Under the pieces are notes generated by a model that ran no database searches, was not told the origin of the DNA, and worked only from the letters and a program-made list of their open reading frames with translations. Made by a program: the position numbers and the translations under genes. From NCBI GenBank assembly GCA_033439255.1, contig CM065885.1, positions 620,001-684,000 on the forward strand: a stretch of DNA of 64,000 bases. The letters are read 5' to 3'. Shown here piece after piece: positions 1 through 64,000 of the stretch. How positions within the stretch are numbered: position 1 is the stretch's first letter; each line of letters starts with the position of its first letter. Origin of the DNA: Hericium rajendrae (lineage: Eukaryota > Basidiomycota > Agaricomycetes > Russulales > Hericiaceae).

Positions 1-3000
1 CAGCTCGACGGTGTAGCCCCGCTAGACTCGGACTGACCTGCCATCGTCGCTGGCGCCGTCACGAAGGACGGTGCAGCGGTGCTGATGTCGGGCTGGCTCG
101 GCATTTCGCTGACAGAGAGATAATTTGTGCCCGTGGGACTGGCCACGGACGACCTGCCTGGGATGGGCTGGGTAGGGGACGCAGGCGGCTGCCCCTGGGC
201 CTGAGGACCTGCCGAGACGGTGCGTTCTGAAGGCGCAATGCCAGAAACCGTGGACATTACGCGCGGGCGCGGAGGCGACTGCGACGCGGAGCTAGCTCCA
301 GAACTAACGTCTTCGCCAGGCTTCTTTTCTTCGCCCTCGCTCTCCGACTTCGGTTGCGCGGCGACGGGCCGCCGCACCATTCCAGCGCCGCCAGCCACAG
401 GCTGGCCGAACGTGTGATTTTCAGGATTGCTCATCGCGTCCTCGGAGAAGTACGGTGAGCTCTCCGAGCCCTCCTCATTGTCCTCCAACCGTACCGCAGA
501 CTGCGTGCGGGCGCGCCTGCCCACTACCAGATCCAGGCTGGAGCGGGATGCAGTACCGACGCTGTGGATCAGCGACTGTGCGCGCTCGCGCACGCCGCCA
601 GAACCACCCAGGACGAGCGAGATGGACGACGCAGACGGGTTGCTATTGGAATTATGGCGCGAGTTCGATCCACTGCGCGAGCCTGACCCAGAACTGCCAT
701 GCCTGGACCTGTACCCCGAGCCAGGACGTGATCTGGAGCCATTGCTCAGACGGCTCAACGACACAGTGCTACCCGCCCGGTGCCGCATCCCCCCAAAGGA
801 GCTCTTGGGACTTGGAGCAGCAGACAGCAGACCGACGCTGTCTTCGCGCTCGAGCGCCTCCTGCGAGCCATCTGGCGAGGGCGATCTGCGCCCGCGCCGG
901 GAGCCGCTGGAGCTGCTGAAGTCCAGCGCGCCAACAATCTCGACCATCTCGCCCTCCGACTCGTAAAGCACCTCAGACCCAATGTCCGTACTCTCCGGAC
1001 GAGACTGCGCGCGGCGTCTCCGTTGTAAAAGTGACGGATTGGGCACAACCGGTGATGGAGACGACGGGATCGGAACAGTCCCAGACCGCTGCCGACGCTG
1101 GCCATTGGATCCGGGATGCCTTGGAGGCGGCGGCATCGGGACACTCCTGCCAGGTATCGAGGTCGGGCTGGGCACACCCGAGGAGCTGCCGCCCAAGGAC
1201 ATTGGCGAATCCGAGGACTCCCTGTTTCCTGTGCTGCGTGAAGCACGCGACAGATGCGTGGAATTGGAATGCGTGTGGGCCGAGGTAGACTTGGACTGGG
1301 GCGTGACATGCGTCAGCGCATGCGAGCCGGTGGACGAGACGCTGCCTCCTCGCGCGGGGTGTCGGAACTGGAAGGGATACTTCGGCTGGATTGGCTGGCC
1401 AAGGCTGGACATCGAATTCGAGCCGCGATTTGAGAATGAAGATGGCTCGGCGGAGGAGCGCGGTTCGCGCTCGTACCCCAATTCGCCTGAGTCAAATTCT
1501 GCTTCCTCCTCGCCCTCTTCGGGCGTGCCCGAAGTCTCCTCGTCCGGCAGTCCTGGTGATGGCGGGAAAGGTATCTGCTCCTGCTCGGATTCCGACTCTT
1601 CCTTCTTCACACCAAAGCCCGTGAACGGATAAGGGAGCTGCATCAGCGGGCCGTCTTTGGCCGGCTCGCTGCCCTGCTGCAAGTCTAGTGTCGGCTTGGG
1701 CTTAGGGATAATACTCGAGACGTCTGGAGCCTGCACAGGACTGCCTCTGCGTGTGTTCCCTTCCTTGGGGCTATCGAACAACTCCTGGGACAACATGCCC
1801 CGGCGCGAGGGCTGCCCTGACGTGCCCAAACCCACCGCAGCGAGAACCTGCTCGACATGGTCGAACGAACTCTGGCGTGGTGGCTCCGCACCGGACGTCT
1901 CCTTAGCACTGTGGGGCGGCCGCAGCGTCAAGCAGAAGTCGTATGCTTCTCGGACACGCATCTGTGTGCACTCCTTCCAACTCCATGGAAGCGACTCGCC
2001 CGTGTCCTCAATGCCCTTCTCGCTGTACATGGACTGCACCCTCTCGGCATCCTCTTCTTCCCAGCGATATCGCGGTCCACAGATGCCTGCGCAGCCGTAC
2101 CCACTGAATATCCAGAGACCCAGCCTGGATATGACAGATCAGCGTCTCTCGCAATTGAACAGTCGCACCACAATCGTACCAGCTAGACAGAAGGACAAGC
2201 ACACGCCATGCTGTCCACGCTGCATTGGCGGCAAGGACGCCCTTGGCATAGCCCGACAGTGCGCCAGTGTTCTGGTCAAAGAACGTGCCGTCACGACGGC
2301 CGACGCTCTGGTCGATATCCGTGAAGGCAAGTCCACCCGGGAGCTGCTCTGGCGACCAATAAGATAGCAGCAGCGCAAGCACAAGGCCTGCGCGTGGGAG
2401 CAGCGTCACCACGGTCGGAAGGTTCTGCGAGTAAAAATAGCAAGTTTCGGCGAGCGCGTCGCGAAGCGACGTGTCGTTCGAGGGCAGCACCGCGCTCGGG
2501 TTGAAGCGCGGGAAAGCGGAGACACGGACGTGGTGCATGAAGCAGAAGTTCGAGTACGAGGTCATGGAGACGAAGTTGAATGCCGAGGAGGAGAGATAGA
2601 GCGGCATGATGGCAGGCCGTTCTGCGGGCGGTTGAGCGTCCGACTCTACGCGGATGCGGAGGCTTACTCACTGAATCTCCACCTTCGGTAGAACGAGTAG
2701 ACGAGTTCGTATGCAATAAAAACGCCGAATATCCAGACTACCCAGCACGCGACGTACGCTGCAGCACCGAGGGACCAACCGCGTCCCGAACCGGGGACGC
2801 CGGGCGCAACGGGGTTGGGGAACTTTGCGATTCTGCATTCCATCAGTGAGAGTTGCGTTTTGAGACACGGAGTACTCACTCGATCATCACGAATACGGCA
2901 TTAAAGTCAAAGAAAGTCTGAAGGGGAATGTGGGCAAAGACAAAAAGAGGCAGAAGATAGAAATAAAGGCGAGAAAAAGGCGACGGGTTGCGAAGGAGTT

Positions 3001-3556
3001 CGAGATGGAGACCAGAGGCCCGAAAGCGCGGGAGCGCGGGGCGGAGGCGCGCGTCGAGAGCTGAGATGACGGTGGGGGACATCGCAGCGCCCGTGGTGCG
3101 CGACCAGACGCGCGGGTGTGCGGGCGCCGACGCGCTGGGCACACGCGTCCGACTCTGGTCCGTGTTCTCCCTCCGATCCGAATCCTGAAGGCTCACGATT
3201 CGGACGGAGCGGGGCGTCGGCTTGCGACCGCTCAGAGGATTCTCGGCCGCTGGCGCCACCTCGGCCGCGTACATGTTCACGGAGGACGATTGAAACGTGG
3301 ACGTCGGGGCCGGCGGTGGGGGTCGTTTGGGCAGCCAAGAAGGGTAACCTTCCTCTGAGGTGGGCGAAGTGGGATGAGGCGATGGGGTCGAGATGGGGGG
3401 TTGGCCGGGAAGTCGTGATTGTTGAACTTGCTGAGGCGAGGCGTCGGTGTCGTTGTCTGCCGCGTGTCGGTTGGTAGAGGCGTCGGTGTCGTTACCGAGA
3501 TCGTTCGTTGGCGAGTCGTCCTGGGACAAAGGAGATGGGTTCTGTGGTCGTGCCAT
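1..3556 (-). CDS. Large multi-pass membrane protein, basidiomycete type, 5' part of gene
   Basis: Four exons fit in phase: 3556-2880, 2832-2672, 2621-2180 and 2124 to the left edge, separated by 48-55 nt GT-AG introns. At least 1,134 residues are present. The first ATG in frame is at 3556. Residues 1-170 are Pro/Ser-rich. Hydrophobic segments follow (FYLLPLFVFAHIPL, AAYVACWVVWIFGVFIAYEL, SSAFNFVSM, LLPRAGLVLALLLSYW, TAWRVLVLLSSWLGLWIF), which suggest a membrane domain of about five spans over residues 180-440. The last exon reads on without a stop as a long Ser/Pro/Arg-rich, probably cytosolic tail. I know this layout from uncharacterised basidiomycete proteins and know no function for it. 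The gene runs off the window, so its stop is not seen. Confidence 0.8.
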
Positions 3557-4307
3557 TGGCGAATGCAAAGATTAGTTGCGAGGCAAAGAAAAGAACAAGT
3601 CCGCAGGAATGAAGCAGCAAAAATCGAGAAAATCGTAAGTAAGTGGTGTCGCCGAGGATTTTTTTGGATTTTTGGGAAGATGAGAGGGTAGACTGCGCGC
3701 AAGAGAGCACGAGTGGGAAGATGCCTCGTGTCCGGGCGTTTCGTAGCCTCGTGGTCTGCATGCAGATGGGGGCAGCAGCAAAAGGCACCCACCAAAACAG
3801 CCGACGCTTTTATCAACTTAGGCCCTGCCTTATATGGTGAAGGTAACAATTGCTTCCGTGACAACGGAGCGAAAACTCGACAAGAACTTGAAGATGGTAA
3901 AAGAGTGTGTCGGAGACGGTAGTGGCAAAGAGCGACAGATAGTGATAGTCGGAAAGAAAGCAGCGTTACAGCTCTCACATCTGCCATGCGCATTATTGGG
4001 TTTGTGAGTCTCGTCAAGTCCCCGTTGCCATGTCCACGGGAACAGAAGCGCTCCATCGATTACTTATTCATTGTCCATATGCAGACCTTCAAATACATAC
4101 AGTATGTTCAAGCTCTTTGGTACCGCCACGGGAAGATGTTCTCCGTATCAGTGTGCCATTGACAGCCAGCGACCAGAGTGTCAAACGAATCAGAACGACG
4201 CATCATGATCAGCAAGCACCACGATTCTGGTATGTTTTCGCGCATGATGCGCAGGACAGTCTTGAGGAGGCGAAAGACGAGAGGCATGAAAGCAGGATGA
4301 TCATGGC

Positions 4308-4395
4308 AAAGAGTTTTCGATCGTTGACTGAATGTCAAGAGCTACCGATCGTTGAATGTCGGCATTTTCCGGACTTGTGCGAGTGATGTTCGATG
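4308..4395. repeat. Dispersed repeat, copy A
   Basis: The words AGAGTTTTCGATCGTTGACT, CCGATCGTTGAATGTCGGC and GGCATTTTCCGGA occur here in the same order as at 12790-12945. The second copy carries extra bases between them. The two copies bracket the first two F-box-like genes, P1 and K1. Confidence 0.6.
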
Positions 4396-4587
4396 ACGAG
4401 TTCGGAGGCCTGGAAGGAAGGAAGGAAGTGTATTAACCGCAGCGGTCCCAATAAGGAACAAAGCGGCCCGCATGCCGAGCAGCCAGGCACAGACTACCTA
4501 ATGACATGCGTATCGTGTATCTACTCCGATCACTGCACAGGGAGAAAGCACAACCAGTAGTCAGTAAGCATAGCAGAAAAAGCACTG

Positions 4588-4731
4588 GCCCGATGAAAAA
4601 CCCATGCACGGAAAACCTTTGGTAAGGAAAAAACCGTAACGATGGGAAAACCGGGCCGGCCCGATGAAAAACCCATACAAGGAAAACCTGAGATAAGGAG
4701 AAAACCGCTGTAATGGGAAAACCGGGCACGG
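4588..4731. repeat. 71-bp direct repeat, two tandem units
   Basis: Unit one starts at 4588 and unit two at 4659. Both begin GCCCGATGAAAAACCCAT and end near ATGGGAAAACCGGGC. They differ by scattered substitutions. The apparent minus-strand ORFs here are artefacts of the repeat. Confidence 0.8.
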
Positions 4732-5208
4732 TGATGCATCAACCCTGAGCAATGTCCATAGAAACACGCTTGTGAGCTAGCAGCCCACGACGAGACAAGG
4801 GCCAACATACCGCGGGTACTACCTGCGCAGATGGATGGACAGCTAATGGCCACGTGTCGAATGTCTCCAATACATCATATGCGAATTTCGCGAGCAGATC
4901 TAAGATGCAGCGCTCGCGCAGGAGGCGACGCATGATCAAGGTAGCCTGGCATTGTCTGGCGATCGCTGGCGATCGTGACTCTCTGGTCTTTCCATAGACA
5001 GAACGATTGTCTTCTGTCTGCGGTCAGCTACGGAGACTAAGTTTTTCCTTCCTTACCAAGTACTGCAGCAAGTTGAAGCTTCCAGCTGTTGGGCCGCAAG
5101 GTTTGTACATCAGGATCTGGATCGCAGTGTCTATAATCCTGACATTCAATCCTGTTTCCAACTGCAGAAGTTATTCAACCTGAGCCACAAAGTGGTGTAA
5201 CACGCGAC

Positions 5209-6460
5209 ATGGATCGTCTTCCCCCCGAACTTCTGTCGATTATATCGAACGAGCTTTCTGCAGTGGACCTACGCGTACTACGACAACTAAACAAGACTTG
5301 GCATGGTGTCGCTACTCCACGGGCTTTCAGTTGCCCTGTCATCAGCAGCATTGATATCAGGAGATCGGAAGGCCTTGCGAACATCCTTCAAGGCGGTCCG
5401 GATGGTTTGGCCTCTCATATTCGAGAGATTGACTATTGGGACTGGTCTTCCAGACGGAGTTCTCGGATCGATGATATAGGTGCAGCATCTCACGAACTCG
5501 TCACACGCAACTAACATAGAATTCGCCTTCTTCGTAGATGGTACCCAAGTCATGTCACGAAACGAAAAGCGACTGGTCGCATCGCTGGAGCGTGCCTTCT
5601 CACTTATCTCAAATGCGCGGGAACTGTCAACGCTGAAGTTAATATTCTGTCCCGTCTGGACCTTTACTGCCGACTCTTTTGAAATTTGCAGCCAATCTGC
5701 TATCCTACTGGCTATCATTCGCGCGCTAGAGTCTGGATTGTCGCTTCACTCCTTGACCATTGTCAACTTCTGCGTCCTCCGCTCTCCCTTCTGGAACCAT
5801 CCATCTTTCTCGGCACTGAGGATGCTGTCCGAGTTCCATATTGCCACTCTGTCCGACCTCGATGAGGATCCCATAAGCGACCAGACGTATCCGAATGATC
5901 CATTGTCGCAGTTCTGGGAAGATTTCTTTCCTCAGCAGATAATGCAGGCCCTCAATGGCTCATCTAATCTGACAAAGCTCAGCTTACATACCGACCAGCT
6001 CGTCGGCATCATACCATCGTTCTCATTCGACCCGTTCACATTCCCCCGCCTGACCTCACTTTCCTTGCATCGTTTCTTCATGCACAAGATGACAGGTGTT
6101 GAAGACTTCATCGTGCGGCACAATGCGACACTCGAGAGTCTCGTGCTTAAACACTGCTTCATTGCACTATATGGCGGAGGAGAGACAATGCGCTGGTCGC
6201 AAGTCTGGAACCGCTTCGCCGAAGAATTGACGCATCTGAAAATCTTCACGGCACGTGAGGAATACGAGACTACTCGATCGGACGCGGATGAAGATCAGCC
6301 TTTTGTCTCGAGATATCTGAAGGTGGTTGACGGTTTAGGGTTCATTCCTTATGCTATACCCTTACCTGGCGAGGAGGACGATGAGATTGCATTATCACGG
6401 CTTGAAGCTCTCGTTCGTGGAAGATGTCGCCTTCTTGGCGACTCTTCGGGCAGTCATTAG
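5209..6460 (+). CDS. F-box-like/leucine-rich protein, member 1 of 3
   Basis: Two exons, 5209-5479 and 5538-6460, joined across a 58-nt phase-1 intron, give 397 residues. The N-terminus (LPPELLSIISNEL, then LRVLRQLNKTW) is an F-box-like helical motif of the sort that binds Skp1 in SCF ubiquitin ligases. The rest has irregular leucine-rich repeats. Family signatures shared with the genes at 7533 and 13478 are DPLSQFWEDFF, LNGSSNLTKLSLH, FPRLTSLSL, FIVRHNATLESLVLKHC and WSQVWNRFAEELT. The likely role is substrate recognition, but the target is unknown. The intron position and phase match both paralogues, which supports the model. Confidence 0.85.
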
Positions 6461-7532
6461 CAATTTGCCTCCGACTGATCTCGGCAGCGATATTGTACGT
6501 TTTACTACATGTTGACCTCCCTACGCAGAGCTGATTTTGTTTGCAGATCTTATGGACATTGGAGGAGCGATGACGACTCTGCTGGGCACATGTCTTATCT
6601 CGTATTCTGATGCTCTCCATCCGCGCTCAGTGATAGCCTTCAATATCTTCAATATCTTCTGTTCACGGCTTTACAAACTCACCTGACTGGCATTATACCT
6701 CTATCTCTGTACTGTCTTTGATTCAGCAGCGACAAGCTGGATTGCGTTCTCCCTTCCATCCCTTCTCAGAGACCCTGACTATCCAATTTCCGACGCGGAT
6801 GCGCAGGATCTAGTGATTTGCGGACCTCGACCGCGGCCATATTTCTTGTCTTTGGACTCGGGCTGTAGTGTTATTAACTGCTGATTTGCTGGGGCATCTC
6901 TGCTCTTTTCGTGAACAAGCTACCAGTAATGCTTGTCGAGGCAGTCGCAGACGAAGCGGAGGCCAGAGACTTACGAAACTACGAGCCCTCCGCGGACTGA
7001 ATCTGACCTCATGCTCATCGTCCGTGAGGACGCCCTCTCCGCAGCGGCCTCTGAACGAGTGGGCCTAGGTCGCAACATGCGATGAGATATGCGCGAATTG
7101 GTTTTGCAACAGAGGCTTTTGGCTATTATGAAAGCTGTTCCTCGAAGCGAAGGCGATCAGGGTGCTTTGGCGGGGCTGAAGCCTATAGTCAGAGAAAGCT
7201 TTCGCTATGGGCTGTCCAGCGACGAGCATGGCTATGATTCCGACAATGCTGACTTTTGTATCCTGAAACGCACCTATTGCTTGAAATACCAACCGCCTTG
7301 TCCATACGGAGGCGATGCTACTTATTCCTACTCGCCAGATCGCGGCATTCACGTTGATGTCTCGTCCAAATTCAGACAGTGGTTGATCAGTGGAGATGTT
7401 CCTTCTAAATTAGCGCCCACAGCAAATTCTTTCGTGTTGTGACGTGGTCTTCGTCCCAACATCGACGGTGTCTCTGCAGGTCCATAACCAAACTCTCACT
7501 CTAGCGCCTTTCATTTCGACAACAATACTGCT
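6461..7532. other. Intergenic region between F-box-like genes
   Basis: About 1.07 kb without a recognisable gene. An open frame of 117 codons at 7089-7442 (plus strand, starts MRELVLQQRLLAIM) has no domain I recognise and no paralogue in the window. It may be chance or a relic. Confidence 0.5.
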
Positions 7533-8831
7533 ATGAATCGCTTTACAGCCGAAATCTCATCAGCTGTCGCAGATGGAGTATCTACCAAAGATCTACACGC
7601 ACTTCGCATTGTAAACAAGGCGTGGAGCGTGGCCGCTACAGCAAGACTATTCCGCCGAATTGAAATTCAAGACAGTCTTTCGAGCGTCAATGCCCTGAAG
7701 AACGTCCTCATGGCGGAAGAATTTGCAGGTCATGTTCGAGAGATCGTTTACCGGAGCCAATATGTAGATCAGGATGGGCAGCCGTTGCGCAAATGTCCGA
7801 ATGTGGACTTCGGTGCGTCGAATATTCCGCTCGCAGATATTCGATGCGGCATGCTGAAACCTCATTCTCTCATCCTAGAAAATGGTATATCGATGTCTCC
7901 CGAAGAACGCGAACTTATTGACACGCTGAAAAAAACATTCGGGCTCATCGCGAAGGCTCGACATCTTTCTACCTTGAAGCTTCTCTTCTCTCCCCACAGT
8001 ACAGACAACCCGGACGGTTTCGAGTTTTGCAGCTCATTCGAAATCTTGGAAGCTATCGTTGGAGTTTCCAAAGCCATCTCTCTTCGTTCGTTAACTCTCG
8101 TCAATATCGCTGTGGCAGACGAATCAATCTACGAACGACCTAAGTTCATGGCTCTCCTTCGCGGCCTGTCTCAACTGCAAATCACTGTTGTTTCCAACGA
8201 AAAATTGGACCCGAAAATCAACAGAGACTATCCCGATGACCCGTGGTCCATCTTTTGGGAAGACATCATGTTCCAGCGCATACTTCCATCCCTCAACGGC
8301 TCGTCAGCGCTGACGCACCTCGTCCTCCATAGCGGAGAGCACATTGGAATAAAGCCGACGTTCTCCTTCAAAGCCCTCCATTTTCCATGCTTATCATCAC
8401 TCTCGTTGATGAGGATCACATTCGACGAGAAGATCGGCACCGAAGAATTCATCATTCGGCACAAGGCGACGCTCAGTCGGCTCGAACTGTGCCGATGTCT
8501 CCTCCTTGTTCATTTTGACGAGGACAAGCCAACGAGATTGTGGTCACAGATCTGGGATCGGTTCGCTAAGGAGCTGACAGGCTTGAAGGAGTTCATGCTG
8601 AGCACCGAATTTGACCAGAACGCCCGTAGAGACAAATATGGAGATTATCCGGCTTTCACATATGCAGGGTTATTGAAAGGGTGGAAAATCACACCTTATG
8701 CGGGTCCTTCCGACGCGGAGGAACAGGACACAAGCGCGTTCACAGGCTTCGAGGATGCGATCGACAAGAGGTTTCCTTTGGACGATGTTGATTATTTCGA
8801 GAGGATGGAGCGCGGATTTTTGGAGATATGA
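7533..8831 (+). CDS. F-box-like/leucine-rich protein, member 2 of 3
   Basis: Open from 7533 to 8831. Alignment with the two paralogues predicts a 66-nt intron at 7813-7878 (donor GTGCGT, acceptor CCTAG) in the same place and phase 1. Its length is a multiple of three with no stop, so both spliced (410 aa) and retained (432 aa) forms are open. Family signatures are DPWSIFWEDIMF, LNGSSALTHLVLH, FPCLSSLSL, FIIRHKATLSRLELCRC and WSQIWDRFAKELTGL. The N-terminal F-box-like part (DLHALRIVNKAW) is weaker than in member 1. Its role is probably protein recognition with unknown partners. Confidence 0.82.
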   Translation: MNRFTAEISSAVADGVSTKDLHALRIVNKAWSVAATARLFRRIEIQDSLSSVNALKNVLMAEEFAGHVREIVYRSQYVDQDGQPLRKCPNVDFGASNIPLADIRCGMLKPHSLILENGISMSPEERELIDTLKKTFGLIAKARHLSTLKLLFSPHSTDNPDGFEFCSSFEILEAIVGVSKAISLRSLTLVNIAVADESIYERPKFMALLRGLSQLQITVVSNEKLDPKINRDYPDDPWSIFWEDIMFQRILPSLNGSSALTHLVLHSGEHIGIKPTFSFKALHFPCLSSLSLMRITFDEKIGTEEFIIRHKATLSRLELCRCLLLVHFDEDKPTRLWSQIWDRFAKELTGLKEFMLSTEFDQNARRDKYGDYPAFTYAGLLKGWKITPYAGPSDAEEQDTSAFTGFEDAIDKRFPLDDVDYFERMERGFLEI

Positions 8832-9201
8832 TGTGAGGTATGTACTCGTTCGGGATCTGGGATCGTTTCGCTGAGCTCATGTGCAAACCTTATGCCAGCA
8901 CCACTAGTACGACGAGGCCGGAGGATATGAGATGCTGATCTACAGTACTTGCCAAGGATTTTATATAGCACACATGGGCATGGTCGACACTATCAACTGC
9001 CATCCTTTATTTCCTCCTGTAGACGTTTCAGCTGATAAGGCTGAATGCATCGCTTAGAATACCTCGTTGAAGCAGGCGGAATGATTCTCAAAATGCTGCG
9101 CTCGACTCATGATCCAATAAGCCAACATGTAATTCGCCCGCAACAATTTAAGGGTTCTGCTAATATAGATATCCAACCGGCTATCCCTCAACTGCCACCA
9201 T
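8832..9201. other. Short intergenic region
   Basis: Lies between the convergent 3' ends of the F-box-like gene and P1. I see nothing in it beyond short chance ORFs. Confidence 0.5.
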
Positions 9202-10670
9202 CTACCGCGCCGCACGCGTACGACGAGTAGGACCGCCACTCACTCCGCTAGTTGTGTCTCTCTTCGTCTTTGAATTCCACCACTTGATATCAGGGGCAGG
9301 GAGATCCAGAGAGACCCCCTTCGACTTTGTAGCGAGCATAAGCCAGCATACCATACGGAATAACGTTGGGTCATCAGGTCCATGAGTCTCCGATATGTAA
9401 AGAGTGTTAGGTTCGTTAGGTTGCGTCGCATAAAAGGAGGTGAGCTCCATAGATGACAATACACCCCAGGAAGCACCCCAGTCCTTAAGCTGAGACCATA
9501 TCTTCAAAGGCGAAGGACTCGCATCAGGGCCAGAGGATTATGAATTAACCGGCGACGCACCTGGACAAGGATCTTATCGCCCTTGCGAGCCCACGACGTG
9601 GATGGCCAGTTGAATTTGTAAGCCCCAGTGGGATGGTCGGGGATAGGACGCTGCACGAGCCACAACGGATTGTCTCCTTCCGCGATGATCTTATGCGTCT
9701 TGTACTCCCCGCAACCTGCGATTGACTCCCGAGGGTGCCTACCACGCAAGATGACGAGGAAGTCGGGTCGCGTCGACCGCTTGTTGTGGGACGAGCAGGA
9801 GAAAGGGTACCTCGGGTCAACATCCTCCGGAATGTGACCGAGAAGAATAGCATGGAGCACTGCGATCGCAGGTCGAACAAGAACACTGTTGATCCAGTCC
9901 TCCGTGTCGACCTCAGAGTTGATTTGTTTCGCATTGTCTATGGCCCTCATCCAAGGAAAGACACGAGCAACAAAGGTCCTGTGGGCATCGTTACCCCAGT
10001 CAATAGCAATGTCCTTCAGAAGAGCAGCGACGTTGCCTTCGACTGGAGACAGCATATCTTTGCAGAACACGATGTATTTTAGCTGTTCGTCTCCAGAAAG
10101 CGCGAGATCGAAGGACTTCGTAGGCTTCCTTGTACCGCTGAGCTTAGACTGGTCGTAGATATCTGGGACGGGTGGCAATGCTGCCCAGACGAGATCAAGT
10201 AGATTGTGTATCCGACTTTCGTCGGGCTTCTCGAAGGGGTGAAGTGGACGATTCAAGTCTGGAGCGGAATCGGGAACAGATTGAACTGGAGAGCCCTCAG
10301 CCGGTTGATCTTGATGATCGAGCGCATCGACGGGAAGATTATTATCGTCCGCTCTCTTCTTGGCCCTCCGTTCAGCTGCGATACGTGTTCTTTCTTCAGG
10401 AGGAGGAACAGGGTGTAACATCTTCATCCCTTCGCGCTGAGGCGATCGTCCGATAAGTCGCCTGTACGCCTGCGAGATGAAGTGCGTTGGAGATGGCTGA
10501 TCGTCAAAGGGATGTCGTTGCGGTCCAGAAGGAAGCCCCGGCGCGAATGTTGTTGCTGCACGGGGTGAGGGTGTCTTCACCGGAGAGACAGGCTCTAAAG
10601 GTGCAGGGGAGGGAGGAAGATCGAACGGATTCTGCGAGTTGCCATGATGCGCAGGACGATGACGAGGCAT
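9202..10670 (-). CDS. P1: PD-(D/E)XK nuclease-like family protein
   Basis: Two exons, 10670-9561 and 9501-9202, with a 59-nt phase-0 intron, give 469 residues. The N-terminal ~150 residues are Pro/Ser-rich and disordered. A conserved block then runs from LLDLVWAALP to the end. It contains SEVDTEDW, then RPDFLVIL, then CGEYKTHK: an upstream acidic residue, a D and an E-x-K about 18 residues apart, the arrangement of the PD-(D/E)XK nuclease fold. Homologues at 18390 and 33580 keep all three. The second exon has the family block SSMELTSFY and DDPTLFRMVCWL. P1 is head-to-head with K1. Nuclease activity is inferred from motifs only; the fold could be catalytically dead. Confidence 0.8.
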
Positions 10671-11289
10671 GATAAATCACAGAAGAGGGTTGAGGATGGG
10701 TAAGGAGTGATAATTGCGTATCGCCATTGAAAGTCCCCAAACTTAAATACGACACAAGAGGCCGCGTTGACTTCGAAGCCGCAAAGAACAAAGCGGCAGC
10801 ATAGTGCACATGGTTCCTGTAAGCACAGCATAATTGTAAGCGCTTCTGAAGTGCTGCAGTACGTACATTAACCCTGCAATGGCGAAGAAGACAAGAGCAC
10901 GGCGATTCTAAGACTCTATATGTGACAGAGTCGTCGACATCCTGCCGTAGATTGAATCGCGAGTTTGCCTAATGAAACCATGCTGGGTCAAATTGCACGA
11001 AGTTTTCGGTAGAACTCACTGATACTCACACATCCGCCTGAACGAAACGAAGATCTATGCTCTGCGCGCAATGACTGCACGGTGCATGCTGCGTACATCA
11101 ACGTGTCAACTTGTCAAAGCGTGCGCCCGATGGAATCTTCGCTTTGACGCGATCACATGCACTGATGCGGTCCAGTCGGGCGCTTGTTGGGCGCTTGTGT
11201 GGCATCTGTTGTTCGAATATCAAGGCGCCGTTTGCGAAAGCTCTCCTCTCTACTCCTGCACTCTGCGTTCTCATCTCGTACAAATTGAA
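10671..11289. promoter_or_regulatory. Divergent promoter region of P1 and K1
   Basis: 619 bp separate the two start codons. It holds GTCAAAGCG at 11113-11121 and its reverse complement CGCTTTGAC at 11140-11148, an inverted pair. CGCTTTGAC recurs in the two other K/P intergenic regions. No gene is seen here. Confidence 0.5.
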
Positions 11290-12343
11290 ATGGCTCTCAA
11301 ACTCACCATCCCCTCCGAAATCAACCGCAACACATCAGAGACATTTACTCTCCGGGATGCTGATGCCAACGCGTCAGGCTCGGCGATCTCGTTCATCGAA
11401 TTTCGCAGCACGCAGCGGATTTGTAGAAACGACCGCGTGAACGTCTACCGCGGCCAACTCACCCTTTCTTCGAATAAGCCTGCGTTGGACGTCGTCTGCA
11501 AAATCGGCTTCGGGAGACAGGCTGTGAATCGTGTCGCAAATGAAGCGCACTTTTACTTAGGGAAGCTCAGTCATCTGCAGGGCGTCTGCATCCCGCCTTG
11601 CCATGGCTACTTCATAGGAAATACCAAGGAGGGGCCGACGTCGTGCATCATCTTGGACTACTGCGGGGAACCGATCGACTCGATGTTCATGCGTTTAGAG
11701 CCGACGTTCAAGTGAGTCCATTGCGACGGCTAGTATGACAGACAACTGATAGGCTCGCAGGACTGCCATCATTCATGCCGCGATTGCGATCCATGACGCT
11801 GACGTGCGGCACGGCGACTTGGAGGAGCGCAACGTGCTCGATTACGAGGGCCTGCCAATGATCATCGATTTCGAGCATGCAGAAGAGTACGAATGCGAGC
11901 GGGCCTTCCATGTTGACGAAGGGCAGCCAGCTCCCATGCCGGATGACTTCGCTTGCGACGAAATCTATGAGCTCTGCCAAGACCTGCGGGTCTGGACGCC
12001 AGGTACGCCAACCGGTGGTTCATCTTGCGCTTTCCCTCAATACGTAGCTAACGCTGTGTTTCAGCCTACATTCAGTACATTCGTACCTATCAGCCGATAT
12101 CCCTGGCGTACGACGCGCACAAGCTTGCCGCGACCGCGCCCAGCCATTGGTCTCCCGAAGAAGCGCTAGCAGAGGCATATCGTGTCATTGTAGAGCACGT
12201 GAAGCGATACTACCCAGAACACTACGATGAATGGAAGGCGAGAATGGGTAAGTGCGCTGTGACGTCTACCCTCATTTTATGCTCATCATTGCTCAGATGC
12301 GAAAACAAAGTTTCGCATCTCTAGCGCGGCCTCGTCGGTTTAA
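11290..12343 (+). CDS. K1: small protein-kinase-like protein
   Basis: Four exons, 11290-11711, 11761-12002, 12065-12247 and 12297-12343, give 297 residues with all phases consistent. The start MALKLTIPSE matches paralogue starts MALILSLP. The N-lobe has VNVYRGQL and LDVVCKIGF (candidate ATP-binding Lys71) and an alpha-C-like Glu85. The C-lobe has RHGDLEERN (Asp160, Asn165), the HGDxxxxN form usual in aminoglycoside/choline kinases, and MIIDFEHA (metal-binding Asp177). The C-terminal block is AYDAHKLAATAPSHW to YYPEHYDEWK. It is the most diverged intact member of the K family and pairs head-to-head with P1. Whether the substrate is a protein or a small molecule is unknown. Confidence 0.85.
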
Positions 12344-13477
12344 GGCCTTTGACATAGCAGATCATGACCCTCGTCTCTCCACTATCTCACGTATTCTTAG
12401 GATCGACCCAGGTAATGATGTATGTACGATCTATGTGCACTATTTCTGTCTTGTATACTTAGCCTATTCCATTTGATACATGCTTCGCATGTCTTGATAT
12501 TGATATCACTGTAGACTTGCTCGATTTGCTGCGGCGTATAGGTCATGACTCAAATTGGACTCACAGCAATAGAGTACTTATGCCGATCTGAAATTGACAC
12601 GTACCCCAGTAGACGAGCATCCATTATTCGCGGACAAGAAGCCTGTTCATCCCGCTTTAACCTCTCTAAATGCAGTCCACAACGAAAAACGCCTTCAATC
12701 CTGAAGCTGAGGGCGTTCGGGAACTAGAAACGTCCGTGTTCGGATTGAAGCTGACGATTTCAATCCGATCTTAAATAAACACCTTCTTAGTCAAAGAGTT
12801 TTCGATCGTTGACTTCCTTGGATCCTTGACTGGATGTCAAAAGCTGCCGATCGTTGAATGTCGGCGGGATCGCCGCGGAATATCCTTCCCTCCTTCCTTC
12901 GGCATTTTCCGGAATTGCGCGAGTGACAGCGAGTTCGGAGTCCTGGAGTCATCTAGTCATCTTCCCGTGTTACCACTACGTCGACCTTGCCTAACCAGTG
13001 AGTGATATCTTGATTGCTTAAACGACATGTATTTTCCTATTATTACTCTTGGGATCTCGGGTTGCAGCACCACCGTCAGACAGACGATCCTGAGGTACGA
13101 AGTGTTGAGTCTCATCTACTCTGCCTCTGGGAGACTAACACACGGCAGCGGTCTTTGCCGTGCTCTGCGCTCACGATTTAAGATTATAGCAGTTGGACGG
13201 TCTCTCCCCGGTAAACACTTTGTCAATACCTGTTCTCACTAGAGTCACGAAATAGCTCATGCGTCCCCTCAGTGACTACTTGACTCGTGTGTATGACGGT
13301 CTCACGCGCCTGCTAGGTGCATTGCAGACCTCTCACGAGATGGTGCCTTACTGTAAATTTGTGTTCCGTACCTTGCGCGCTTCGTGGAACACATAAAAAT
13401 GCTCCTGGTGCGTCTTCATCTGTACAGTCCACTCTCGCCTTCTGACTAGACTGCTCGGCATCAGACACCTTGTTGCG
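12344..13477. other. Intergenic region
   Basis: About 1.1 kb between K1 and the third F-box-like gene. It contains copy B of the dispersed repeat and only short ORFs. Confidence 0.5.
12790..12945. repeat. Dispersed repeat, copy B
   Basis: Shares AGAGTTTTCGATCGTTGACT, GCCGATCGTTGAATGTCGGC and GGCATTTTCCGGA with 4308-4395. Relative to copy A it has insertions after the first and second of these words. Confidence 0.6.
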
Positions 13478-14660
13478 ATGAACTTGCCCGTCGAACTCTT
13501 CAGAGCCGTCACCGATGAAGTCGATTCGGCAACCGACTTGCTCAGCATTCGCGCGACCGCGAAAATGCTCTATTCCATCGCGACGCCACGTGCGTTCCAT
13601 ACCCTACGTGTCAGCAACTCGCTTAAGAGTGCAGAGGGCTTCATGAATCTGCTGCAAGCTGGATGCATCGCTGGATATGTTGTGGAGGTAGTATTTCACG
13701 ATGTCGATTCGGGTGAGTGCGCGTCGCCTGCTTATCGCTAGCTATACTCATCCAGGATATCATACAGAAGCATTTGGCCAGATCGAAGAAGCTGCCATTG
13801 CTCAGCTGGAGACCGCGTTTGGAATGCTAGGTTCCTTGCCAAACCTCTCGACGCTGGCGCTTTCGCTCCATCCCGACTACGATGAAGAGACATTTGAAGA
13901 TGACTTTAAGCCGAGCTCGCGGCTTCTGACGCAATTTGCCATCCTCCGCGGTCTATGCAGCGCATCCGACAAGCTATCCCTCACCTCGTTCAGCATCTTG
14001 AATCTCTTGCCCTACAATCCGGATGACGGATTCTACGAAAGACCGTCATTTGCACGAATCTTTCTTTCGCTTCAGAAGCTGCATATCTCTGTCATAACGG
14101 ACCTACACCACGAGGGCAACTTCCCGCACGAACCCATGATGCCATTCTGGGATAACACGATGCAGCCGGGGATATTCAATCCCTCTGCCGGCTTCGCGCA
14201 GACATTGACTTCGCTCACCCTGGAAGCCGACATTCACCTCGGGGAGTACCCAAGCTTCAATTTTGCCGAGTTGAATTACCCGCGGCTCTCCTCTCTCTCC
14301 TTGACATCCTTTATGTTCGCGGACAGCTCGGGCCTCGAAGACTTCATCATCCGACATAAAGCCACGCTCCGCTACTTGACGCTGAAGCACTCCACGATCC
14401 CGCTTCCTGAAGGTGATGGCGGGCCGTCTAGACATTGGGCGCAAGTCTGGAACTGTTTCGCAGAGGAGTTGACGTCTTTGGAGGAGCTGGTTATAGAACC
14501 CGAGATGGCTACAATGGAAGTTCCGCCGCGTGTGTTGAACTATGCATATTTCGATCCAGGTTGGGGGTACAACTCTCACTCTGACGAGATCCCGGGCGAC
14601 GAGGGGGATGCTGAGGCGCTGGAGGCATTTGAGGCTGTGGTGAAGTCCAGGAAACCATGA
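13478..14660 (+). CDS. F-box-like/leucine-rich protein, member 3 of 3
   Basis: Exons 13478-13712 and 13756-14660, with a 43-nt phase-1 intron (GTGAGT to CCAG), give 379 residues. The N-terminus MNLPVELFRAVTDEVDS with LLSIRATAKMLYSIATPRAF is F-box-like. Later signatures are PMMPFWDNTM, FAQTLTSLTLE, YPRLSSLSLTS, FIIRHKATLRYLTLKHS and WAQVWNCFAEELTSL. It lies between K1 and the K2 pseudogene. The intron position equals that of the two paralogues, so the family spread by duplication of intron-containing genes. Function beyond a probable recognition role is unknown. Confidence 0.85.
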
Positions 14661-15284
14661 TAAGTGACGAATACCTACTTCACTTTGTTGACGAGCCCGC
14701 GCCAATATCCGTATAAGTACCTGCATCTTCCGGACTTTCTGCGCCGGGCGACTCGAGTGACCTTCCTTCCGTGCATATGCAACCTCCTGTACTGTCGTGC
14801 TTTGCTAGCTGAAAGTAGATCTCGCGCTGAAACTTGTGAGCGTTGTCTTGATTGCTCGAGTACATTTGTCCTAGTCTAACTCGAGCTGAAGCACTGGCTT
14901 TTACTAGCTCCTCAATGGACAGGACACCACCTCAGTTCTGGACGTACCATTCGCCGGCTGAGTGACTCATGGCACAGCTTGCGTCACGCCGTCCCCGCCG
15001 TTATTTTCGACGCACTGACCTTCCCGCGTCTTACCCTGCTTTCTCCGGAGCTGCATTCCCGTTTCTTTTTCCTTCACGATTACTGAATTCCATTGTCAGA
15101 TCGCACATGTGCCATCTTGACTATGTCTTGGGATCTGCGGTTAAGCGTATCTTTTATCGTGATCACATTAAACTGCAAATGGACTGCAGGCACTTGTGGA
15201 AGCTCCGTTGTCCCGTATTGCTATAGATTTCCGCTTCGATCTGGCTTGAACTCCGGCATACGTCTTCATTTTCTCCTCGCACAA
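14661..15284. other. Intergenic region
   Basis: About 0.6 kb between the F-box-like gene and the K2 pseudogene. I see nothing definite in it. Confidence 0.5.
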
Positions 15285-16255
15285 ATGTCCCTCAAACTCA
15301 CTATCCCGTCAGAACTCTGTCATAAGACATTCGAGACCTACAACCTTTGCAGTACCGATCCAGATGCCGACCCAAATGAACGCGGCCCGAGCGACTCGAG
15401 CGACTCGCCTACCCTCACCTTCGAATTCGACAACAAGCAACGATTTCATGCGAACGAACGTGTCAATGTCTATCGTGGCCACCTGACTCGTTCCCCAGAC
15501 GAGCCTGCATTGGACGTCGTCTGCAAAATCGGGTTCGGGGAACTGGCTGCCAACCGCGTCGAAAACAAAGCGCGCTTCTACTTGCGGAAGCTCAGTGATC
15601 TGCAAGGCGTTTGCATTCCTCCCTGCCATGGGTACGTCATGGGCCATACTCTCGATGATGGCAAAATTACATGCATCGTGCTTGATTTGTACTGCGGAGA
15701 GCCTATCTGACAGAATACTCTACACCTAGAGCCATCTTCCAAGTGAGTTGTTCGGTCTTGGTGGTCGAACAAGCGACTGACGCGTCCGCAGGACTGCTCT
15801 CATCCATGTTGTCATTGCGATCCACGACGCCGGCGTGCGGCATGGCAGTCTGGAGGAACAGAATGTGCTCGACTACAAGGACAGCCGATGTTGATTGTTC
15901 GGAGAATACAGAAGAAGAGAAATGCGAGCGGGCCTACCATGTCGATGAAGGGCAGCCCGCTCCCTTGCAAGAAGATTTCGCGTGCGACGAGATATATGAA
16001 CTATGCATAGATCTCCGGGTCTGGACTTATTTTTTGTTCTGCCTTGTGGTTTTGCTAACGCTGTGTCAGCCTACATTTGATACACCCGTAGCTATCAACC
16101 CATAACCCTGGCTTACGACGCGCACAAGTCTTGCTGACACTGCTCAAAGAGCTGGTCTCCCGACGATGCTCTGGCGGAGGCATATCGTGTCATCATAGAG
16201 CACTGCAAGAAATACTATCCAGAGAAGTATGCTGCCTGAAAGGCGAAGATGGGTG
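15285..16255 (+). pseudogene. K2: dead kinase-like gene
   Basis: The first exon starts MSLKLTIPSE and is closest to K1 (NVYRGHLTRS, LDVVCKIGFG, LQGVCIPPCHGY). A stop follows LYCGEPI at about 15708-15710, where K1 continues. In the second exon (from 15792) the catalytic motif reads RHGSLEEQN, so the Asp is replaced by Ser, and a stop then precedes the place of the IDF metal-binding motif. The third-exon region (about 16065-16255) is still recognisable but carries further breaks. It was probably duplicated from the K1 lineage and has decayed. Confidence 0.85.
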
Positions 16256-16978
16256 AGTGCTTTTGTAGGTATTACAGTCCCGCCGACTCGTCATTGTTAT
16301 ACAGACACAAAATCGAGCAGGTCTCGCTCCGACAGCTCGCCGTTAGTGAACCGCCCTTGACATACCACGTCACATTTGCCTTATCCTGAGCCTGGACACG
16401 GTTATCGTACTGCGAGCCGGTAACAAACTGAGGCGTGAAGTGTAACGTTGACGCCGCACATTCGTGTCAGTATCTTAGAGCTGTCCTCTTTTTCGTATTC
16501 CACTGTGCGATGACCATCTGAAGGTCGTGCGGGCGATGACTCTGAGTGCCTGAGTCCGAGATGCTGAGACCATTATGGCATGCTCGAAAGTCAAGTGGTT
16601 TCCGCGTGTATTTGACAATCAGCCAGACCTTCGCCAGCTGGAAGAAGTGCACAGTCAACCGAAAAGTCCTTCGGACGTCGTGTGTACTCGTGTCCGAGGA
16701 GATATTTGACCTACAGGTCAAATCAGCGTCGGCATTGAGGTGAACAGCATACTTAGCTTACTAGCAACTCGAATTACGCCTTGTCTTTCTGACTGCCGCG
16801 ACACCACGGCTCGCGCTCAGACTTCAAGACTATTACGGGCTCAAGTAGACGGCTTCAGCAACAGTGACAAAATGTTGTTGTATGTGGTATATGTAGCATG
16901 TATATACAGAGCGTGATATAGTACAAAGACATCTATGTGTACACCATGATCAGTTCTCCGACGGTCTCAAAAGATATA
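16256..16978. other. Intergenic region
   Basis: About 0.7 kb between the 3' ends of K2 and K3. Only short chance ORFs are seen. Confidence 0.5.
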
Positions 16979-18059
16979 TCACAGATGTGGCTCGGGGCTG
17001 CTGCTAGGAGATGTTGACGCGGAGTCCGACTCTGCGGCCCTGCGCTTTTTTTTGGCTTGTAGAAAGTCAGCATGGTACGAAAATGAGATTGAAAACAGCA
17101 AGCGGCTCACCAAGGTCAGCTTTCCATTCATCGTATTGCTCAGGATAATGCTTCTTGACGTGTGCAGTGATGACGCGATAGGCTTCTTGCAGAGCCTCTT
17201 TGGGAGACCAATGGCTCGGCGCCGTCCTGGCTAGGGCGTGCGCGTCGAAAGCCAGCCTAATAGGCTGGAAACTGCCCGTGTACCTAATGTAGGCTACGCT
17301 TTGAGGTCAGTGGCTGAAGGAAGGAAGTACAGGGCTAACGCACCGGGAGTCCAGATTCTGAGATCCAGGAAGAACTGATAGAGTTCAACACAGCCGAGTT
17401 CGGCAACCAAAGCAGGTGCTGGTGCTCCTTCCTCGATGGAGATGTGGCGTCCACATTCATGATCCACGGCGTCGTCGAAGTCGATGATTGTTGGAAGGCC
17501 ATTGCGTTCCAAGATATTCCGATGAGCCAGATCGCGGTGTTCCACCCCTGCATCGTGAATGGCAACGAGGGCATAGATGAGACCAGTCCTGCAATTCCTA
17601 AGCATCGATCAACACGAAAGCCAGGATGTATACGCACTTGAACGTGGGTGGCAACCGCATGAGCATCTCCTTGATTGGCTCTCCACAGTATGCCACAAGA
17701 AGGCATCCCGTCGATTCTCCATCTGCATCCCCCACGAAATAGCCATGGCAGATCGGGATATACACGCCTTGCAGATGCCGAAGCTTGCCATTGTACAAGG
17801 ACGCTTCGTGCGCGACGCGATCCTTTGCTTTCTTCCCGAAGCCAATCTTGCATACGACGTCCAAAGGGGGCCCGTCTGACGAGAGCATCAGCTTGCCACG
17901 ATAGACGTCAATCTGGATGCGTCCGGCTGCATGAAGATGCTTCTCGCCACGGAAAGTGGCTTCCGACAGCCAGCTCACGTTGGTATCGAGATTCCGGAGA
18001 GTGAAGGTCTGGAGAGTTTCGAGCGGGTATTCAGTAGGAAGGGACAGGATGAGAGCCAT
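16979..18059 (-). CDS. K3: small protein-kinase-like protein
   Basis: Exons 18059-17638, 17588-17344, 17293-17111 and 17055-16979 (422, 245, 183 and 77 nt) give 308 residues. It starts MALILSLPTEYPLETLQTFT. N-lobe: IDVYRGKL, LDVVCKIGFGKK and HEASLYNGKL. C-lobe: VEHRDLAHRNIL (canonical HRD with Asn) and TIIDFDDA. Then come ELYQFFLDLRIWTPG and AFDAHALARTAPSHW. The tail is short and basic then Ser-rich (KKKRRAAES), a possible nuclear-localisation patch. It is head-to-head with P2, 330 bp apart. Catalytic residues are intact, so activity is plausible but unproven. Confidence 0.87.
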
Positions 18060-18389
18060 ACTGAACGCGATGGTGGGAGAAGAGAAGGAGTCGAACTGCC
18101 TTACATACTATATATAGTTTCCGAAACAATAGGCCACGCGGTCAACACGTGACCGTGATTTGTTCAGATCTTGATCATAGATCGTCCTCGGACAATGAAG
18201 TTCTGAACGGACGTAATTTCTTACTCGCGCTTTGACCTGGACGCGACGCTATGAGTACGCTATGCGACGACATTGTTCTCCTTGCGGATCATTCCTTGAT
18301 CACAAAGCGTAGGATCGTATTTATAGGAGTGTCGAGCGGGTCAGGGAAATCCAAGTGTCTCGCCTGCATCCCTGCTATCACAACAGACC
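18060..18389. promoter_or_regulatory. Divergent promoter of K3 and P2
   Basis: 330 bp between start codons. A TATA-like ACTATATATAG lies near 18107-18117. The K-family block appears as ACAATAGGCCACGCGGTC at about 18126-18143. CGCTTTGAC is at 18228-18236, in the same order seen upstream of K6/P3. Confidence 0.6.
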
Positions 18390-19848
18390 ATGCCGACTCT
18401 GCCAACTGCCAAAGATCCTCGTAAAGAGCGACTTCCGTTCTCTCTTCCATCTGATGAGGTGCCCACGATGCCTACCTCCCCCATACGCTCTCCTCTGCAA
18501 CAACGTCCTCGCCCAGACAGTCCATCAGATGGACCTTCTGGACCGCACCACACGTCGACAAACTTGTCTCCGAGTCCGACGGAACAGGTTGCAGAAGACT
18601 GGCATCGCGCCATAGGTCGTGAGGCACCAAGTCGCGACGGTCAGATGCTATACGAAGGTGTCGCGGATGAGACCCAGGACGTCGAGGAATCTGACGACGA
18701 TGTGGACGACTCTCTCCCTGCTCCTCCGGTCATTGTCGTCGGTAGTCCATCCCAACCCTCCTCCCCATTAGAAGTTGGGCCAGAGCCGGCGCCGTTTGAT
18801 CCACGCCTACTGACCCGCCATGTGTTACCCTATGCAAGATTTGACGAAGTTCAAGACCAGGTGCACACCTTGCTTGATCTCGTCTGGGCTGCTCTGCCTC
18901 AGTCTCCGAAAATCTACGAAACCGGTCAACTCGTAGGAACGAAGGCACCAACGCCGAGAGAGTATGCCATTCCCCAGCCCGATCAATTGAAGAACATCGT
19001 TTACTGCGTGAACATGCTGGCTCCGATTGAAACCGAAGTTGCCGCTCTTCTGCACGCCATTCCATTCGACCGGAACAACCAATCGCACATGCTGTTCGCA
19101 ACCCGTGTGTTTCCATGGTTCACTTCTCGAAATTCTCCGAAGAGAATATATTCAGAGGCCGACACGGAAGACTGGATCCGGGACACCCTCATCGGACCTG
19201 CTCATGCAGTCATGCATGCGTTGGCGCTCGGAGACATCTCTGACGACGTCAGCCCAGCGTATCCGTTCCACTCTTCTGCACACTGCAGATTCATTAATCG
19301 GCCAGACAATATGACGATCCTGGAGGGAGAACATCCCAATGAGGTTATACCTCATATCGGAGAATGGAAGACTCCGGGAGTTATATCCATTGATGACAAC
19401 CCTCTCAGCGCCGTGCAAAAGGCGGTCGAAAACGTTAATCGTGCAGGTGCTGCGTACAAATTTAACTGGCCAAAACCATCCTCGACTATCGCGCAGCGGG
19501 ATAAGATTCTGTGTCAGGTGCGTGACGTCTTCCTCAATGAACGTGCCCAGTCTTGATTCTACATCCCATGCACAGTTATGGTCTCAGTTGTGGGAATGGG
19601 ACGTATGCTATGGAACATTGTCGTCAATGGAGCTCACGTCGTTCTATATGCGGAAGAGACTCAGGAAAAACACGCTCTATATCTCAGAAACCTATGGAAC
19701 GGACGAACCGACGCTGTTTCGTATGATCTGCTGGATTCTACTGGCCACGGGATCGAACGATCTATCTCTGGATGTTCCGCGTGCCTATACAGGCTGGTGG
19801 ACGCCGGCCATGAGGAATGCCAAGAACAACGGCGTCGTCGAGGTATGA
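18390..19848 (+). CDS. P2: PD-(D/E)XK nuclease-like family protein
   Basis: Exons 18390-19517 and 19576-19848, with a 58-nt phase-0 intron, give 466 residues. Residues 1-130 are Pro/Ser/Asp-rich. The conserved domain has LLDLVWAALPQSPKIYE, VFPWFTS, SEADTEDWI (Glu256-Asp261), INRPDNMTILEG (Asp306) and IGEWKTPG (Glu325, Lys327), the expected order for a PD-(D/E)XK core. Exon 2 has LWSQLWEWD, SSMELTSFY and DEPTLFRMICW. The pattern with P1 and P3 is strong, including the CAG/GT splice after DKILCQ. It pairs with K3 in divergent orientation. No enzymatic evidence exists here, and a structural comparison would settle the fold. Confidence 0.82.
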
Positions 19849-20293
19849 TAGAAGTGGACATGTAAGGTTTTTCTTGCGAAGAAGGGCATCATAAGTAAGT
19901 ACTTATATTCGAGCAAACGTGCACTCCCCAACTATGTACTTGCATTGTCAATTGAAGCTCATCTGAACAATTGTGTGCCGCTGTGATCGAAAAGACGTTC
20001 GATAGCTCAACCAGACTCAGCACCGGGCGAATAAGTGGTATACAGACGAGATCGACAGTGCGAACGGAAAGGTTTGTAATGAAGCGTGTGTAAGATGCAG
20101 TAAAAACAGTACATGTTCATTTCCACAGAACCGCGAGTCCCTAATGATCGACCTTCATACCCACATGTAAAGCCTCAAATCCTGCGAGATCCAAAGCTGT
20201 CACTGCGAATGTCGAGGTAGAATCTGCCTGCAGTTTGGTATCTGTTAGTCGAAGATCATGATCAACATTAGTACTAAACCGATAACAATCCGG
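19849..20293. other. Convergent 3' region of P2 and K4
   Basis: From about 20095 the sequence resembles the 3' end and fourth-exon region of K5 (22740 onward), including GCGAGATCC and CTGTCACT words. It seems to be a transplanted K-gene tail rather than an independent gene. Confidence 0.55.
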
Positions 20294-21384
20294 TCAACTC
20301 ACTGAAACTAGCTCTCCATTTATCATGTCAGTCGGAGGCGTTGGCTTGGAGGTCGGCTCCGCTGCCTTCCGCTTGTTCTCTATTAGTTTAGGTCAATATG
20401 ATACGAGAATGAGATTGAAAACAACAAGCGACTCACTAAGTTTAGCTTTCCAGGCCTCGTATTGCGCAGGATAGTATTCCTTAACATGAGCGGTAATAAC
20501 ACGATACGCCTCTTGAAGTGCTTTATCGTGAGGCCAGTGGCTCGGCGCCGTCTTGGCCAGGGCGTGCGCGTCGAAAGCCAACTTGATAGGCTGGAAACAG
20601 CCCGTGTACATAATGTAGGCTACGCTTCAAGGTCAGTCGCTGAAGAAGGAAGAGAGTAGAGTGACGCGCCAGGAGTCCAGATCCTGAGATCCAGGAAGAA
20701 CTGATACAGCTCAACGCAGCCGAGCTCGCAGGACAAGGAAGGTGCTGGTGCTCCTTCTGCGATGGAGATGTGCCGACCACATGCATGGTCCATGGCGTCA
20801 CCAAAATCAATAACCACCGGAAGCCCATCGCGGTTCAAAATGTTGCGGTGAGCTAAATCGCGGTGTTCCACCCCTGCGTCGTGAATGGCAACAAGGGCAG
20901 AAACGAGGCCGGTCCTGGGATATCTAAGCATGCATAGGTATGAAAAGCAGGATGTTACGCACTTAAATGTGGGCGGTAAACGCATAAACATTTCTCTTAT
21001 TGGCTCTCCACAGTACGCCACAAGAAGGCATCCCGTCAATTCTCCGTCTGCATCCCCTACGAAGTACCCGCGGCAGATCGGGATATACACGCCTTGCAGA
21101 TGGCTGAGCTTGCCATTGTACAAAGCCGCTTCATGCGTGACGCGGTCCTTTGCTTTCTTCCCGAAGCCGATCTTGCATACGACGTCCAAAGGGGGTTTGT
21201 CCGACGAGAGCGTTAGTCTGCCACGATAGACGTCAATCTGGATGCGTCCGGCTGCATGAAGATGCTTCTCGCCATGGAAAGTAGCTTCCGACGGCCAGCA
21301 AACGTTGGTATCGAGATTCCAGAGGGTGTAGGTCTCACGTGTTTCAAGCGGGTACTGAGTAGGAAGGGTCAGAATGAGAGCCAT
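20294..21384 (-). CDS. K4: small protein-kinase-like protein with chimeric tail
   Basis: Exons 21384-20963, 20914-20670, 20619-20437 and 20379-20294 (422, 245, 183 and 86 nt) give 311 residues. It is close to K3: IDVYRGRLTLSSDKPPLDVV, CKIGFGKKAKDRVTHEAALY, VEHRDLAHRNIL, VVIDFGDA and FDAHALAKTAPSHW. The intron after WTPG begins GC instead of the GT found in every paralogue. The fourth exon is basic (KNKRKAAEP), then runs into DNA that matches the end of a K5-like third exon (GATAAATGG..GAGCTAGTTTC), so the tail looks recombined. A further splice at 20300 is possible. Catalytic residues are intact, but the weak GC donor makes expression uncertain. Confidence 0.78.
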
Positions 21385-21439
21385 GTTGAGCGTGAAAGAG
21401 ACGAACCGGAGAGATTAATTGTGCTAAATAATGTGTTCC

Positions 21440-21545
21440 GGAGACAATGGGCTACGCCTCCACAATCCGAACATAACCGTGACAGGGTGAGCTCGAGATC
21501 TTCCATTGTCCTCAGGACACGCTTCCCGCATGAGTCACCGACGAG
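21440..21545 (-). promoter_or_regulatory. Conserved upstream block of K4
   Basis: GGAGACAATGGGCTACGC starts 57 nt from the ATG. It is followed by CATAACCGTGAC and TTGTCCTCAGGACACG. The same order and spacing occur upstream of K5 and K8. The TATA-like GCTAAATAATG lies between block and start. Confidence 0.65.
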
Positions 21546-22828
21546 TTGCTAGGCAAGGGCCTGGAGTTGCTTTCCCGGACATTCGTCATTAACAAAGACC
21601 ATGACCTACAAAGCGGACGACAGAGCCAGAACGTTATTCTTTCCGGGTCCTGCGAAGGATTCGTATTCGTGAGAAGATCAGGACCTATGAGGCCCAGACA
21701 TGGCACCGCTGATCCTTTGTCTGCAGATTAGATATAACGAGAGCGCCGTCTTCGCGGCAACGCCCGCTACCTTAGGTCGTTATGTCACAGTGACCGACAT
21801 GGTGACAGTGCCGTCGAGGACGCAAATGAGACAAGAAGTAGCTTTTGAAAAGCGAACGTGGAGATATAATGCAACGGAATGGATCACACAAATATCTAAG
21901 ATTGGTACATGCCGACGCAAAAGATATAGAACATCCGTAATAGCACCGTGACGGGTACAAGCGCCGTTGTCGAGATGAGCGCGCGACAGTTGCAGCACTG
22001 GAGTCGTCTTCTGGGGGGGACGGTGCAGCAGCCGCTGCCATGTACATCGACAAAGCACTCGTGCTTGTCATGCAGACACCGTTCGCACAGCAGGAACGAC
22101 GATTAGCAAGAGAGATGGGAAAGAAGGAAGGTCAGGTTCTCGCAGGAATTTTTGCAGCGGAGCTCGGCTGGGGCCACAGCCATGGCAGCGAGTTTTGCAG
22201 CGGAGTTTGAGTGCGAGCACAGCCACTGAACTTAGAAACACTCGAGAAAGCGGAATCAGAATTAGCTGCGCTATAGACCCACTACCTAAAGGTAGCGGGA
22301 ATAAATATTGAATATATAGTAGTACTACAAGAATCTCGAGATACATTGAACGGGCACGAAGTGCCCACTCCCCGCACGTCTCGGCACGCGGCCTTTGCTG
22401 AACGAGCGAAGCGAGAGGTGTACGAAATAATTATATTCTTGCTTCGCATGGGTGCGAAGCACCCCATTGTGTCCAAGAATGGGTGTGCAGCGCCTCTGCA
22501 GTTGCAAAGCAACTGGCCCTTTATACTCGTGTCCCTGTACTGGAATACCGAGTCTGCGATGCGCACGTTTTCCGGCGTGCAACGTATTCTACTGTTCAGC
22601 AGCGAGCATCTCTGATCATGCTCTGTTTTGCTATATTTCGATATTCACCATTTCATGCCGGTTCGAGAATTAGTCTCATAATTGCGGCATTGAAATGGCC
22701 TCAGCGGCAACACTGGTAGACAGGTATTATTATGTGTGTAACGCATATACGATACAGTATAGTACAAGTTCATGTCCACAGAACGACGAGTCCCGTAACG
22801 GCCGTCCTAGATACCCAAAAGTAAAGCA
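21546..22828. other. Intergenic region with short palindromes and a duplicated K 3' flank
   Basis: No gene is recognised. At about 22345-22515 several short palindromes with tiny loops cluster (GGGCACGAAGTGCCC, AGTTGCAAAGCAACT, CTTCGCATGGGTGCGAAG). From about 22545 to 22830 the sequence matches 27050-27320, the 3' flank of K6. So K5 and K6 were duplicated together with their downstream DNA. Confidence 0.55.
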
Positions 22829-23911
22829 TCAAACGCTGCGAGATTCGGGACTGTCACTAGGAGACGTCGAGGTGGAATCTGGTATGACCCGCGTGGTGCC
22901 TGTCAGTCGAAGATTGGTCAACATTAAGACTGGACCGATAAGATATGATCGGCTCACTGAAACTAGCTCGCCATTTATCGTAGTGCTCAGGATAATAAGT
23001 CTTGACATGTTCGACGATGACACGATTCGCCTCCTGAAGCGCCTCTTCATGCGACCAGTGGCTCGGTGCCATCTTGGCCAGGGTGCGTGCATCGAAAGCG
23101 AATTTGATAGGAAAGGATCTGCCGGTGTATCTGATGAAGGCTATATCTCATAGTTAATGACTGAAAAAAAGGGATAATGAAGCTGACACACCAGGAGTCC
23201 AGATGTCGAGTTTCATGAAGAATTGGTAGAGTTCTCTACAGCCAATCTCCGAGGTCTTTGAAGGTCCTGGTGCTCCTTCCTCGATAGGGACGTGCCGGCC
23301 ACACTCATGCTCCAAGGCGTCTTCGAAATCAATGATCATTGAACCACCATGATAGTCCAGGATATTTCCTCGAGACAGGTCAAGATGCTTCACACCCGCA
23401 TCGTGAATCCCAACGAGAGTATTGACGAGACCGGTCCTGGAAGTCTTTGAGTATACACAGATATGGCTTTTAAAAGGGATACGTACTTGAATGCAGGTGG
23501 CAAATGCATGAGCATGTCTTGTATTGGCTCTCCGCAGTATGTAAGGAGAATGCACGCCGTGGGTCCTTCGCTCGTATACCCCACGAAGTACCCATGGCAA
23601 TGTGGGATGCACTCGCCCTGCAGATGGCTGAGCTTGCCAGTGTACAGAGACGCTTCGTGAGAGATGCGACCCTTCGCAATCGTTCCAAAACCAATCTTGC
23701 AGATGACATCCAGAGGGGCCTTATCCGGTGAGAGATTCAGCTGGCCACGATGGACGTCAATCCGGTAGCGAGTGCCTCCATTGAGACGCTTCAAACCGTG
23801 AAAGCTGATGTCTGACTGTCCTGAGCACGCATTAGTGTCGATGTTGCGAAGGGTGTAAGTCTCAGGAGTTCCACTCGGGTAGAGAGGGGGGAGAGATAGG
23901 GCGAGAGCCAT
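22829..23911 (-). CDS. K5: small protein-kinase-like protein
   Basis: Exons 23911-23487, 23436-23192, 23140-22958 and 22899-22829 (425, 245, 183 and 71 nt) give 307 residues. It starts MALALSLPPLYPSGTPETYT; an in-frame ATG three codons upstream is less likely because paralogues begin MAL. Motifs: IDVHRGQL, LDVICKIGFG, HEASLYTGKL, VKHLDLSRGNIL (HLD in place of HRD, Asp and Asn kept), MIIDFEDA, FDARTLAKMAPSHW and the Ser/Thr-rich tail TSTSPSDSPES. Its nearest relative is K6, with which it also shares the 3' flank. The product is probably an atypical kinase of unknown substrate. Confidence 0.87.
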
Positions 23912-23966
23912 GTGGAACATGGAGGAGACGAACCGGGTAATTAAATTTTGCTAAATAATGTGTTCC

Positions 23967-24075
23967 GGAGACAATGGGCCACGCCTCCGCAATTCAGACG
24001 TAACCGTGACCGGGTGAGCTCGAGATCTTCAATTGTCCTCAGGACACGCTTCTCACATGAGTCACCAACGAGTGG
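23967..24075 (-). promoter_or_regulatory. Conserved upstream block of K5
   Basis: GGAGACAATGGGCCACGC starts 57 nt from the K5 ATG, followed by GTAACCGTGACCGG, ATTGTCCTCAGGACACGCTT and ATGAGTCACC. It is nearly identical to the K4 block and similar to that of K8. Confidence 0.65.
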
Positions 24076-24881
24076 CTCGGCAAGACTCGGGAGCTGATTC
24101 TCCGGAAATCCGTCGATAATAAAGACCAAAACTTACATATTGGACAACAAAGCCAGGATGTGAATCTATCCTTCGAAGAAATCAGGGGCTAGGAGGCCCA
24201 GATAGGGGGCCATTTGTCTCGCAAATGAGATGCGAGTAGGATCCGCGTCAGTGCCATGCAATATTGCAAAAGTTGCAGCGCTGCTGCAAGAGCTCACGAT
24301 GACTGCGACGCACGAAAAGAAGTGATCAGACGTGTAAATTGGTGACTTCAAAGCAAAAGAACAATGCAACGACACGCACATACGGGATGAGGCCAGCCCA
24401 TGCAGCGATCGGTGCATCGTACTGCTCGACTTGAACACTTCTTGTTGTAACGGGGAACGCCAACTCCAAGTTGCATCGTAGGCTTGTTGCAGGCGGTTGA
24501 GTCGAAAGTCAAACAAGCTTCGGCCGGCCGGCCGGCCGGCTGCCGTAGGCGCTTCGGCAACGCGCTTGTGGCGTTACGCGGAAGTCTTTCTTTTCGTACA
24601 CATCCAACCTGTCCTGTCGAAATTTGAAGCTCGAAACTCGAAGCTTGGAGTGGAGGTGAGTTGTCGTTGTGACTGTAATGTAATTGCTTCGATTCTAAAT
24701 CAGATATACAGTGCAGAACGCTTTCAGTCAGCGCAATACTTCGTCTCATTTGGGGAAATCAATCGGCAAGCACTGTCCACAGCGTGTCAGTCACCTCAAC
24801 ACCTGTAAGTCTTGCTTTTCGCGTTTGGGTACTCTATAGTAATCTCCATCTTGCAAGAAAAACTCATATTGTAAAATCACA
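24076..24881. other. Intergenic region between divergent K5 and an F-box gene
   Basis: About 0.8 kb. A simple CCGG tandem repeat lies at about 24523-24541. No gene was found. Confidence 0.5.
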
Positions 24882-26677
24882 ATGAATAATCAAGCAAATA
24901 ATGCGCCTCGGTACGGAATCCAGGCAATCAGCTCCCCTGCACCATATTTTCTGACAGTGTCGACGAATATAGATTGAACATTGTGGAGTTTTGGTCGAAA
25001 TCTATCCAGTCCCGCATTGCTTCTACCCAGAAAATGTCTCGGCCCGAGGAGCTTGCGCAAGCCCGCCAGATGATAGACGAAGAACTCGAAGCCATGCATT
25101 TGACACTGTGCTCTCTGCGCACGCATCGCAACACCCTCACTCCCATTTCCAGTCTTCCGCTCGAGATCCTTGCTCGGATACTGCAGCTGCATGCGAACGA
25201 TCAACCGCCATCAAAGCGAGACCTCGGCTGGATTCGAGTGACCCATGTCTGCAGGGCCTGGCGTGACGCAGCTCTCCAACATCCTGCGCTTTGGTCTAAC
25301 GTCACGACAGAGCTGGGCTCATGCTGGTTAGATTTGATGCTGGAGCGTGCAAAATATGGGCCCTTATCATACCGTCAGGTCAATTGTGGAAAAAACAGCA
25401 AAGACTTTCTCTCGCACGTTCTCCCACAGTTATTTCCCCGCATCCATTCCTTATCAATTGACGACACCGCCGATATTGTTCATGCTCTCATCGGGTCCCT
25501 TACAACACCAGCGCCGAAGCTCCAAACTCTGGAATTAAGCGTGATGTCCCCTCGCCATCTTGATATCCCTTTGCCTAAAAGGTTATTCAACGACAATGCA
25601 CCCATGCTCCATCGCCTGTATCTCAAAGGCGTCCATGTATCACTGTCCTCGCCCACTCTTTTCGGCTTGACGCATCTTCATATTGAAGAATACGGTGATC
25701 CTGATCATGAATCTACTCGGCACAGCGGCGTCCCTCAAGCTCTCAGGCAGTTGCCTGCTCTAGAGTCCCTATATTTGGCAAACACACTGCCTATCGGGAT
25801 GTCATACCTTGATAACAGTCCTATCCGACTACCCCGCCTCCAGAATCTGACCTTGATTGACGAAGGCCCTGCGTGTACGGACGCCCTCGGGCGGCTGGAG
25901 ATCCCTGCTTCGTGCAAAATACACGTTGAGTGCGAATTCTACGACGAATCGGAGCTCGAAGAATGCCTTCCAATGCTGTGCGGCTGCATTCCTGTTAACG
26001 CAGACCCATTCCACACCTTATCTGTCGTCGGCGTCGATGTCGATGAGGCAAGGGCAGGTCTCAAGCTCTGGCGGGAGAGCAATATCCACGGTCTCCATTT
26101 GCCAGTCGATCCTGACCTGTTCATCAGCGCATTCTGTCCAGCGGAATCGCACCAGCCAGCCAACATTCTAAAACTCATCTGCAATACCCTTCCTCTCAGC
26201 GACATCCGCACCATCCATGCTCAGCATCGGGAAGGCATTCTACCCCGTGACCTTTGGAAACGCCTCTTCGCAAAGAACTGCCGAAAAACCAATAATGTTT
26301 CAATGAACAAGTGGTTCGAGGTCGTTTCCCTCTGCAATGCACTCACCATGAAGCTGGATGAAAAGCTGCCGGCGCGCGGAGAGGAAGAGCATCGGGCGGG
26401 TTTGCCACTGGACCAGCTCTTTCTTCCTGATCTCAAGCGTATATCGCTTCAGTCGGTCAACCTACAATTCTGTACGGACTGGGATGACAAGCGTAGTGTT
26501 CTTGTGAACGCATTGAATATGCGGCGCTCAGCGGGAAGGGCCGTTTCGGTCGTCAGGCTCGGGAAAGGATGCTTCTTCAACGCGGCGCAACTGAGGATGC
26601 TCAGAGACATTGTGCACGTCGAACTGGATCCAGACGCCATCCTGATGCCCGAAGCTCCGGTTGCTGGGTCTGGCTGA
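24882..26677 (+). CDS. Classical agaricomycete F-box protein (copy 1)
   Basis: A 29-nt first exon (24882-24910, MNNQANNAPR), a 62-nt intron and an exon 24973-26677 give 577 residues. The short first exon is confirmed by the identical 29-nt exon of the gene at 51239-53109. A helical segment (LAQARQMIDEELEAMHLTLC) precedes the F-box: ISSLPLEILARILQLHA, then LGWIRVTHVCRAWRDAALQ and PALWSNV. Leucine-rich repeats follow, ending with VSVVRLGKGCFFNAAQLRML. It is likely a substrate receptor of an SCF ubiquitin ligase. The target is unknown, and this family is hugely expanded in mushrooms. Confidence 0.9.
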
Positions 26678-27317
26678 GGAGGTCATGAGTCTTGGTGGGT
26701 GTCGCGGATCGCTGCATTCGCAGCCGTCGGAAGGTTAGCGAGATGAATAGGTGATTGTTGACAAGCTACCTGGGTACGTGATTGCCTGATCTTGAATCGT
26801 TATAGATTGTTCAAGAAGCCGCAGTCCAGCCCACGCCGTGGGGTGCTACGTCGGCGACTCGGGCACTGCACCGTCTGAGTCGGAAGGTGTCAAATACGTT
26901 ATAGCTACCGTACAATGTCATATGCAGATAAACTGATGTGTGGGTATGTAAAATGCTGAGACTACAATCGAATGCATATCATTGAAGTCCCGTACATAAT
27001 TGGACTTCAGGGCACGTACTTGCTAAACAGGTCCGCATATGTCCCCGTCGCTGGAGCGCCGAGTCTGCGATGCGTGCACTTTTCGGCGCGCAACGTATTC
27101 TACCGTTCAGCGACGAGCATCTCTGATCATGCTCTGTCTTGCTGTAGTTACCTTCGATATCCACCATCTGATGCCGGCTTGAGAATTCGTCAAAAATGCG
27201 GTATTGAAATGGTTGCGACAGCAACGCTAGTAGAAGAGCGTATCGTTGTACGTGAAATGCGAATAAAGTATAGTACAAGTTAAAATCTACAGAACTACGA
27301 GCCCCCTGACGATCGTC
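26678..27317. other. Intergenic region with K-gene 3' flank duplication
   Basis: Convergent region between the F-box gene and K6. Bases from about 27050 match 22545-22830 downstream of K5 (GAGTCTGCGATGCG, CAACGTATTCTAC, AGCATCTCTGATCATGCTCT). Confidence 0.6.
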
Positions 27318-28420
27318 CTACATAACCGAAACCAAGTCAATGCTGTGAGGTTTGGGGGTGTCACTAGGAGATTTCAAGGCCCAATCTGTTATCGTCGGTG
27401 TGGTATCTGTCAGTCGAAGATCGCGATCAGCGTTACTGTGAGAGCGATAACAATCTAATTAGCTCACTGAAGCTAGCTCTCCAATGATCGTACTCCACGG
27501 GATAGTAAGTCTTGACATGTTCGACGATGACACGATTCGCCTCCTTGAGCGCTTCTTCTTGAGACCAGTGACTCGGCGCTGTCATGGCCAGAGTGCGTGC
27601 GTCGAAAGCGAATTTGATAGGCCAATAATTGTCGATGTACCGAATGAAGGCTACATCTCATAGTCAGCGGCAGGAAAAAGGAGTGGCAGAGCTGACGCAC
27701 CAGGAGTCCAGATTTTGAGATCCAGGAAAAACTGGTAGAGCTCGGGGCAGCCGATCTCCATAATCGCCGAAGGTCCAGGTGCTCCTATCTCGATGTCGAT
27801 GTGACGGCCACAGTCATGATCCTCGGAGTCTTCAAAATCGATGATCATCGGACGACCGTTGTAATCAAGGATATTCCCTGCAGTCAAGTCGAGGTGATTC
27901 AGGCCCGCGTCGTGAATCCCTACGAGAGCATGGATGATGCCGATCCTGGGAGCCTTTGAGTATATTGTACTTCGATTTAGGAAAGGAATACGCACTTAAA
28001 CTTGTCAGGCAGATATCCCAACATCTCTTTTATCGGCTCTCCACAATACGCCAGGACGATGCACCCGGTCAGCCCTTCGACTGTATCCCCCTCGAAGTAC
28101 CCATGGCAGTGTGGGATGCACTCGCCCTGCAGATGGCTGAGCTTGCCAGTGTACATAGATGCTTCGTGCGAGACACGGTCCCTTGCTTTTCTTCCGAAGC
28201 CAATCTTGCAGACGACGTCCAGAGGGGGCTCGTCGGACGAGAGTGTCAACTCGCCACGATAGACGTCAATCCGGTAGAAATCGCTTCCACCAATACGCTT
28301 CAAGCTACGAAAGCTGATGTCCGACGGCGCTGAACACGCATTAGTGTCTCCGTTGCGGAGGATGTAGGTTTCAGGAGTTCCATCCAAATAGAAAGGAGGA
28401 AGAAAGACGGTGAGAGCCAT
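27318..28420 (-). CDS. K6: small protein-kinase-like protein
   Basis: Exons 28420-27996, 27945-27701, 27650-27468 and 27406-27318 (425, 245, 183 and 89 nt) give 313 residues. It starts MALTVFLPPFYLDGTPETYI. Motifs: IDVYRGELTLSSDEPPLDVV, CKIGFGRKARDRVSHEASMY, LNHLDLTAGNIL (HLD, Asp and Asn kept), MIIDFEDS and FDARTLAMTAPSHW. The coding region is intact, but a 4.6-kb hAT-like element sits 57 nt upstream of the ATG, between the gene and its conserved promoter block. Without that element it would be head-to-head with P3. Transcription may therefore be altered. Confidence 0.87.
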
Positions 28421-28765
28421 GTTTGACGCGAAGATGATGGGAGGGAGACGAACGAGGGAAATATAAGCGCTATATAAGCCAGTGTTGTTATTGACCCGGG
28501 TTATAACTAATACGGTCATTTCGAGGTCAATTGATCCTGAATTGACCCCAAATGACCTGGGGTCAGAGCAGTCAAAAAGGTCAGAATGGATTTTATGCCT
28601 GTATCTACCATGCAAACAGCAGTCCATCATCTGCGACCTCAGCTAGATGACCTGCGGACCTCTCAGCATCAGTTGCAACTGACATTGGGGTCACAGGGCT
28701 GTTGCGACGTCGACGATCGGCATCCACGTCCACTATAAGCGCCCATGATCTCGCGAGCTTGAGAG

Positions 28766-29742
28766 CAAGGGGGGTGCGGGATGTTAATCCGGCACCAGGG
28801 GTTGGTTAGTTAGTTAGGGGGTCGACGCTCTTACCAAAAAAATTGCAGCAACCCTATGGTAGGGTCTCAATGCTGATTGCTAGAGAGCATGCACGGTTAG
28901 GCCGATTAGGTGGTGGGCACACGAGCGGGAGGAGGCAGAACGCGAAGGCGTCGAACTAAGCATGCAGCATGATGTCGAGGAGCAGGCTGTTCTGCGGCAC
29001 ATTGATGTGCATGTGAAAGTGCACCATTACTGCATCGAAGAGGCCTGCAAAGCACTGCATGAGATCATACAATGGTCGTACGTCGGGAGGGCTGGACCGA
29101 GCGTGCGGGGAGCACTGAGTCTGAGCAGCTGGGGGCGGTGGTGGGTGAGAGGTGTAGTTCATCGACATGTGCGATCATGAGGAGCGCGTGCCGCAGGATA
29201 TTGGCAGCCTGCACATAGCTCGTGCACCCCACGGGTGTCATCTGGTATATGCACTGCGGAACGGTGTAGCGCTCATCATGCACCTTCAGCTACGAGGTGT
29301 GAGCATGGAGGTGAGGCAAAATGTAAGACTCACGGCTATCCTGAATGCAACCAGTGCTTCGGCAGATGCTATGCTCGAGCAGAGCAGGATTGTGTTTGGC
29401 TCGTCGACTACTGCAGGGGCCAGCAGCTGCGAGTTGAACTCGAACCAGTTGTGTGCAAATGCAATGGGATGCATGCATGCATACAGGGCACCCGTGATAT
29501 AGCATAGGCCACCTGTATGCGCACCGCCGTCGAGCATCACATCCAGAATGAGCGACATGACAAGGTCATGCACAAGAATATTTGTTAGGGAGCAATCGGG
29601 GAGCGCAGCGATGCACATCTTATCTTATCGTATTTCCTTATATGGATATGTGCCTGATTACATATGTAGTTAGTCCAACCCATATTGGCCTTACCAAAAA
29701 AAATGACCATATGTTTTTATTTAACATCCCGCACCCCCCTTG
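28766..29742. mobile_element. Nested 977-bp hAT-like MITE
   Basis: Perfect terminal inverted repeats start CAAGGGGGGTGCGGG and extend 22 bp. Both sides carry the 8-bp duplication CTTGAGAG (28758-28765 and 29743-29750). The termini differ from those of the host element. No ORF above about 115 codons and no transposase motif is present. It is non-autonomous and younger than the element it sits in. Confidence 0.85.
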
Positions 29743-31406
29743 CTTGAGAGTCAAAAATGCGCGGGATCAGAAAACGTCGCGGCCCTCGGCAGCTCCGAAA
29801 ATCATGTGTAGAGTCTTCTATATAATGAACTATAGTGCTCCATGGGTTTCACGTGCTCACGACGCGACATTCTTCCAATTCTGCTCATTCCATGCCGTTT
29901 GGGGCGCGGGCGCTCGGGTTCAGTGGAGGTGATCTTTGCTTCCTGGTGGATAGCTGACCCTGTTGTTTCACATCTGTGTGTCCATTGTTTGTCAGTTTGG
30001 GAGGGGGGCTGAGGATGTGCATGGCATGTGCTGGGCCCGTACGAGGGTCGGATACTTAATCTTAGTCGAGCACTGGGCCCCACGAGCTACATGTATTAAT
30101 GCCTAGAGAGCTGTCATATGCCAGCATACATTGGACAATGATATTAGTCGAGTAAGAGGGTTGAATACACCCAAACTATTCATCAGAAAAATCTGTAAGT
30201 GATACATAGCTCTATATAATCTACATAGATTTCATAGTTCCATAGCACTGCCCTTTTCTCTGTAGCCAGCATAGCTAAAGGGGAATGCTATATAGTGCTA
30301 TGAAGCTGAGGGGCAATGCTATAGAGTGCTATGATAGCTATGATAGCTGACTATGCAGCTACCATAGTATACATAACTATGAGAGCTATAAGTGTCTATC
30401 AAAGCTATAAGACTTATATCACTTATACATTCTATATTCAATATGTAGACTTAGCATATCTATTGAAGCAATCAAGCCTATTGAAACTATAAATTTTGAT
30501 CAAATTCACATAACAAGATCCAAATAAATAATCATACAAACATAAGCTTTATTTAATGCATTAAAATTATATTCATATTATTATACTACTACAAGCAAAA
30601 ACACTATAACACTACTACTAATTACAAATATAAAGCACTATACTTACTACTAAAAGAATAAACAATATGAGTATACTAAACTTATAATGATTACAAAAAG
30701 CGAAAATATAATCTGTAAAGTAGAAGATTAGTTAGTAAATAAGACAACAGTGAGAAGATATAAAAACATACCGAAGATATTATTTATATAAAAAAAAAAG
30801 AATATATAACCGAAGACATGAATAACATTAGCATAAAACAGTAAACATAAAGACGAATGACTTACCGAAGGTTGAGGAGGAGGTTGAAGATGCCGAGGAA
30901 AGTCGGGGGAATGTAGTGGTTGAAGAGAGAGAGAGAACGCGCGTCGTGCGAGGGTTATATAGGTGAGCGCGGGTTTCCCCGGCGGAGCCCCAAATGTGGC
31001 TGCCGGGGCCCGGCCCGGGCATCGCGTCAGAGGCTAAGTGCCAGATTTCAGTAAGTATGCTTCGCTGCCCAGTAGCTTTCAGTACTTTACATGAATATGT
31101 ATCTCACTCGATCGAATTTAATCAATGAGCCCTAGAGGCTCCTTTTTTGTTTAGAATTTATGCGATTTTATTTGATTTGCTAGGCTCGAAAACGTTCTAA
31201 CACGTTCGGTGGCTGAAGCCTCAAACACAGTCGTTCGACTTCGTCTCGAAATCCACTGTCCTCACTCCCATTCCTCCCTCTCAGCCCTTTTCTCTTGTCC
31301 TTTCTCATCACTCTCGTTATTGTCAAGGCTGGATAGGTCGAGCAGGAGTCCGAGGGACTCAGGTGAGTAAAAAACAGTTGTATTCCTTTTACATTGTACT
31401 AATCTT

Positions 31407-31438
31407 GAGAGTCTCGCTCGATAACGAGCGAGACTCTC
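31407..31438. repeat. Perfect hairpin inside the hAT-like element
   Basis: Arms of 14 bp, GAGAGTCTCGCTCG and CGAGCGAGACTCTC, flank an ATAA loop. An identical copy lies at 40495-40526 in the daughter element. A second hairpin with 16-bp arms (15 paired) is at 31844-31877, and at 40932-40965 in the daughter, close to its right end. Confidence 0.8.
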
Positions 31439-33060
31439 GTTCTTATACTCTTCGACACTCCCCGCCCCCCTGCGCGCCCTTCGACAGCCCATTCCGCCCC
31501 TCGCGCACTGCCCGCGCCTGTCTCCCTCCCCGCGCCCGCGCCTTCGACAGGGCACGTCACGCACTCGACAGCCCACTCCCGCGCCGCCGACACGTCACTC
31601 CACGACGTCACCATGAACCCCTGCCTGTTTGCCGCAGCCCGTGGGTGCTTGGACATCCCGGCACGTCACCCACGCGCGGTATCAAATGCCCCATCCCGCG
31701 CACACATCTGCGACAACGGCGGGGGCTCCCACCGGCTCGCGCTCGGCCACCACCATGCACGGGCAATCCTAACACCCGCGCGCAGACACTCCCAACACCC
31801 GCGCACGATGCCTCAAGGCCCGTGGATGGCTAGCAAGGCCAATGTCGAGTCTCGTTGCCACGGCAACGAGGCTCGACTCCAGTCCATTCGTCGCTCGCGC
31901 GGGGCGGGGCCACACGCGCCATTCTCAAGACACCTGCACCCTGCATGTCCTCAATATCGCGGCGGCGGTGCCCCTCCCGCCTTCCACTCCCTCCCAACAC
32001 CACGCAGCTGCCTGCACATGGCCGTGCACGGCCTCACACAGCCTCAACCCCCGCACGGACGCCTTTGTCCGCGCCAGTGCACGCTGGCTCGTTCATGGCC
32101 CCGCTAGCACCTCCGTGCGCATTGCCACGCGCCACTGATCGCAGGCAGCGCACGCACAGATGCAGGCACGCCTGTCCGCGCATGGCTCCAACCGCCCTCG
32201 CACGCCCCCGCCAGTGCATCGGGGCGTGCGCATGATCCCGACTGCCCACGTCTGTCCCCGCCAGCGCACGCCTGCCCGTGCATGCCCTCGCACACGCTGA
32301 ACTGCACGTGCACGGCCATGCACACCATAGACGGCACGCGCACATCCTCGCGCCCCACCCCAGACAGCATGCGCACGCCGGCGCGCGCTTCGGACAGCAT
32401 GTCTCCGATAGCGTGCACACGGCCCCTTCCAGGCTGTACCAGTGCGCGCACGCCTTCGCATGTGCCAGACTGGATGCGCACACTCGTGCATGCCATGTGC
32501 GTGCACGACTGTGCCTGTCCCTGCCAGGGCATATCTGCCCTTGCACATCCCCGACTGTGGCCTACGCCCACGCGAAGTGTGGTCCATGACACTAGTAGTA
32601 AAGCACATTATCTTTGTAGTAGATTAGTTGTCTATGGAACAATATCAGTGTCTTTTTACTTCGAAGTGTCCCTTCTATTTGAGCTGTTATAGGAGCCATA
32701 GGAGCCATAGCAAACTTATTGAAGTTTATAGACTACATAGGCCTCCCTTACATTTACATAGCTTGACATAGCTATGACTTGTAGCTATGCAGGCTATGAT
32801 AGCTTCCATAGCTCTAGATAGTTGTGTCATCTGACTACATAGGACACATAGTACTATAGAACTAGGTATAGCTTTGGCTGGTGGCTATGTAGATTTCACA
32901 TTTTTGAGATGTTGCATCCAGGACCGTCCGCCGCTCTCTGACCTACCGGTGGGACTGACCCCACTGACCCCTCGAAATTCGGTCCCCGAATTGACTGACC
33001 GACTGACCGGTTATAACCCCGTCAAGTCAAATGGGTTTTGACAGGTCAGTAACAACACTG

Positions 33061-33579
33061 ATATAAGCTGCCAGGAATGTGGAGACAAAGGGCCACGCGG
33101 TTCACACATGAGCGCGATCTTGTTGAGATCGTCTATTATCCACAGAACACGTTGTCAACACACTGCAGTCGCGCTTTGACCGCGCTTTGACATTGATCCG
33201 ATCTTCGCATCATGTTCGATTATCAGGTTATTGTCCCCATTCCCAGGTCTCAGCCTGAATGGCGCAAGACAATGAGCTATATAGGAGTGCGACGGCAACC
33301 TGGTAAGTGCTATCAAAGAAACACCATCGTGTTTTGTCAATGCTGACCCACCGCGGCGGCTGGTGGGTGCGTATACACTTGATAGATTTTGCTTCAATCA
33401 TGGCCTTGTGGACTTTGCTGTGAGTTTTTAGCCTTGTGGTCGCGCTTTGTGCATTGTTCCCCGCATGGATCGTGCCTTACTTGCAATGCGTAAAATCGTA
33501 TTTAATATGGGCATCGAGGCGGGTTGGGCAGTCCTTAGTCCCTAGTCCCTCGTCTTCCCTGCTGTTGTCACCATAGACG
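33061..33579. promoter_or_regulatory. Displaced K6/P3 divergent promoter
   Basis: Right of the hAT element the K-family block GGAGACAAAGGGCCACGCGG appears at 33081-33100, now 4.6 kb from the K6 ATG. CGCTTTGAC occurs twice in tandem (33172-33180 and 33183-33191), as in the K3/P2 promoter. A TATA-like GCTATATAGG near 33274 may serve P3. Confidence 0.6.
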
Positions 33580-35190
33580 ATGTCTGACCCACCGGCCACA
33601 CCGGCCTCCCCTGCTTTTTGCTTCGTGATTGCACCTGGGGAAGTGCCAACACTCCCCGTCACCCCCGGACGCTCGACTGCAGGCCGCTCACCGGCTGCGC
33701 CTACTAATTTGAGCCCGTCGCCTATGGACATATCTCCGACGCCACCAGTTGCAGCCCCCAGACGCTCGGGTACAGGCCGCCCGTCGCCGATGAACCTATC
33801 TCCAACGGTACCAGTTGCAGCGGAATGGCAGCGTGTTACAGGCCGGGCGGCGCCCCATCGAGATGATCAAATGCTGCACGAAGGTGTCACGGACAATGTT
33901 CAGAACATCCAGGAATCCCGTGATGGTGTAGACGATCCATTTCGCCCTCGTTCGGTCGTTATCGTTGACGTGGAAGACGCGCATGCACGCTCCCCATCTC
34001 TGGCCTCCACCCTGTCTTCGCTACCTTCCTCGGTGCGTCTACCTTCATCTTCGTCTATACCTTCCATCCTTAACTTCGGACCCAAGATAGAGCCATTTCA
34101 TCCAGATCTCCTATCCCGTCCTCTGATCCCTTTTGGAAAGTTCGACGGCGCAGTGCGGAACCGGATTTGGACCCCGCTTGACCTCGTATGGGCTGCTCTG
34201 CCTCTGTCTCCTGCTATCTATGATCGAAAGCAACTCAAAGGGACAAGGGGGCCAACTGCATCGGAATACCTGATCCCTCCATCCAAGTCTCTGGAAAAGG
34301 TTGTCTATTGCGGGGAAATGTTGGCTCCAATCGAACCTAAAGTTGCAGCCATTCTTCATGCCATTCCAATAGACTGGAACAATGATGCGCACATGTTGTT
34401 TGCGGCGCGCGTGTTCCCATGGCTTACTTCTCTAGACTGTCCCAAACGAATTTACTCGGAGGTTGATACCGAAGACTGGATCCGGGAGACGCTCATGGGA
34501 CCTGCGCATGCAGTCATACACGCTGTGCTCCTCGGACGCATCCCTGAAGATGCCAACCCAATGTATCCGTTCCATTCCTCTGCGCACAACAGATTCCACA
34601 ATAGGCCAGACAATGTGACGACGCTGCGGGGAGAGCATCCTCACGAGACTGTCTCGCACGTCAGAGAGTGGAAGACAAAGGCTGTTATCCCCATTATCAG
34701 CAATCCCTTGCAACTCATTGCAAGGCCCATCCTAGGCGTCACAAATCCAGGAGCTGCCATACGCTTTAACTGGCCTAAGTCACCCTCTTCACTCTTTGCG
34801 GAGCGGGACAAGATCTTGTGCCAGGTTGGTAGCCTCTTTCTATAAACCAATTTGTCTCATTCTGATTTCACCGTGCTTGCACAGATATGGTGTCAGCTTA
34901 TGGAATGGGACGTCTTTTGTGGAACTTTATCGTCCATGGACGTCACAACCTTCTACATGAGGTCAAGATACGACGACAACGCACTCTACGTGTCGAAATT
35001 CAATACAACGGAGACGGACAGCCCGACCCTTTTTCGGATGGTTTGCTGGCTTCTGGTCTCCATGGAATACAAGGGCATGTTGTTGGACGTCCTGGCTGCC
35101 CGCGATGACTGGTGGACTCCAGAGATCAGGAATGACAGAAACCCGGGCATGGTTGAGAGAATGCTGATGGATCTGCCAGTGGTCCGCTGA
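33580..35190 (+). CDS. P3: PD-(D/E)XK nuclease-like family protein
   Basis: Exons 33580-34824 and 34885-35190, with a 60-nt phase-0 intron, give 516 residues. It has a longer Pro/Ser-rich N-terminus than P1 and P2, with an internal repeat (SPTPPVAAPRRSGTGR-like). The conserved domain has LDLVWAALPLSPAIYD, VFPWLTS, SEVDTEDWIRETLMG, HNRPDNVTTLRG and VREWKTKA. Here the E-x-K is preceded by R rather than G, but E, D, E and K positions are kept. Exon 2 has IWCQLMEWD, SSMDVTTFY and DSPTLFRMVCWLL. It is flanked by two hAT-like elements and is the natural divergent partner of K6. Confidence 0.82.
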
Positions 35191-35247
35191 AGAAGGGCGC
35201 TACAACGAGCCAGAGGCACAAGGTGCATGACTGCAATGAATATGTAC

Positions 35248-36796
35248 TAGGGATCGACACGAGTGCGAGTCACCTGTGGGTCGATGTGGGTAAACCCGTG
35301 AAATTGATCCGCGAGTATTCGACTCGCGGATCCGGATCACCCGGTAGCTGAAACTCGCGCAGATCCAGGTCAAGACCTTGCAAAACTTCATCGACCCGGG
35401 AGTTACCCGGACTGACCTGCACTTTCAGAATTGACAGGCTGGGCAAGTAGAGTGGTATGTTCCTACTCGCCTTCTTATCATGACTGCTGTACTGATAATA
35501 TCGTCATCATTGTCGATGATCATAGATTCGCTATCAGCGTCAACGCGCAGCAACGACGATGCATAACTCTTCCCATTCGCAACTCCTCGTCACCCTTTCC
35601 TCCTCTTCGACTTATTCGTACTCAATGGCCAGGAGGGTTCTTAGCGACGAGAGGCTGCTAGGTAAGCAAAACAATAGTTTATCGTACTCTTTGTACTTAC
35701 CAACGAGAGTATCACTTGATTTCGGGCGATATTCTCGGGTTTTGTTCATGCGCTGCGCTTCTGACGATTCCACCGAGTGTGCCTCATCGCCACCGCTCTT
35801 CCCATGGCCACCACATCTCCAGCGCGCCACGCGATGGCATGCACGACCCCGCCGTTCCTTTCTCACTGCCACCGCGCCTCTCCCATCGCCGCCACGCTGC
35901 CACGTCGCCACCATGTCATGTCACGACGTGCACGAACCCGCACAATCCCCGTTCATCGTGCAGGCCTGTGCGCGCCTCTGTTTCTCTCTGCGAGGCCTTA
36001 ATAATAGCGAACTGCATCGCTACCATGTCATCAGCGTGCCATGCGATGCCGCACAAGATCCCGCACGACCCCAACACCTCGCGCAGGGCTTCAACAGTCT
36101 GCGCGTGCCCTTGCTCTCCAACTGTGACCTGGATGTGTGCACTACACCCTACGCTTCTGTATCTTCAATGTCAACATGGCCACCGACCTCAATGTGCCAC
36201 GCGCCGCCCTTCTCCCATAGCTGTCACATTGCCAGCATGGCACGCGACGGTGTGCACGACTCCGCATGACCTCCTATCTCACGCAAGGCTTCAACAGCTT
36301 GTGCGTGCCTCTGCCTTGAAGGGTGACCAGTGCATCTGCACGCTTTCCCTACTCCGAGTGTAACTGTAAGTGTGACCCATTCTTTTGGGTCCATATCTCC
36401 TTCCTGCACTCACTATGTCGAGATACGGCTGTCTTGTTCCTAACGTAGGCCTGCAGTTCTGTTGTCACGCTGTTAGCTCGACCTCAAGATGCTGCTTCGA
36501 GACGAAGACCCTGGGCATATTAGTGATTCTTATTGTACGACGTAGCACCTACATTACGATATGTATATACACACAGTACATTAATCAAAATAATAATTGT
36601 TTATCGAGTGACAAGGGAAGCATGAACTTTGAAGTACTGACCCACGGGTGACCTGCCACCGCACGAGTACCTGACCTGCGACTCCGGATCACCTGGTGGC
36701 GTAAACCCGTCCGAATCCAGGTCTGATCTCTGGCCAGGCCAATGACCTGCGGGTTCGGATCCGAGTCACCCGCGAGTGCACTCGTGTCGAACCCTA
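35248..36796. mobile_element. hAT-like non-autonomous element, 1.55 kb
   Basis: Inverted ends TAGGGATCGACACGAGTGC on the left and TAGGGTTCGACACGAGTGC read inward from the right. An 8-bp duplication ATATGTAC lies at 35240-35247 and 36797-36804. Subterminal DNA on both sides is full of GACCTG, CGGATC and ACCCG words. The centre (35700-36330) holds three or four degenerate ~100-bp repeats (GCATGCACGACC, CGTGCACGAACCCGCAC, GTGTGCACGACTCCGCA). No transposase was found; the 236-codon ORF at 35559 is repeat-derived. Confidence 0.85.
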
Positions 36797-37853
36797 ATAT
36801 GTACTCACCATCTCTGTGTAATTATATGTATGGGCGTGATGAATAGCCTTTGTTCACAATGCACTAAGAAATTTATCGTACCCATGTGATTTGAGTAAAA
36901 TCAGCAAGCCGCCCAGTGAGAACTAGTCCCACAATTCGAGAACCCACATCTGAGTATCACTGTCAACCTCTGCTCCTGGCCATGCACATGCGTAGAATTG
37001 ACGGGCAAACTTTCACGTCAGTCCCGCCATGTGTCAGAGAGTTGACAGGTCTTTCACGTCAGTCCCGCCATGTGTCAGAGAGTTGACAGGTCGGCCTCAA
37101 TGCATACGCTGTTTGATTCCTATGCAGATGAGCTGGCCATAGCGATAGATGCGTCAAGGAGAAACAGCATCATTACGCCCATCCGCTCGGCGTGGACCAA
37201 TCAAGTCCGTATCTGGCTTGGTTTCTGGACTGAGGACGCGAATGCCGATCTATGTCGCACAGAAAAACACGCACTTGGACACTTTCGCCTGTCTGGTACG
37301 CTGCACAGGGATCACCATGAACCTCGCAATATGTCAGCTCGTTTCCTATGGACTTACACGCTAAGAGACAATACACGATAAACAAGTTCGACGCTGCCTC
37401 CAGATGTGGCTGGTGAGGACAGAGCCGAGTAAAGGATCCAGGCTATGCACAAGATTCGATCAGAATACGCATATGCAGCAGGTTCTATGATCTTCTTACC
37501 TGGCGTGCGTCCGTCCATGTCAAGATGTTCACGCATCTCGTCGGTCTCTTCTTTAATGTTGTCCCGCTTGCACTCGCAGCCCCGAAAATGTGTGAAGCCA
37601 ACGACTATGGAGAGGTCATTGCAAGTACTGGCCATTGTAAGTATCGGCCATTGCAAGGATATCAGCCCTGCTGGACGTCAGGATCATGAAAAGCGCTAGA
37701 GGCTCGCATTAAAGCGATCCTGTAAATACTTGCAGTGAGAAGCACGAGACAATGAGTGACTAGTGAAGGCGCACTTGAGCTTTGGCGAGAGGTGCGTGAA
37801 TGGCTCTCTTTGTAAGTAGGCGAGCCCGTGCATGCAATGGATGCATGTGCGAA
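36797..37853. other. Intergenic region between mobile elements
   Basis: About 1 kb with no recognisable gene. It contains the 41-bp tandem repeat listed separately and ends at the left duplication of the next element. Confidence 0.5.
37011..37092. repeat. Perfect tandem duplication, 2 x 41 bp
   Basis: The unit beginning TTTCACGTCAGTCCCGCCAT occurs at 37011-37051 and again at 37052-37092 without change that I can see. Confidence 0.85.
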
Positions 37854-40800
37854 CAAGGGGGGTGCGGGATGTTAATCCGGCACCAGGGGTTGGTTAGTTA
37901 GTTAGGGGGTCGACGCTCTTACCAAAAAAATTGCAGCAACCCTATGGTAGGGTCTCAATGCTGATTGCTAGAGAGCATGCACGGTTAGGCCGATTAGGTG
38001 GTGGGCACACGAGCGGGAGGAGGCAGAACGCGAAGGCGTCGAACTAAGCATGCAGCATGATGTCGAGGAGCAGGCTGTTCTGCGGCACATTGATGTGCAT
38101 GTGAAAGTGCACCATTACTGCATCGAAGAGGCCTGCAAAGCACTGCATGAGATCATACAATGGTCGTACGTCGGGAGGGCTGGACCGAGCGTGCGGGGAG
38201 CACTGAGTCTGAGCAGCTGGGGGCGGTGGTGGGTGAGAGGTGTAGTTCATCGACATGTGCGATCATGAGGAGCGCGTGCCGCAGGATATTGGCAGCCTGC
38301 ACATAGCTCGTGCACCCCACGGGTGTCATCTGGTATATGCACTGCGGAACGGTGTAGCGCTCATCATGCACCTTCAGCTACGAGGTGTGAGCATGGAGGT
38401 GAGGCAAAATGTAAGACTCACGGCTATCCTGAATGCAACCAGTGCTTCGGCAGATGCTATGCTCGAGCAGAGCAGGATTGTGTTTGGCTCGTCGACTACT
38501 GCAGGGGCCAGCAGCTGCGAGTTGAACTCGAACCAGTTGTGTGCAAATGCAATGGGATGCATGCATGCATACAGGGCACCCGTGATATAGCATAGGCCAC
38601 CTGTATGCGCACCGCCGTCGAGCATCACATCCAGAATGAGCGACATGACAAGGTCATGCACAAGAATATTTGTTAGGGAGCAATCGGGGAGCGCAGCGAT
38701 GCACATCTTATCTTATCGTATTTCCTTATATGGATATGTGCCTGATTACATATGTAGTTAGTCCAACCCATATTGGCCTTACCAAAAAAAATGACCATAT
38801 GTTTTTATTTAACATCCCGCACCCCCCTTGCTTGAGAGTCAAAAATGCGCGGGATCAGAAAACGTCGCGGCCCTCGGCAGCTCCGAAAATCATGTGTAGA
38901 GTCTTCTATATAATGAACTATAGTGCTCCATGGGTTTCACGTGCTCACGACGCGACATTCTTCCAATTCTGCTCATTCCATGCCGTTTGGGGCGCGGGCG
39001 CTCGGGTTCAGTGGAGGTGATCTTTGCTTCCTGGTGGATAGCTGACCCTGTTGTTTCACATCTGTGTGTCCATTGTTTGTCAGTTTGGGAGGGGGGCTGA
39101 GGATGTGCATGGCATGTGCTGGGCCCGTACGAGGGTCGGATACTTAATCTTAGTCGAGCACTGGGCCCCACGAGCTACATGTATTAATGCCTAGAGAGCT
39201 GTCATATGCCAGCATACATTGGACAATGATATTAGTCGAGTAAGAGGGTTGAATACACCCAAACTATTCATCAGAAAAATCTGTAAGTGATACATAGCTC
39301 TATATAATCTACATAGATTTCATAGTTCCATAGCACTGCCCTTTTCTCTGTAGCCAGCATAGCTAAAGGGGAATGCTATATAGTGCTATGAAGCTGAGGG
39401 GCAATGCTATAGAGTGCTATGATAGCTATGATAGCTGACTATGCAGCTACCATAGTATACATAACTATGAGAGCTATAAGTGTCTATCAAAGCTATAAGA
39501 CTTATATCACTTATACATTCTATATTCAATATGTAGACTTAGCATATCTATTGAAGCAATCAAGCCTATTGAAACTATAAATTTTGATCAAATTCACATA
39601 ACAAGATCCAAATAAATAATCATACAAACATAAGCTTTATTTAATGCATTAAAATTATATTCATATTATTATACTACTACAAGCAAAAACACTATAACAC
39701 TACTACTAATTACAAATATAAAGCACTATACTTACTACTAAAAGAATAAACAATATGAGTATACTAAACTTATAATGATTACAAAAAGCGAAAATATAAT
39801 CTGTAAAGTAGAAGATTAGTTAGTAAATAAGACAACAGTGAGAAGATATAAAAACATACCGAAGATATTATTTATATTAAAAAAAAAGAATATATAACCG
39901 AAGACATGAATAACATTAGCATAAAACAGTAAACATAAAGACGAATGACTTACCGAAGGTTGAGGAGGAGGTTGAAGATGCCGAGGAAAGTCGGGGGAAT
40001 GTAGTGGTTGAAGAGAGAGAGAGAACGCGCGTCGTGCGAGGGTTATATAGGTGAGCGCGGGTTTCCCCGGCGGAGCCCCAAATGTGGCTGCCGGGGCCCG
40101 GCCCGGGCATCGCGTCAGAGGCTAAGTGCCAGATTTCAGTAAGTATGCTTCGCTGCCCAGTAGCTTTCAGTACTTTACATGAATATGTATCTCACTCGAT
40201 CGAATTTAATCAATGAGCCCTAGAGGCTCCTTTTTTGTTTAGAATTTATGCGATTTTATTTGATTTGCTAGGCTCGAAAACGTTCTAACACGTTCGGTGG
40301 CTGAAGCCTCAAACACAGTCGTTCGACTTCGTCTCGAAATCCACTGTCCTCACTCCCATTCCTCCCTCTCAGCCCTTTTCTCTTGTCCTTTCTCATCACT
40401 CTCGTTATTGTCAAGGCTGGATAGGTCGAGCAGGAGTCCGAGGGACTCAGGTGAGTAAAAAACAGTTGTATTCCTTTTACATCGTACTAATCTTGAGAGT
40501 CTCGCTCGATAACGAGCGAGACTCTCGTTCTTATACTCTTCGACACTCCCCGCCCCCCTGCGCGCCCTTCGACAGCCCATTCCGCCCCTCGCGCACTGCC
40601 CGCGCCTGTCTCCCTCCCCGCGCCCGCGCCTTCGACAGGGCACGTCACGCACTCGACAGCCCACTCCCGCGCCGCCGACACGTCACTCCACGACGTCACC
40701 ATGAACCCCTGCCTGTTTGCCGCAGCCCGTGGGTGCTTGGACATCCCGGCACGTCACCCACGCGCGGTATCAAATGCCCCATCCCGCGCACACGTCTGCG

Positions 40801-40974
40801 ACAACGGCGGGGGCTCCCACCGGCTCGCGCTCGGCCACCACCATGCGCGGGCAATCCTAACACCCGCGCGCAGACACTCCCAACACCCGCGCACGATGCC
40901 TCAAGGCCCGTGGATGGCTAGCAAGGCCAATGTCGAGTCTCGTTGCCACGGCAACGAGGCTCGACTCCAGCTTG
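37854..40974. mobile_element. 3.1-kb daughter copy of hAT-derived DNA with its own target duplication
   Basis: It matches 28766-31882 at a constant offset of 9,088 bp, with only about four base differences noticed. The left end is exactly the CAAGGGGGG terminus of the nested MITE. The right end is CTCCAGCTTG just after a hairpin. Both flanks carry the 8-bp duplication TGTGCGAA (37846-37853 and 40975-40982). The interior still has one CTTGAGAG copy beside the MITE's right end, so it descends from the composite at 28.8-31.9 kb. CAAG and CTTG are complementary ends, but the remaining termini are not inverted repeats. No transposase is encoded. Confidence 0.8.
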
Positions 40975-40982
40975 TGTGCGAA

Positions 40983-41328
40983 TTTGTCGGCCACACCGCA
41001 GGAGAATGAGGATTAGATCGAACATGACATAGTTAGAGTACGGTACTACGTGCGGCTAGCATGTTATGTATGTTTACAAAATGCTACGGGCACAACATGT
41101 ATAGTTGTTCGACTTCAGGCCTTCAAGCTTCAAGCTTCAAGCCTGAGTCAGAGCGCTTGGTGCATGGCATCTGTCCGCGAGCGCTTCAGCGACGCGTCTT
41201 GTTACGCACCGTCAACGCGTCACTGTTGAAGTCGAGGTATAGTTGTCGTCTTGAAGCTGGGCCGGTCTTTGCTCAGATTCATGTGCAGTCGTCAACATCT
41301 TGTCTCAACTGCAATCATTGCCCGCGAC
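40983..41328. other. Upstream region of an F-box gene
   Basis: About 350 bp between the daughter element and the F-box start. A small direct repeat CTTCAAGCTTCAAGC lies near 41125. Confidence 0.5.
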
Positions 41329-43329
41329 ATGATGCTCGAAACAGAACTAATAGCTGCTCCAAGGTGCGTGCAATGCAGACGCGTTATCCATGTTCTCATC
41401 ACCATTGTACTCATGCAACTCAACTATTTACAGTCCCGAGGAGTTCTGGGACAGGTTCGTGAAACCTCGTATTGCCCGCACGCAAGGCATTTCTCGCCGC
41501 GACAACCCCAGCGTCGTCATGCAAGCTCGACAGACAATAGACGCCGAACTGGCAGCCATGCATTTGGCAATGTGCTCTCTCCGCTCCCGTCACAATGCCC
41601 TCATACCCATCTTTGGTCTGCCCCCTGAAGTTCTGACTCGCATTCTTGGGTTTTGTGCTGCATTTGAGCCTCCTACGACTTTCGATTTAGGTTGGATCCG
41701 AGTTACTCATGTTTGCAGGGCCTGGCGTGACGCGGCATTGCACGATCCCGGTCTATGGAGCAACATCACTGATTGCATCGGGTTGGAATGGGCAGGCGAA
41801 ATGAAGGCTCGCTCAAAGGCGATACCCATTTCGTATCAGCAGGACTCTAAACGACTACCTGGTGATCCCGTCGCAAGGATCATTGTTCCAGGTCAACTCC
41901 ACCGCCTTCGACACTTGTCCATATGTGACTCTACGAACTGCATGGGTTATATCTTGCAGCTGCTGAAATCGCCTGCTCCGATTATGCGATGCCTGACGCT
42001 AGGAAACGGCGGACTGCGGGGAGAAGGGCGATCCACTCAAGTAATGCCTGCTGATATTTTTGAAGGACATACGCCCGAGCTTCATCGACTAGAGCTATTG
42101 AACGTTCGTGTTCCATGGTCCTCCCCCATCCTATCTGGCCTCACGCACCTCCATATCGAGTTGCCCTGTGATGCGCTGGAATTGATATGCGACGACATCT
42201 TTATTGAATCGACCACTCCGGCTGCAATTTACAACCAATTCTTCTGTGCGCTCGAGGGAATGCCAGGCTTGGAGACGCTCCACCTTGAATTTTATCTTCC
42301 TGAGAAGCCGCAGGATGGCACATCGTGGCTCTACCGCGCCTTCAATCATTGCAATTGATTCATGACACATCGGCAGACATGCGGGACGTTTTGGAGCGCC
42401 TGGAAATTCCTCCCTCATGCGTTCTCATCTTTCAGTGTGAGGAAGGGTCGCGCAGCGTGGCTCCGCTTGTCGTGGACGACTTCTTCCCATTCCTCAGTCG
42501 CCAGACGCGCAGCACCAGTGCCGAACAGACTCCTCTGCTTACGTTCTCGATGAACTTCGATGACGGACTCATGGACTTCAATTTCTGGCATGTCTCCGCC
42601 ACAGACGCCGCAGACTTTCTCATGAGGAAGACTACGCCAGACATTAATATATGGCTTCCCGAACCCGAGACGCTCTCCATCCATCCCATGCGATCTCTAT
42701 GCGAGGCTGTCTCAGCCGACACCCTCCGTGCTCTCATCCTTGACGAGCACGACTGGCCCACCGGGTGGACAGCACGGGATTGGATAGAAATGTTCGGACA
42801 TTGCGGCGCCATCGAGCAGGTCTTCCTGACTGGCGGGGCTGCAGTGGGCTTTTGCAAAGCACTCGTCACACCTCTGGACTCGCAAAAGGCAGAGACACAC
42901 TGGCAGAACTGGCAAGAGGCAGACGGGTTGCAGTGGCCAGAGGGGCAGAGCCTGTTGACGCCGGACCAGCTGTTCCTTCCGAACCTCCGCTGGCTCGAGC
43001 TGGTGCACGTCGACTTTCACACCACTGTTCGCGATCGCAGCGAGAATGAGAACGAGGACAAGGACGCGCATGCGGACGAGGGTGGAGCAGGCGACAGCTC
43101 AGGGAGCGACCAGTGGTCGGGTCTAAGCCGTGTTTCGCTTCTCCAGACGCTAGAGGGCTGGCTCCGCACCCGTTCTGCGGGAGGTGGGTCACGCCTGACA
43201 CTGGTGATCAAGGACTGCACGATTTACGGGTCTCACATTGATGCCCTAAGGACGGTAGCCGAGGTCGAGTGGGATGGTGCTACCAATGATTATCAGGATC
43301 GAGAAAGCATGGTAGGCGTATTTGCATGA
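41329..43329 (+). pseudogene. Classical F-box gene (copy 2) with one frameshift
   Basis: Exon 1 41329-41363 (MMLETELIAAP), a 70-nt intron, then exon 2 from 41434. It has the F-box IFGLPPEVLTRILGF, LGWIRVTHVCRAWRDAAL and leucine-rich repeats up to TLHLEFYLP near 42300. The paralogous sequence then continues in another frame (EAAGWHIVALPRLQSLQLI onward) to the stop at 43329, ending with TLVIKDCTIYGSHIDALRTV. The shift equals two extra bases, or one lost, near 42301-42304. No GT-AG intron fits it. Both halves are otherwise open for over 300 codons, so the break is recent, or a sequencing error. Confidence 0.8.
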
Positions 43330-43852
43330 CGAGCATAGAAGGTCATGTCCGACGGCGAGATGGCATTTTGTTTTGGAGAAGACGAGGAAGAGTGTACATA
43401 GGAGGTACGAGACCGGCTTCGCCTCGTACTTATCGTGCTGCCCTTAAGTGCCGTCGTCGTCTATTGTCTGAGGTTGCCTCGCAGAAATTGTAAGGAGGGC
43501 ATTACTATAGTATGACCGCAGGCCATGCGCTCCGCTGATCCTTAGCTTTGTCTTCATTGACATTGTGAAACCAAGTAAGCCAAGTCTCTTCCTCGCGCTG
43601 CGCACCAACAGAAGATAAGCCAGAAAGAATATAATATGGCTACACTACGATACTATAAGCAGATGATATTGTAAGGTACCTTTACAAAACAACTGAAGAA
43701 TAAATCCAGGTCAAACGGAAGAAACGAACGAGCGTGCATGTGTATCCCCGCAGGGCAGAATCGCGTACCAAGAGAAAATCGAATCCAGATGTGAAAGACG
43801 AAAGACGAACGCAACAAGGCCTCTCGAAAACGAGATCAACTTGAAAACGGGA
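43330..43852. other. Convergent intergenic region
   Basis: About 0.5 kb between the F-box gene and the minus-strand coiled-coil gene. I see nothing distinct. Confidence 0.5.
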
Positions 43853-46800
43853 TCACCACTTCTTTTTCCTCCCCGCCCGCCGCAGCGCATCCTTCGCGCG
43901 CCGATACTCCTCATCCTCGCTATCCGAGTCCTCCCACAGATCCTTCTCCCTCTCCCTCTCCCTCTCCCCCTCATGCTTCTCATGCTTCTCATGCTCGGGC
44001 TCGGGATCCATCCGTCGGCCCCTACGTGTCTCAGAGCCACTCCTCCCATGATGCTCCCCAAGCCACGGCTCCTCCTCCACCTCGTCATCGAGCGCAGGCG
44101 GCGTTGGCGAGAACGTCGGCTTTAGCGACATCCGCACGGACTTTCTCCGCGCGGGCGGCGAGCCGCCATTCGACCCCGCCGCGACCGTCGAACTGGACAC
44201 GTCCGAATCACCACCGGCCTGCGCCGGCGGCGACAGCGTCGCGGACCGCTCGCAGTCCTCCGTCGGGAGCGCAGGCGCAGGCGGGTCGGGCTCAATGTCC
44301 GGCGAGAAATAGAACTCCTCGTGCGCGGATTCATACGAGCTGATCGTGCTCGCCGCATCGTCCGCGGACTTCGCGGCGGTGGTCGCAGGCGTAGGCGGCG
44401 GTGGCGCGGGCGGCGGCGCAGGCGACGGCACGCGCACCCGCGGCGGCGCACTGGGCACCTCGAGCACCGGCGGCGGCGACGGCGCGCGGAGCGCACTCCT
44501 TAGCGGACTCTTCGCCGGCAGCGGTTTGGCATGCGCGCGCGGGCGCTGCTCCTCCGTCTCCAGCTTGTACGCGACGTAGGACGCGGCCCGCGGATCCGAC
44601 ACGGGCGGCGGCGCATGCAGCCCCTCCATCTCGCGCTCCAGCCGCGTCTTCTTGTGCGCCTTTCCCGTCTCGACATCGAACGCGCTGAGCGGCGGCGGCG
44701 CCCGCACGCCCTGCAGGCCCTGCTCCGCGCTCGGCGCCGGCCCCTTGCCCTTCGCGCTCCGGTGGCTGTGGCTCCGCCGCACGCCGCCATCCACCACGGA
44801 CATGGGCGGCGGCGGCGGGACGAGCGCACGGCCGGCCTTGCTGCTCTCGGCGGCGGACCAACCTTCGCGGTTCGCCTTGGTCACGCCCTCGACGATCGTC
44901 ATCAGCGATGGCTGGTCCCCGCTGTCCTGCGGCCCGCCCGAAAGTGAGCGCGACCACGTCGCGGCGCGCGTGTGCTGCGCGACGCTGACGCCTGGGACAC
45001 TCGTCTTCGCGCTTGGGAACGCAGGGCCTGTGGTGATGGTGACGGCAGACTCGGACACGGACGCGGGGACCGAGGCGCGTTTGGGCCCGCCGCGGTGGCC
45101 GCGGGCCGCGGGCTGCGCAGTCTTGCCCATAGATGCGCTGCGCCCCAGGTTCGCGCCGCCGGCGGGGACCAGCGTTGTGGGTCCTGGGCTGACTACGCCG
45201 CGGCGCGAGGGCGTGGTAGGGTGTGCTGGCGCGCTACGGACGCTTTGCTTTGACAAAGAACTTGAGCGGGAGAGATCGCCTGTCAGATGGAGCGCCGATG
45301 TCGGTCTGACTGCAGGCTGCTTCATCGGCGCGGACGGCGGGCGCTGCGGGCGCGCTTGTACTGGTGTTGGCTGCGGCGGGCGCGGCGGCGGAGCAGCAGC
45401 AGGCGACATCGCCCGGGGCGTCACGTCGACGTCGGACGCGGACTTCATCGGCGCCTTCTTCAACGCGCTCTTCCGCCCCGAATCGCTCACCCAGCCGGTG
45501 CCGGTACCAGACACGGAGGCAGACGGCGTCGTCCGCCCCGGCGCCTGACTGACCGCCCGTCTCTTCTTCAGCCGCCCCCCGCTGGGAGTGCCAGGCGAAC
45601 CCGGCGGCTGCGCCTTCTGCCTCCCCAAATCGAACGACAGCGTCCCCTGCCCCGGCTCCTCGCGCCACGCAGGCCGCCCGCCCTCCTCCGACGAATCGCT
45701 GCTCACGCTCGGGCGCCGCCAGCCCCTCGACCTGCCCCCCTCCTCGTCGGTGCTTTCCCGTTCCCCTCTCGGCTTGGGCTTGAACAGCCCGACGAACCCG
45801 CCCCACACGCTCGTCTTCCGCTCCCGCTCGCGCCCGCGCCCCGTATCGGGCGCGATGCCGTACGTCGCGACGGGCACGTGCGTCTCCGACACGGTCGCGG
45901 CGTGCGGCTTCGAGCGGTGCAGCCAGCGCGAGCCTGAGGATGAGGGCTGCGTGCCGATGCTGCTCGTGCTCTCCTGTCGCTTGTGGGTGATCCGCGCGAA
46001 CAGCCCGCGCGCGTGTTCGGTGTTGTTGCTCGGCGTCTCAGGGGGCGGAGACAGGTTCTCCGCCAGCGGGCTGGTCGTCGGCTTCGTGAACCGCGGGTTC
46101 TCGACGACCTGCAGCGCCGCGTCCTCCTCCTCGCTGCTCTCTGCGCCGTTCTCCGAACCTGATGCCGGTTCTGAGACCTCCGTGATGCGCCGCTCCATGC
46201 GCGTCCCGCCGTTGGCATGTGTTTGCGACTGCGAGATCGGGAAGGGCGAGTTATCGGAGATGGCGTGCGCGGGCGGGATAGACAAGCGCGGCGTGTAGTC
46301 GCCATCTGCTTCGCCGTTGTGTTGGATGGGCGGGGCAGCGGGGCGGCCTGTTGGACTGGTAGAACGTCTGCAAGATATATGGCTGAGTGACAATCGAAGG
46401 AGGCAATAGATGAGACTTACATCGAAGCGGGGTTCGCATCGCCGTTCATGTTGTGGCCGTTAATGCCGTTCACTGTGGGACCGCCGACCTGAGAGGCGCT
46501 TTGCTCGGGTCCTAAAGATGACATGTCGGAGGATGCTCCTGAGGGAAATGCTGGAAGAGGTTTCGCACCAACTAGAAATAAGCATAAGTTGCTGTGATCA
46601 TAGACTGAACGAAGGACTTACGATGTCCGTTGGGCATGGCTTCACCGTCCGGTTGCGCTTCATGTAACACGCGCAGTCCCTCCCGCCCCATCTCTCCCCA
46701 TACCCACCCACATTCCGCCATCGCTCTACACCGGTCGGTCAGGCCGTCTCGGATGGCGGTGAAGCGAAGCTGGTCGAGCTCCTTCTCTTTCGCTGCGAGT

Positions 46801-47741
46801 TGCGATTCGCACGCTTGCAATTCAGCTTGGGCAGACGTGAGTTTCGAAGATACATTAGGAGGGGATGACGAGGAAGGCAGGGAGAGCGTTGAGTGCGAAA
46901 GAGACGGTGAGGTGGAGGTGGGCGGGATGACAATCGAGTCGCGGTTTTTTTTCGAGTTGGACAGCTTGAGGAGGCGGCCAACACTGGGTTTCAATGAAGT
47001 AAGCAAAGATTACACGTACACGTCCATAAAATGAGGAAGGCTGAATGATCCGGCGCCCGTGGGGAACTCGAAATAGGATAGTTGCACAAATGCGACAGCA
47101 GCGGAGGCCTGGGTGCAGACGTGCACAACCCACACTTTGCCAGGCAAAAAGCAGCCCCTCACCCGAGGCTGTGCTCGCCGCTGTCGACCATAGCCAGCCC
47201 AGCAATCTCTAGATGCGCTCGCGCACGCAGTTCGGCTCTTGCGACTCCGTGACACGCACTACATATCGGCACCAGCTGTCACACCGCGCGGTGAAGACGG
47301 CGGGTCATTGGGTAAACGGTGAAGCTGCCGACGGGGGAGGGTTGATACAGCCTCGTCCGCGTCAGGGGCCAACCTTCAAGTGCCCGTGATGTCATGAGAG
47401 GCCATGGAGCGCCGGAGTGGGAAAGACAATTCGAAAAGATGGACCCACAGAATGTCTCGATCGCGAATGATGTTCGCGACCTCGTCCTCCATCTTGCGGA
47501 CGCGTTCGAGGGTGTCGCGCCATCGCTCCACGCTGGCGGCGTACGTCCGCAAGGCCTCGTCCGCAGCCGCGATGGTGCCTCCAACCCCAAGGATCGTCTG
47601 AGAAACATGGGGTGGTGATGCAGCAGCATAGGCGGCAAAGGCGGCAGAAGAGGAGGGAATGGATTGCAGGGCCTTCTGTACCTCCTTCTCGGACGACAGA
47701 AGAGAGGTGAGAAGCCGCGTGTCTGGCGCACGGTGGACCAT
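43853..47741 (-). CDS. Coiled-coil N-terminus with long disordered tail, 1,106 residues
   Basis: Exons 47741-47449, 46983-46622, 46571-46421 and 46367-43853 fit in phase. The first intron is unusually long (465 nt). Residues 1-220 are helical: SEKEVQKALQSI, SPPHVSQTILGVGGTIAAAD, LERVRKMEDEVANIIRDRDI and LTSAQAELQACESQLAAKEK. They include a conserved-looking DRCRAMAECGWVWGEMGREG. This resembles fungal BAR/IMD-like membrane-binding helical domains, but the match is weak. The rest is Ser/Pro/Arg-rich with acidic and basic patches and ends in a charged DSEDEEYRRAKDALRRAGRK. It is probably a cytoplasmic scaffold. I do not recognise a named orthologue. Confidence 0.78.
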
Positions 47742-48338
47742 GGCCTGTGCGATCCTATACTTATGTCCAGTAATTTTCTTGTAATAATATTAAGCCGATC
47801 TGTTGACGACGAGAAAAGGACAGAGGGGAGGTAGAGGTCGAGGAGGAGGTGGGACGAGGATAGGGTCTCTGTTTCCGACGCAGTTCACTTCCGACCAATA
47901 AGGAAACCGTCGGCTTTGACCAATCCTGCTGATGTAAGCGCTCTCGCTACTCGGGTCCTGAAACGTTGTCGACGAGAAAAGTCCTTGTGGGCGTCGACTT
48001 GTTGGCGACGTCGACAACTAGCAGTGCGCCCTAATGCAGGTCCATCGAACGCCATATCGCGATCGCATACTGTTCAATTGCATGCATTTCAATTAGTAAG
48101 TCCTGTAAGTAATTGTTCTTTCAGCATTCCCTGGACTTTGCAATTACAGCAATGCATTCGTTTATACCGCTTAAATCTATGTGTGCGTGGCATTTCATTG
48201 TTTACTGACTCTTGAGTTTGTTCTGTACGCCCTTTCTCCTTCGCTCCTTATAGCCGTTCACCACTTGTAGCAGCAGCAGGCAGCAGTGCTGCACCGATCT
48301 CCTTTCTACATCATTACGCTCAACATGGTCATGCGTCC
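47742..48338. other. Divergent intergenic region
   Basis: About 0.6 kb upstream of the coiled-coil gene and of the K7 fragment. No intact first exon for K7 was found here. Confidence 0.5.
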
Positions 48339-48967
48339 GGGCTGTCGGACATCAGCTTTCATGGCGCTAAGCGTCTTCACGCAGGCCCAGGCAGCCGGAT
48401 TGACGTCTATCGTGGCCAGTTGACGCTTTCATCGGACAAGCCCTTCCTAGACGTGATCTGCAAGATTGGCTTCAGAAAGTTTGCTAATGGCCGCGTCTCG
48501 CACGAAGCGTCGTTGTACGATGGCAAGCTTAGGCGTTTACAGGGCGAGTATATCCCGCATTGCTATAGGTACTTCGTCGGGGATATAGACAAAGGGCCAA
48601 CGGGGTGCCTTTTTCTGTCATACTATAGAGAGGCAGTAAAAGGTATACTCAGACGGGTGCAGCCAGCGTTCAAGTGCGTATTTTTTCCTATCTCGTATTT
48701 ATCTATACTTAAATACGCCTAGGACTAGCTTCATCTATGCCCTCGTTAGCATTCACGATGGAGGCGTGGAACACCACGACATATGCCGAAGAAACATCCT
48801 GGACTACATTGGTCGTCCGATGATCATCGATTTCGAAGACGCCTTGGAGCGTGAGCGCGGGCGGCGGATCACGATCAAGGAAGGCGCACCGGAACCTTCG
48901 ACAATCATGGAGGTCAGCTGTACCTATCTCTACCTATTTTTCATGAATTTCAAGATCTGGACCCCTG
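48339..48967 (+). pseudogene. K7: kinase-like gene truncated at both ends
   Basis: Recognisable from GLSDISFHGAKRLH through IDVYRGQL, LDVICKIGF and HEASLYDGKL to QPAFK (ends 48673). The second exon, 48723-48967, has exactly the family length of 245 nt: VEHHDICRRNIL (HHD, Asp and Asn kept), MIIDFEDA and FKIWTPG. The MAL N-terminus is missing. The third and fourth exons are absent, because the homology stops at the end of intron 2 near 49016, where a repeat array begins. The core motifs survive, so the truncation is probably recent. Confidence 0.8.
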
Positions 48968-49016
48968 GTGCGCCAGCTCTACCACTTTTCCTTCCGACCG
49001 CTCTCGCGTAGTAGCC

Positions 49017-49790
49017 GCTGACGTCGAGGGCTCGCATGCGAAGCCCAGTGCGAGCTGCGTTCGCGCTGCTGCTGTCCTCGTCAGTATTTTCCATTCCTAG
49101 CCGAAACAATATGCGACTCGCCTGGCTGCTCAGAAATTGACATTTTCATCCCGAATACGAGGTCCAGGCCTCCGCGGCGAGCGGCAATACGCGCCGGAGA
49201 GCTGGCCCTCCGTGGTCGACATCAATGGGTCTCCGTTGACGTCGACGCCTTGCGCGCTAGCCCAGTGCGAGCCACCTTCGGTCTTCCGAATTCTCGCTCG
49301 TTAGCTCTGGGCGAAGCCCAGCGCGGGCCGTGGTTCACGCTGCTGCTGTCCTGGTCAGTACCTCTCGCTTCTAGGCGAGACGATCCGCGACTCACTCGGA
49401 TGCCCAGACGTCCACTTGCTCATCGCAGATCTTTGAGGTCCAGGTCCCCGCGGCGAGCGGCAACACACACACGCCTGATTCCTCGAGGGCGACGGCCGCG
49501 GGCGCTCGCTGACGTCGATAGCTCGACGCGAGCTTGCTTTCTGCGCGTAAGCCTTCTTTTCCCAAAATTAGGGAGGGTTCGGCACTCACTAGACTGCACA
49601 GAAATTGATTTCGTGTGCGAAAATCCTGAGATTCAGGTCTCGCGGCGAGCAGCGAACCGTGCTCGAAGACCAGACATTCGAGGGCGCCAACAGATTTCTG
49701 CTGTTGTAACACACACACAACCACGCGAGCACTGGGCGAAGCCCAGTGCGGGCTTCCTATCCTCTGGGTCAGTCTTTTTGTCGCTTTGAC
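49017..49790. repeat. Degenerate tandem array of ~240-bp units
   Basis: About three units share CAGAAATTGA, a GGTCCAGG or GATTCAGGTC word followed by CGGCGAGCGGCAA, and CTGCTGCTGTCCT. They also carry hairpins such as CTGGGCGAAGCCCAG (about 49308 and 49733). Units have diverged. The array truncates K7 on its left. Confidence 0.65.
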
Positions 49791-49955
49791 AGCGGACACT
49801 TTGATTTTGGGCAAGGTCATCGGAGGACTCGTATCTCTATGGATATTTCCTTGTACTGTAAACATGCTACGTATACAATGACATCTTTTGATGCCACCAT
49901 ATAATGGTGATAGATAGTTCACGTCGAAATTGAAAACTGTGGCCTGCGCGATATA

Positions 49956-50105
49956 CTGTACCATTTCGGTCGTAGGCTCGCGTCACAGGTTACAGAGGCC
50001 TGCGAGCCTAGCTTTTTATGGTGCGTATAATTTTCTTTTGATTTGTTGGATTCTAAATTTTTGGTCACGCCCAACATTCGCGAGCCTACGACCGAAATGG
50101 TACAG
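49956..50105. mobile_element. 150-bp mariner-type MITE
   Basis: Perfect inverted ends of 27 bp beginning CTGTACCATTTCGGTCG. TA occurs on each side (49954-49955 and 50106-50107), the target duplication of Tc1/mariner elements. The core is too short to encode anything. Confidence 0.85.
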
Positions 50106-50301
50106 TACTAGAGCGGAAGCTGTCGCCAACACGTACAGTAGTGCCCCACAGCATGAACTGATTCTTGATGCTTGAATGGTCTGTTGGAGCGACATCAGAT
50201 GACAATATAAAACGGTGCTTCAACGATTACCTTTCCGTTTGGCCGACTTTCCAGGCAGCTCTGATTGTAACGATCCGGGATCACCAGGACCCACAAGCAC
50301 A

Positions 50302-50600
50302 TCAGCTAGATCCAGTCGGAGAAACTCCAGGGACCTCTAGGATATATTCTGCATCCAATTCGACGTGGGTGACGCTTCTGAGCACGTTCAGCTGCGCCGT
50401 ATTGATGATGCATCCCTTTCCGAACCTGACGACTGAAATCGCTCGTCCCTTCGCACGACGCATACCCAACATCTTGACCTTGAAGAGCACCAGCCATGTT
50501 GATGATCTTACCATCTCAGCCTGTCCTATATTCTAGGTCGATGGATTGAAGTTGAGATCTGGAAGGAAAAAGCGATCCAGCGTGGAAGCCGTCCTGCGCC
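50302..50600 (-). pseudogene. Relic of a classical F-box gene, 3' end
   Basis: LDRFFLPDL near 50590 is followed by a broken stretch. Then comes MRRAKGRAISVVRFGKGC and AAQLNVLRSV-like sequence ending VSPTGSS at 50302. This matches the last ~90 residues of the F-box protein at 24882-26677 (LDQLFLPDL, RAVSVVRLGKGCFFNAAQL). The F-box itself is missing. Confidence 0.75.
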
Positions 50601-51238
50601 TATCGCTGTGCCTCAGGCTGCTGGAGTACATGTTGAAGAGAGCTTTGAAGTCAAAGTACTCATGGCGCCAGCGTCAAGCCCCGGCACTTCTGACAGGTCT
50701 GCTCGGGAATTTCCGTCCATCCTTCCACGGAGGTACGTATTTAACACCTTCAACATTCAAGTGAAGGAACATTAGCAGCACTTATGACAAATGTGTATCT
50801 AGTATGTCGTAATTGCTTAAAAACGGGAGAAAGAGACAACATACGCCAGCCCAAGTCGGCACCGGAGCCAAACTCGAAAGGTCGGACTGTCTGTTCGTAG
50901 CATGTAGACGGGAATGAAAAAGCTCATCAGGATGCTCAAAGCCCCCTTTCTCGACCAAAATCTTGAGCGTCAAGGTTTTCGCGCCGGTCTGTGGGTGTAA
51001 GAAGCCAGCGAGACGAGTCTGCTGCGCATTTCGTCGCGAAAAGGAATCAAAGAGAGTCCAGCTCATCAATGGCATTAAAAATCAGCAAGAAAAGGCTCCC
51101 CAGAAAAGAGAGATAGAGGCGCCGATGTAGTGGTCCGCAACCTGCAGTGCGAGCTGGCTTTCTGAGTTATGATTAGTCTATAAAGAAAAACAAGATCAGG
51201 CATCTAGATGCTCACCTTCGGCGGTGACAGGACCGCAA
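50601..51238. other. Intergenic region
   Basis: About 0.6 kb downstream of the third F-box gene. A 97-codon minus-strand ORF (50782-51075) has no recognised homology. Confidence 0.45.
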
Positions 51239-53109
51239 TCATTCATCGAAAACGTAGGTGCGATACACAAATCCTTCTGCTAGGTGATCCAAGACTGTTG
51301 GAATTTTTGAAATTTCTTTGACGACATCTTGATCCCATTGGACGTCTACAATGTCCATGAGTGCATCCAGTCTTGCCGTGTCGATGACGCAGCCCTCGCC
51401 GAGTCTAATGGTCGGAAGAGCACCTCCCTTCGTACGGCGCATGTCCAGTGTCTCTACAAGCAATTTACTAATTTCAGTGGCATCCTCCTCCCAGTCCCCC
51501 CTGCCTACCCAAGGCCTAAAATCGACATGTTGAAACTCGAGCAGTGCGAGATTCGGAAGAAAGGGCCTGTCTTGCCCCGGGAGCATGTGGAGACTTTGGT
51601 CCGTGGGGAAATCATAGTCGTCAAGTGTTATGGGGAGCATCATGCAAAAGGATAAAGCGTCTGACTCGTTGTCCACGAGGAGATGGCTGCACTGAGAGCA
51701 ACTATGCCCGAAAAAGCGTGGCCATTCGAACTCGGACATGCGGAGCTTGCATTCCCGAATGAGAACGACACGGACACTGTCGAGCGGGAGTGCATCGCAC
51801 ATGATGCCGATGGGCTCTGTGAAGAGATGTGGAAGAGGAAAAGGTAGGGATACGCTGATGAACAGATCAGGCTCCTGAGGAGGATGGAAGAGAGGGGACT
51901 TGAAAGCCGTGCTCTCCCGCCACAGCTTGAGGCCGATTTTGTCATCATCAGTGTAAACTACAGACAGAACGTGAAACGGGTCCGACCTCGCATGACAATA
52001 GCCGCATAAGATGGGAAGGAAACTATTTGGATGCGGCTCGAAGTCTACGCATTCAAAATGAAGCCAGCAGGGAGGAAGGATGTCGAGCTGTTTGAAGACG
52101 TCAAGACACCGAGAGCCTTCGTCGACTACGGTCAAACTCTGGAGGCAGGATAGTCGGACTATGTGATCACCTGCGCTTGGTACGTGAGGTAAAACATTCA
52201 CAAGATGTAGGGTCTCCAGGGCAGGCATGCCTTCGAGGGCACAGAGGACATTATTTTCCCAGCTGCGTGGATGGACGTGGGATCTATCATGTTCAAGGTG
52301 AAGATTTGTCAAACCACGAAGGATGGGTGCAAACCATGATACGTAGATACCGTTGAGATACAGGCGACGAAGCGTTGGTGTGCTGCTTTCGAAGATCTCT
52401 TCAGGTAAGATGAGGTGGTGATCGTGGTCGACTCCTGCAGTTAACTCCAAAGCACGCAGCATTTGTGCTGGAAACTTCAGTGACCGTACAGCAGCATCAA
52501 TGGAATCGAAAGTGCCTGAAATAGACAAGCTATGGATGTGGGGCAGATGGGGAATAACGCATGCGAGAAAGCGCTCGCTATCCTGTGCGCTCCTAACATC
52601 AAGTTGACGGTATGATGACGGCACAGATTTGGCGCGATCCAGCATTAATGTTAGCCAATGCAGGCCAAGCTCCGTCGTGGTGTTGCTCCACATCGCAGGA
52701 TGGTGGAGAGCTGCGTCGCGCCAGAACCTGCAGACATGGGTCACTCTGATCCAGCCGAGATCTTGCTTTGATGGAGGTTGGTCTGCCGCATGCAGCTGCA
52801 GTATCCGAGTGAGAATCTCGAGGGGAATACCAGAAATTGAAGCGAGGGCGTTGCGATGCGTGCGCAGAGAGCACATTGCGAGATGCATAGCGGCCAGTTT
52901 GTCATCTATCGTTTGACGAGCCTGTGCGACGTCCTCAGGCTGGTTGCGGCAGGATATCGTTTGGATATGTGCGAAACGATGTAGGACGGATTCTGACCAA
53001 GCTTTTGCAGCACTGAACACACAATCGGCAACGCCGTCAGAGGTAACATTATAAGAGAACTGATCGTCTGGGATCCGTACCTGGGCACGCATTCGACTTG
53101 ATTGCTCAT
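51239..53109 (-). CDS. Classical agaricomycete F-box protein (copy 3)
   Basis: Exon 1 53109-53081 (29 nt, MSNQVECVP), a 68-nt intron and exon 2 53012-51239 give 600 residues. An ATG at 53092 would read through the intron, but the paralogues show the upstream start is right. F-box: ISGIPLEILTRILQLHA, LGWIRVTHVCRFWRDAAL and PAMWSNT. Leucine-rich repeats follow, ending in AEGFVYRTYVFDE. It is intact and probably an SCF substrate receptor with unknown target. The same C-terminal end survives as a relic at 55854. Confidence 0.9.
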
Positions 53110-53754
53110 TTAGATTTTCACTACTGCAAAAGGTTCGCTGAAAGTCTACAAGTTGATCTCTGTGCTTCAGAGTATTGAAACGTGGAGCTTACGAGGTGAG
53201 CACGGGTATACTTGACGATATGATCTGTCGCGAGAGGAGACGGCAAGACGAGCCTTCATGGAGGTTTCGTGATCGCAGTAACTCACCTCGAGCGCTTCGG
53301 AGCGGGCCGGTCCCAGACACCGGCGCTTATCGACTGAATTGCCCACGAAATATTGGAAATTGCGAAAGTTCCTCCCTCGAGACATTTGCACTCCTCCTCA
53401 CCATCCATCCCGGTCAAGCTGGCGTTCCTCAAGTGCGGTAGGTCCATCTGGATTTTTTTCATAGCCTGTCGTTGACTGTACAGCAGGCCAGATACTGCGC
53501 AAGTGGCCGTTGTGCCCGGGCCCGCCAGCAATTCGGAATTCGTGGAAAGTCGGCCGGAAGCTAACCTGAGACAAGTTTATCGCCTGTCTGCATCGTTTCG
53601 CAGGTCACGTTTTGCATGCGCTGTGCTTGATAGCTATTCGGAATTCGTGAAAAGTCGGCTGGGAGCTGCCTACAAAGTCCATCGGTTCTTCGGAGCGCCT
53701 GTCTTTCTGTGAAAATCCCCTCTTCCTCTTCGTAGCCCTGCGATCTACGAAGAT
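53110..53754. other. Upstream region of the SSU1-like gene
   Basis: About 0.65 kb shared with the divergent F-box gene. A direct repeat ATTCGGAATTCGTG(G/A)AAAGTCGGC occurs near 53530 and 53637, about 107 bp apart, and could be regulatory. Confidence 0.5.
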
Positions 53755-55503
53755 ATGTCGTCGTTGAACAGGAAGGATGTCAAGGGCAGTATTCGGTGTG
53801 TAACGAGTTGCTTTATACCCTATTCGATCACTCATACCTACGTTCCAGCCATTTCACACCAGCATGGTTTGCGGTCATCATGGGTAAGTCCGGCTTGCCT
53901 TGGAACTGCAGATGCTGGATTGGGACGGATATGGCACATCCACCACTGTTGGCCTTTGACTTTGTGCCTGAGATTCCACCTCTCCGGCATGCTTCGACGT
54001 CAGTCACGCACAGCTTGTGTTCAGCTCTCGCAGCATGATAGAGATCGCCGTCATGCAGGGCGTACGACGTATCGTTCGAGCTGGTGCGTCGATCGTGATC
54101 GCGCGCCGGCTGGCTGAGCAGTGTATCTGACGCGCTTCGCCTCCTTCCATTTGACTAACGCACGCCATTGTTCTTAGGTACGGGCGTGATATCCATTCTC
54201 TTCGAGAATTATCCCTACGGCAATGAGACCGATACCATGCGAATATTCAGCGCCATCTTCTTTTTCCTCAACCTTTTCCTGTTCATCCTATTCACCATCA
54301 CTACCTTATGGCGCTACGCTCTGTTCCCTGACATTTGGCAGCTTATGCTCCATCACCCCGTGCAAAGTCTTTATCTGGGCTGCTTTCCGATGGGCGCTAC
54401 AACGCTAATCAACGTCTCTGTCAGCTTGTTTTACAGCAGCTATGGCTTTGGCGGAACAGCTTTTCTCTACACTATCTGGGGATTTTGGTGGCTGGATCTT
54501 GCCATCTCCTTTCTATGCTGCTGGGGCCTCGTCCATGTCATGTAAGTCCCAGTCACCTCTGACCACCACTACGCTAATACCCGCACCAGGGCCGTCGACC
54601 AACGACACACATTGGAAAACATGACGAGCGTGTGGGTGTTGCCCGTCGTGACCCTCATCGTCGCCGCGTCGTCTGGCGGCGTTCTCGCGCTGGCGCTCCA
54701 GGCCGTCTCGCCCTCACATGCGCTCGTCACAATCGTGTTCTCCATCTTCTCAGTGACTATCGGGCTGTCGCTCGCCCTTATGATCCTCACGATCTACCTC
54801 TACCGCCTCGTCATCCATGGCCCTCCACCAGGCGGCAACATCATATCCTCCTTCATCCCGCTAGGCCCCACCGGCCAATCTGGCTTCGCGATCGTCCTGA
54901 TCGGCCAGTACTTCAAGGAGGCGCTGCCCGTGGCGGGCAGCACGTCGTCATTCCTGGGCAGCGCACAGATCGGCGAGATCGTCTACGGGCTCTGCATCTG
55001 CCTCAGCTTTGCGCTGTGGTCCCTATCGACGATGTGGCTCGTCTTCGCGCTGCTCGGCGTGCAGTCCGTCGTGCGCAAGCATCGCTTCCCGTTCAAAGTG
55101 CCCTTCTGGGGGCTTATCTTCCCGAACGTGCGTCATCCCCGTGTACCGGTACAGATGCGGCACATGCTGAGTCGGAGTCTACCAGGGTGTCTATGCGAAC
55201 CTCACGATTCAGCTCTACCGCGTGTTCGACGCGCGCTTCTTCCGTGTCTGGGGCGCGATCTACGCCATCGTGACGCTCGTGCTGTGGACCGCCGTCTTCG
55301 TGCGCACGCTCTGGATGGTACGCTACGGCGAGATCTTCGAGGCGCCATGTCTCGAGGACGTCGACATGGGGCTGTTTCAGAAGAAGCCGTACTCGCGGCA
55401 ATGCGCGGCGAATCGGGACTCGAACAGCCTGTCGGTGGATGTGAATGCTCCAGTGAGTGATGTGTCATCTGTGGTCAGCGGAGACGCGACGAGGCTGGCG
55501 TAA
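53755..55503 (+). CDS. SSU1: SSU1-like sulfite / C4-dicarboxylate (TDT family) exporter
   Basis: Five exons, 53755-53795, 53849-53883, 54178-54541, 54590-55127 and 55186-55503, give 431 residues, all in phase. The third intron-separated junction yields RHFTPAWFAVIMGTGVIS, the TDT-family opening. About ten membrane spans follow, with HPVQSLYLGCFPMGATTLIN, ASSGGVLALALQAV, LGPTGQSGFAIVLIGQY and AGSTSSFLGSAQIGEIVYG, all typical of the SSU1/Mae1 transporters. It would act in the plasma membrane; SSU1 members export sulfite and give sulfite resistance, whereas Mae1-type members move malate. The C-tail is short and hydrophilic. Substrate cannot be decided from sequence alone. Confidence 0.88.
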
Positions 55504-55853
55504 GCCCTCTTTTTGTCTCGTCGCTGTCTCGCGTACGGCTGGCAGTTTGCTGATCGCATTTTCGTTTATAGATTGCTGGTAAACTGGAAGCTTCATGACG
55601 ACATGAGGTGAATGTATGACACGTTATTTGCCCTGATCTTTGTATTTATTGTCCGTCCATCATAATATCGATCTTAATAGCACACATAGACTTTGAATGC
55701 AATGATCATCAGCAGATTTTCTCTTGAATAATGGCATTATCTACACTAATGTGAGTGTTTTGTTCACCGGATAAGTCGCATATGCTTCTTCGTCCACTCA
55801 TCATCGAAAGCATCTCCTGGCACTGAGAGACGTCGTCGAAAGGGATCCAGCTG

Positions 55854-56036
55854 GTGTCAAAAAAACTCAAACTTTTGGGGGATCGACGTCACCTAGCTGA
55901 AGGGAGGAGACCGTTTGAATTTCCTGCAGGGTTTGTGTATCGTACATGTGTTTTCGATGAACGATCGCGGTGGTATTGTGGCTCTGATAACTTAGCTGTC
56001 TTGAGGCGTCGAGAACTTGGCGAGATGCTAAAGTGA
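55854..56036 (+). pseudogene. Relic of the C-terminal end of a classical F-box gene
   Basis: HLAEG and, after a short insertion, AGFVYRTCVFDE match the end of the F-box protein at 51239-53109 (HLAEGFVYRTYVFDE). Only about 25 residues are recognisable. The rest of 55504-56172 holds nothing I can name. Confidence 0.6.
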
Positions 56037-56172
56037 TTGTTGGTCTCAGTCAGCGCATCATCTTATACTATACTAATGACCGTCTGGTCTAGCCCAAGTC
56101 ATTTACAAGCCAACTCTTTACGCGTCCAATGACCATTTTATTATACCAAAGTTCAAGTCTCAAATATCAAAG

Positions 56173-57245
56173 CTAGGATCGCATAGTATTATCAGAAGAT
56201 GCCGCAGTCGAATCTTATGTCTGGTTCTTTTCCGTCAAACAAACTTCAATGTCAATTCAGATCCCGAAAAAGACAGTAGCAGCTCACCAAGGCCTGATTT
56301 CCAGTTCTCGTATTGTTCAGGATAGTATTTCTTGACATGTTCGACAATAACTCGATACGCCTCCCAGTGGAGGGCCTCTTCGGGAGACCAATGACTTGGT
56401 GCCGTCTTCGCCAAGGCATGTGCATCATAAGCCAACTTGATAGGTTGATAATCGTTAATGTATTCGATGTAGGCTATATCTCGAAGTTAGCCTTCGAAAA
56501 GGAAAGGTGGTGGGACTGGTGCACCAGGAGTCCAGACGTCAATATCTATGAAGAACTGAAAGAGCTCGACGCAGCCGATCTCTGAGACAAAGGAAGGTGC
56601 AGGTGCACCGATCTCGATGGGCTTCTGCCGTTCACAGGCATGTTCTATGGCATCTTCAAAATCGATAATGACGGGACGACCACGGCAATCCAGGATATTT
56701 CGTCGACATAAATCCCGATGTTCCACGCCTGCGTCGTGAATAGCAACAAGGGCATGAACGAGAGCGGTCCTAGGGCAATTCAGCATAGACAAATACGAAA
56801 TCAGAGCAACAACGCACTTGAATGCAGGCTGTACGCGTGTGAGCATGTCTTTTGCCGGTTCTCCACAGTACGCCAAAAGAAGGCACCCCGTTGGTCCTTC
56901 GTTTGTATCTCCTACGAAATACCCATGGCAAACTGGAATGTACTTGCCCTGCAGGTGCCTGAGCTTGCCGTTGTACAGGGACGCTTCCTCCGAGATGAGG
57001 ATCTCTGCGATCTTTCCGAAGCCCATCTTGCAGACGACGTCCAGGGACTCCTTGTCCGCCGAAATAGTCAACTGGCCTCGATAGAGTCCAATGTGGCTCC
57101 GGCTGCGTGTGCCTCTCTGGAGGCACTTGAAGCCACGAAAGCTGATATCCGACGGTGCGGACGCATCACTGTTGATACTCCGCAGGGTGTAGGTCTCGAG
57201 ATTTTCGTCTGAGTCAAAGGAAGGAAGAGACAGGATGAGAGCCAT
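56173..57245 (-). CDS. K8: small protein-kinase-like protein
   Basis: Exons 57245-56818, 56769-56525, 56473-56288 and 56213-56173 (428, 245, 186 and 41 nt) give 299 residues. It starts MALILSLPSFDSDENLETYT. Motifs: IGLYRGQL, LDVVCKMGFG, EEASLYNGKL, VEHRDLCRRNIL, VIIDFEDA and YDAHALAKTAPSHWSPEEAL with one extra Trp that explains the 186-nt third exon. The tail is only 13 residues (STAASSDNTMRS). No P gene is adjacent; the nearest upstream feature is the SSU1-like gene on the other side. Catalytic residues are intact. Confidence 0.87.
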
Positions 57246-57302
57246 GTTGATGCGATGACAGTGGGGAGGGAAAGGTTGAACGGGCGAGATAAAGCATGTC
57301 CA

Positions 57303-57400
57303 GGAGACAATGGGCCGCGTCTCCATGATCCACACGTAACGGTGGCATGTAGAAATTTTCCACTGTCCTCAGGGCACGTTTTCCACACGAGTCACCCGAG
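57303..57400 (-). promoter_or_regulatory. Conserved upstream block of K8
   Basis: GGAGACAATGGGCCGCG starts 58 nt from the ATG. ACACGTAACGGTG, ACTGTCCTCAGGGCACG and CGAGTCACCCGAG follow in the same order as upstream of K4 and K5. Confidence 0.6.
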
Positions 57401-58261
57401 GGCAATGCGTCCATGCTTGGTAAAAGCTACAAAGCGCTTCAAGTGGAATCCGCTTTGGACGAAAGTCCTGTACTTCAGATAGTCGTCGGTACATGCCACA
57501 ACGAGGACAGGAACTGATATAAATTACTCACCGTTGGAGTGTAGTCATGATGGGCATGACAAGTGCTGTGATCGCGTCAAGAGTTGATTTAGAGTACTTA
57601 CTTCCATCATAGTCCAAGTCGACTGGACACAGATCTCCAATTCGACCGCACGGATTCAACCCACAAAGAGACCCGCCGGTCTGACATCGTAGCACAGGGA
57701 ACAGAACACGACGAGCAATCAGAATGTACAATTGACGCGGTCCTACTTAACACTTAAACTTCAGTGATCTCCCTTAACTCCTCAATTTGCTCCGGAAAGA
57801 TCGAACAAGTGGTGATAGCTAAAGTCATATATGTTCCCGACACTTCAGCATAGAGAGAAAGCCATTCCTTGAGGTCCTGGTAAAAAATATTGTTGCTGAC
57901 CTCAGGATGAAGCGAGTTCAAAAAGACGCGCCGCAGCTCCGCTGAGAAAGACCCTCGGTTTCGTCAAGACGCTACCAGGCCCTCCGTCGTCCACGGGTGT
58001 GCGAAGCGCATCGCAGAAGGCAACGGCTGCGTCCCCATTATGGGGACCAGAATGGACGACCCGGACGCTATCCGGACATGCATCCGCGGATAGTTTGAAA
58101 CTCCGCTATCTGCGGCTGTCATCCGTGCGGTTGCCTCAACCGTGCGGGTGCTGCAGCAACGGCGAAGCCATAAACCATGCGTCTGCCATAGGGTTCTCTT
58201 AGTAGCACCATGCACTATGTATATTAATGAGAACCATGGATTGGTAATTGATTATAATCTT
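57401..58261. other. Intergenic region with an unassigned minus-strand frame
   Basis: A minus-strand frame at about 57770-57960 reads AELRRVFLNSL, FYQDLKEWLSLYAEVSGTYM and ends EELREITEV. It looks protein-like but I cannot assign it, and upstream it falls out of frame. The rest appears noncoding. Confidence 0.35.
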
Positions 58262-58829
58262 CTAATGAGTACAAGTGTGCCTACGGACAAGTGGATTATT
58301 CGAAATCGTGACACTTCGTGCTAATTGTTCAATGCGTTCTTGTTCTCGCTCCCCTCGTACCTTCTTCTCTAAAATATGAACTGCCTGATTTATATCATGC
58401 ATTAAGGGAGTACCATCCCAGGAACCTACAGCCATCTCAGCTCGGAAAGTTTGTGATGAGACATTATGTTGCATGAAATTGACTTCACGCCGACCCTCGG
58501 AGAATGCGCGCTCGGTATCGGTGGATGACGCTAGCAAAATGCGAGAAATGTTAGCTTAATATAAGTGAGATGATAAAGAAGATCAAACCAGGTGCAGAAC
58601 AGAAATCGGAGCCCATTGCCGCCAAGCAGGGGGTCTTGGACTCGGCAGCATCCCAGTACTTCAGTACGCCACCAGCAAGCTCGACCATCTCAGTGGGGAC
58701 ACAAGGGTCCTCCAGATAAGCGTAAATGCTATCAGGAGGGTAGGTTGGCGCTTCATTCATGCGACTGAGCCAACGTGCGCCACGCTCATGAAGGACAATC
58801 AGCACACAATACATTGACTTTCGCCGCAA
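58262..58829 (-). mobile_element. hAT transposase relic, C-terminal dimerisation domain
   Basis: Minus-strand frame 58829-58551 reads LEDPCVPTEM, GGVLKYWDAAES and DFCSAP. A GTTTGATC...GCTAG intron then joins it to ASSTDTERAFSEGRREVNF (58537-58262). ASSTxxERAFSxGR followed by GSW is the hallmark of hAT transposase C-termini in fungi. Only about 150 residues remain; the BED finger and catalytic core are missing, and I found no terminal repeats around it. It could not supply transposition to the hAT-like elements in this window. Confidence 0.8.
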
Positions 58830-59420
58830 CCTACGGGCCAGACAAAAGTGGCCTAAGGCCGTAAGTTACGGACTGGTCAAAGCCAGCTGGAATCACCGTT
58901 TTTGGTCCGTAAGCCACGAACCAGCTGGATTTGGGAATAGACCGTAGGTTACGGGTCGGCTTGCATAGATATGTACCACAGTTTACGGTGCAGCTCGGTC
59001 ACCCATATTTAATGCCTCGCAAACTACGGCCCAGCTCAACTGGCCTCGTCCCTGTCCGGATTCACCAGCCCGGTCTCGGACCACTGCATGCACATTCGGA
59101 CTCGGACTCGGACTCGGATTCGGACTTATATTATTCGGACTAGGGTTCGGATTCGGACTCAGAATTTCAGATTCTCAGATCCTTAGGCCTCGGACTTATG
59201 CTCAAATCTGGCTGCAGATTCGGATTCACTCAACGGACTTGGGCCAACCGGTTTCAGCGTGCAATGGACCGGTATACGAGAATCAGAATACAATTGTATT
59301 GTCTGCGGACTACTACTTTCTCAGCCGGACTATCCACACGATGAAGGGAACTACTGATAAACGCGCACGAGAATCCATGCCTGACTAAATAAAATGTAAA
59401 TAATGAGGAACTGACTGTGA
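58830..59420. other. Intergenic region
   Basis: No gene. It contains words around TACGGACTGG, GCCACGAACCAGCTGG and ACTACGGCCCAGCT that recur loosely, and the hexamer microsatellite listed separately. Confidence 0.5.
59095..59155. repeat. Hexamer microsatellite
   Basis: Runs of (A/C)TTCGG and CTCGGA units, interrupted once around TTATATTA. Confidence 0.75.
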
Positions 59421-61710
59421 CTACGCACTCTCGACCTGGATCCTTGTGACGTGTGCCACCTGGTCCTTCAACGTGTTCTGGTCCACCTGGAGGTTTCGCA
59501 TCTGGCCCTGCAGCACAACGTAGTCCTCCTCCAGGCGCTGCTGCTCCAAACTGTTGTCACGTGCGTGAGTCTTGATGAGCCCTCGGAGCTTGCACACTTC
59601 CTCCTTGAGGTCATCAACCTGGCTTTGGAGAGACTGCGCCGTTGACCATGAGCGTTGTGCGAGGTCCCGAATTGAGTGCAAGCTCACATCACTGGTCAGA
59701 GTGACACGACTATTAGAGCTGTTCTTGGCGCCTGGCAATCCTCTAGCTGCAGACGGACTACCCTCTCGGTCCGGGTGATGTGGGGGCAGCGTGCGGGGTT
59801 TCTTCCCCACAGGAGGTGCAGCAGGAATTGGTTCTGCTCCATCGTCGTCCGTGACAACATATTCCGCAGACTTCGGAGGGCCTAGAAATATGGTTAATGA
59901 GCCCCCATACTCTCGGCGATGGAGTGGATTACCTTTACGTTTCCGTCCCGAGACGTTGGTAGCTCGTTCTGCCGCTTGCTCCCCGGCTTCCCGCTCCCTG
60001 CCTTCTCCGTCGGAACCTCTCTTGCCTGTTCTACGGGTCTTGCCCCGCCCACCTGCCAAGGGACACTTAGCCCGGCGTTTCCAACACCACCAGCATGCTC
60101 CATTCGAATTTTCAGACCGTACGCATCGAGTACCCTTTCGACTACAGGGGGAACAAGGTGGGGACTGAATGAAGACTTTAGCATGCAGGAACAAACAAGA
60201 GAAAGGCAGATATGCTTACCACTACAGGTAGGTCGTCTGGGGGCCCATCGGGCATAGGACTCCCTTTACCCTTCTTTCCCGCTCCGTTACCTGCAGGAGG
60301 ATCCTGCACGTCCGGAGAGCTCTTCGCTTCGGCGTGATGGGGTCGGTCCAGTTCCTGATCCCCGGACTGCCTGCCATAACCACATCGAGCTGTTCATTAT
60401 GTGCGACTTGGAGGCCGGACTGGACTGGTGGAGCCGGCGCAGTCAGGGCCAGGGTCGTTGGAGCTCCAGAGGGAATCTGGGCTGGGATGCGGCGGTCTTC
60501 TGTAAATGTGATCGAAGATCCGGATGGCCTCTGCTCGTTTCTCTCCAGAGGATCATCAGTTGTTGCGCTCTGAGTAGTGCTTAGTGGTGCCGGATGGGGT
60601 GCAGATGTGAAACCGACAGGCTTAACGGCCATTTCAGTCGTTGCTAAGATGGCATGTCCCGCGGATTGTACAGCAGGGGGTCGGATCGGTCTGCTGGTTG
60701 ACGCAGCAGGTGTCTTTCCACCGTCAACGGACTCAGCAGACCGCACAGACTCGGTAGGAAGGCGTTCTGTGGCCCCACGTGATGTTCCCGGGACTGGGGG
60801 GGAGGGGGAGGGCACGGTTGTGTTGTGATCCAAATCTTCTGAAACCCACCAACGCTCTGACAATGGAATTCTCCCCACACACTTCGACCAATCATCCCTC
60901 CCCTCCGAAAAGGAGTCCACCGTGCCCGCGAAGGTCTTCAGATCCAACAATCTCTTCACCCTTATGAGACCAACCAAATTCCTGCCAACACTCTGGATCA
61001 GCGGGGGTAATGCGAATGTCTTGTTCTTGTCCATCCCTTTGAGCATTTGAATGATGCAAGACGCTGTGTCCTAACAACATGACCCCAGTAAGCTAAATGT
61101 ACAAGCTAAAAGCTAGAACAGAACTTACACATTCTTTCAACAATCGGCGGTGCCACCACTCCCGGCGCTTGTTCGACATCGGCTGAATCTCAATGGCCTT
61201 CTTCAAAGCGACCAGGGCACACCCCACACGGGCCTCGTGCAACTGAAGGTTGCCGAGGAGTTCTGAAGTAGTAGTCATACCGGGTGGGCGAACAATGTCA
61301 ACGAAGTGAGCGTGGGAGGGGGAACAGTACAACTGTGCTGGCAGACACAGCATCCGGCAATAGCCGCTGGATGGGCGATCCGAGGTGACCGTGATGCGTG
61401 ACTGTGACAACATATTGGCGACACCTCCATGCAGACCGAGAACGCCTTTACTGGGTCCCGTCTGCTTGTCCTGTTCTTGTCCTCTCAAAACAATATGTCT
61501 GACAATACCACAAAACAAACAGTCCTGAACAAGGTTAGAATGCACTTGTAAACCTGTCACTATTAGTCCACTTAAACATGTCTCTTTTTGGACTCCATTG
61601 CTCCTGCCTCCTTGTGTTGCATGTACAGGACTCCACCCTTGCTTCGCGCCAGTCGCCAAACCGCCGGAACCATGTCTCAACCGAGTCCCATCAGCCTGGA
61701 CAGAATTCAT
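59421..61710 (-). CDS. Uncharacterised gene with a cysteine cluster and coiled coil
   Basis: Reading from 61710: an open part to 61129 with KRREWWHRRLLKEC, a 58-nt intron (61128-61071) and a part from 61070 with IIQMLKGMDKNKTFALPPLI and WSKCVGRIPLSERWWVSEDL, then Pro/Ser/Thr-rich sequence. The last part (about 60150-59421) has CSPCSRKGTRC followed by CWWCWKRRAKC, a six-cysteine pattern reminiscent of Zn2Cys6 clusters, then basic sequence and a coiled coil (LQSQVDDLKEEVCKLRGLI). A 51-nt in-frame intron is likely near 59934-59884. Between the middle and last parts the frame changes near 60340, so either an intron is missed or the gene is broken. It may bind DNA, but this is inference. Confidence 0.55.
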
Positions 61711-62839
61711 CTTTTCTGTCCTCGAGCCGGAATGATTCTGATATCACCCCACCTGAGGCAAGTTTCATCATTACGCTATAGAGCCGCATCTTCATCATTG
61801 GTACAGTGGCTCCGTATTACGTCAACATTGACCCTTCCGTCAGAACCGGACAGGAAGGCCTGGCAGCACCAGGTCCTGACCGGTGAGCGCCTACCCTTCA
61901 CACTGGACTCAACTGAGCAGACCGAGCCGATTAGAAGAAATTGGCGTTTTGCATCGCTTGATTGCGTGGAAGACGGAGGAATTGCGGGAGCTCATCGAGC
62001 TCCATATTCAATTACAGAAAACCTCGGAGCTTTTCTATGAAGAGCAGTAGCTAAAATATTCTGGTAGACTCAGTCAACTTATTAGAAGGCTTGGACGCTA
62101 TCCTTAGATTGCAATGGGACATGCTGCGGGTCATCTTATGTCAGGGTCCTAGTCCTAGCCGGAGCTGATCCGACATGCAAACACTCCTCCGGACGGCAAC
62201 TGTCTTTGGATGTAGGCCACCCCAGCATCATGTCTAGAACGACGCTCGGTAAGCGGCTTGTCCCAGAGAACCATTCTTTCGGAAGCATGGCCAGATCTGG
62301 CAGACCATTCCGGCTTTCCGGACAGGATCCCACTGACTCAGTCACCATCTAGAACATCGCCCGAGTCCTTCGATCTGCCACGGTGTCGCATCCACCATAA
62401 TGACCCAGTGGAACCGTAGAAATTGATGCCAGAGAATTGGTTATAGAGATTGGCATAGCTAGGGAATCATACCCCGGTGCGGTACTGGTATGACTGGGGA
62501 TGATATAGCTCCGTCGCACTGGATGTTTCAGTCCGGTAAGGGCATACCTGGGAAGTGGTAATGGACATTGCAATCGCTGGGGGACAATAACCGGACCATG
62601 TACGATTTCGGATTCAAATGATAGGATAGCGTCAACCGTCGGGTCCGAGGGAGGTGTATATCATCATTTGCATCATAAGCCAGAATGGAGGTCCTTTTGG
62701 TAACAGGGTGAATAATCACAGATGACATTCGATCCAGCAAAATGACAAGACGACACATGAGGTACAGGTACATGCGGTCACAGAATTGCATAATGCAAGC
62801 CGGGCTCCCCTGCAACTTCCTCATCCCCCCTAATCCTCT
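61711..62839. other. Intergenic region
   Basis: About 1.1 kb. Several short ORFs overlap on both strands, none with a recognised domain. Confidence 0.45.
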
Positions 62840-64000
62840 GCTGTCAATGGAGACTGCACAGAGTCCCATTCCACATCCGCAAGGGTTCGCAAGGCCTCCA
62901 CCTGGCTGACTGTGATTGCACAGTTCTGCATAATGAGAGTGAGCCGTGTCCCAAGCGCTGCATGGCGATAGGCCAGGGATTGCTTGAGAATGTAGCCAAC
63001 AGCGTAAGAAGGACGAGGGGCAAAGAATTCACGGTTTTCAATCCTCGGATGCTCAGTGTCAAAATCCACTTCTGAAAAATGGATTTGGGTGACATTTCTG
63101 AAGAGATGCGGGAAGTCCGGGGTATCGTTTCTTGGACTTCATCGTGCTCTAGCTTCGGCATGTACGAGCAGGGGGCAGCAAGTGCCATGCATAATGTGCG
63201 GCCAACGTCGCCCTTGACGGATACAGTGTGAATATTGGTGTAACTGGCAAAATGGGAGATCCAGTTGCTCGACTGCAGGTTCTCGTGGCCGGACTTGCGG
63301 GCCCAGTTTAAACCGTGATCCTTGCCGGACTCCACGATCAGGTGTCGGATGGAGACCTTAGTCTCTGGGCTTGGACAATGGTCCAAGGGCTCGAGGAGGT
63401 GCCTGTGCAATACTCCCTCAGACCTCCCGCGGGCGACATGGGCGACCACACGTGTGCACGGGATATCTGCACTGCCAGGGGGATAGTCCGTGTCTTGAGG
63501 GAGAGGGACATCGGCCCAGAAAGACAGGTCCCAGGACTCAGATGACGAGACAGGCTTGACTCGCATCGTCATAGGATAAGGTGCAACATGGTTATTGAGA
63601 AAATGGGTCACGGTGGAAAAATCATCCACCTCAGGGGCATAGCCTAGGATGAAGACATCGCATAAGGGAGGTATGTGGACATGCTGGATGACATTGCCGA
63701 TGTGGAGGAATGAGTTTGATTCACATGTGAAGTGACGGAGACGAGTCAGTTGGACCATGGGCACGTCCGGAGGGGGTCAGGCTGGGAAGGGAAGCAGTGA
63801 GACATGAACAATGTCTCTAGTGCATACATTTGCGATAAAGCAAGGATGAGATCGAGAAAGGCCTTCTCGGGGGATGGACCAGCAGCAGGGGGTGGCTCAT
63901 GCTCAGATTCAGCGTAGGGAATGCCATCATGTTCAGAATCAATGTTCATAACGTCGGAAATTGACGTGAAGTGATTATTTATGTGCAATTTGGTGAGGTT
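62840..64000 (-). pseudogene. F-box/leucine-rich gene, 3' part, broken, runs off the right edge
   Basis: From the right edge: FLDLILALSQMYALETLFMS, then after a frame change VQLTRLRHFTCES and a long leucine-rich stretch with LSFWADVPL. A second frame change near 63120 leads into FPHLFRNVTQIHFSEVDF and LTLIMQNCAITVSQVEALRT, the usual C-terminal end of classical F-box proteins (compare LTLVIKDCTIYGSHIDALRT at 43200). A 35-nt intron could explain the second change but would be very short. The F-box would lie beyond the window. Confidence 0.65.

What the first reader, a model, noticed from the sequence alone, without database searches (positions are those of the whole stretch)
9202..35190. Recurrent divergent kinase-like / nuclease-like gene pair (K/P module)
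Three times in 26 kb a P-family gene lies head-to-head with a K-family gene: P1/K1 (619 bp apart), K3/P2 (330 bp) and K6/P3 (about 570 bp once the inserted hAT element is discounted). Each family also differs in sequence between pairs, so this is not one fresh tandem copy. Repeated preservation of orientation suggests co-expression and joint function. I know of no described fungal system with this pairing. A conflict, self-recognition or genome-defence role is inference, supported only by the nuclease-like motifs, kinase-like fold and rapid gene turnover nearby.
Basis: partly seen in the sequence, partly recalled or inferred. Interest (0 to 1): 0.88.

Follow-up and report, generated by a model that had tools for sequence, protein, structure and literature searches.

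The report
Split nuclease and kinase gene pairs
In what looks like fungal DNA, three copies of a possible DNA-cutting gene each sit back to back with a kinase-like gene, an arrangement that resembles, in two separate genes, the fused killer-and-antidote proteins of known fungal spore killers, though its function is untested.

Summary
Spliced models give three head-to-head P/K pairs: P1/K1 619 bp apart, K3/P2 330 bp, and K6/P3 570 bp once a 4,581-bp hAT-like element (28480-33060, duplication ATATAAGC) is left out. All six genes are open. K is a small eukaryotic-like kinase with its catalytic residues kept. P carries an invariant PD-x18-E-x-K motif with a downstream Q, spaced almost as in the SPOK nuclease, but has no profile match and its AlphaFold model failed, so "nuclease" is inference. 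The pairs are not independent: the K3-P2 and K6-P3 promoters share collinear blocks on both sides, so these two descend from one ancestral pair. Five further K copies (two dead) have no P; no P here lacks a K. The pairing has precedent: SPOK spore killers and Crinkler-type effectors fuse such a nuclease to a kinase in one protein. My reading is a two-gene version of that conflict module, P harmful and K protective; plain local duplication explains the layout about as well. No fungal collection was open to me, so adjacency elsewhere is untested. New variant of a known kind, moderate interest.

The parts
9202..10670 (-). P1, possible PD-(D/E)XK protein, 469 aa, 2 exons (10670-9561, 9501-9202)
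10671..11289 (.). P1/K1 divergent intergenic region, 619 bp; no similarity to the other two found
11290..12476 (+). K1, small eukaryotic-like kinase, catalytic loop HGDLEERNVL, DFE; fourth exon uncertain
15285..16257 (+). K2 pseudogene (early stop, catalytic Asp replaced: HGS); no P beside it; groups with K1
16979..18059 (-). K3, kinase-like, 308 aa, 4 exons, basic tail KKKRRAAES
18060..18389 (.). K3/P2 divergent intergenic region, 330 bp, with K-side block (18107-18191) and P-side block
18390..19848 (+). P2, 466 aa, 2 exons (18390-19517, 19576-19848)
20294..21384 (-). K4, unpaired open K (second intron GC-AG), groups with K3
22829..23911 (-). K5, unpaired open K, groups with K6
27318..28420 (-). 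K6, kinase-like, 313 aa, catalytic loop HLDLTAGNIL
28480..33060 (.). hAT-like element by its ends only (no transposase domain found in the ORFs scanned), 4581 bp, duplication ATATAAGC (28472-28479, 33061-33068), ends CAGTGTTGTTA; inserted just upstream of K6
33081..33160 (-). K-side promoter block of K6, now separated from K6 by the element and next to P3
33580..35190 (+). P3, 516 aa, 2 exons (33580-34824, 34885-35190)
48291..48969 (+). K7, truncated pseudogene (first ~28 residues and third exon not found), unpaired
56235..57245 (-). K8, unpaired open K

Best explanation
An ancestral head-to-head pair of a PD-(D/E)XK-type nuclease gene (P) and a small eukaryotic-like kinase gene (K) was duplicated within this cluster, and K also multiplied alone. 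Shown: the gene structures, the divergent pairs, shared promoter halves of two pairs, kept kinase residues, the invariant PD-x18-ExK motif, purifying selection where it could be measured. Inferred: that P is an active nuclease, that K acts on P or on P's target, and that the two form a two-gene toxin/antidote-like conflict module, P damaging nuclear DNA and K blocking it by phosphorylation, as the nuclease and kinase domains of SPOK do inside one protein.
For: 3 of 3 P genes have a head-to-head K. K3-P2 and emptied K6-P3 intergenic regions share collinear K-side (49 columns, 80%, E 2e-7) and P-side (73 columns, 73%, E 9e-6) segments; the K-side block scores 19.2 bits at K3 and 26.4 beside P3 against at most 5.6 in 20 block-shuffled windows. 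Synonymous distances are similar: P2-P3 1.29, K3-K6 0.97; P1 and K1 are the most distant members of their families. Omega is 0.14-0.32 in the 13 of 18 within-family comparisons that were not saturated; both P1 comparisons were saturated. Six of six open K keep the beta-3 Lys, the H-x-D loop with its Asn, and the DF motif; with E up to 1, 6 of 6 match the Kdo kinase model (best E 5.5e-4) and 5 of 6 Bud32, while the best-scoring family is the protein kinase AfsK (6 of 6, best E 6e-5). The SPOK paper compares its kinase with Kdo kinase. P: invariant PD-x18-E-x-K in 3 of 3, P-to-K span 23 against 22 in SPOK3, then Q 46-50 residues on against 54; 60 of 20,000 column shuffles give such an invariant motif. 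In this window K occurs without P (5 of 8, two of them dead) and P never without K (0 of 3), the asymmetry expected of antidote and toxin; PMC12693581 mentions SPOK versions with only the antidote working and predicted antidote-only wtf genes.
Against: No Pfam, NCBIfam or PADLOC match for 3 of 3 P up to E 10, none in PDB sequences; the P model has mean pLDDT 35. The Y of SPOK's QxxxY is Q in P, and the SPOK Cys/His cluster is absent. A looser acidic...[DE]xK motif arises in 1,953 of 20,000 shuffles. Three P and eight K in one window cannot separate function from local duplication. The hAT insertion has cut K6 from its conserved upstream block while P3 stayed open, which a strictly needed antidote would not tolerate unless other K cover for it. 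No expression or activity data.
Confidence: 0.36

Rival explanations
1. Ordinary local expansion. K, P and F-box genes are multicopy families that share a fast-duplicating region; an old P-K neighbourhood was copied by segmental duplication and not broken because the two share a short promoter. No joint function.
For: Pair arrangement is inherited for at least K3-P2 and K6-P3; K also duplicates alone and dies (K2, K7); F-box genes and their relatives are interspersed; mobile elements are present.
Against: Every P in the window has a head-to-head K, and both genes of each pair stayed open; for K3-P2 and K6-P3 over a synonymous distance near or above 1.
Confidence: 0.4
2. P is a nuclease regulated by K in a host defence or nonself-recognition pathway (against mobile elements or after hyphal fusion), not a selfish toxin/antidote.
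For: Same anatomy; P N-termini hold more SP/TP sites than shuffles in P1 (p 0.023) and P3 (p 0.006), not in P2 (p 0.15), so phosphoregulation is possible. K's best PADLOC matches are weak hits to bacterial defence kinases such as PD-T4-6 (3 of 6 members, best E 1e-5), probably through the shared kinase core.
Against: No Pfam-recognisable sensor or other domain in P or K; SP/TP sites are targets of proline-directed kinases, and K is not shown to be one.
Confidence: 0.12
3. P is not a nuclease: the PD-x18-ExK motif is a coincidence of two conserved patches, and P is an unrelated or degenerate protein.
For: No profile support, poor model; the looser motif arises in 1,953 of 20,000 column shuffles.
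Against: The strict motif arises in 60 of 20,000 shuffles, with spacing close to that of SPOK3 including the downstream Q.
Confidence: 0.12

Closest known systems
SPOK spore-killer proteins of Podospora and Fusarium (PMC6660238: passages and section 17; PMC9972908 and PMC12693581: passages)
   Same: PD-(D/E)XK-type motif with almost the same spacing and a downstream Q; eukaryotic-like kinase compared with Kdo kinase; multicopy, with dead copies and versions in which only the antidote works
   Different: SPOK is one polypeptide with a coiled coil and a Cys/His cluster; here two divergent genes without that cluster and with QxWxQ. No SPOK sequence was available, so homology was not tested; killing untested
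REase-kinase Crinkler (CR) effectors (PMC5289972: passages; Zhang et al. 2016 itself not held)
   Same: Restriction-type nuclease paired with a protein kinase, nuclease thought toxic and kinase regulatory
   Different: Fused, with an N-terminal header thought to serve secretion; P matches no Pfam family
Fungal-type kinase FunK1 (PF17667; name and accession recalled)
   Same: Multicopy fungal kinase family (recalled)
   Different: Not among the families matched by the 6 K up to E 10

Membership tests
SPOK | PD-(D/E)XK nuclease domain with catalytic Lys | tested here: inconclusive
   Invariant PD-x18-E-x-K in 3 of 3 P; no profile match, pLDDT 35
SPOK | QxxxY motif downstream | tested here: not met
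   QxWxQ in 3 of 3 P
SPOK | Eukaryotic-like kinase with catalytic Asp | tested here: met
   H-x-D loop in 6 of 6 open K; weak kinase-superfamily hits below cut-offs
SPOK | Nuclease and kinase in one polypeptide | tested here: not met
   Two divergent genes
SPOK | Cys/His cluster C-x3-C-x13-C-x5-H-x7-H | tested here: not met
   Absent in 9 of 9 models, also in a looser form
SPOK | N-terminal coiled coil | not tested
   No coiled-coil program was run
SPOK | Kills cells or spores that lack the gene | not testable with these tools
   Needs an assay
Crinkler (CR) effectors | N-terminal Crinkler header | tested here: not met
   0 of 3 P match any Pfam family up to E 10; profile only, a divergent header would be missed
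FunK1 (PF17667) | Profile match | tested here: not met
   Not among the 7 families matched by 6 K
Protein kinase (Pfam PF00069) | Pkinase profile above gathering score | tested here: not met
   17.3 bits against 31.7 for K3; 5 of 6 K match, best E 5.9e-4. The 50 Foldseek hits shown are kinases, but TM is near 0.23 and the K8 model, with two introns read through, has pLDDT 53

The most novel reading that the evidence does not exclude
A two-gene, head-to-head nuclease/kinase killer-antidote system of a basidiomycete: a split counterpart of SPOK, in which the antidote kinase also spreads alone as resistance-only copies, giving a molecular candidate for toxin/antidote drive in mushroom-forming fungi.
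Probability: 0.15. Interest if true: 0.85.

Novelty: new variant of a known kind. Interest (0 to 1): 0.5.

Why it matters
In SPOK the killing and protecting functions sit in one protein, and how the kinase protects is unknown (PMC9972908, PMC12693581, passages). Separate genes would let each activity be expressed, removed and titrated alone, so the question of how a kinase neutralises a nuclease toxin would become directly testable. It would also extend nuclease/kinase conflict modules to divergent gene pairs.

Tried and rejected
Rejected: (1) My doubt of the 570-bp claim. (2) My idea that paired K genes had lost the promoter of unpaired K genes and so were paired independently: searches found that block at K3 and, displaced, beside P3. 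(3) FunK1: no match. (4) P/K as one mobile cassette: around P1/K1 and K3/P2 only short repeats (14-24 nt) turned up, none that frames a pair; K6/P3 was not examined this way.

Led nowhere: scans of viral contigs and of bacterial and archaeal genomes found no relative of K or P, nor did phages (K3 only); by their descriptions these collections hold no fungal genomes. The plasmid and E. coli collections and PHROGs were not searched. Structure models were poor (K8 pLDDT 53, P3 35), so P was not sent to fold search. Nine literature searches showed, in their listings (titles, abstract starts), no paper that I recognised as a two-gene nuclease/kinase pair; several showed only the best 12-25 of the papers found, so this is not a claim of absence. 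Passages of PMC8893723 added nothing on K or P.

Full report
What was checked. The window lies in no genome held here, and the collections that could be scanned hold no fungi by their descriptions, so the work is on the window itself plus curated profiles and papers. Splicing gives six open K genes and three open P genes, with introns of 48-62 bp except one of 110 bp in K1, and GT-AG ends except one GC-AG in K4; the fourth exon of K1 is uncertain. Two more K are dead or truncated. tblastn with the nine models finds no further P or K in the window at E 0.05.

The pairs. P1 and K1 start 619 bp apart, K3 and P2 330 bp. Between K6 and P3 lie 5,159 bp, of which 28480-33060 is an element with an exact 8-bp target duplication and inverted ends identical over 11 bases (16 of the first 17); without it the gap is 570 bp. 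It is called hAT-like from these ends; seven open frames from this stretch gave no transposase domain. On a 21-gene list labelled by hand, 3 of 3 head-to-head pairs occur in 0.5% of 200,000 shuffles of order and orientation and in 3.1% when only orientation varies.

Origin of the pairs. The upstream block shared by K4, K5 and K8 is also found at K3 (18107-18191, 19.2 bits) and, displaced by the element, at 33081-33160 beside P3 (26.4 bits); the best score in 20 block-shuffled windows is 5.6. The K3-P2 and emptied K6-P3 regions share a K-side and a P-side segment in the same order. These two pairs are therefore most simply copies of one divergent pair. The K1-P1 region could not be aligned with either. 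The K tree groups K1 with K2 (one exon only), K3 with K4, and K5 with K6, all with strong support, and leaves K7 and K8 open. P1 and K1 are the most distant in their families. With three pairs the two trees cannot be compared further. How K4, K5 and K8 came to lack a P is open: no trace of the P-side block lies upstream of them.

K. Six of six open K keep the beta-3 lysine, the H-x-D catalytic loop with its asparagine, and D-F-[EDG]. Profile hits are weak and below curated cut-offs: Pkinase in 5 of 6, RIO 5 of 6, APH 3 of 6, TCAD9 3 of 6; AfsK and Kdo kinase 6 of 6, Bud32 5 of 6; bacterial defence kinases such as PD-T4-6 in 3 of 6. PDB sequences: best E 0.0065, a kinase. The model of K8, which carries two read-through introns, has pLDDT 53, and the 50 Foldseek hits shown are kinases with TM near 0.23. 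K is best called a eukaryotic-like kinase; its substrate is unknown.

P. A 157-199 residue Pro/Ser-rich N-terminus precedes a conserved core of 305-317 residues. In 3 of 3 an invariant PD-x18-E-x-K is followed 46-50 residues later by Q in QxWxQ. SPOK3 has its motif at 219-240 and QxxxY at 294-298. Column shuffles of the 302 ungapped core columns reproduce an invariant PD...[DE]xK in 60 of 20,000, a looser acidic...[DE]xK in 1,953. No profile library searched and no PDB sequence matches, and the model failed. Nuclease is thus a reasoned inference, not shown.

Selection and turnover. Omega is 0.14-0.32 in 13 of 18 within-family comparisons; the other five, both of P1's among them, are saturated. 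Paired K: 3 of 3 open. Unpaired K: 3 of 5 open. P: 3 of 3 open and 3 of 3 paired. The numbers are too small for a test, but the asymmetry is the one expected of an antidote that can live alone and a toxin that cannot.

Mechanism. In SPOK, the nuclease domain kills and the kinase domain protects (PMC6660238), killing is reported to act on DNA (PMC9972908), and the nuclease/kinase architecture is said to be widespread (PMC12693581); in CR effectors the nuclease is thought toxic and the kinase regulatory (PMC5289972). I saw passages of these papers, and section 17 of the first. By analogy P would attack DNA and K would shield it or silence P. This is inference from anatomy. Against it stands that K6 has lost contact with its promoter block while P3 is open, and that simple local expansion explains the layout about as well; I rate the two close to equal.

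Verdict. Observation confirmed, interpretation partly supported; a new variant (two genes instead of one) of a known kind (nuclease plus kinase conflict module), if function bears it out.

Noticed in passing
28766-29742; 28760-31882 and 37848-40970: A 977-bp nested element (ends CAAGGGGGG, duplication CTTGAGAG) lies inside the hAT-like element; a 3.1-kb stretch from its left end recurs 99.8% identical at 37848-40970, where 8-bp words TGTGCGAA stand on both sides, as if one end had mobilised flanking DNA.
   Followed up: partly
21385-21644 and 23912-24171: Upstream DNA of K4 and K5 is 81% identical over 260 bp although the proteins are only 61% identical and group with different sisters: strong promoter constraint or gene conversion.
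   Followed up: partly
21385-21644, 23912-24171, 57246-57509: The upstream block shared by K4, K5 and K8 holds a near-palindrome TGTCCTGAGGACA and a TGACTCA site in K4 and K5, with close variants in K8: candidate regulator sites.
   Followed up: no
5143-6460, 7488-8831, 13397-14660, 24902-26677, 51239-53188: F-box genes among the K and P: the gene at 5143 passes the F-box cut-off, those at 7488 and 13397 are its relatives by blastp but do not pass it, and the last two pass F-box-like.
   Followed up: partly
44001-46000: GC content 72% against 54-59% in the neighbouring 2-kb steps, with an 868-aa open frame on the minus strand and no Pfam match.
   Followed up: no
54546-55460: SLAC1-type anion channel exon (Pfam E 1.2e-40).
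   Followed up: no
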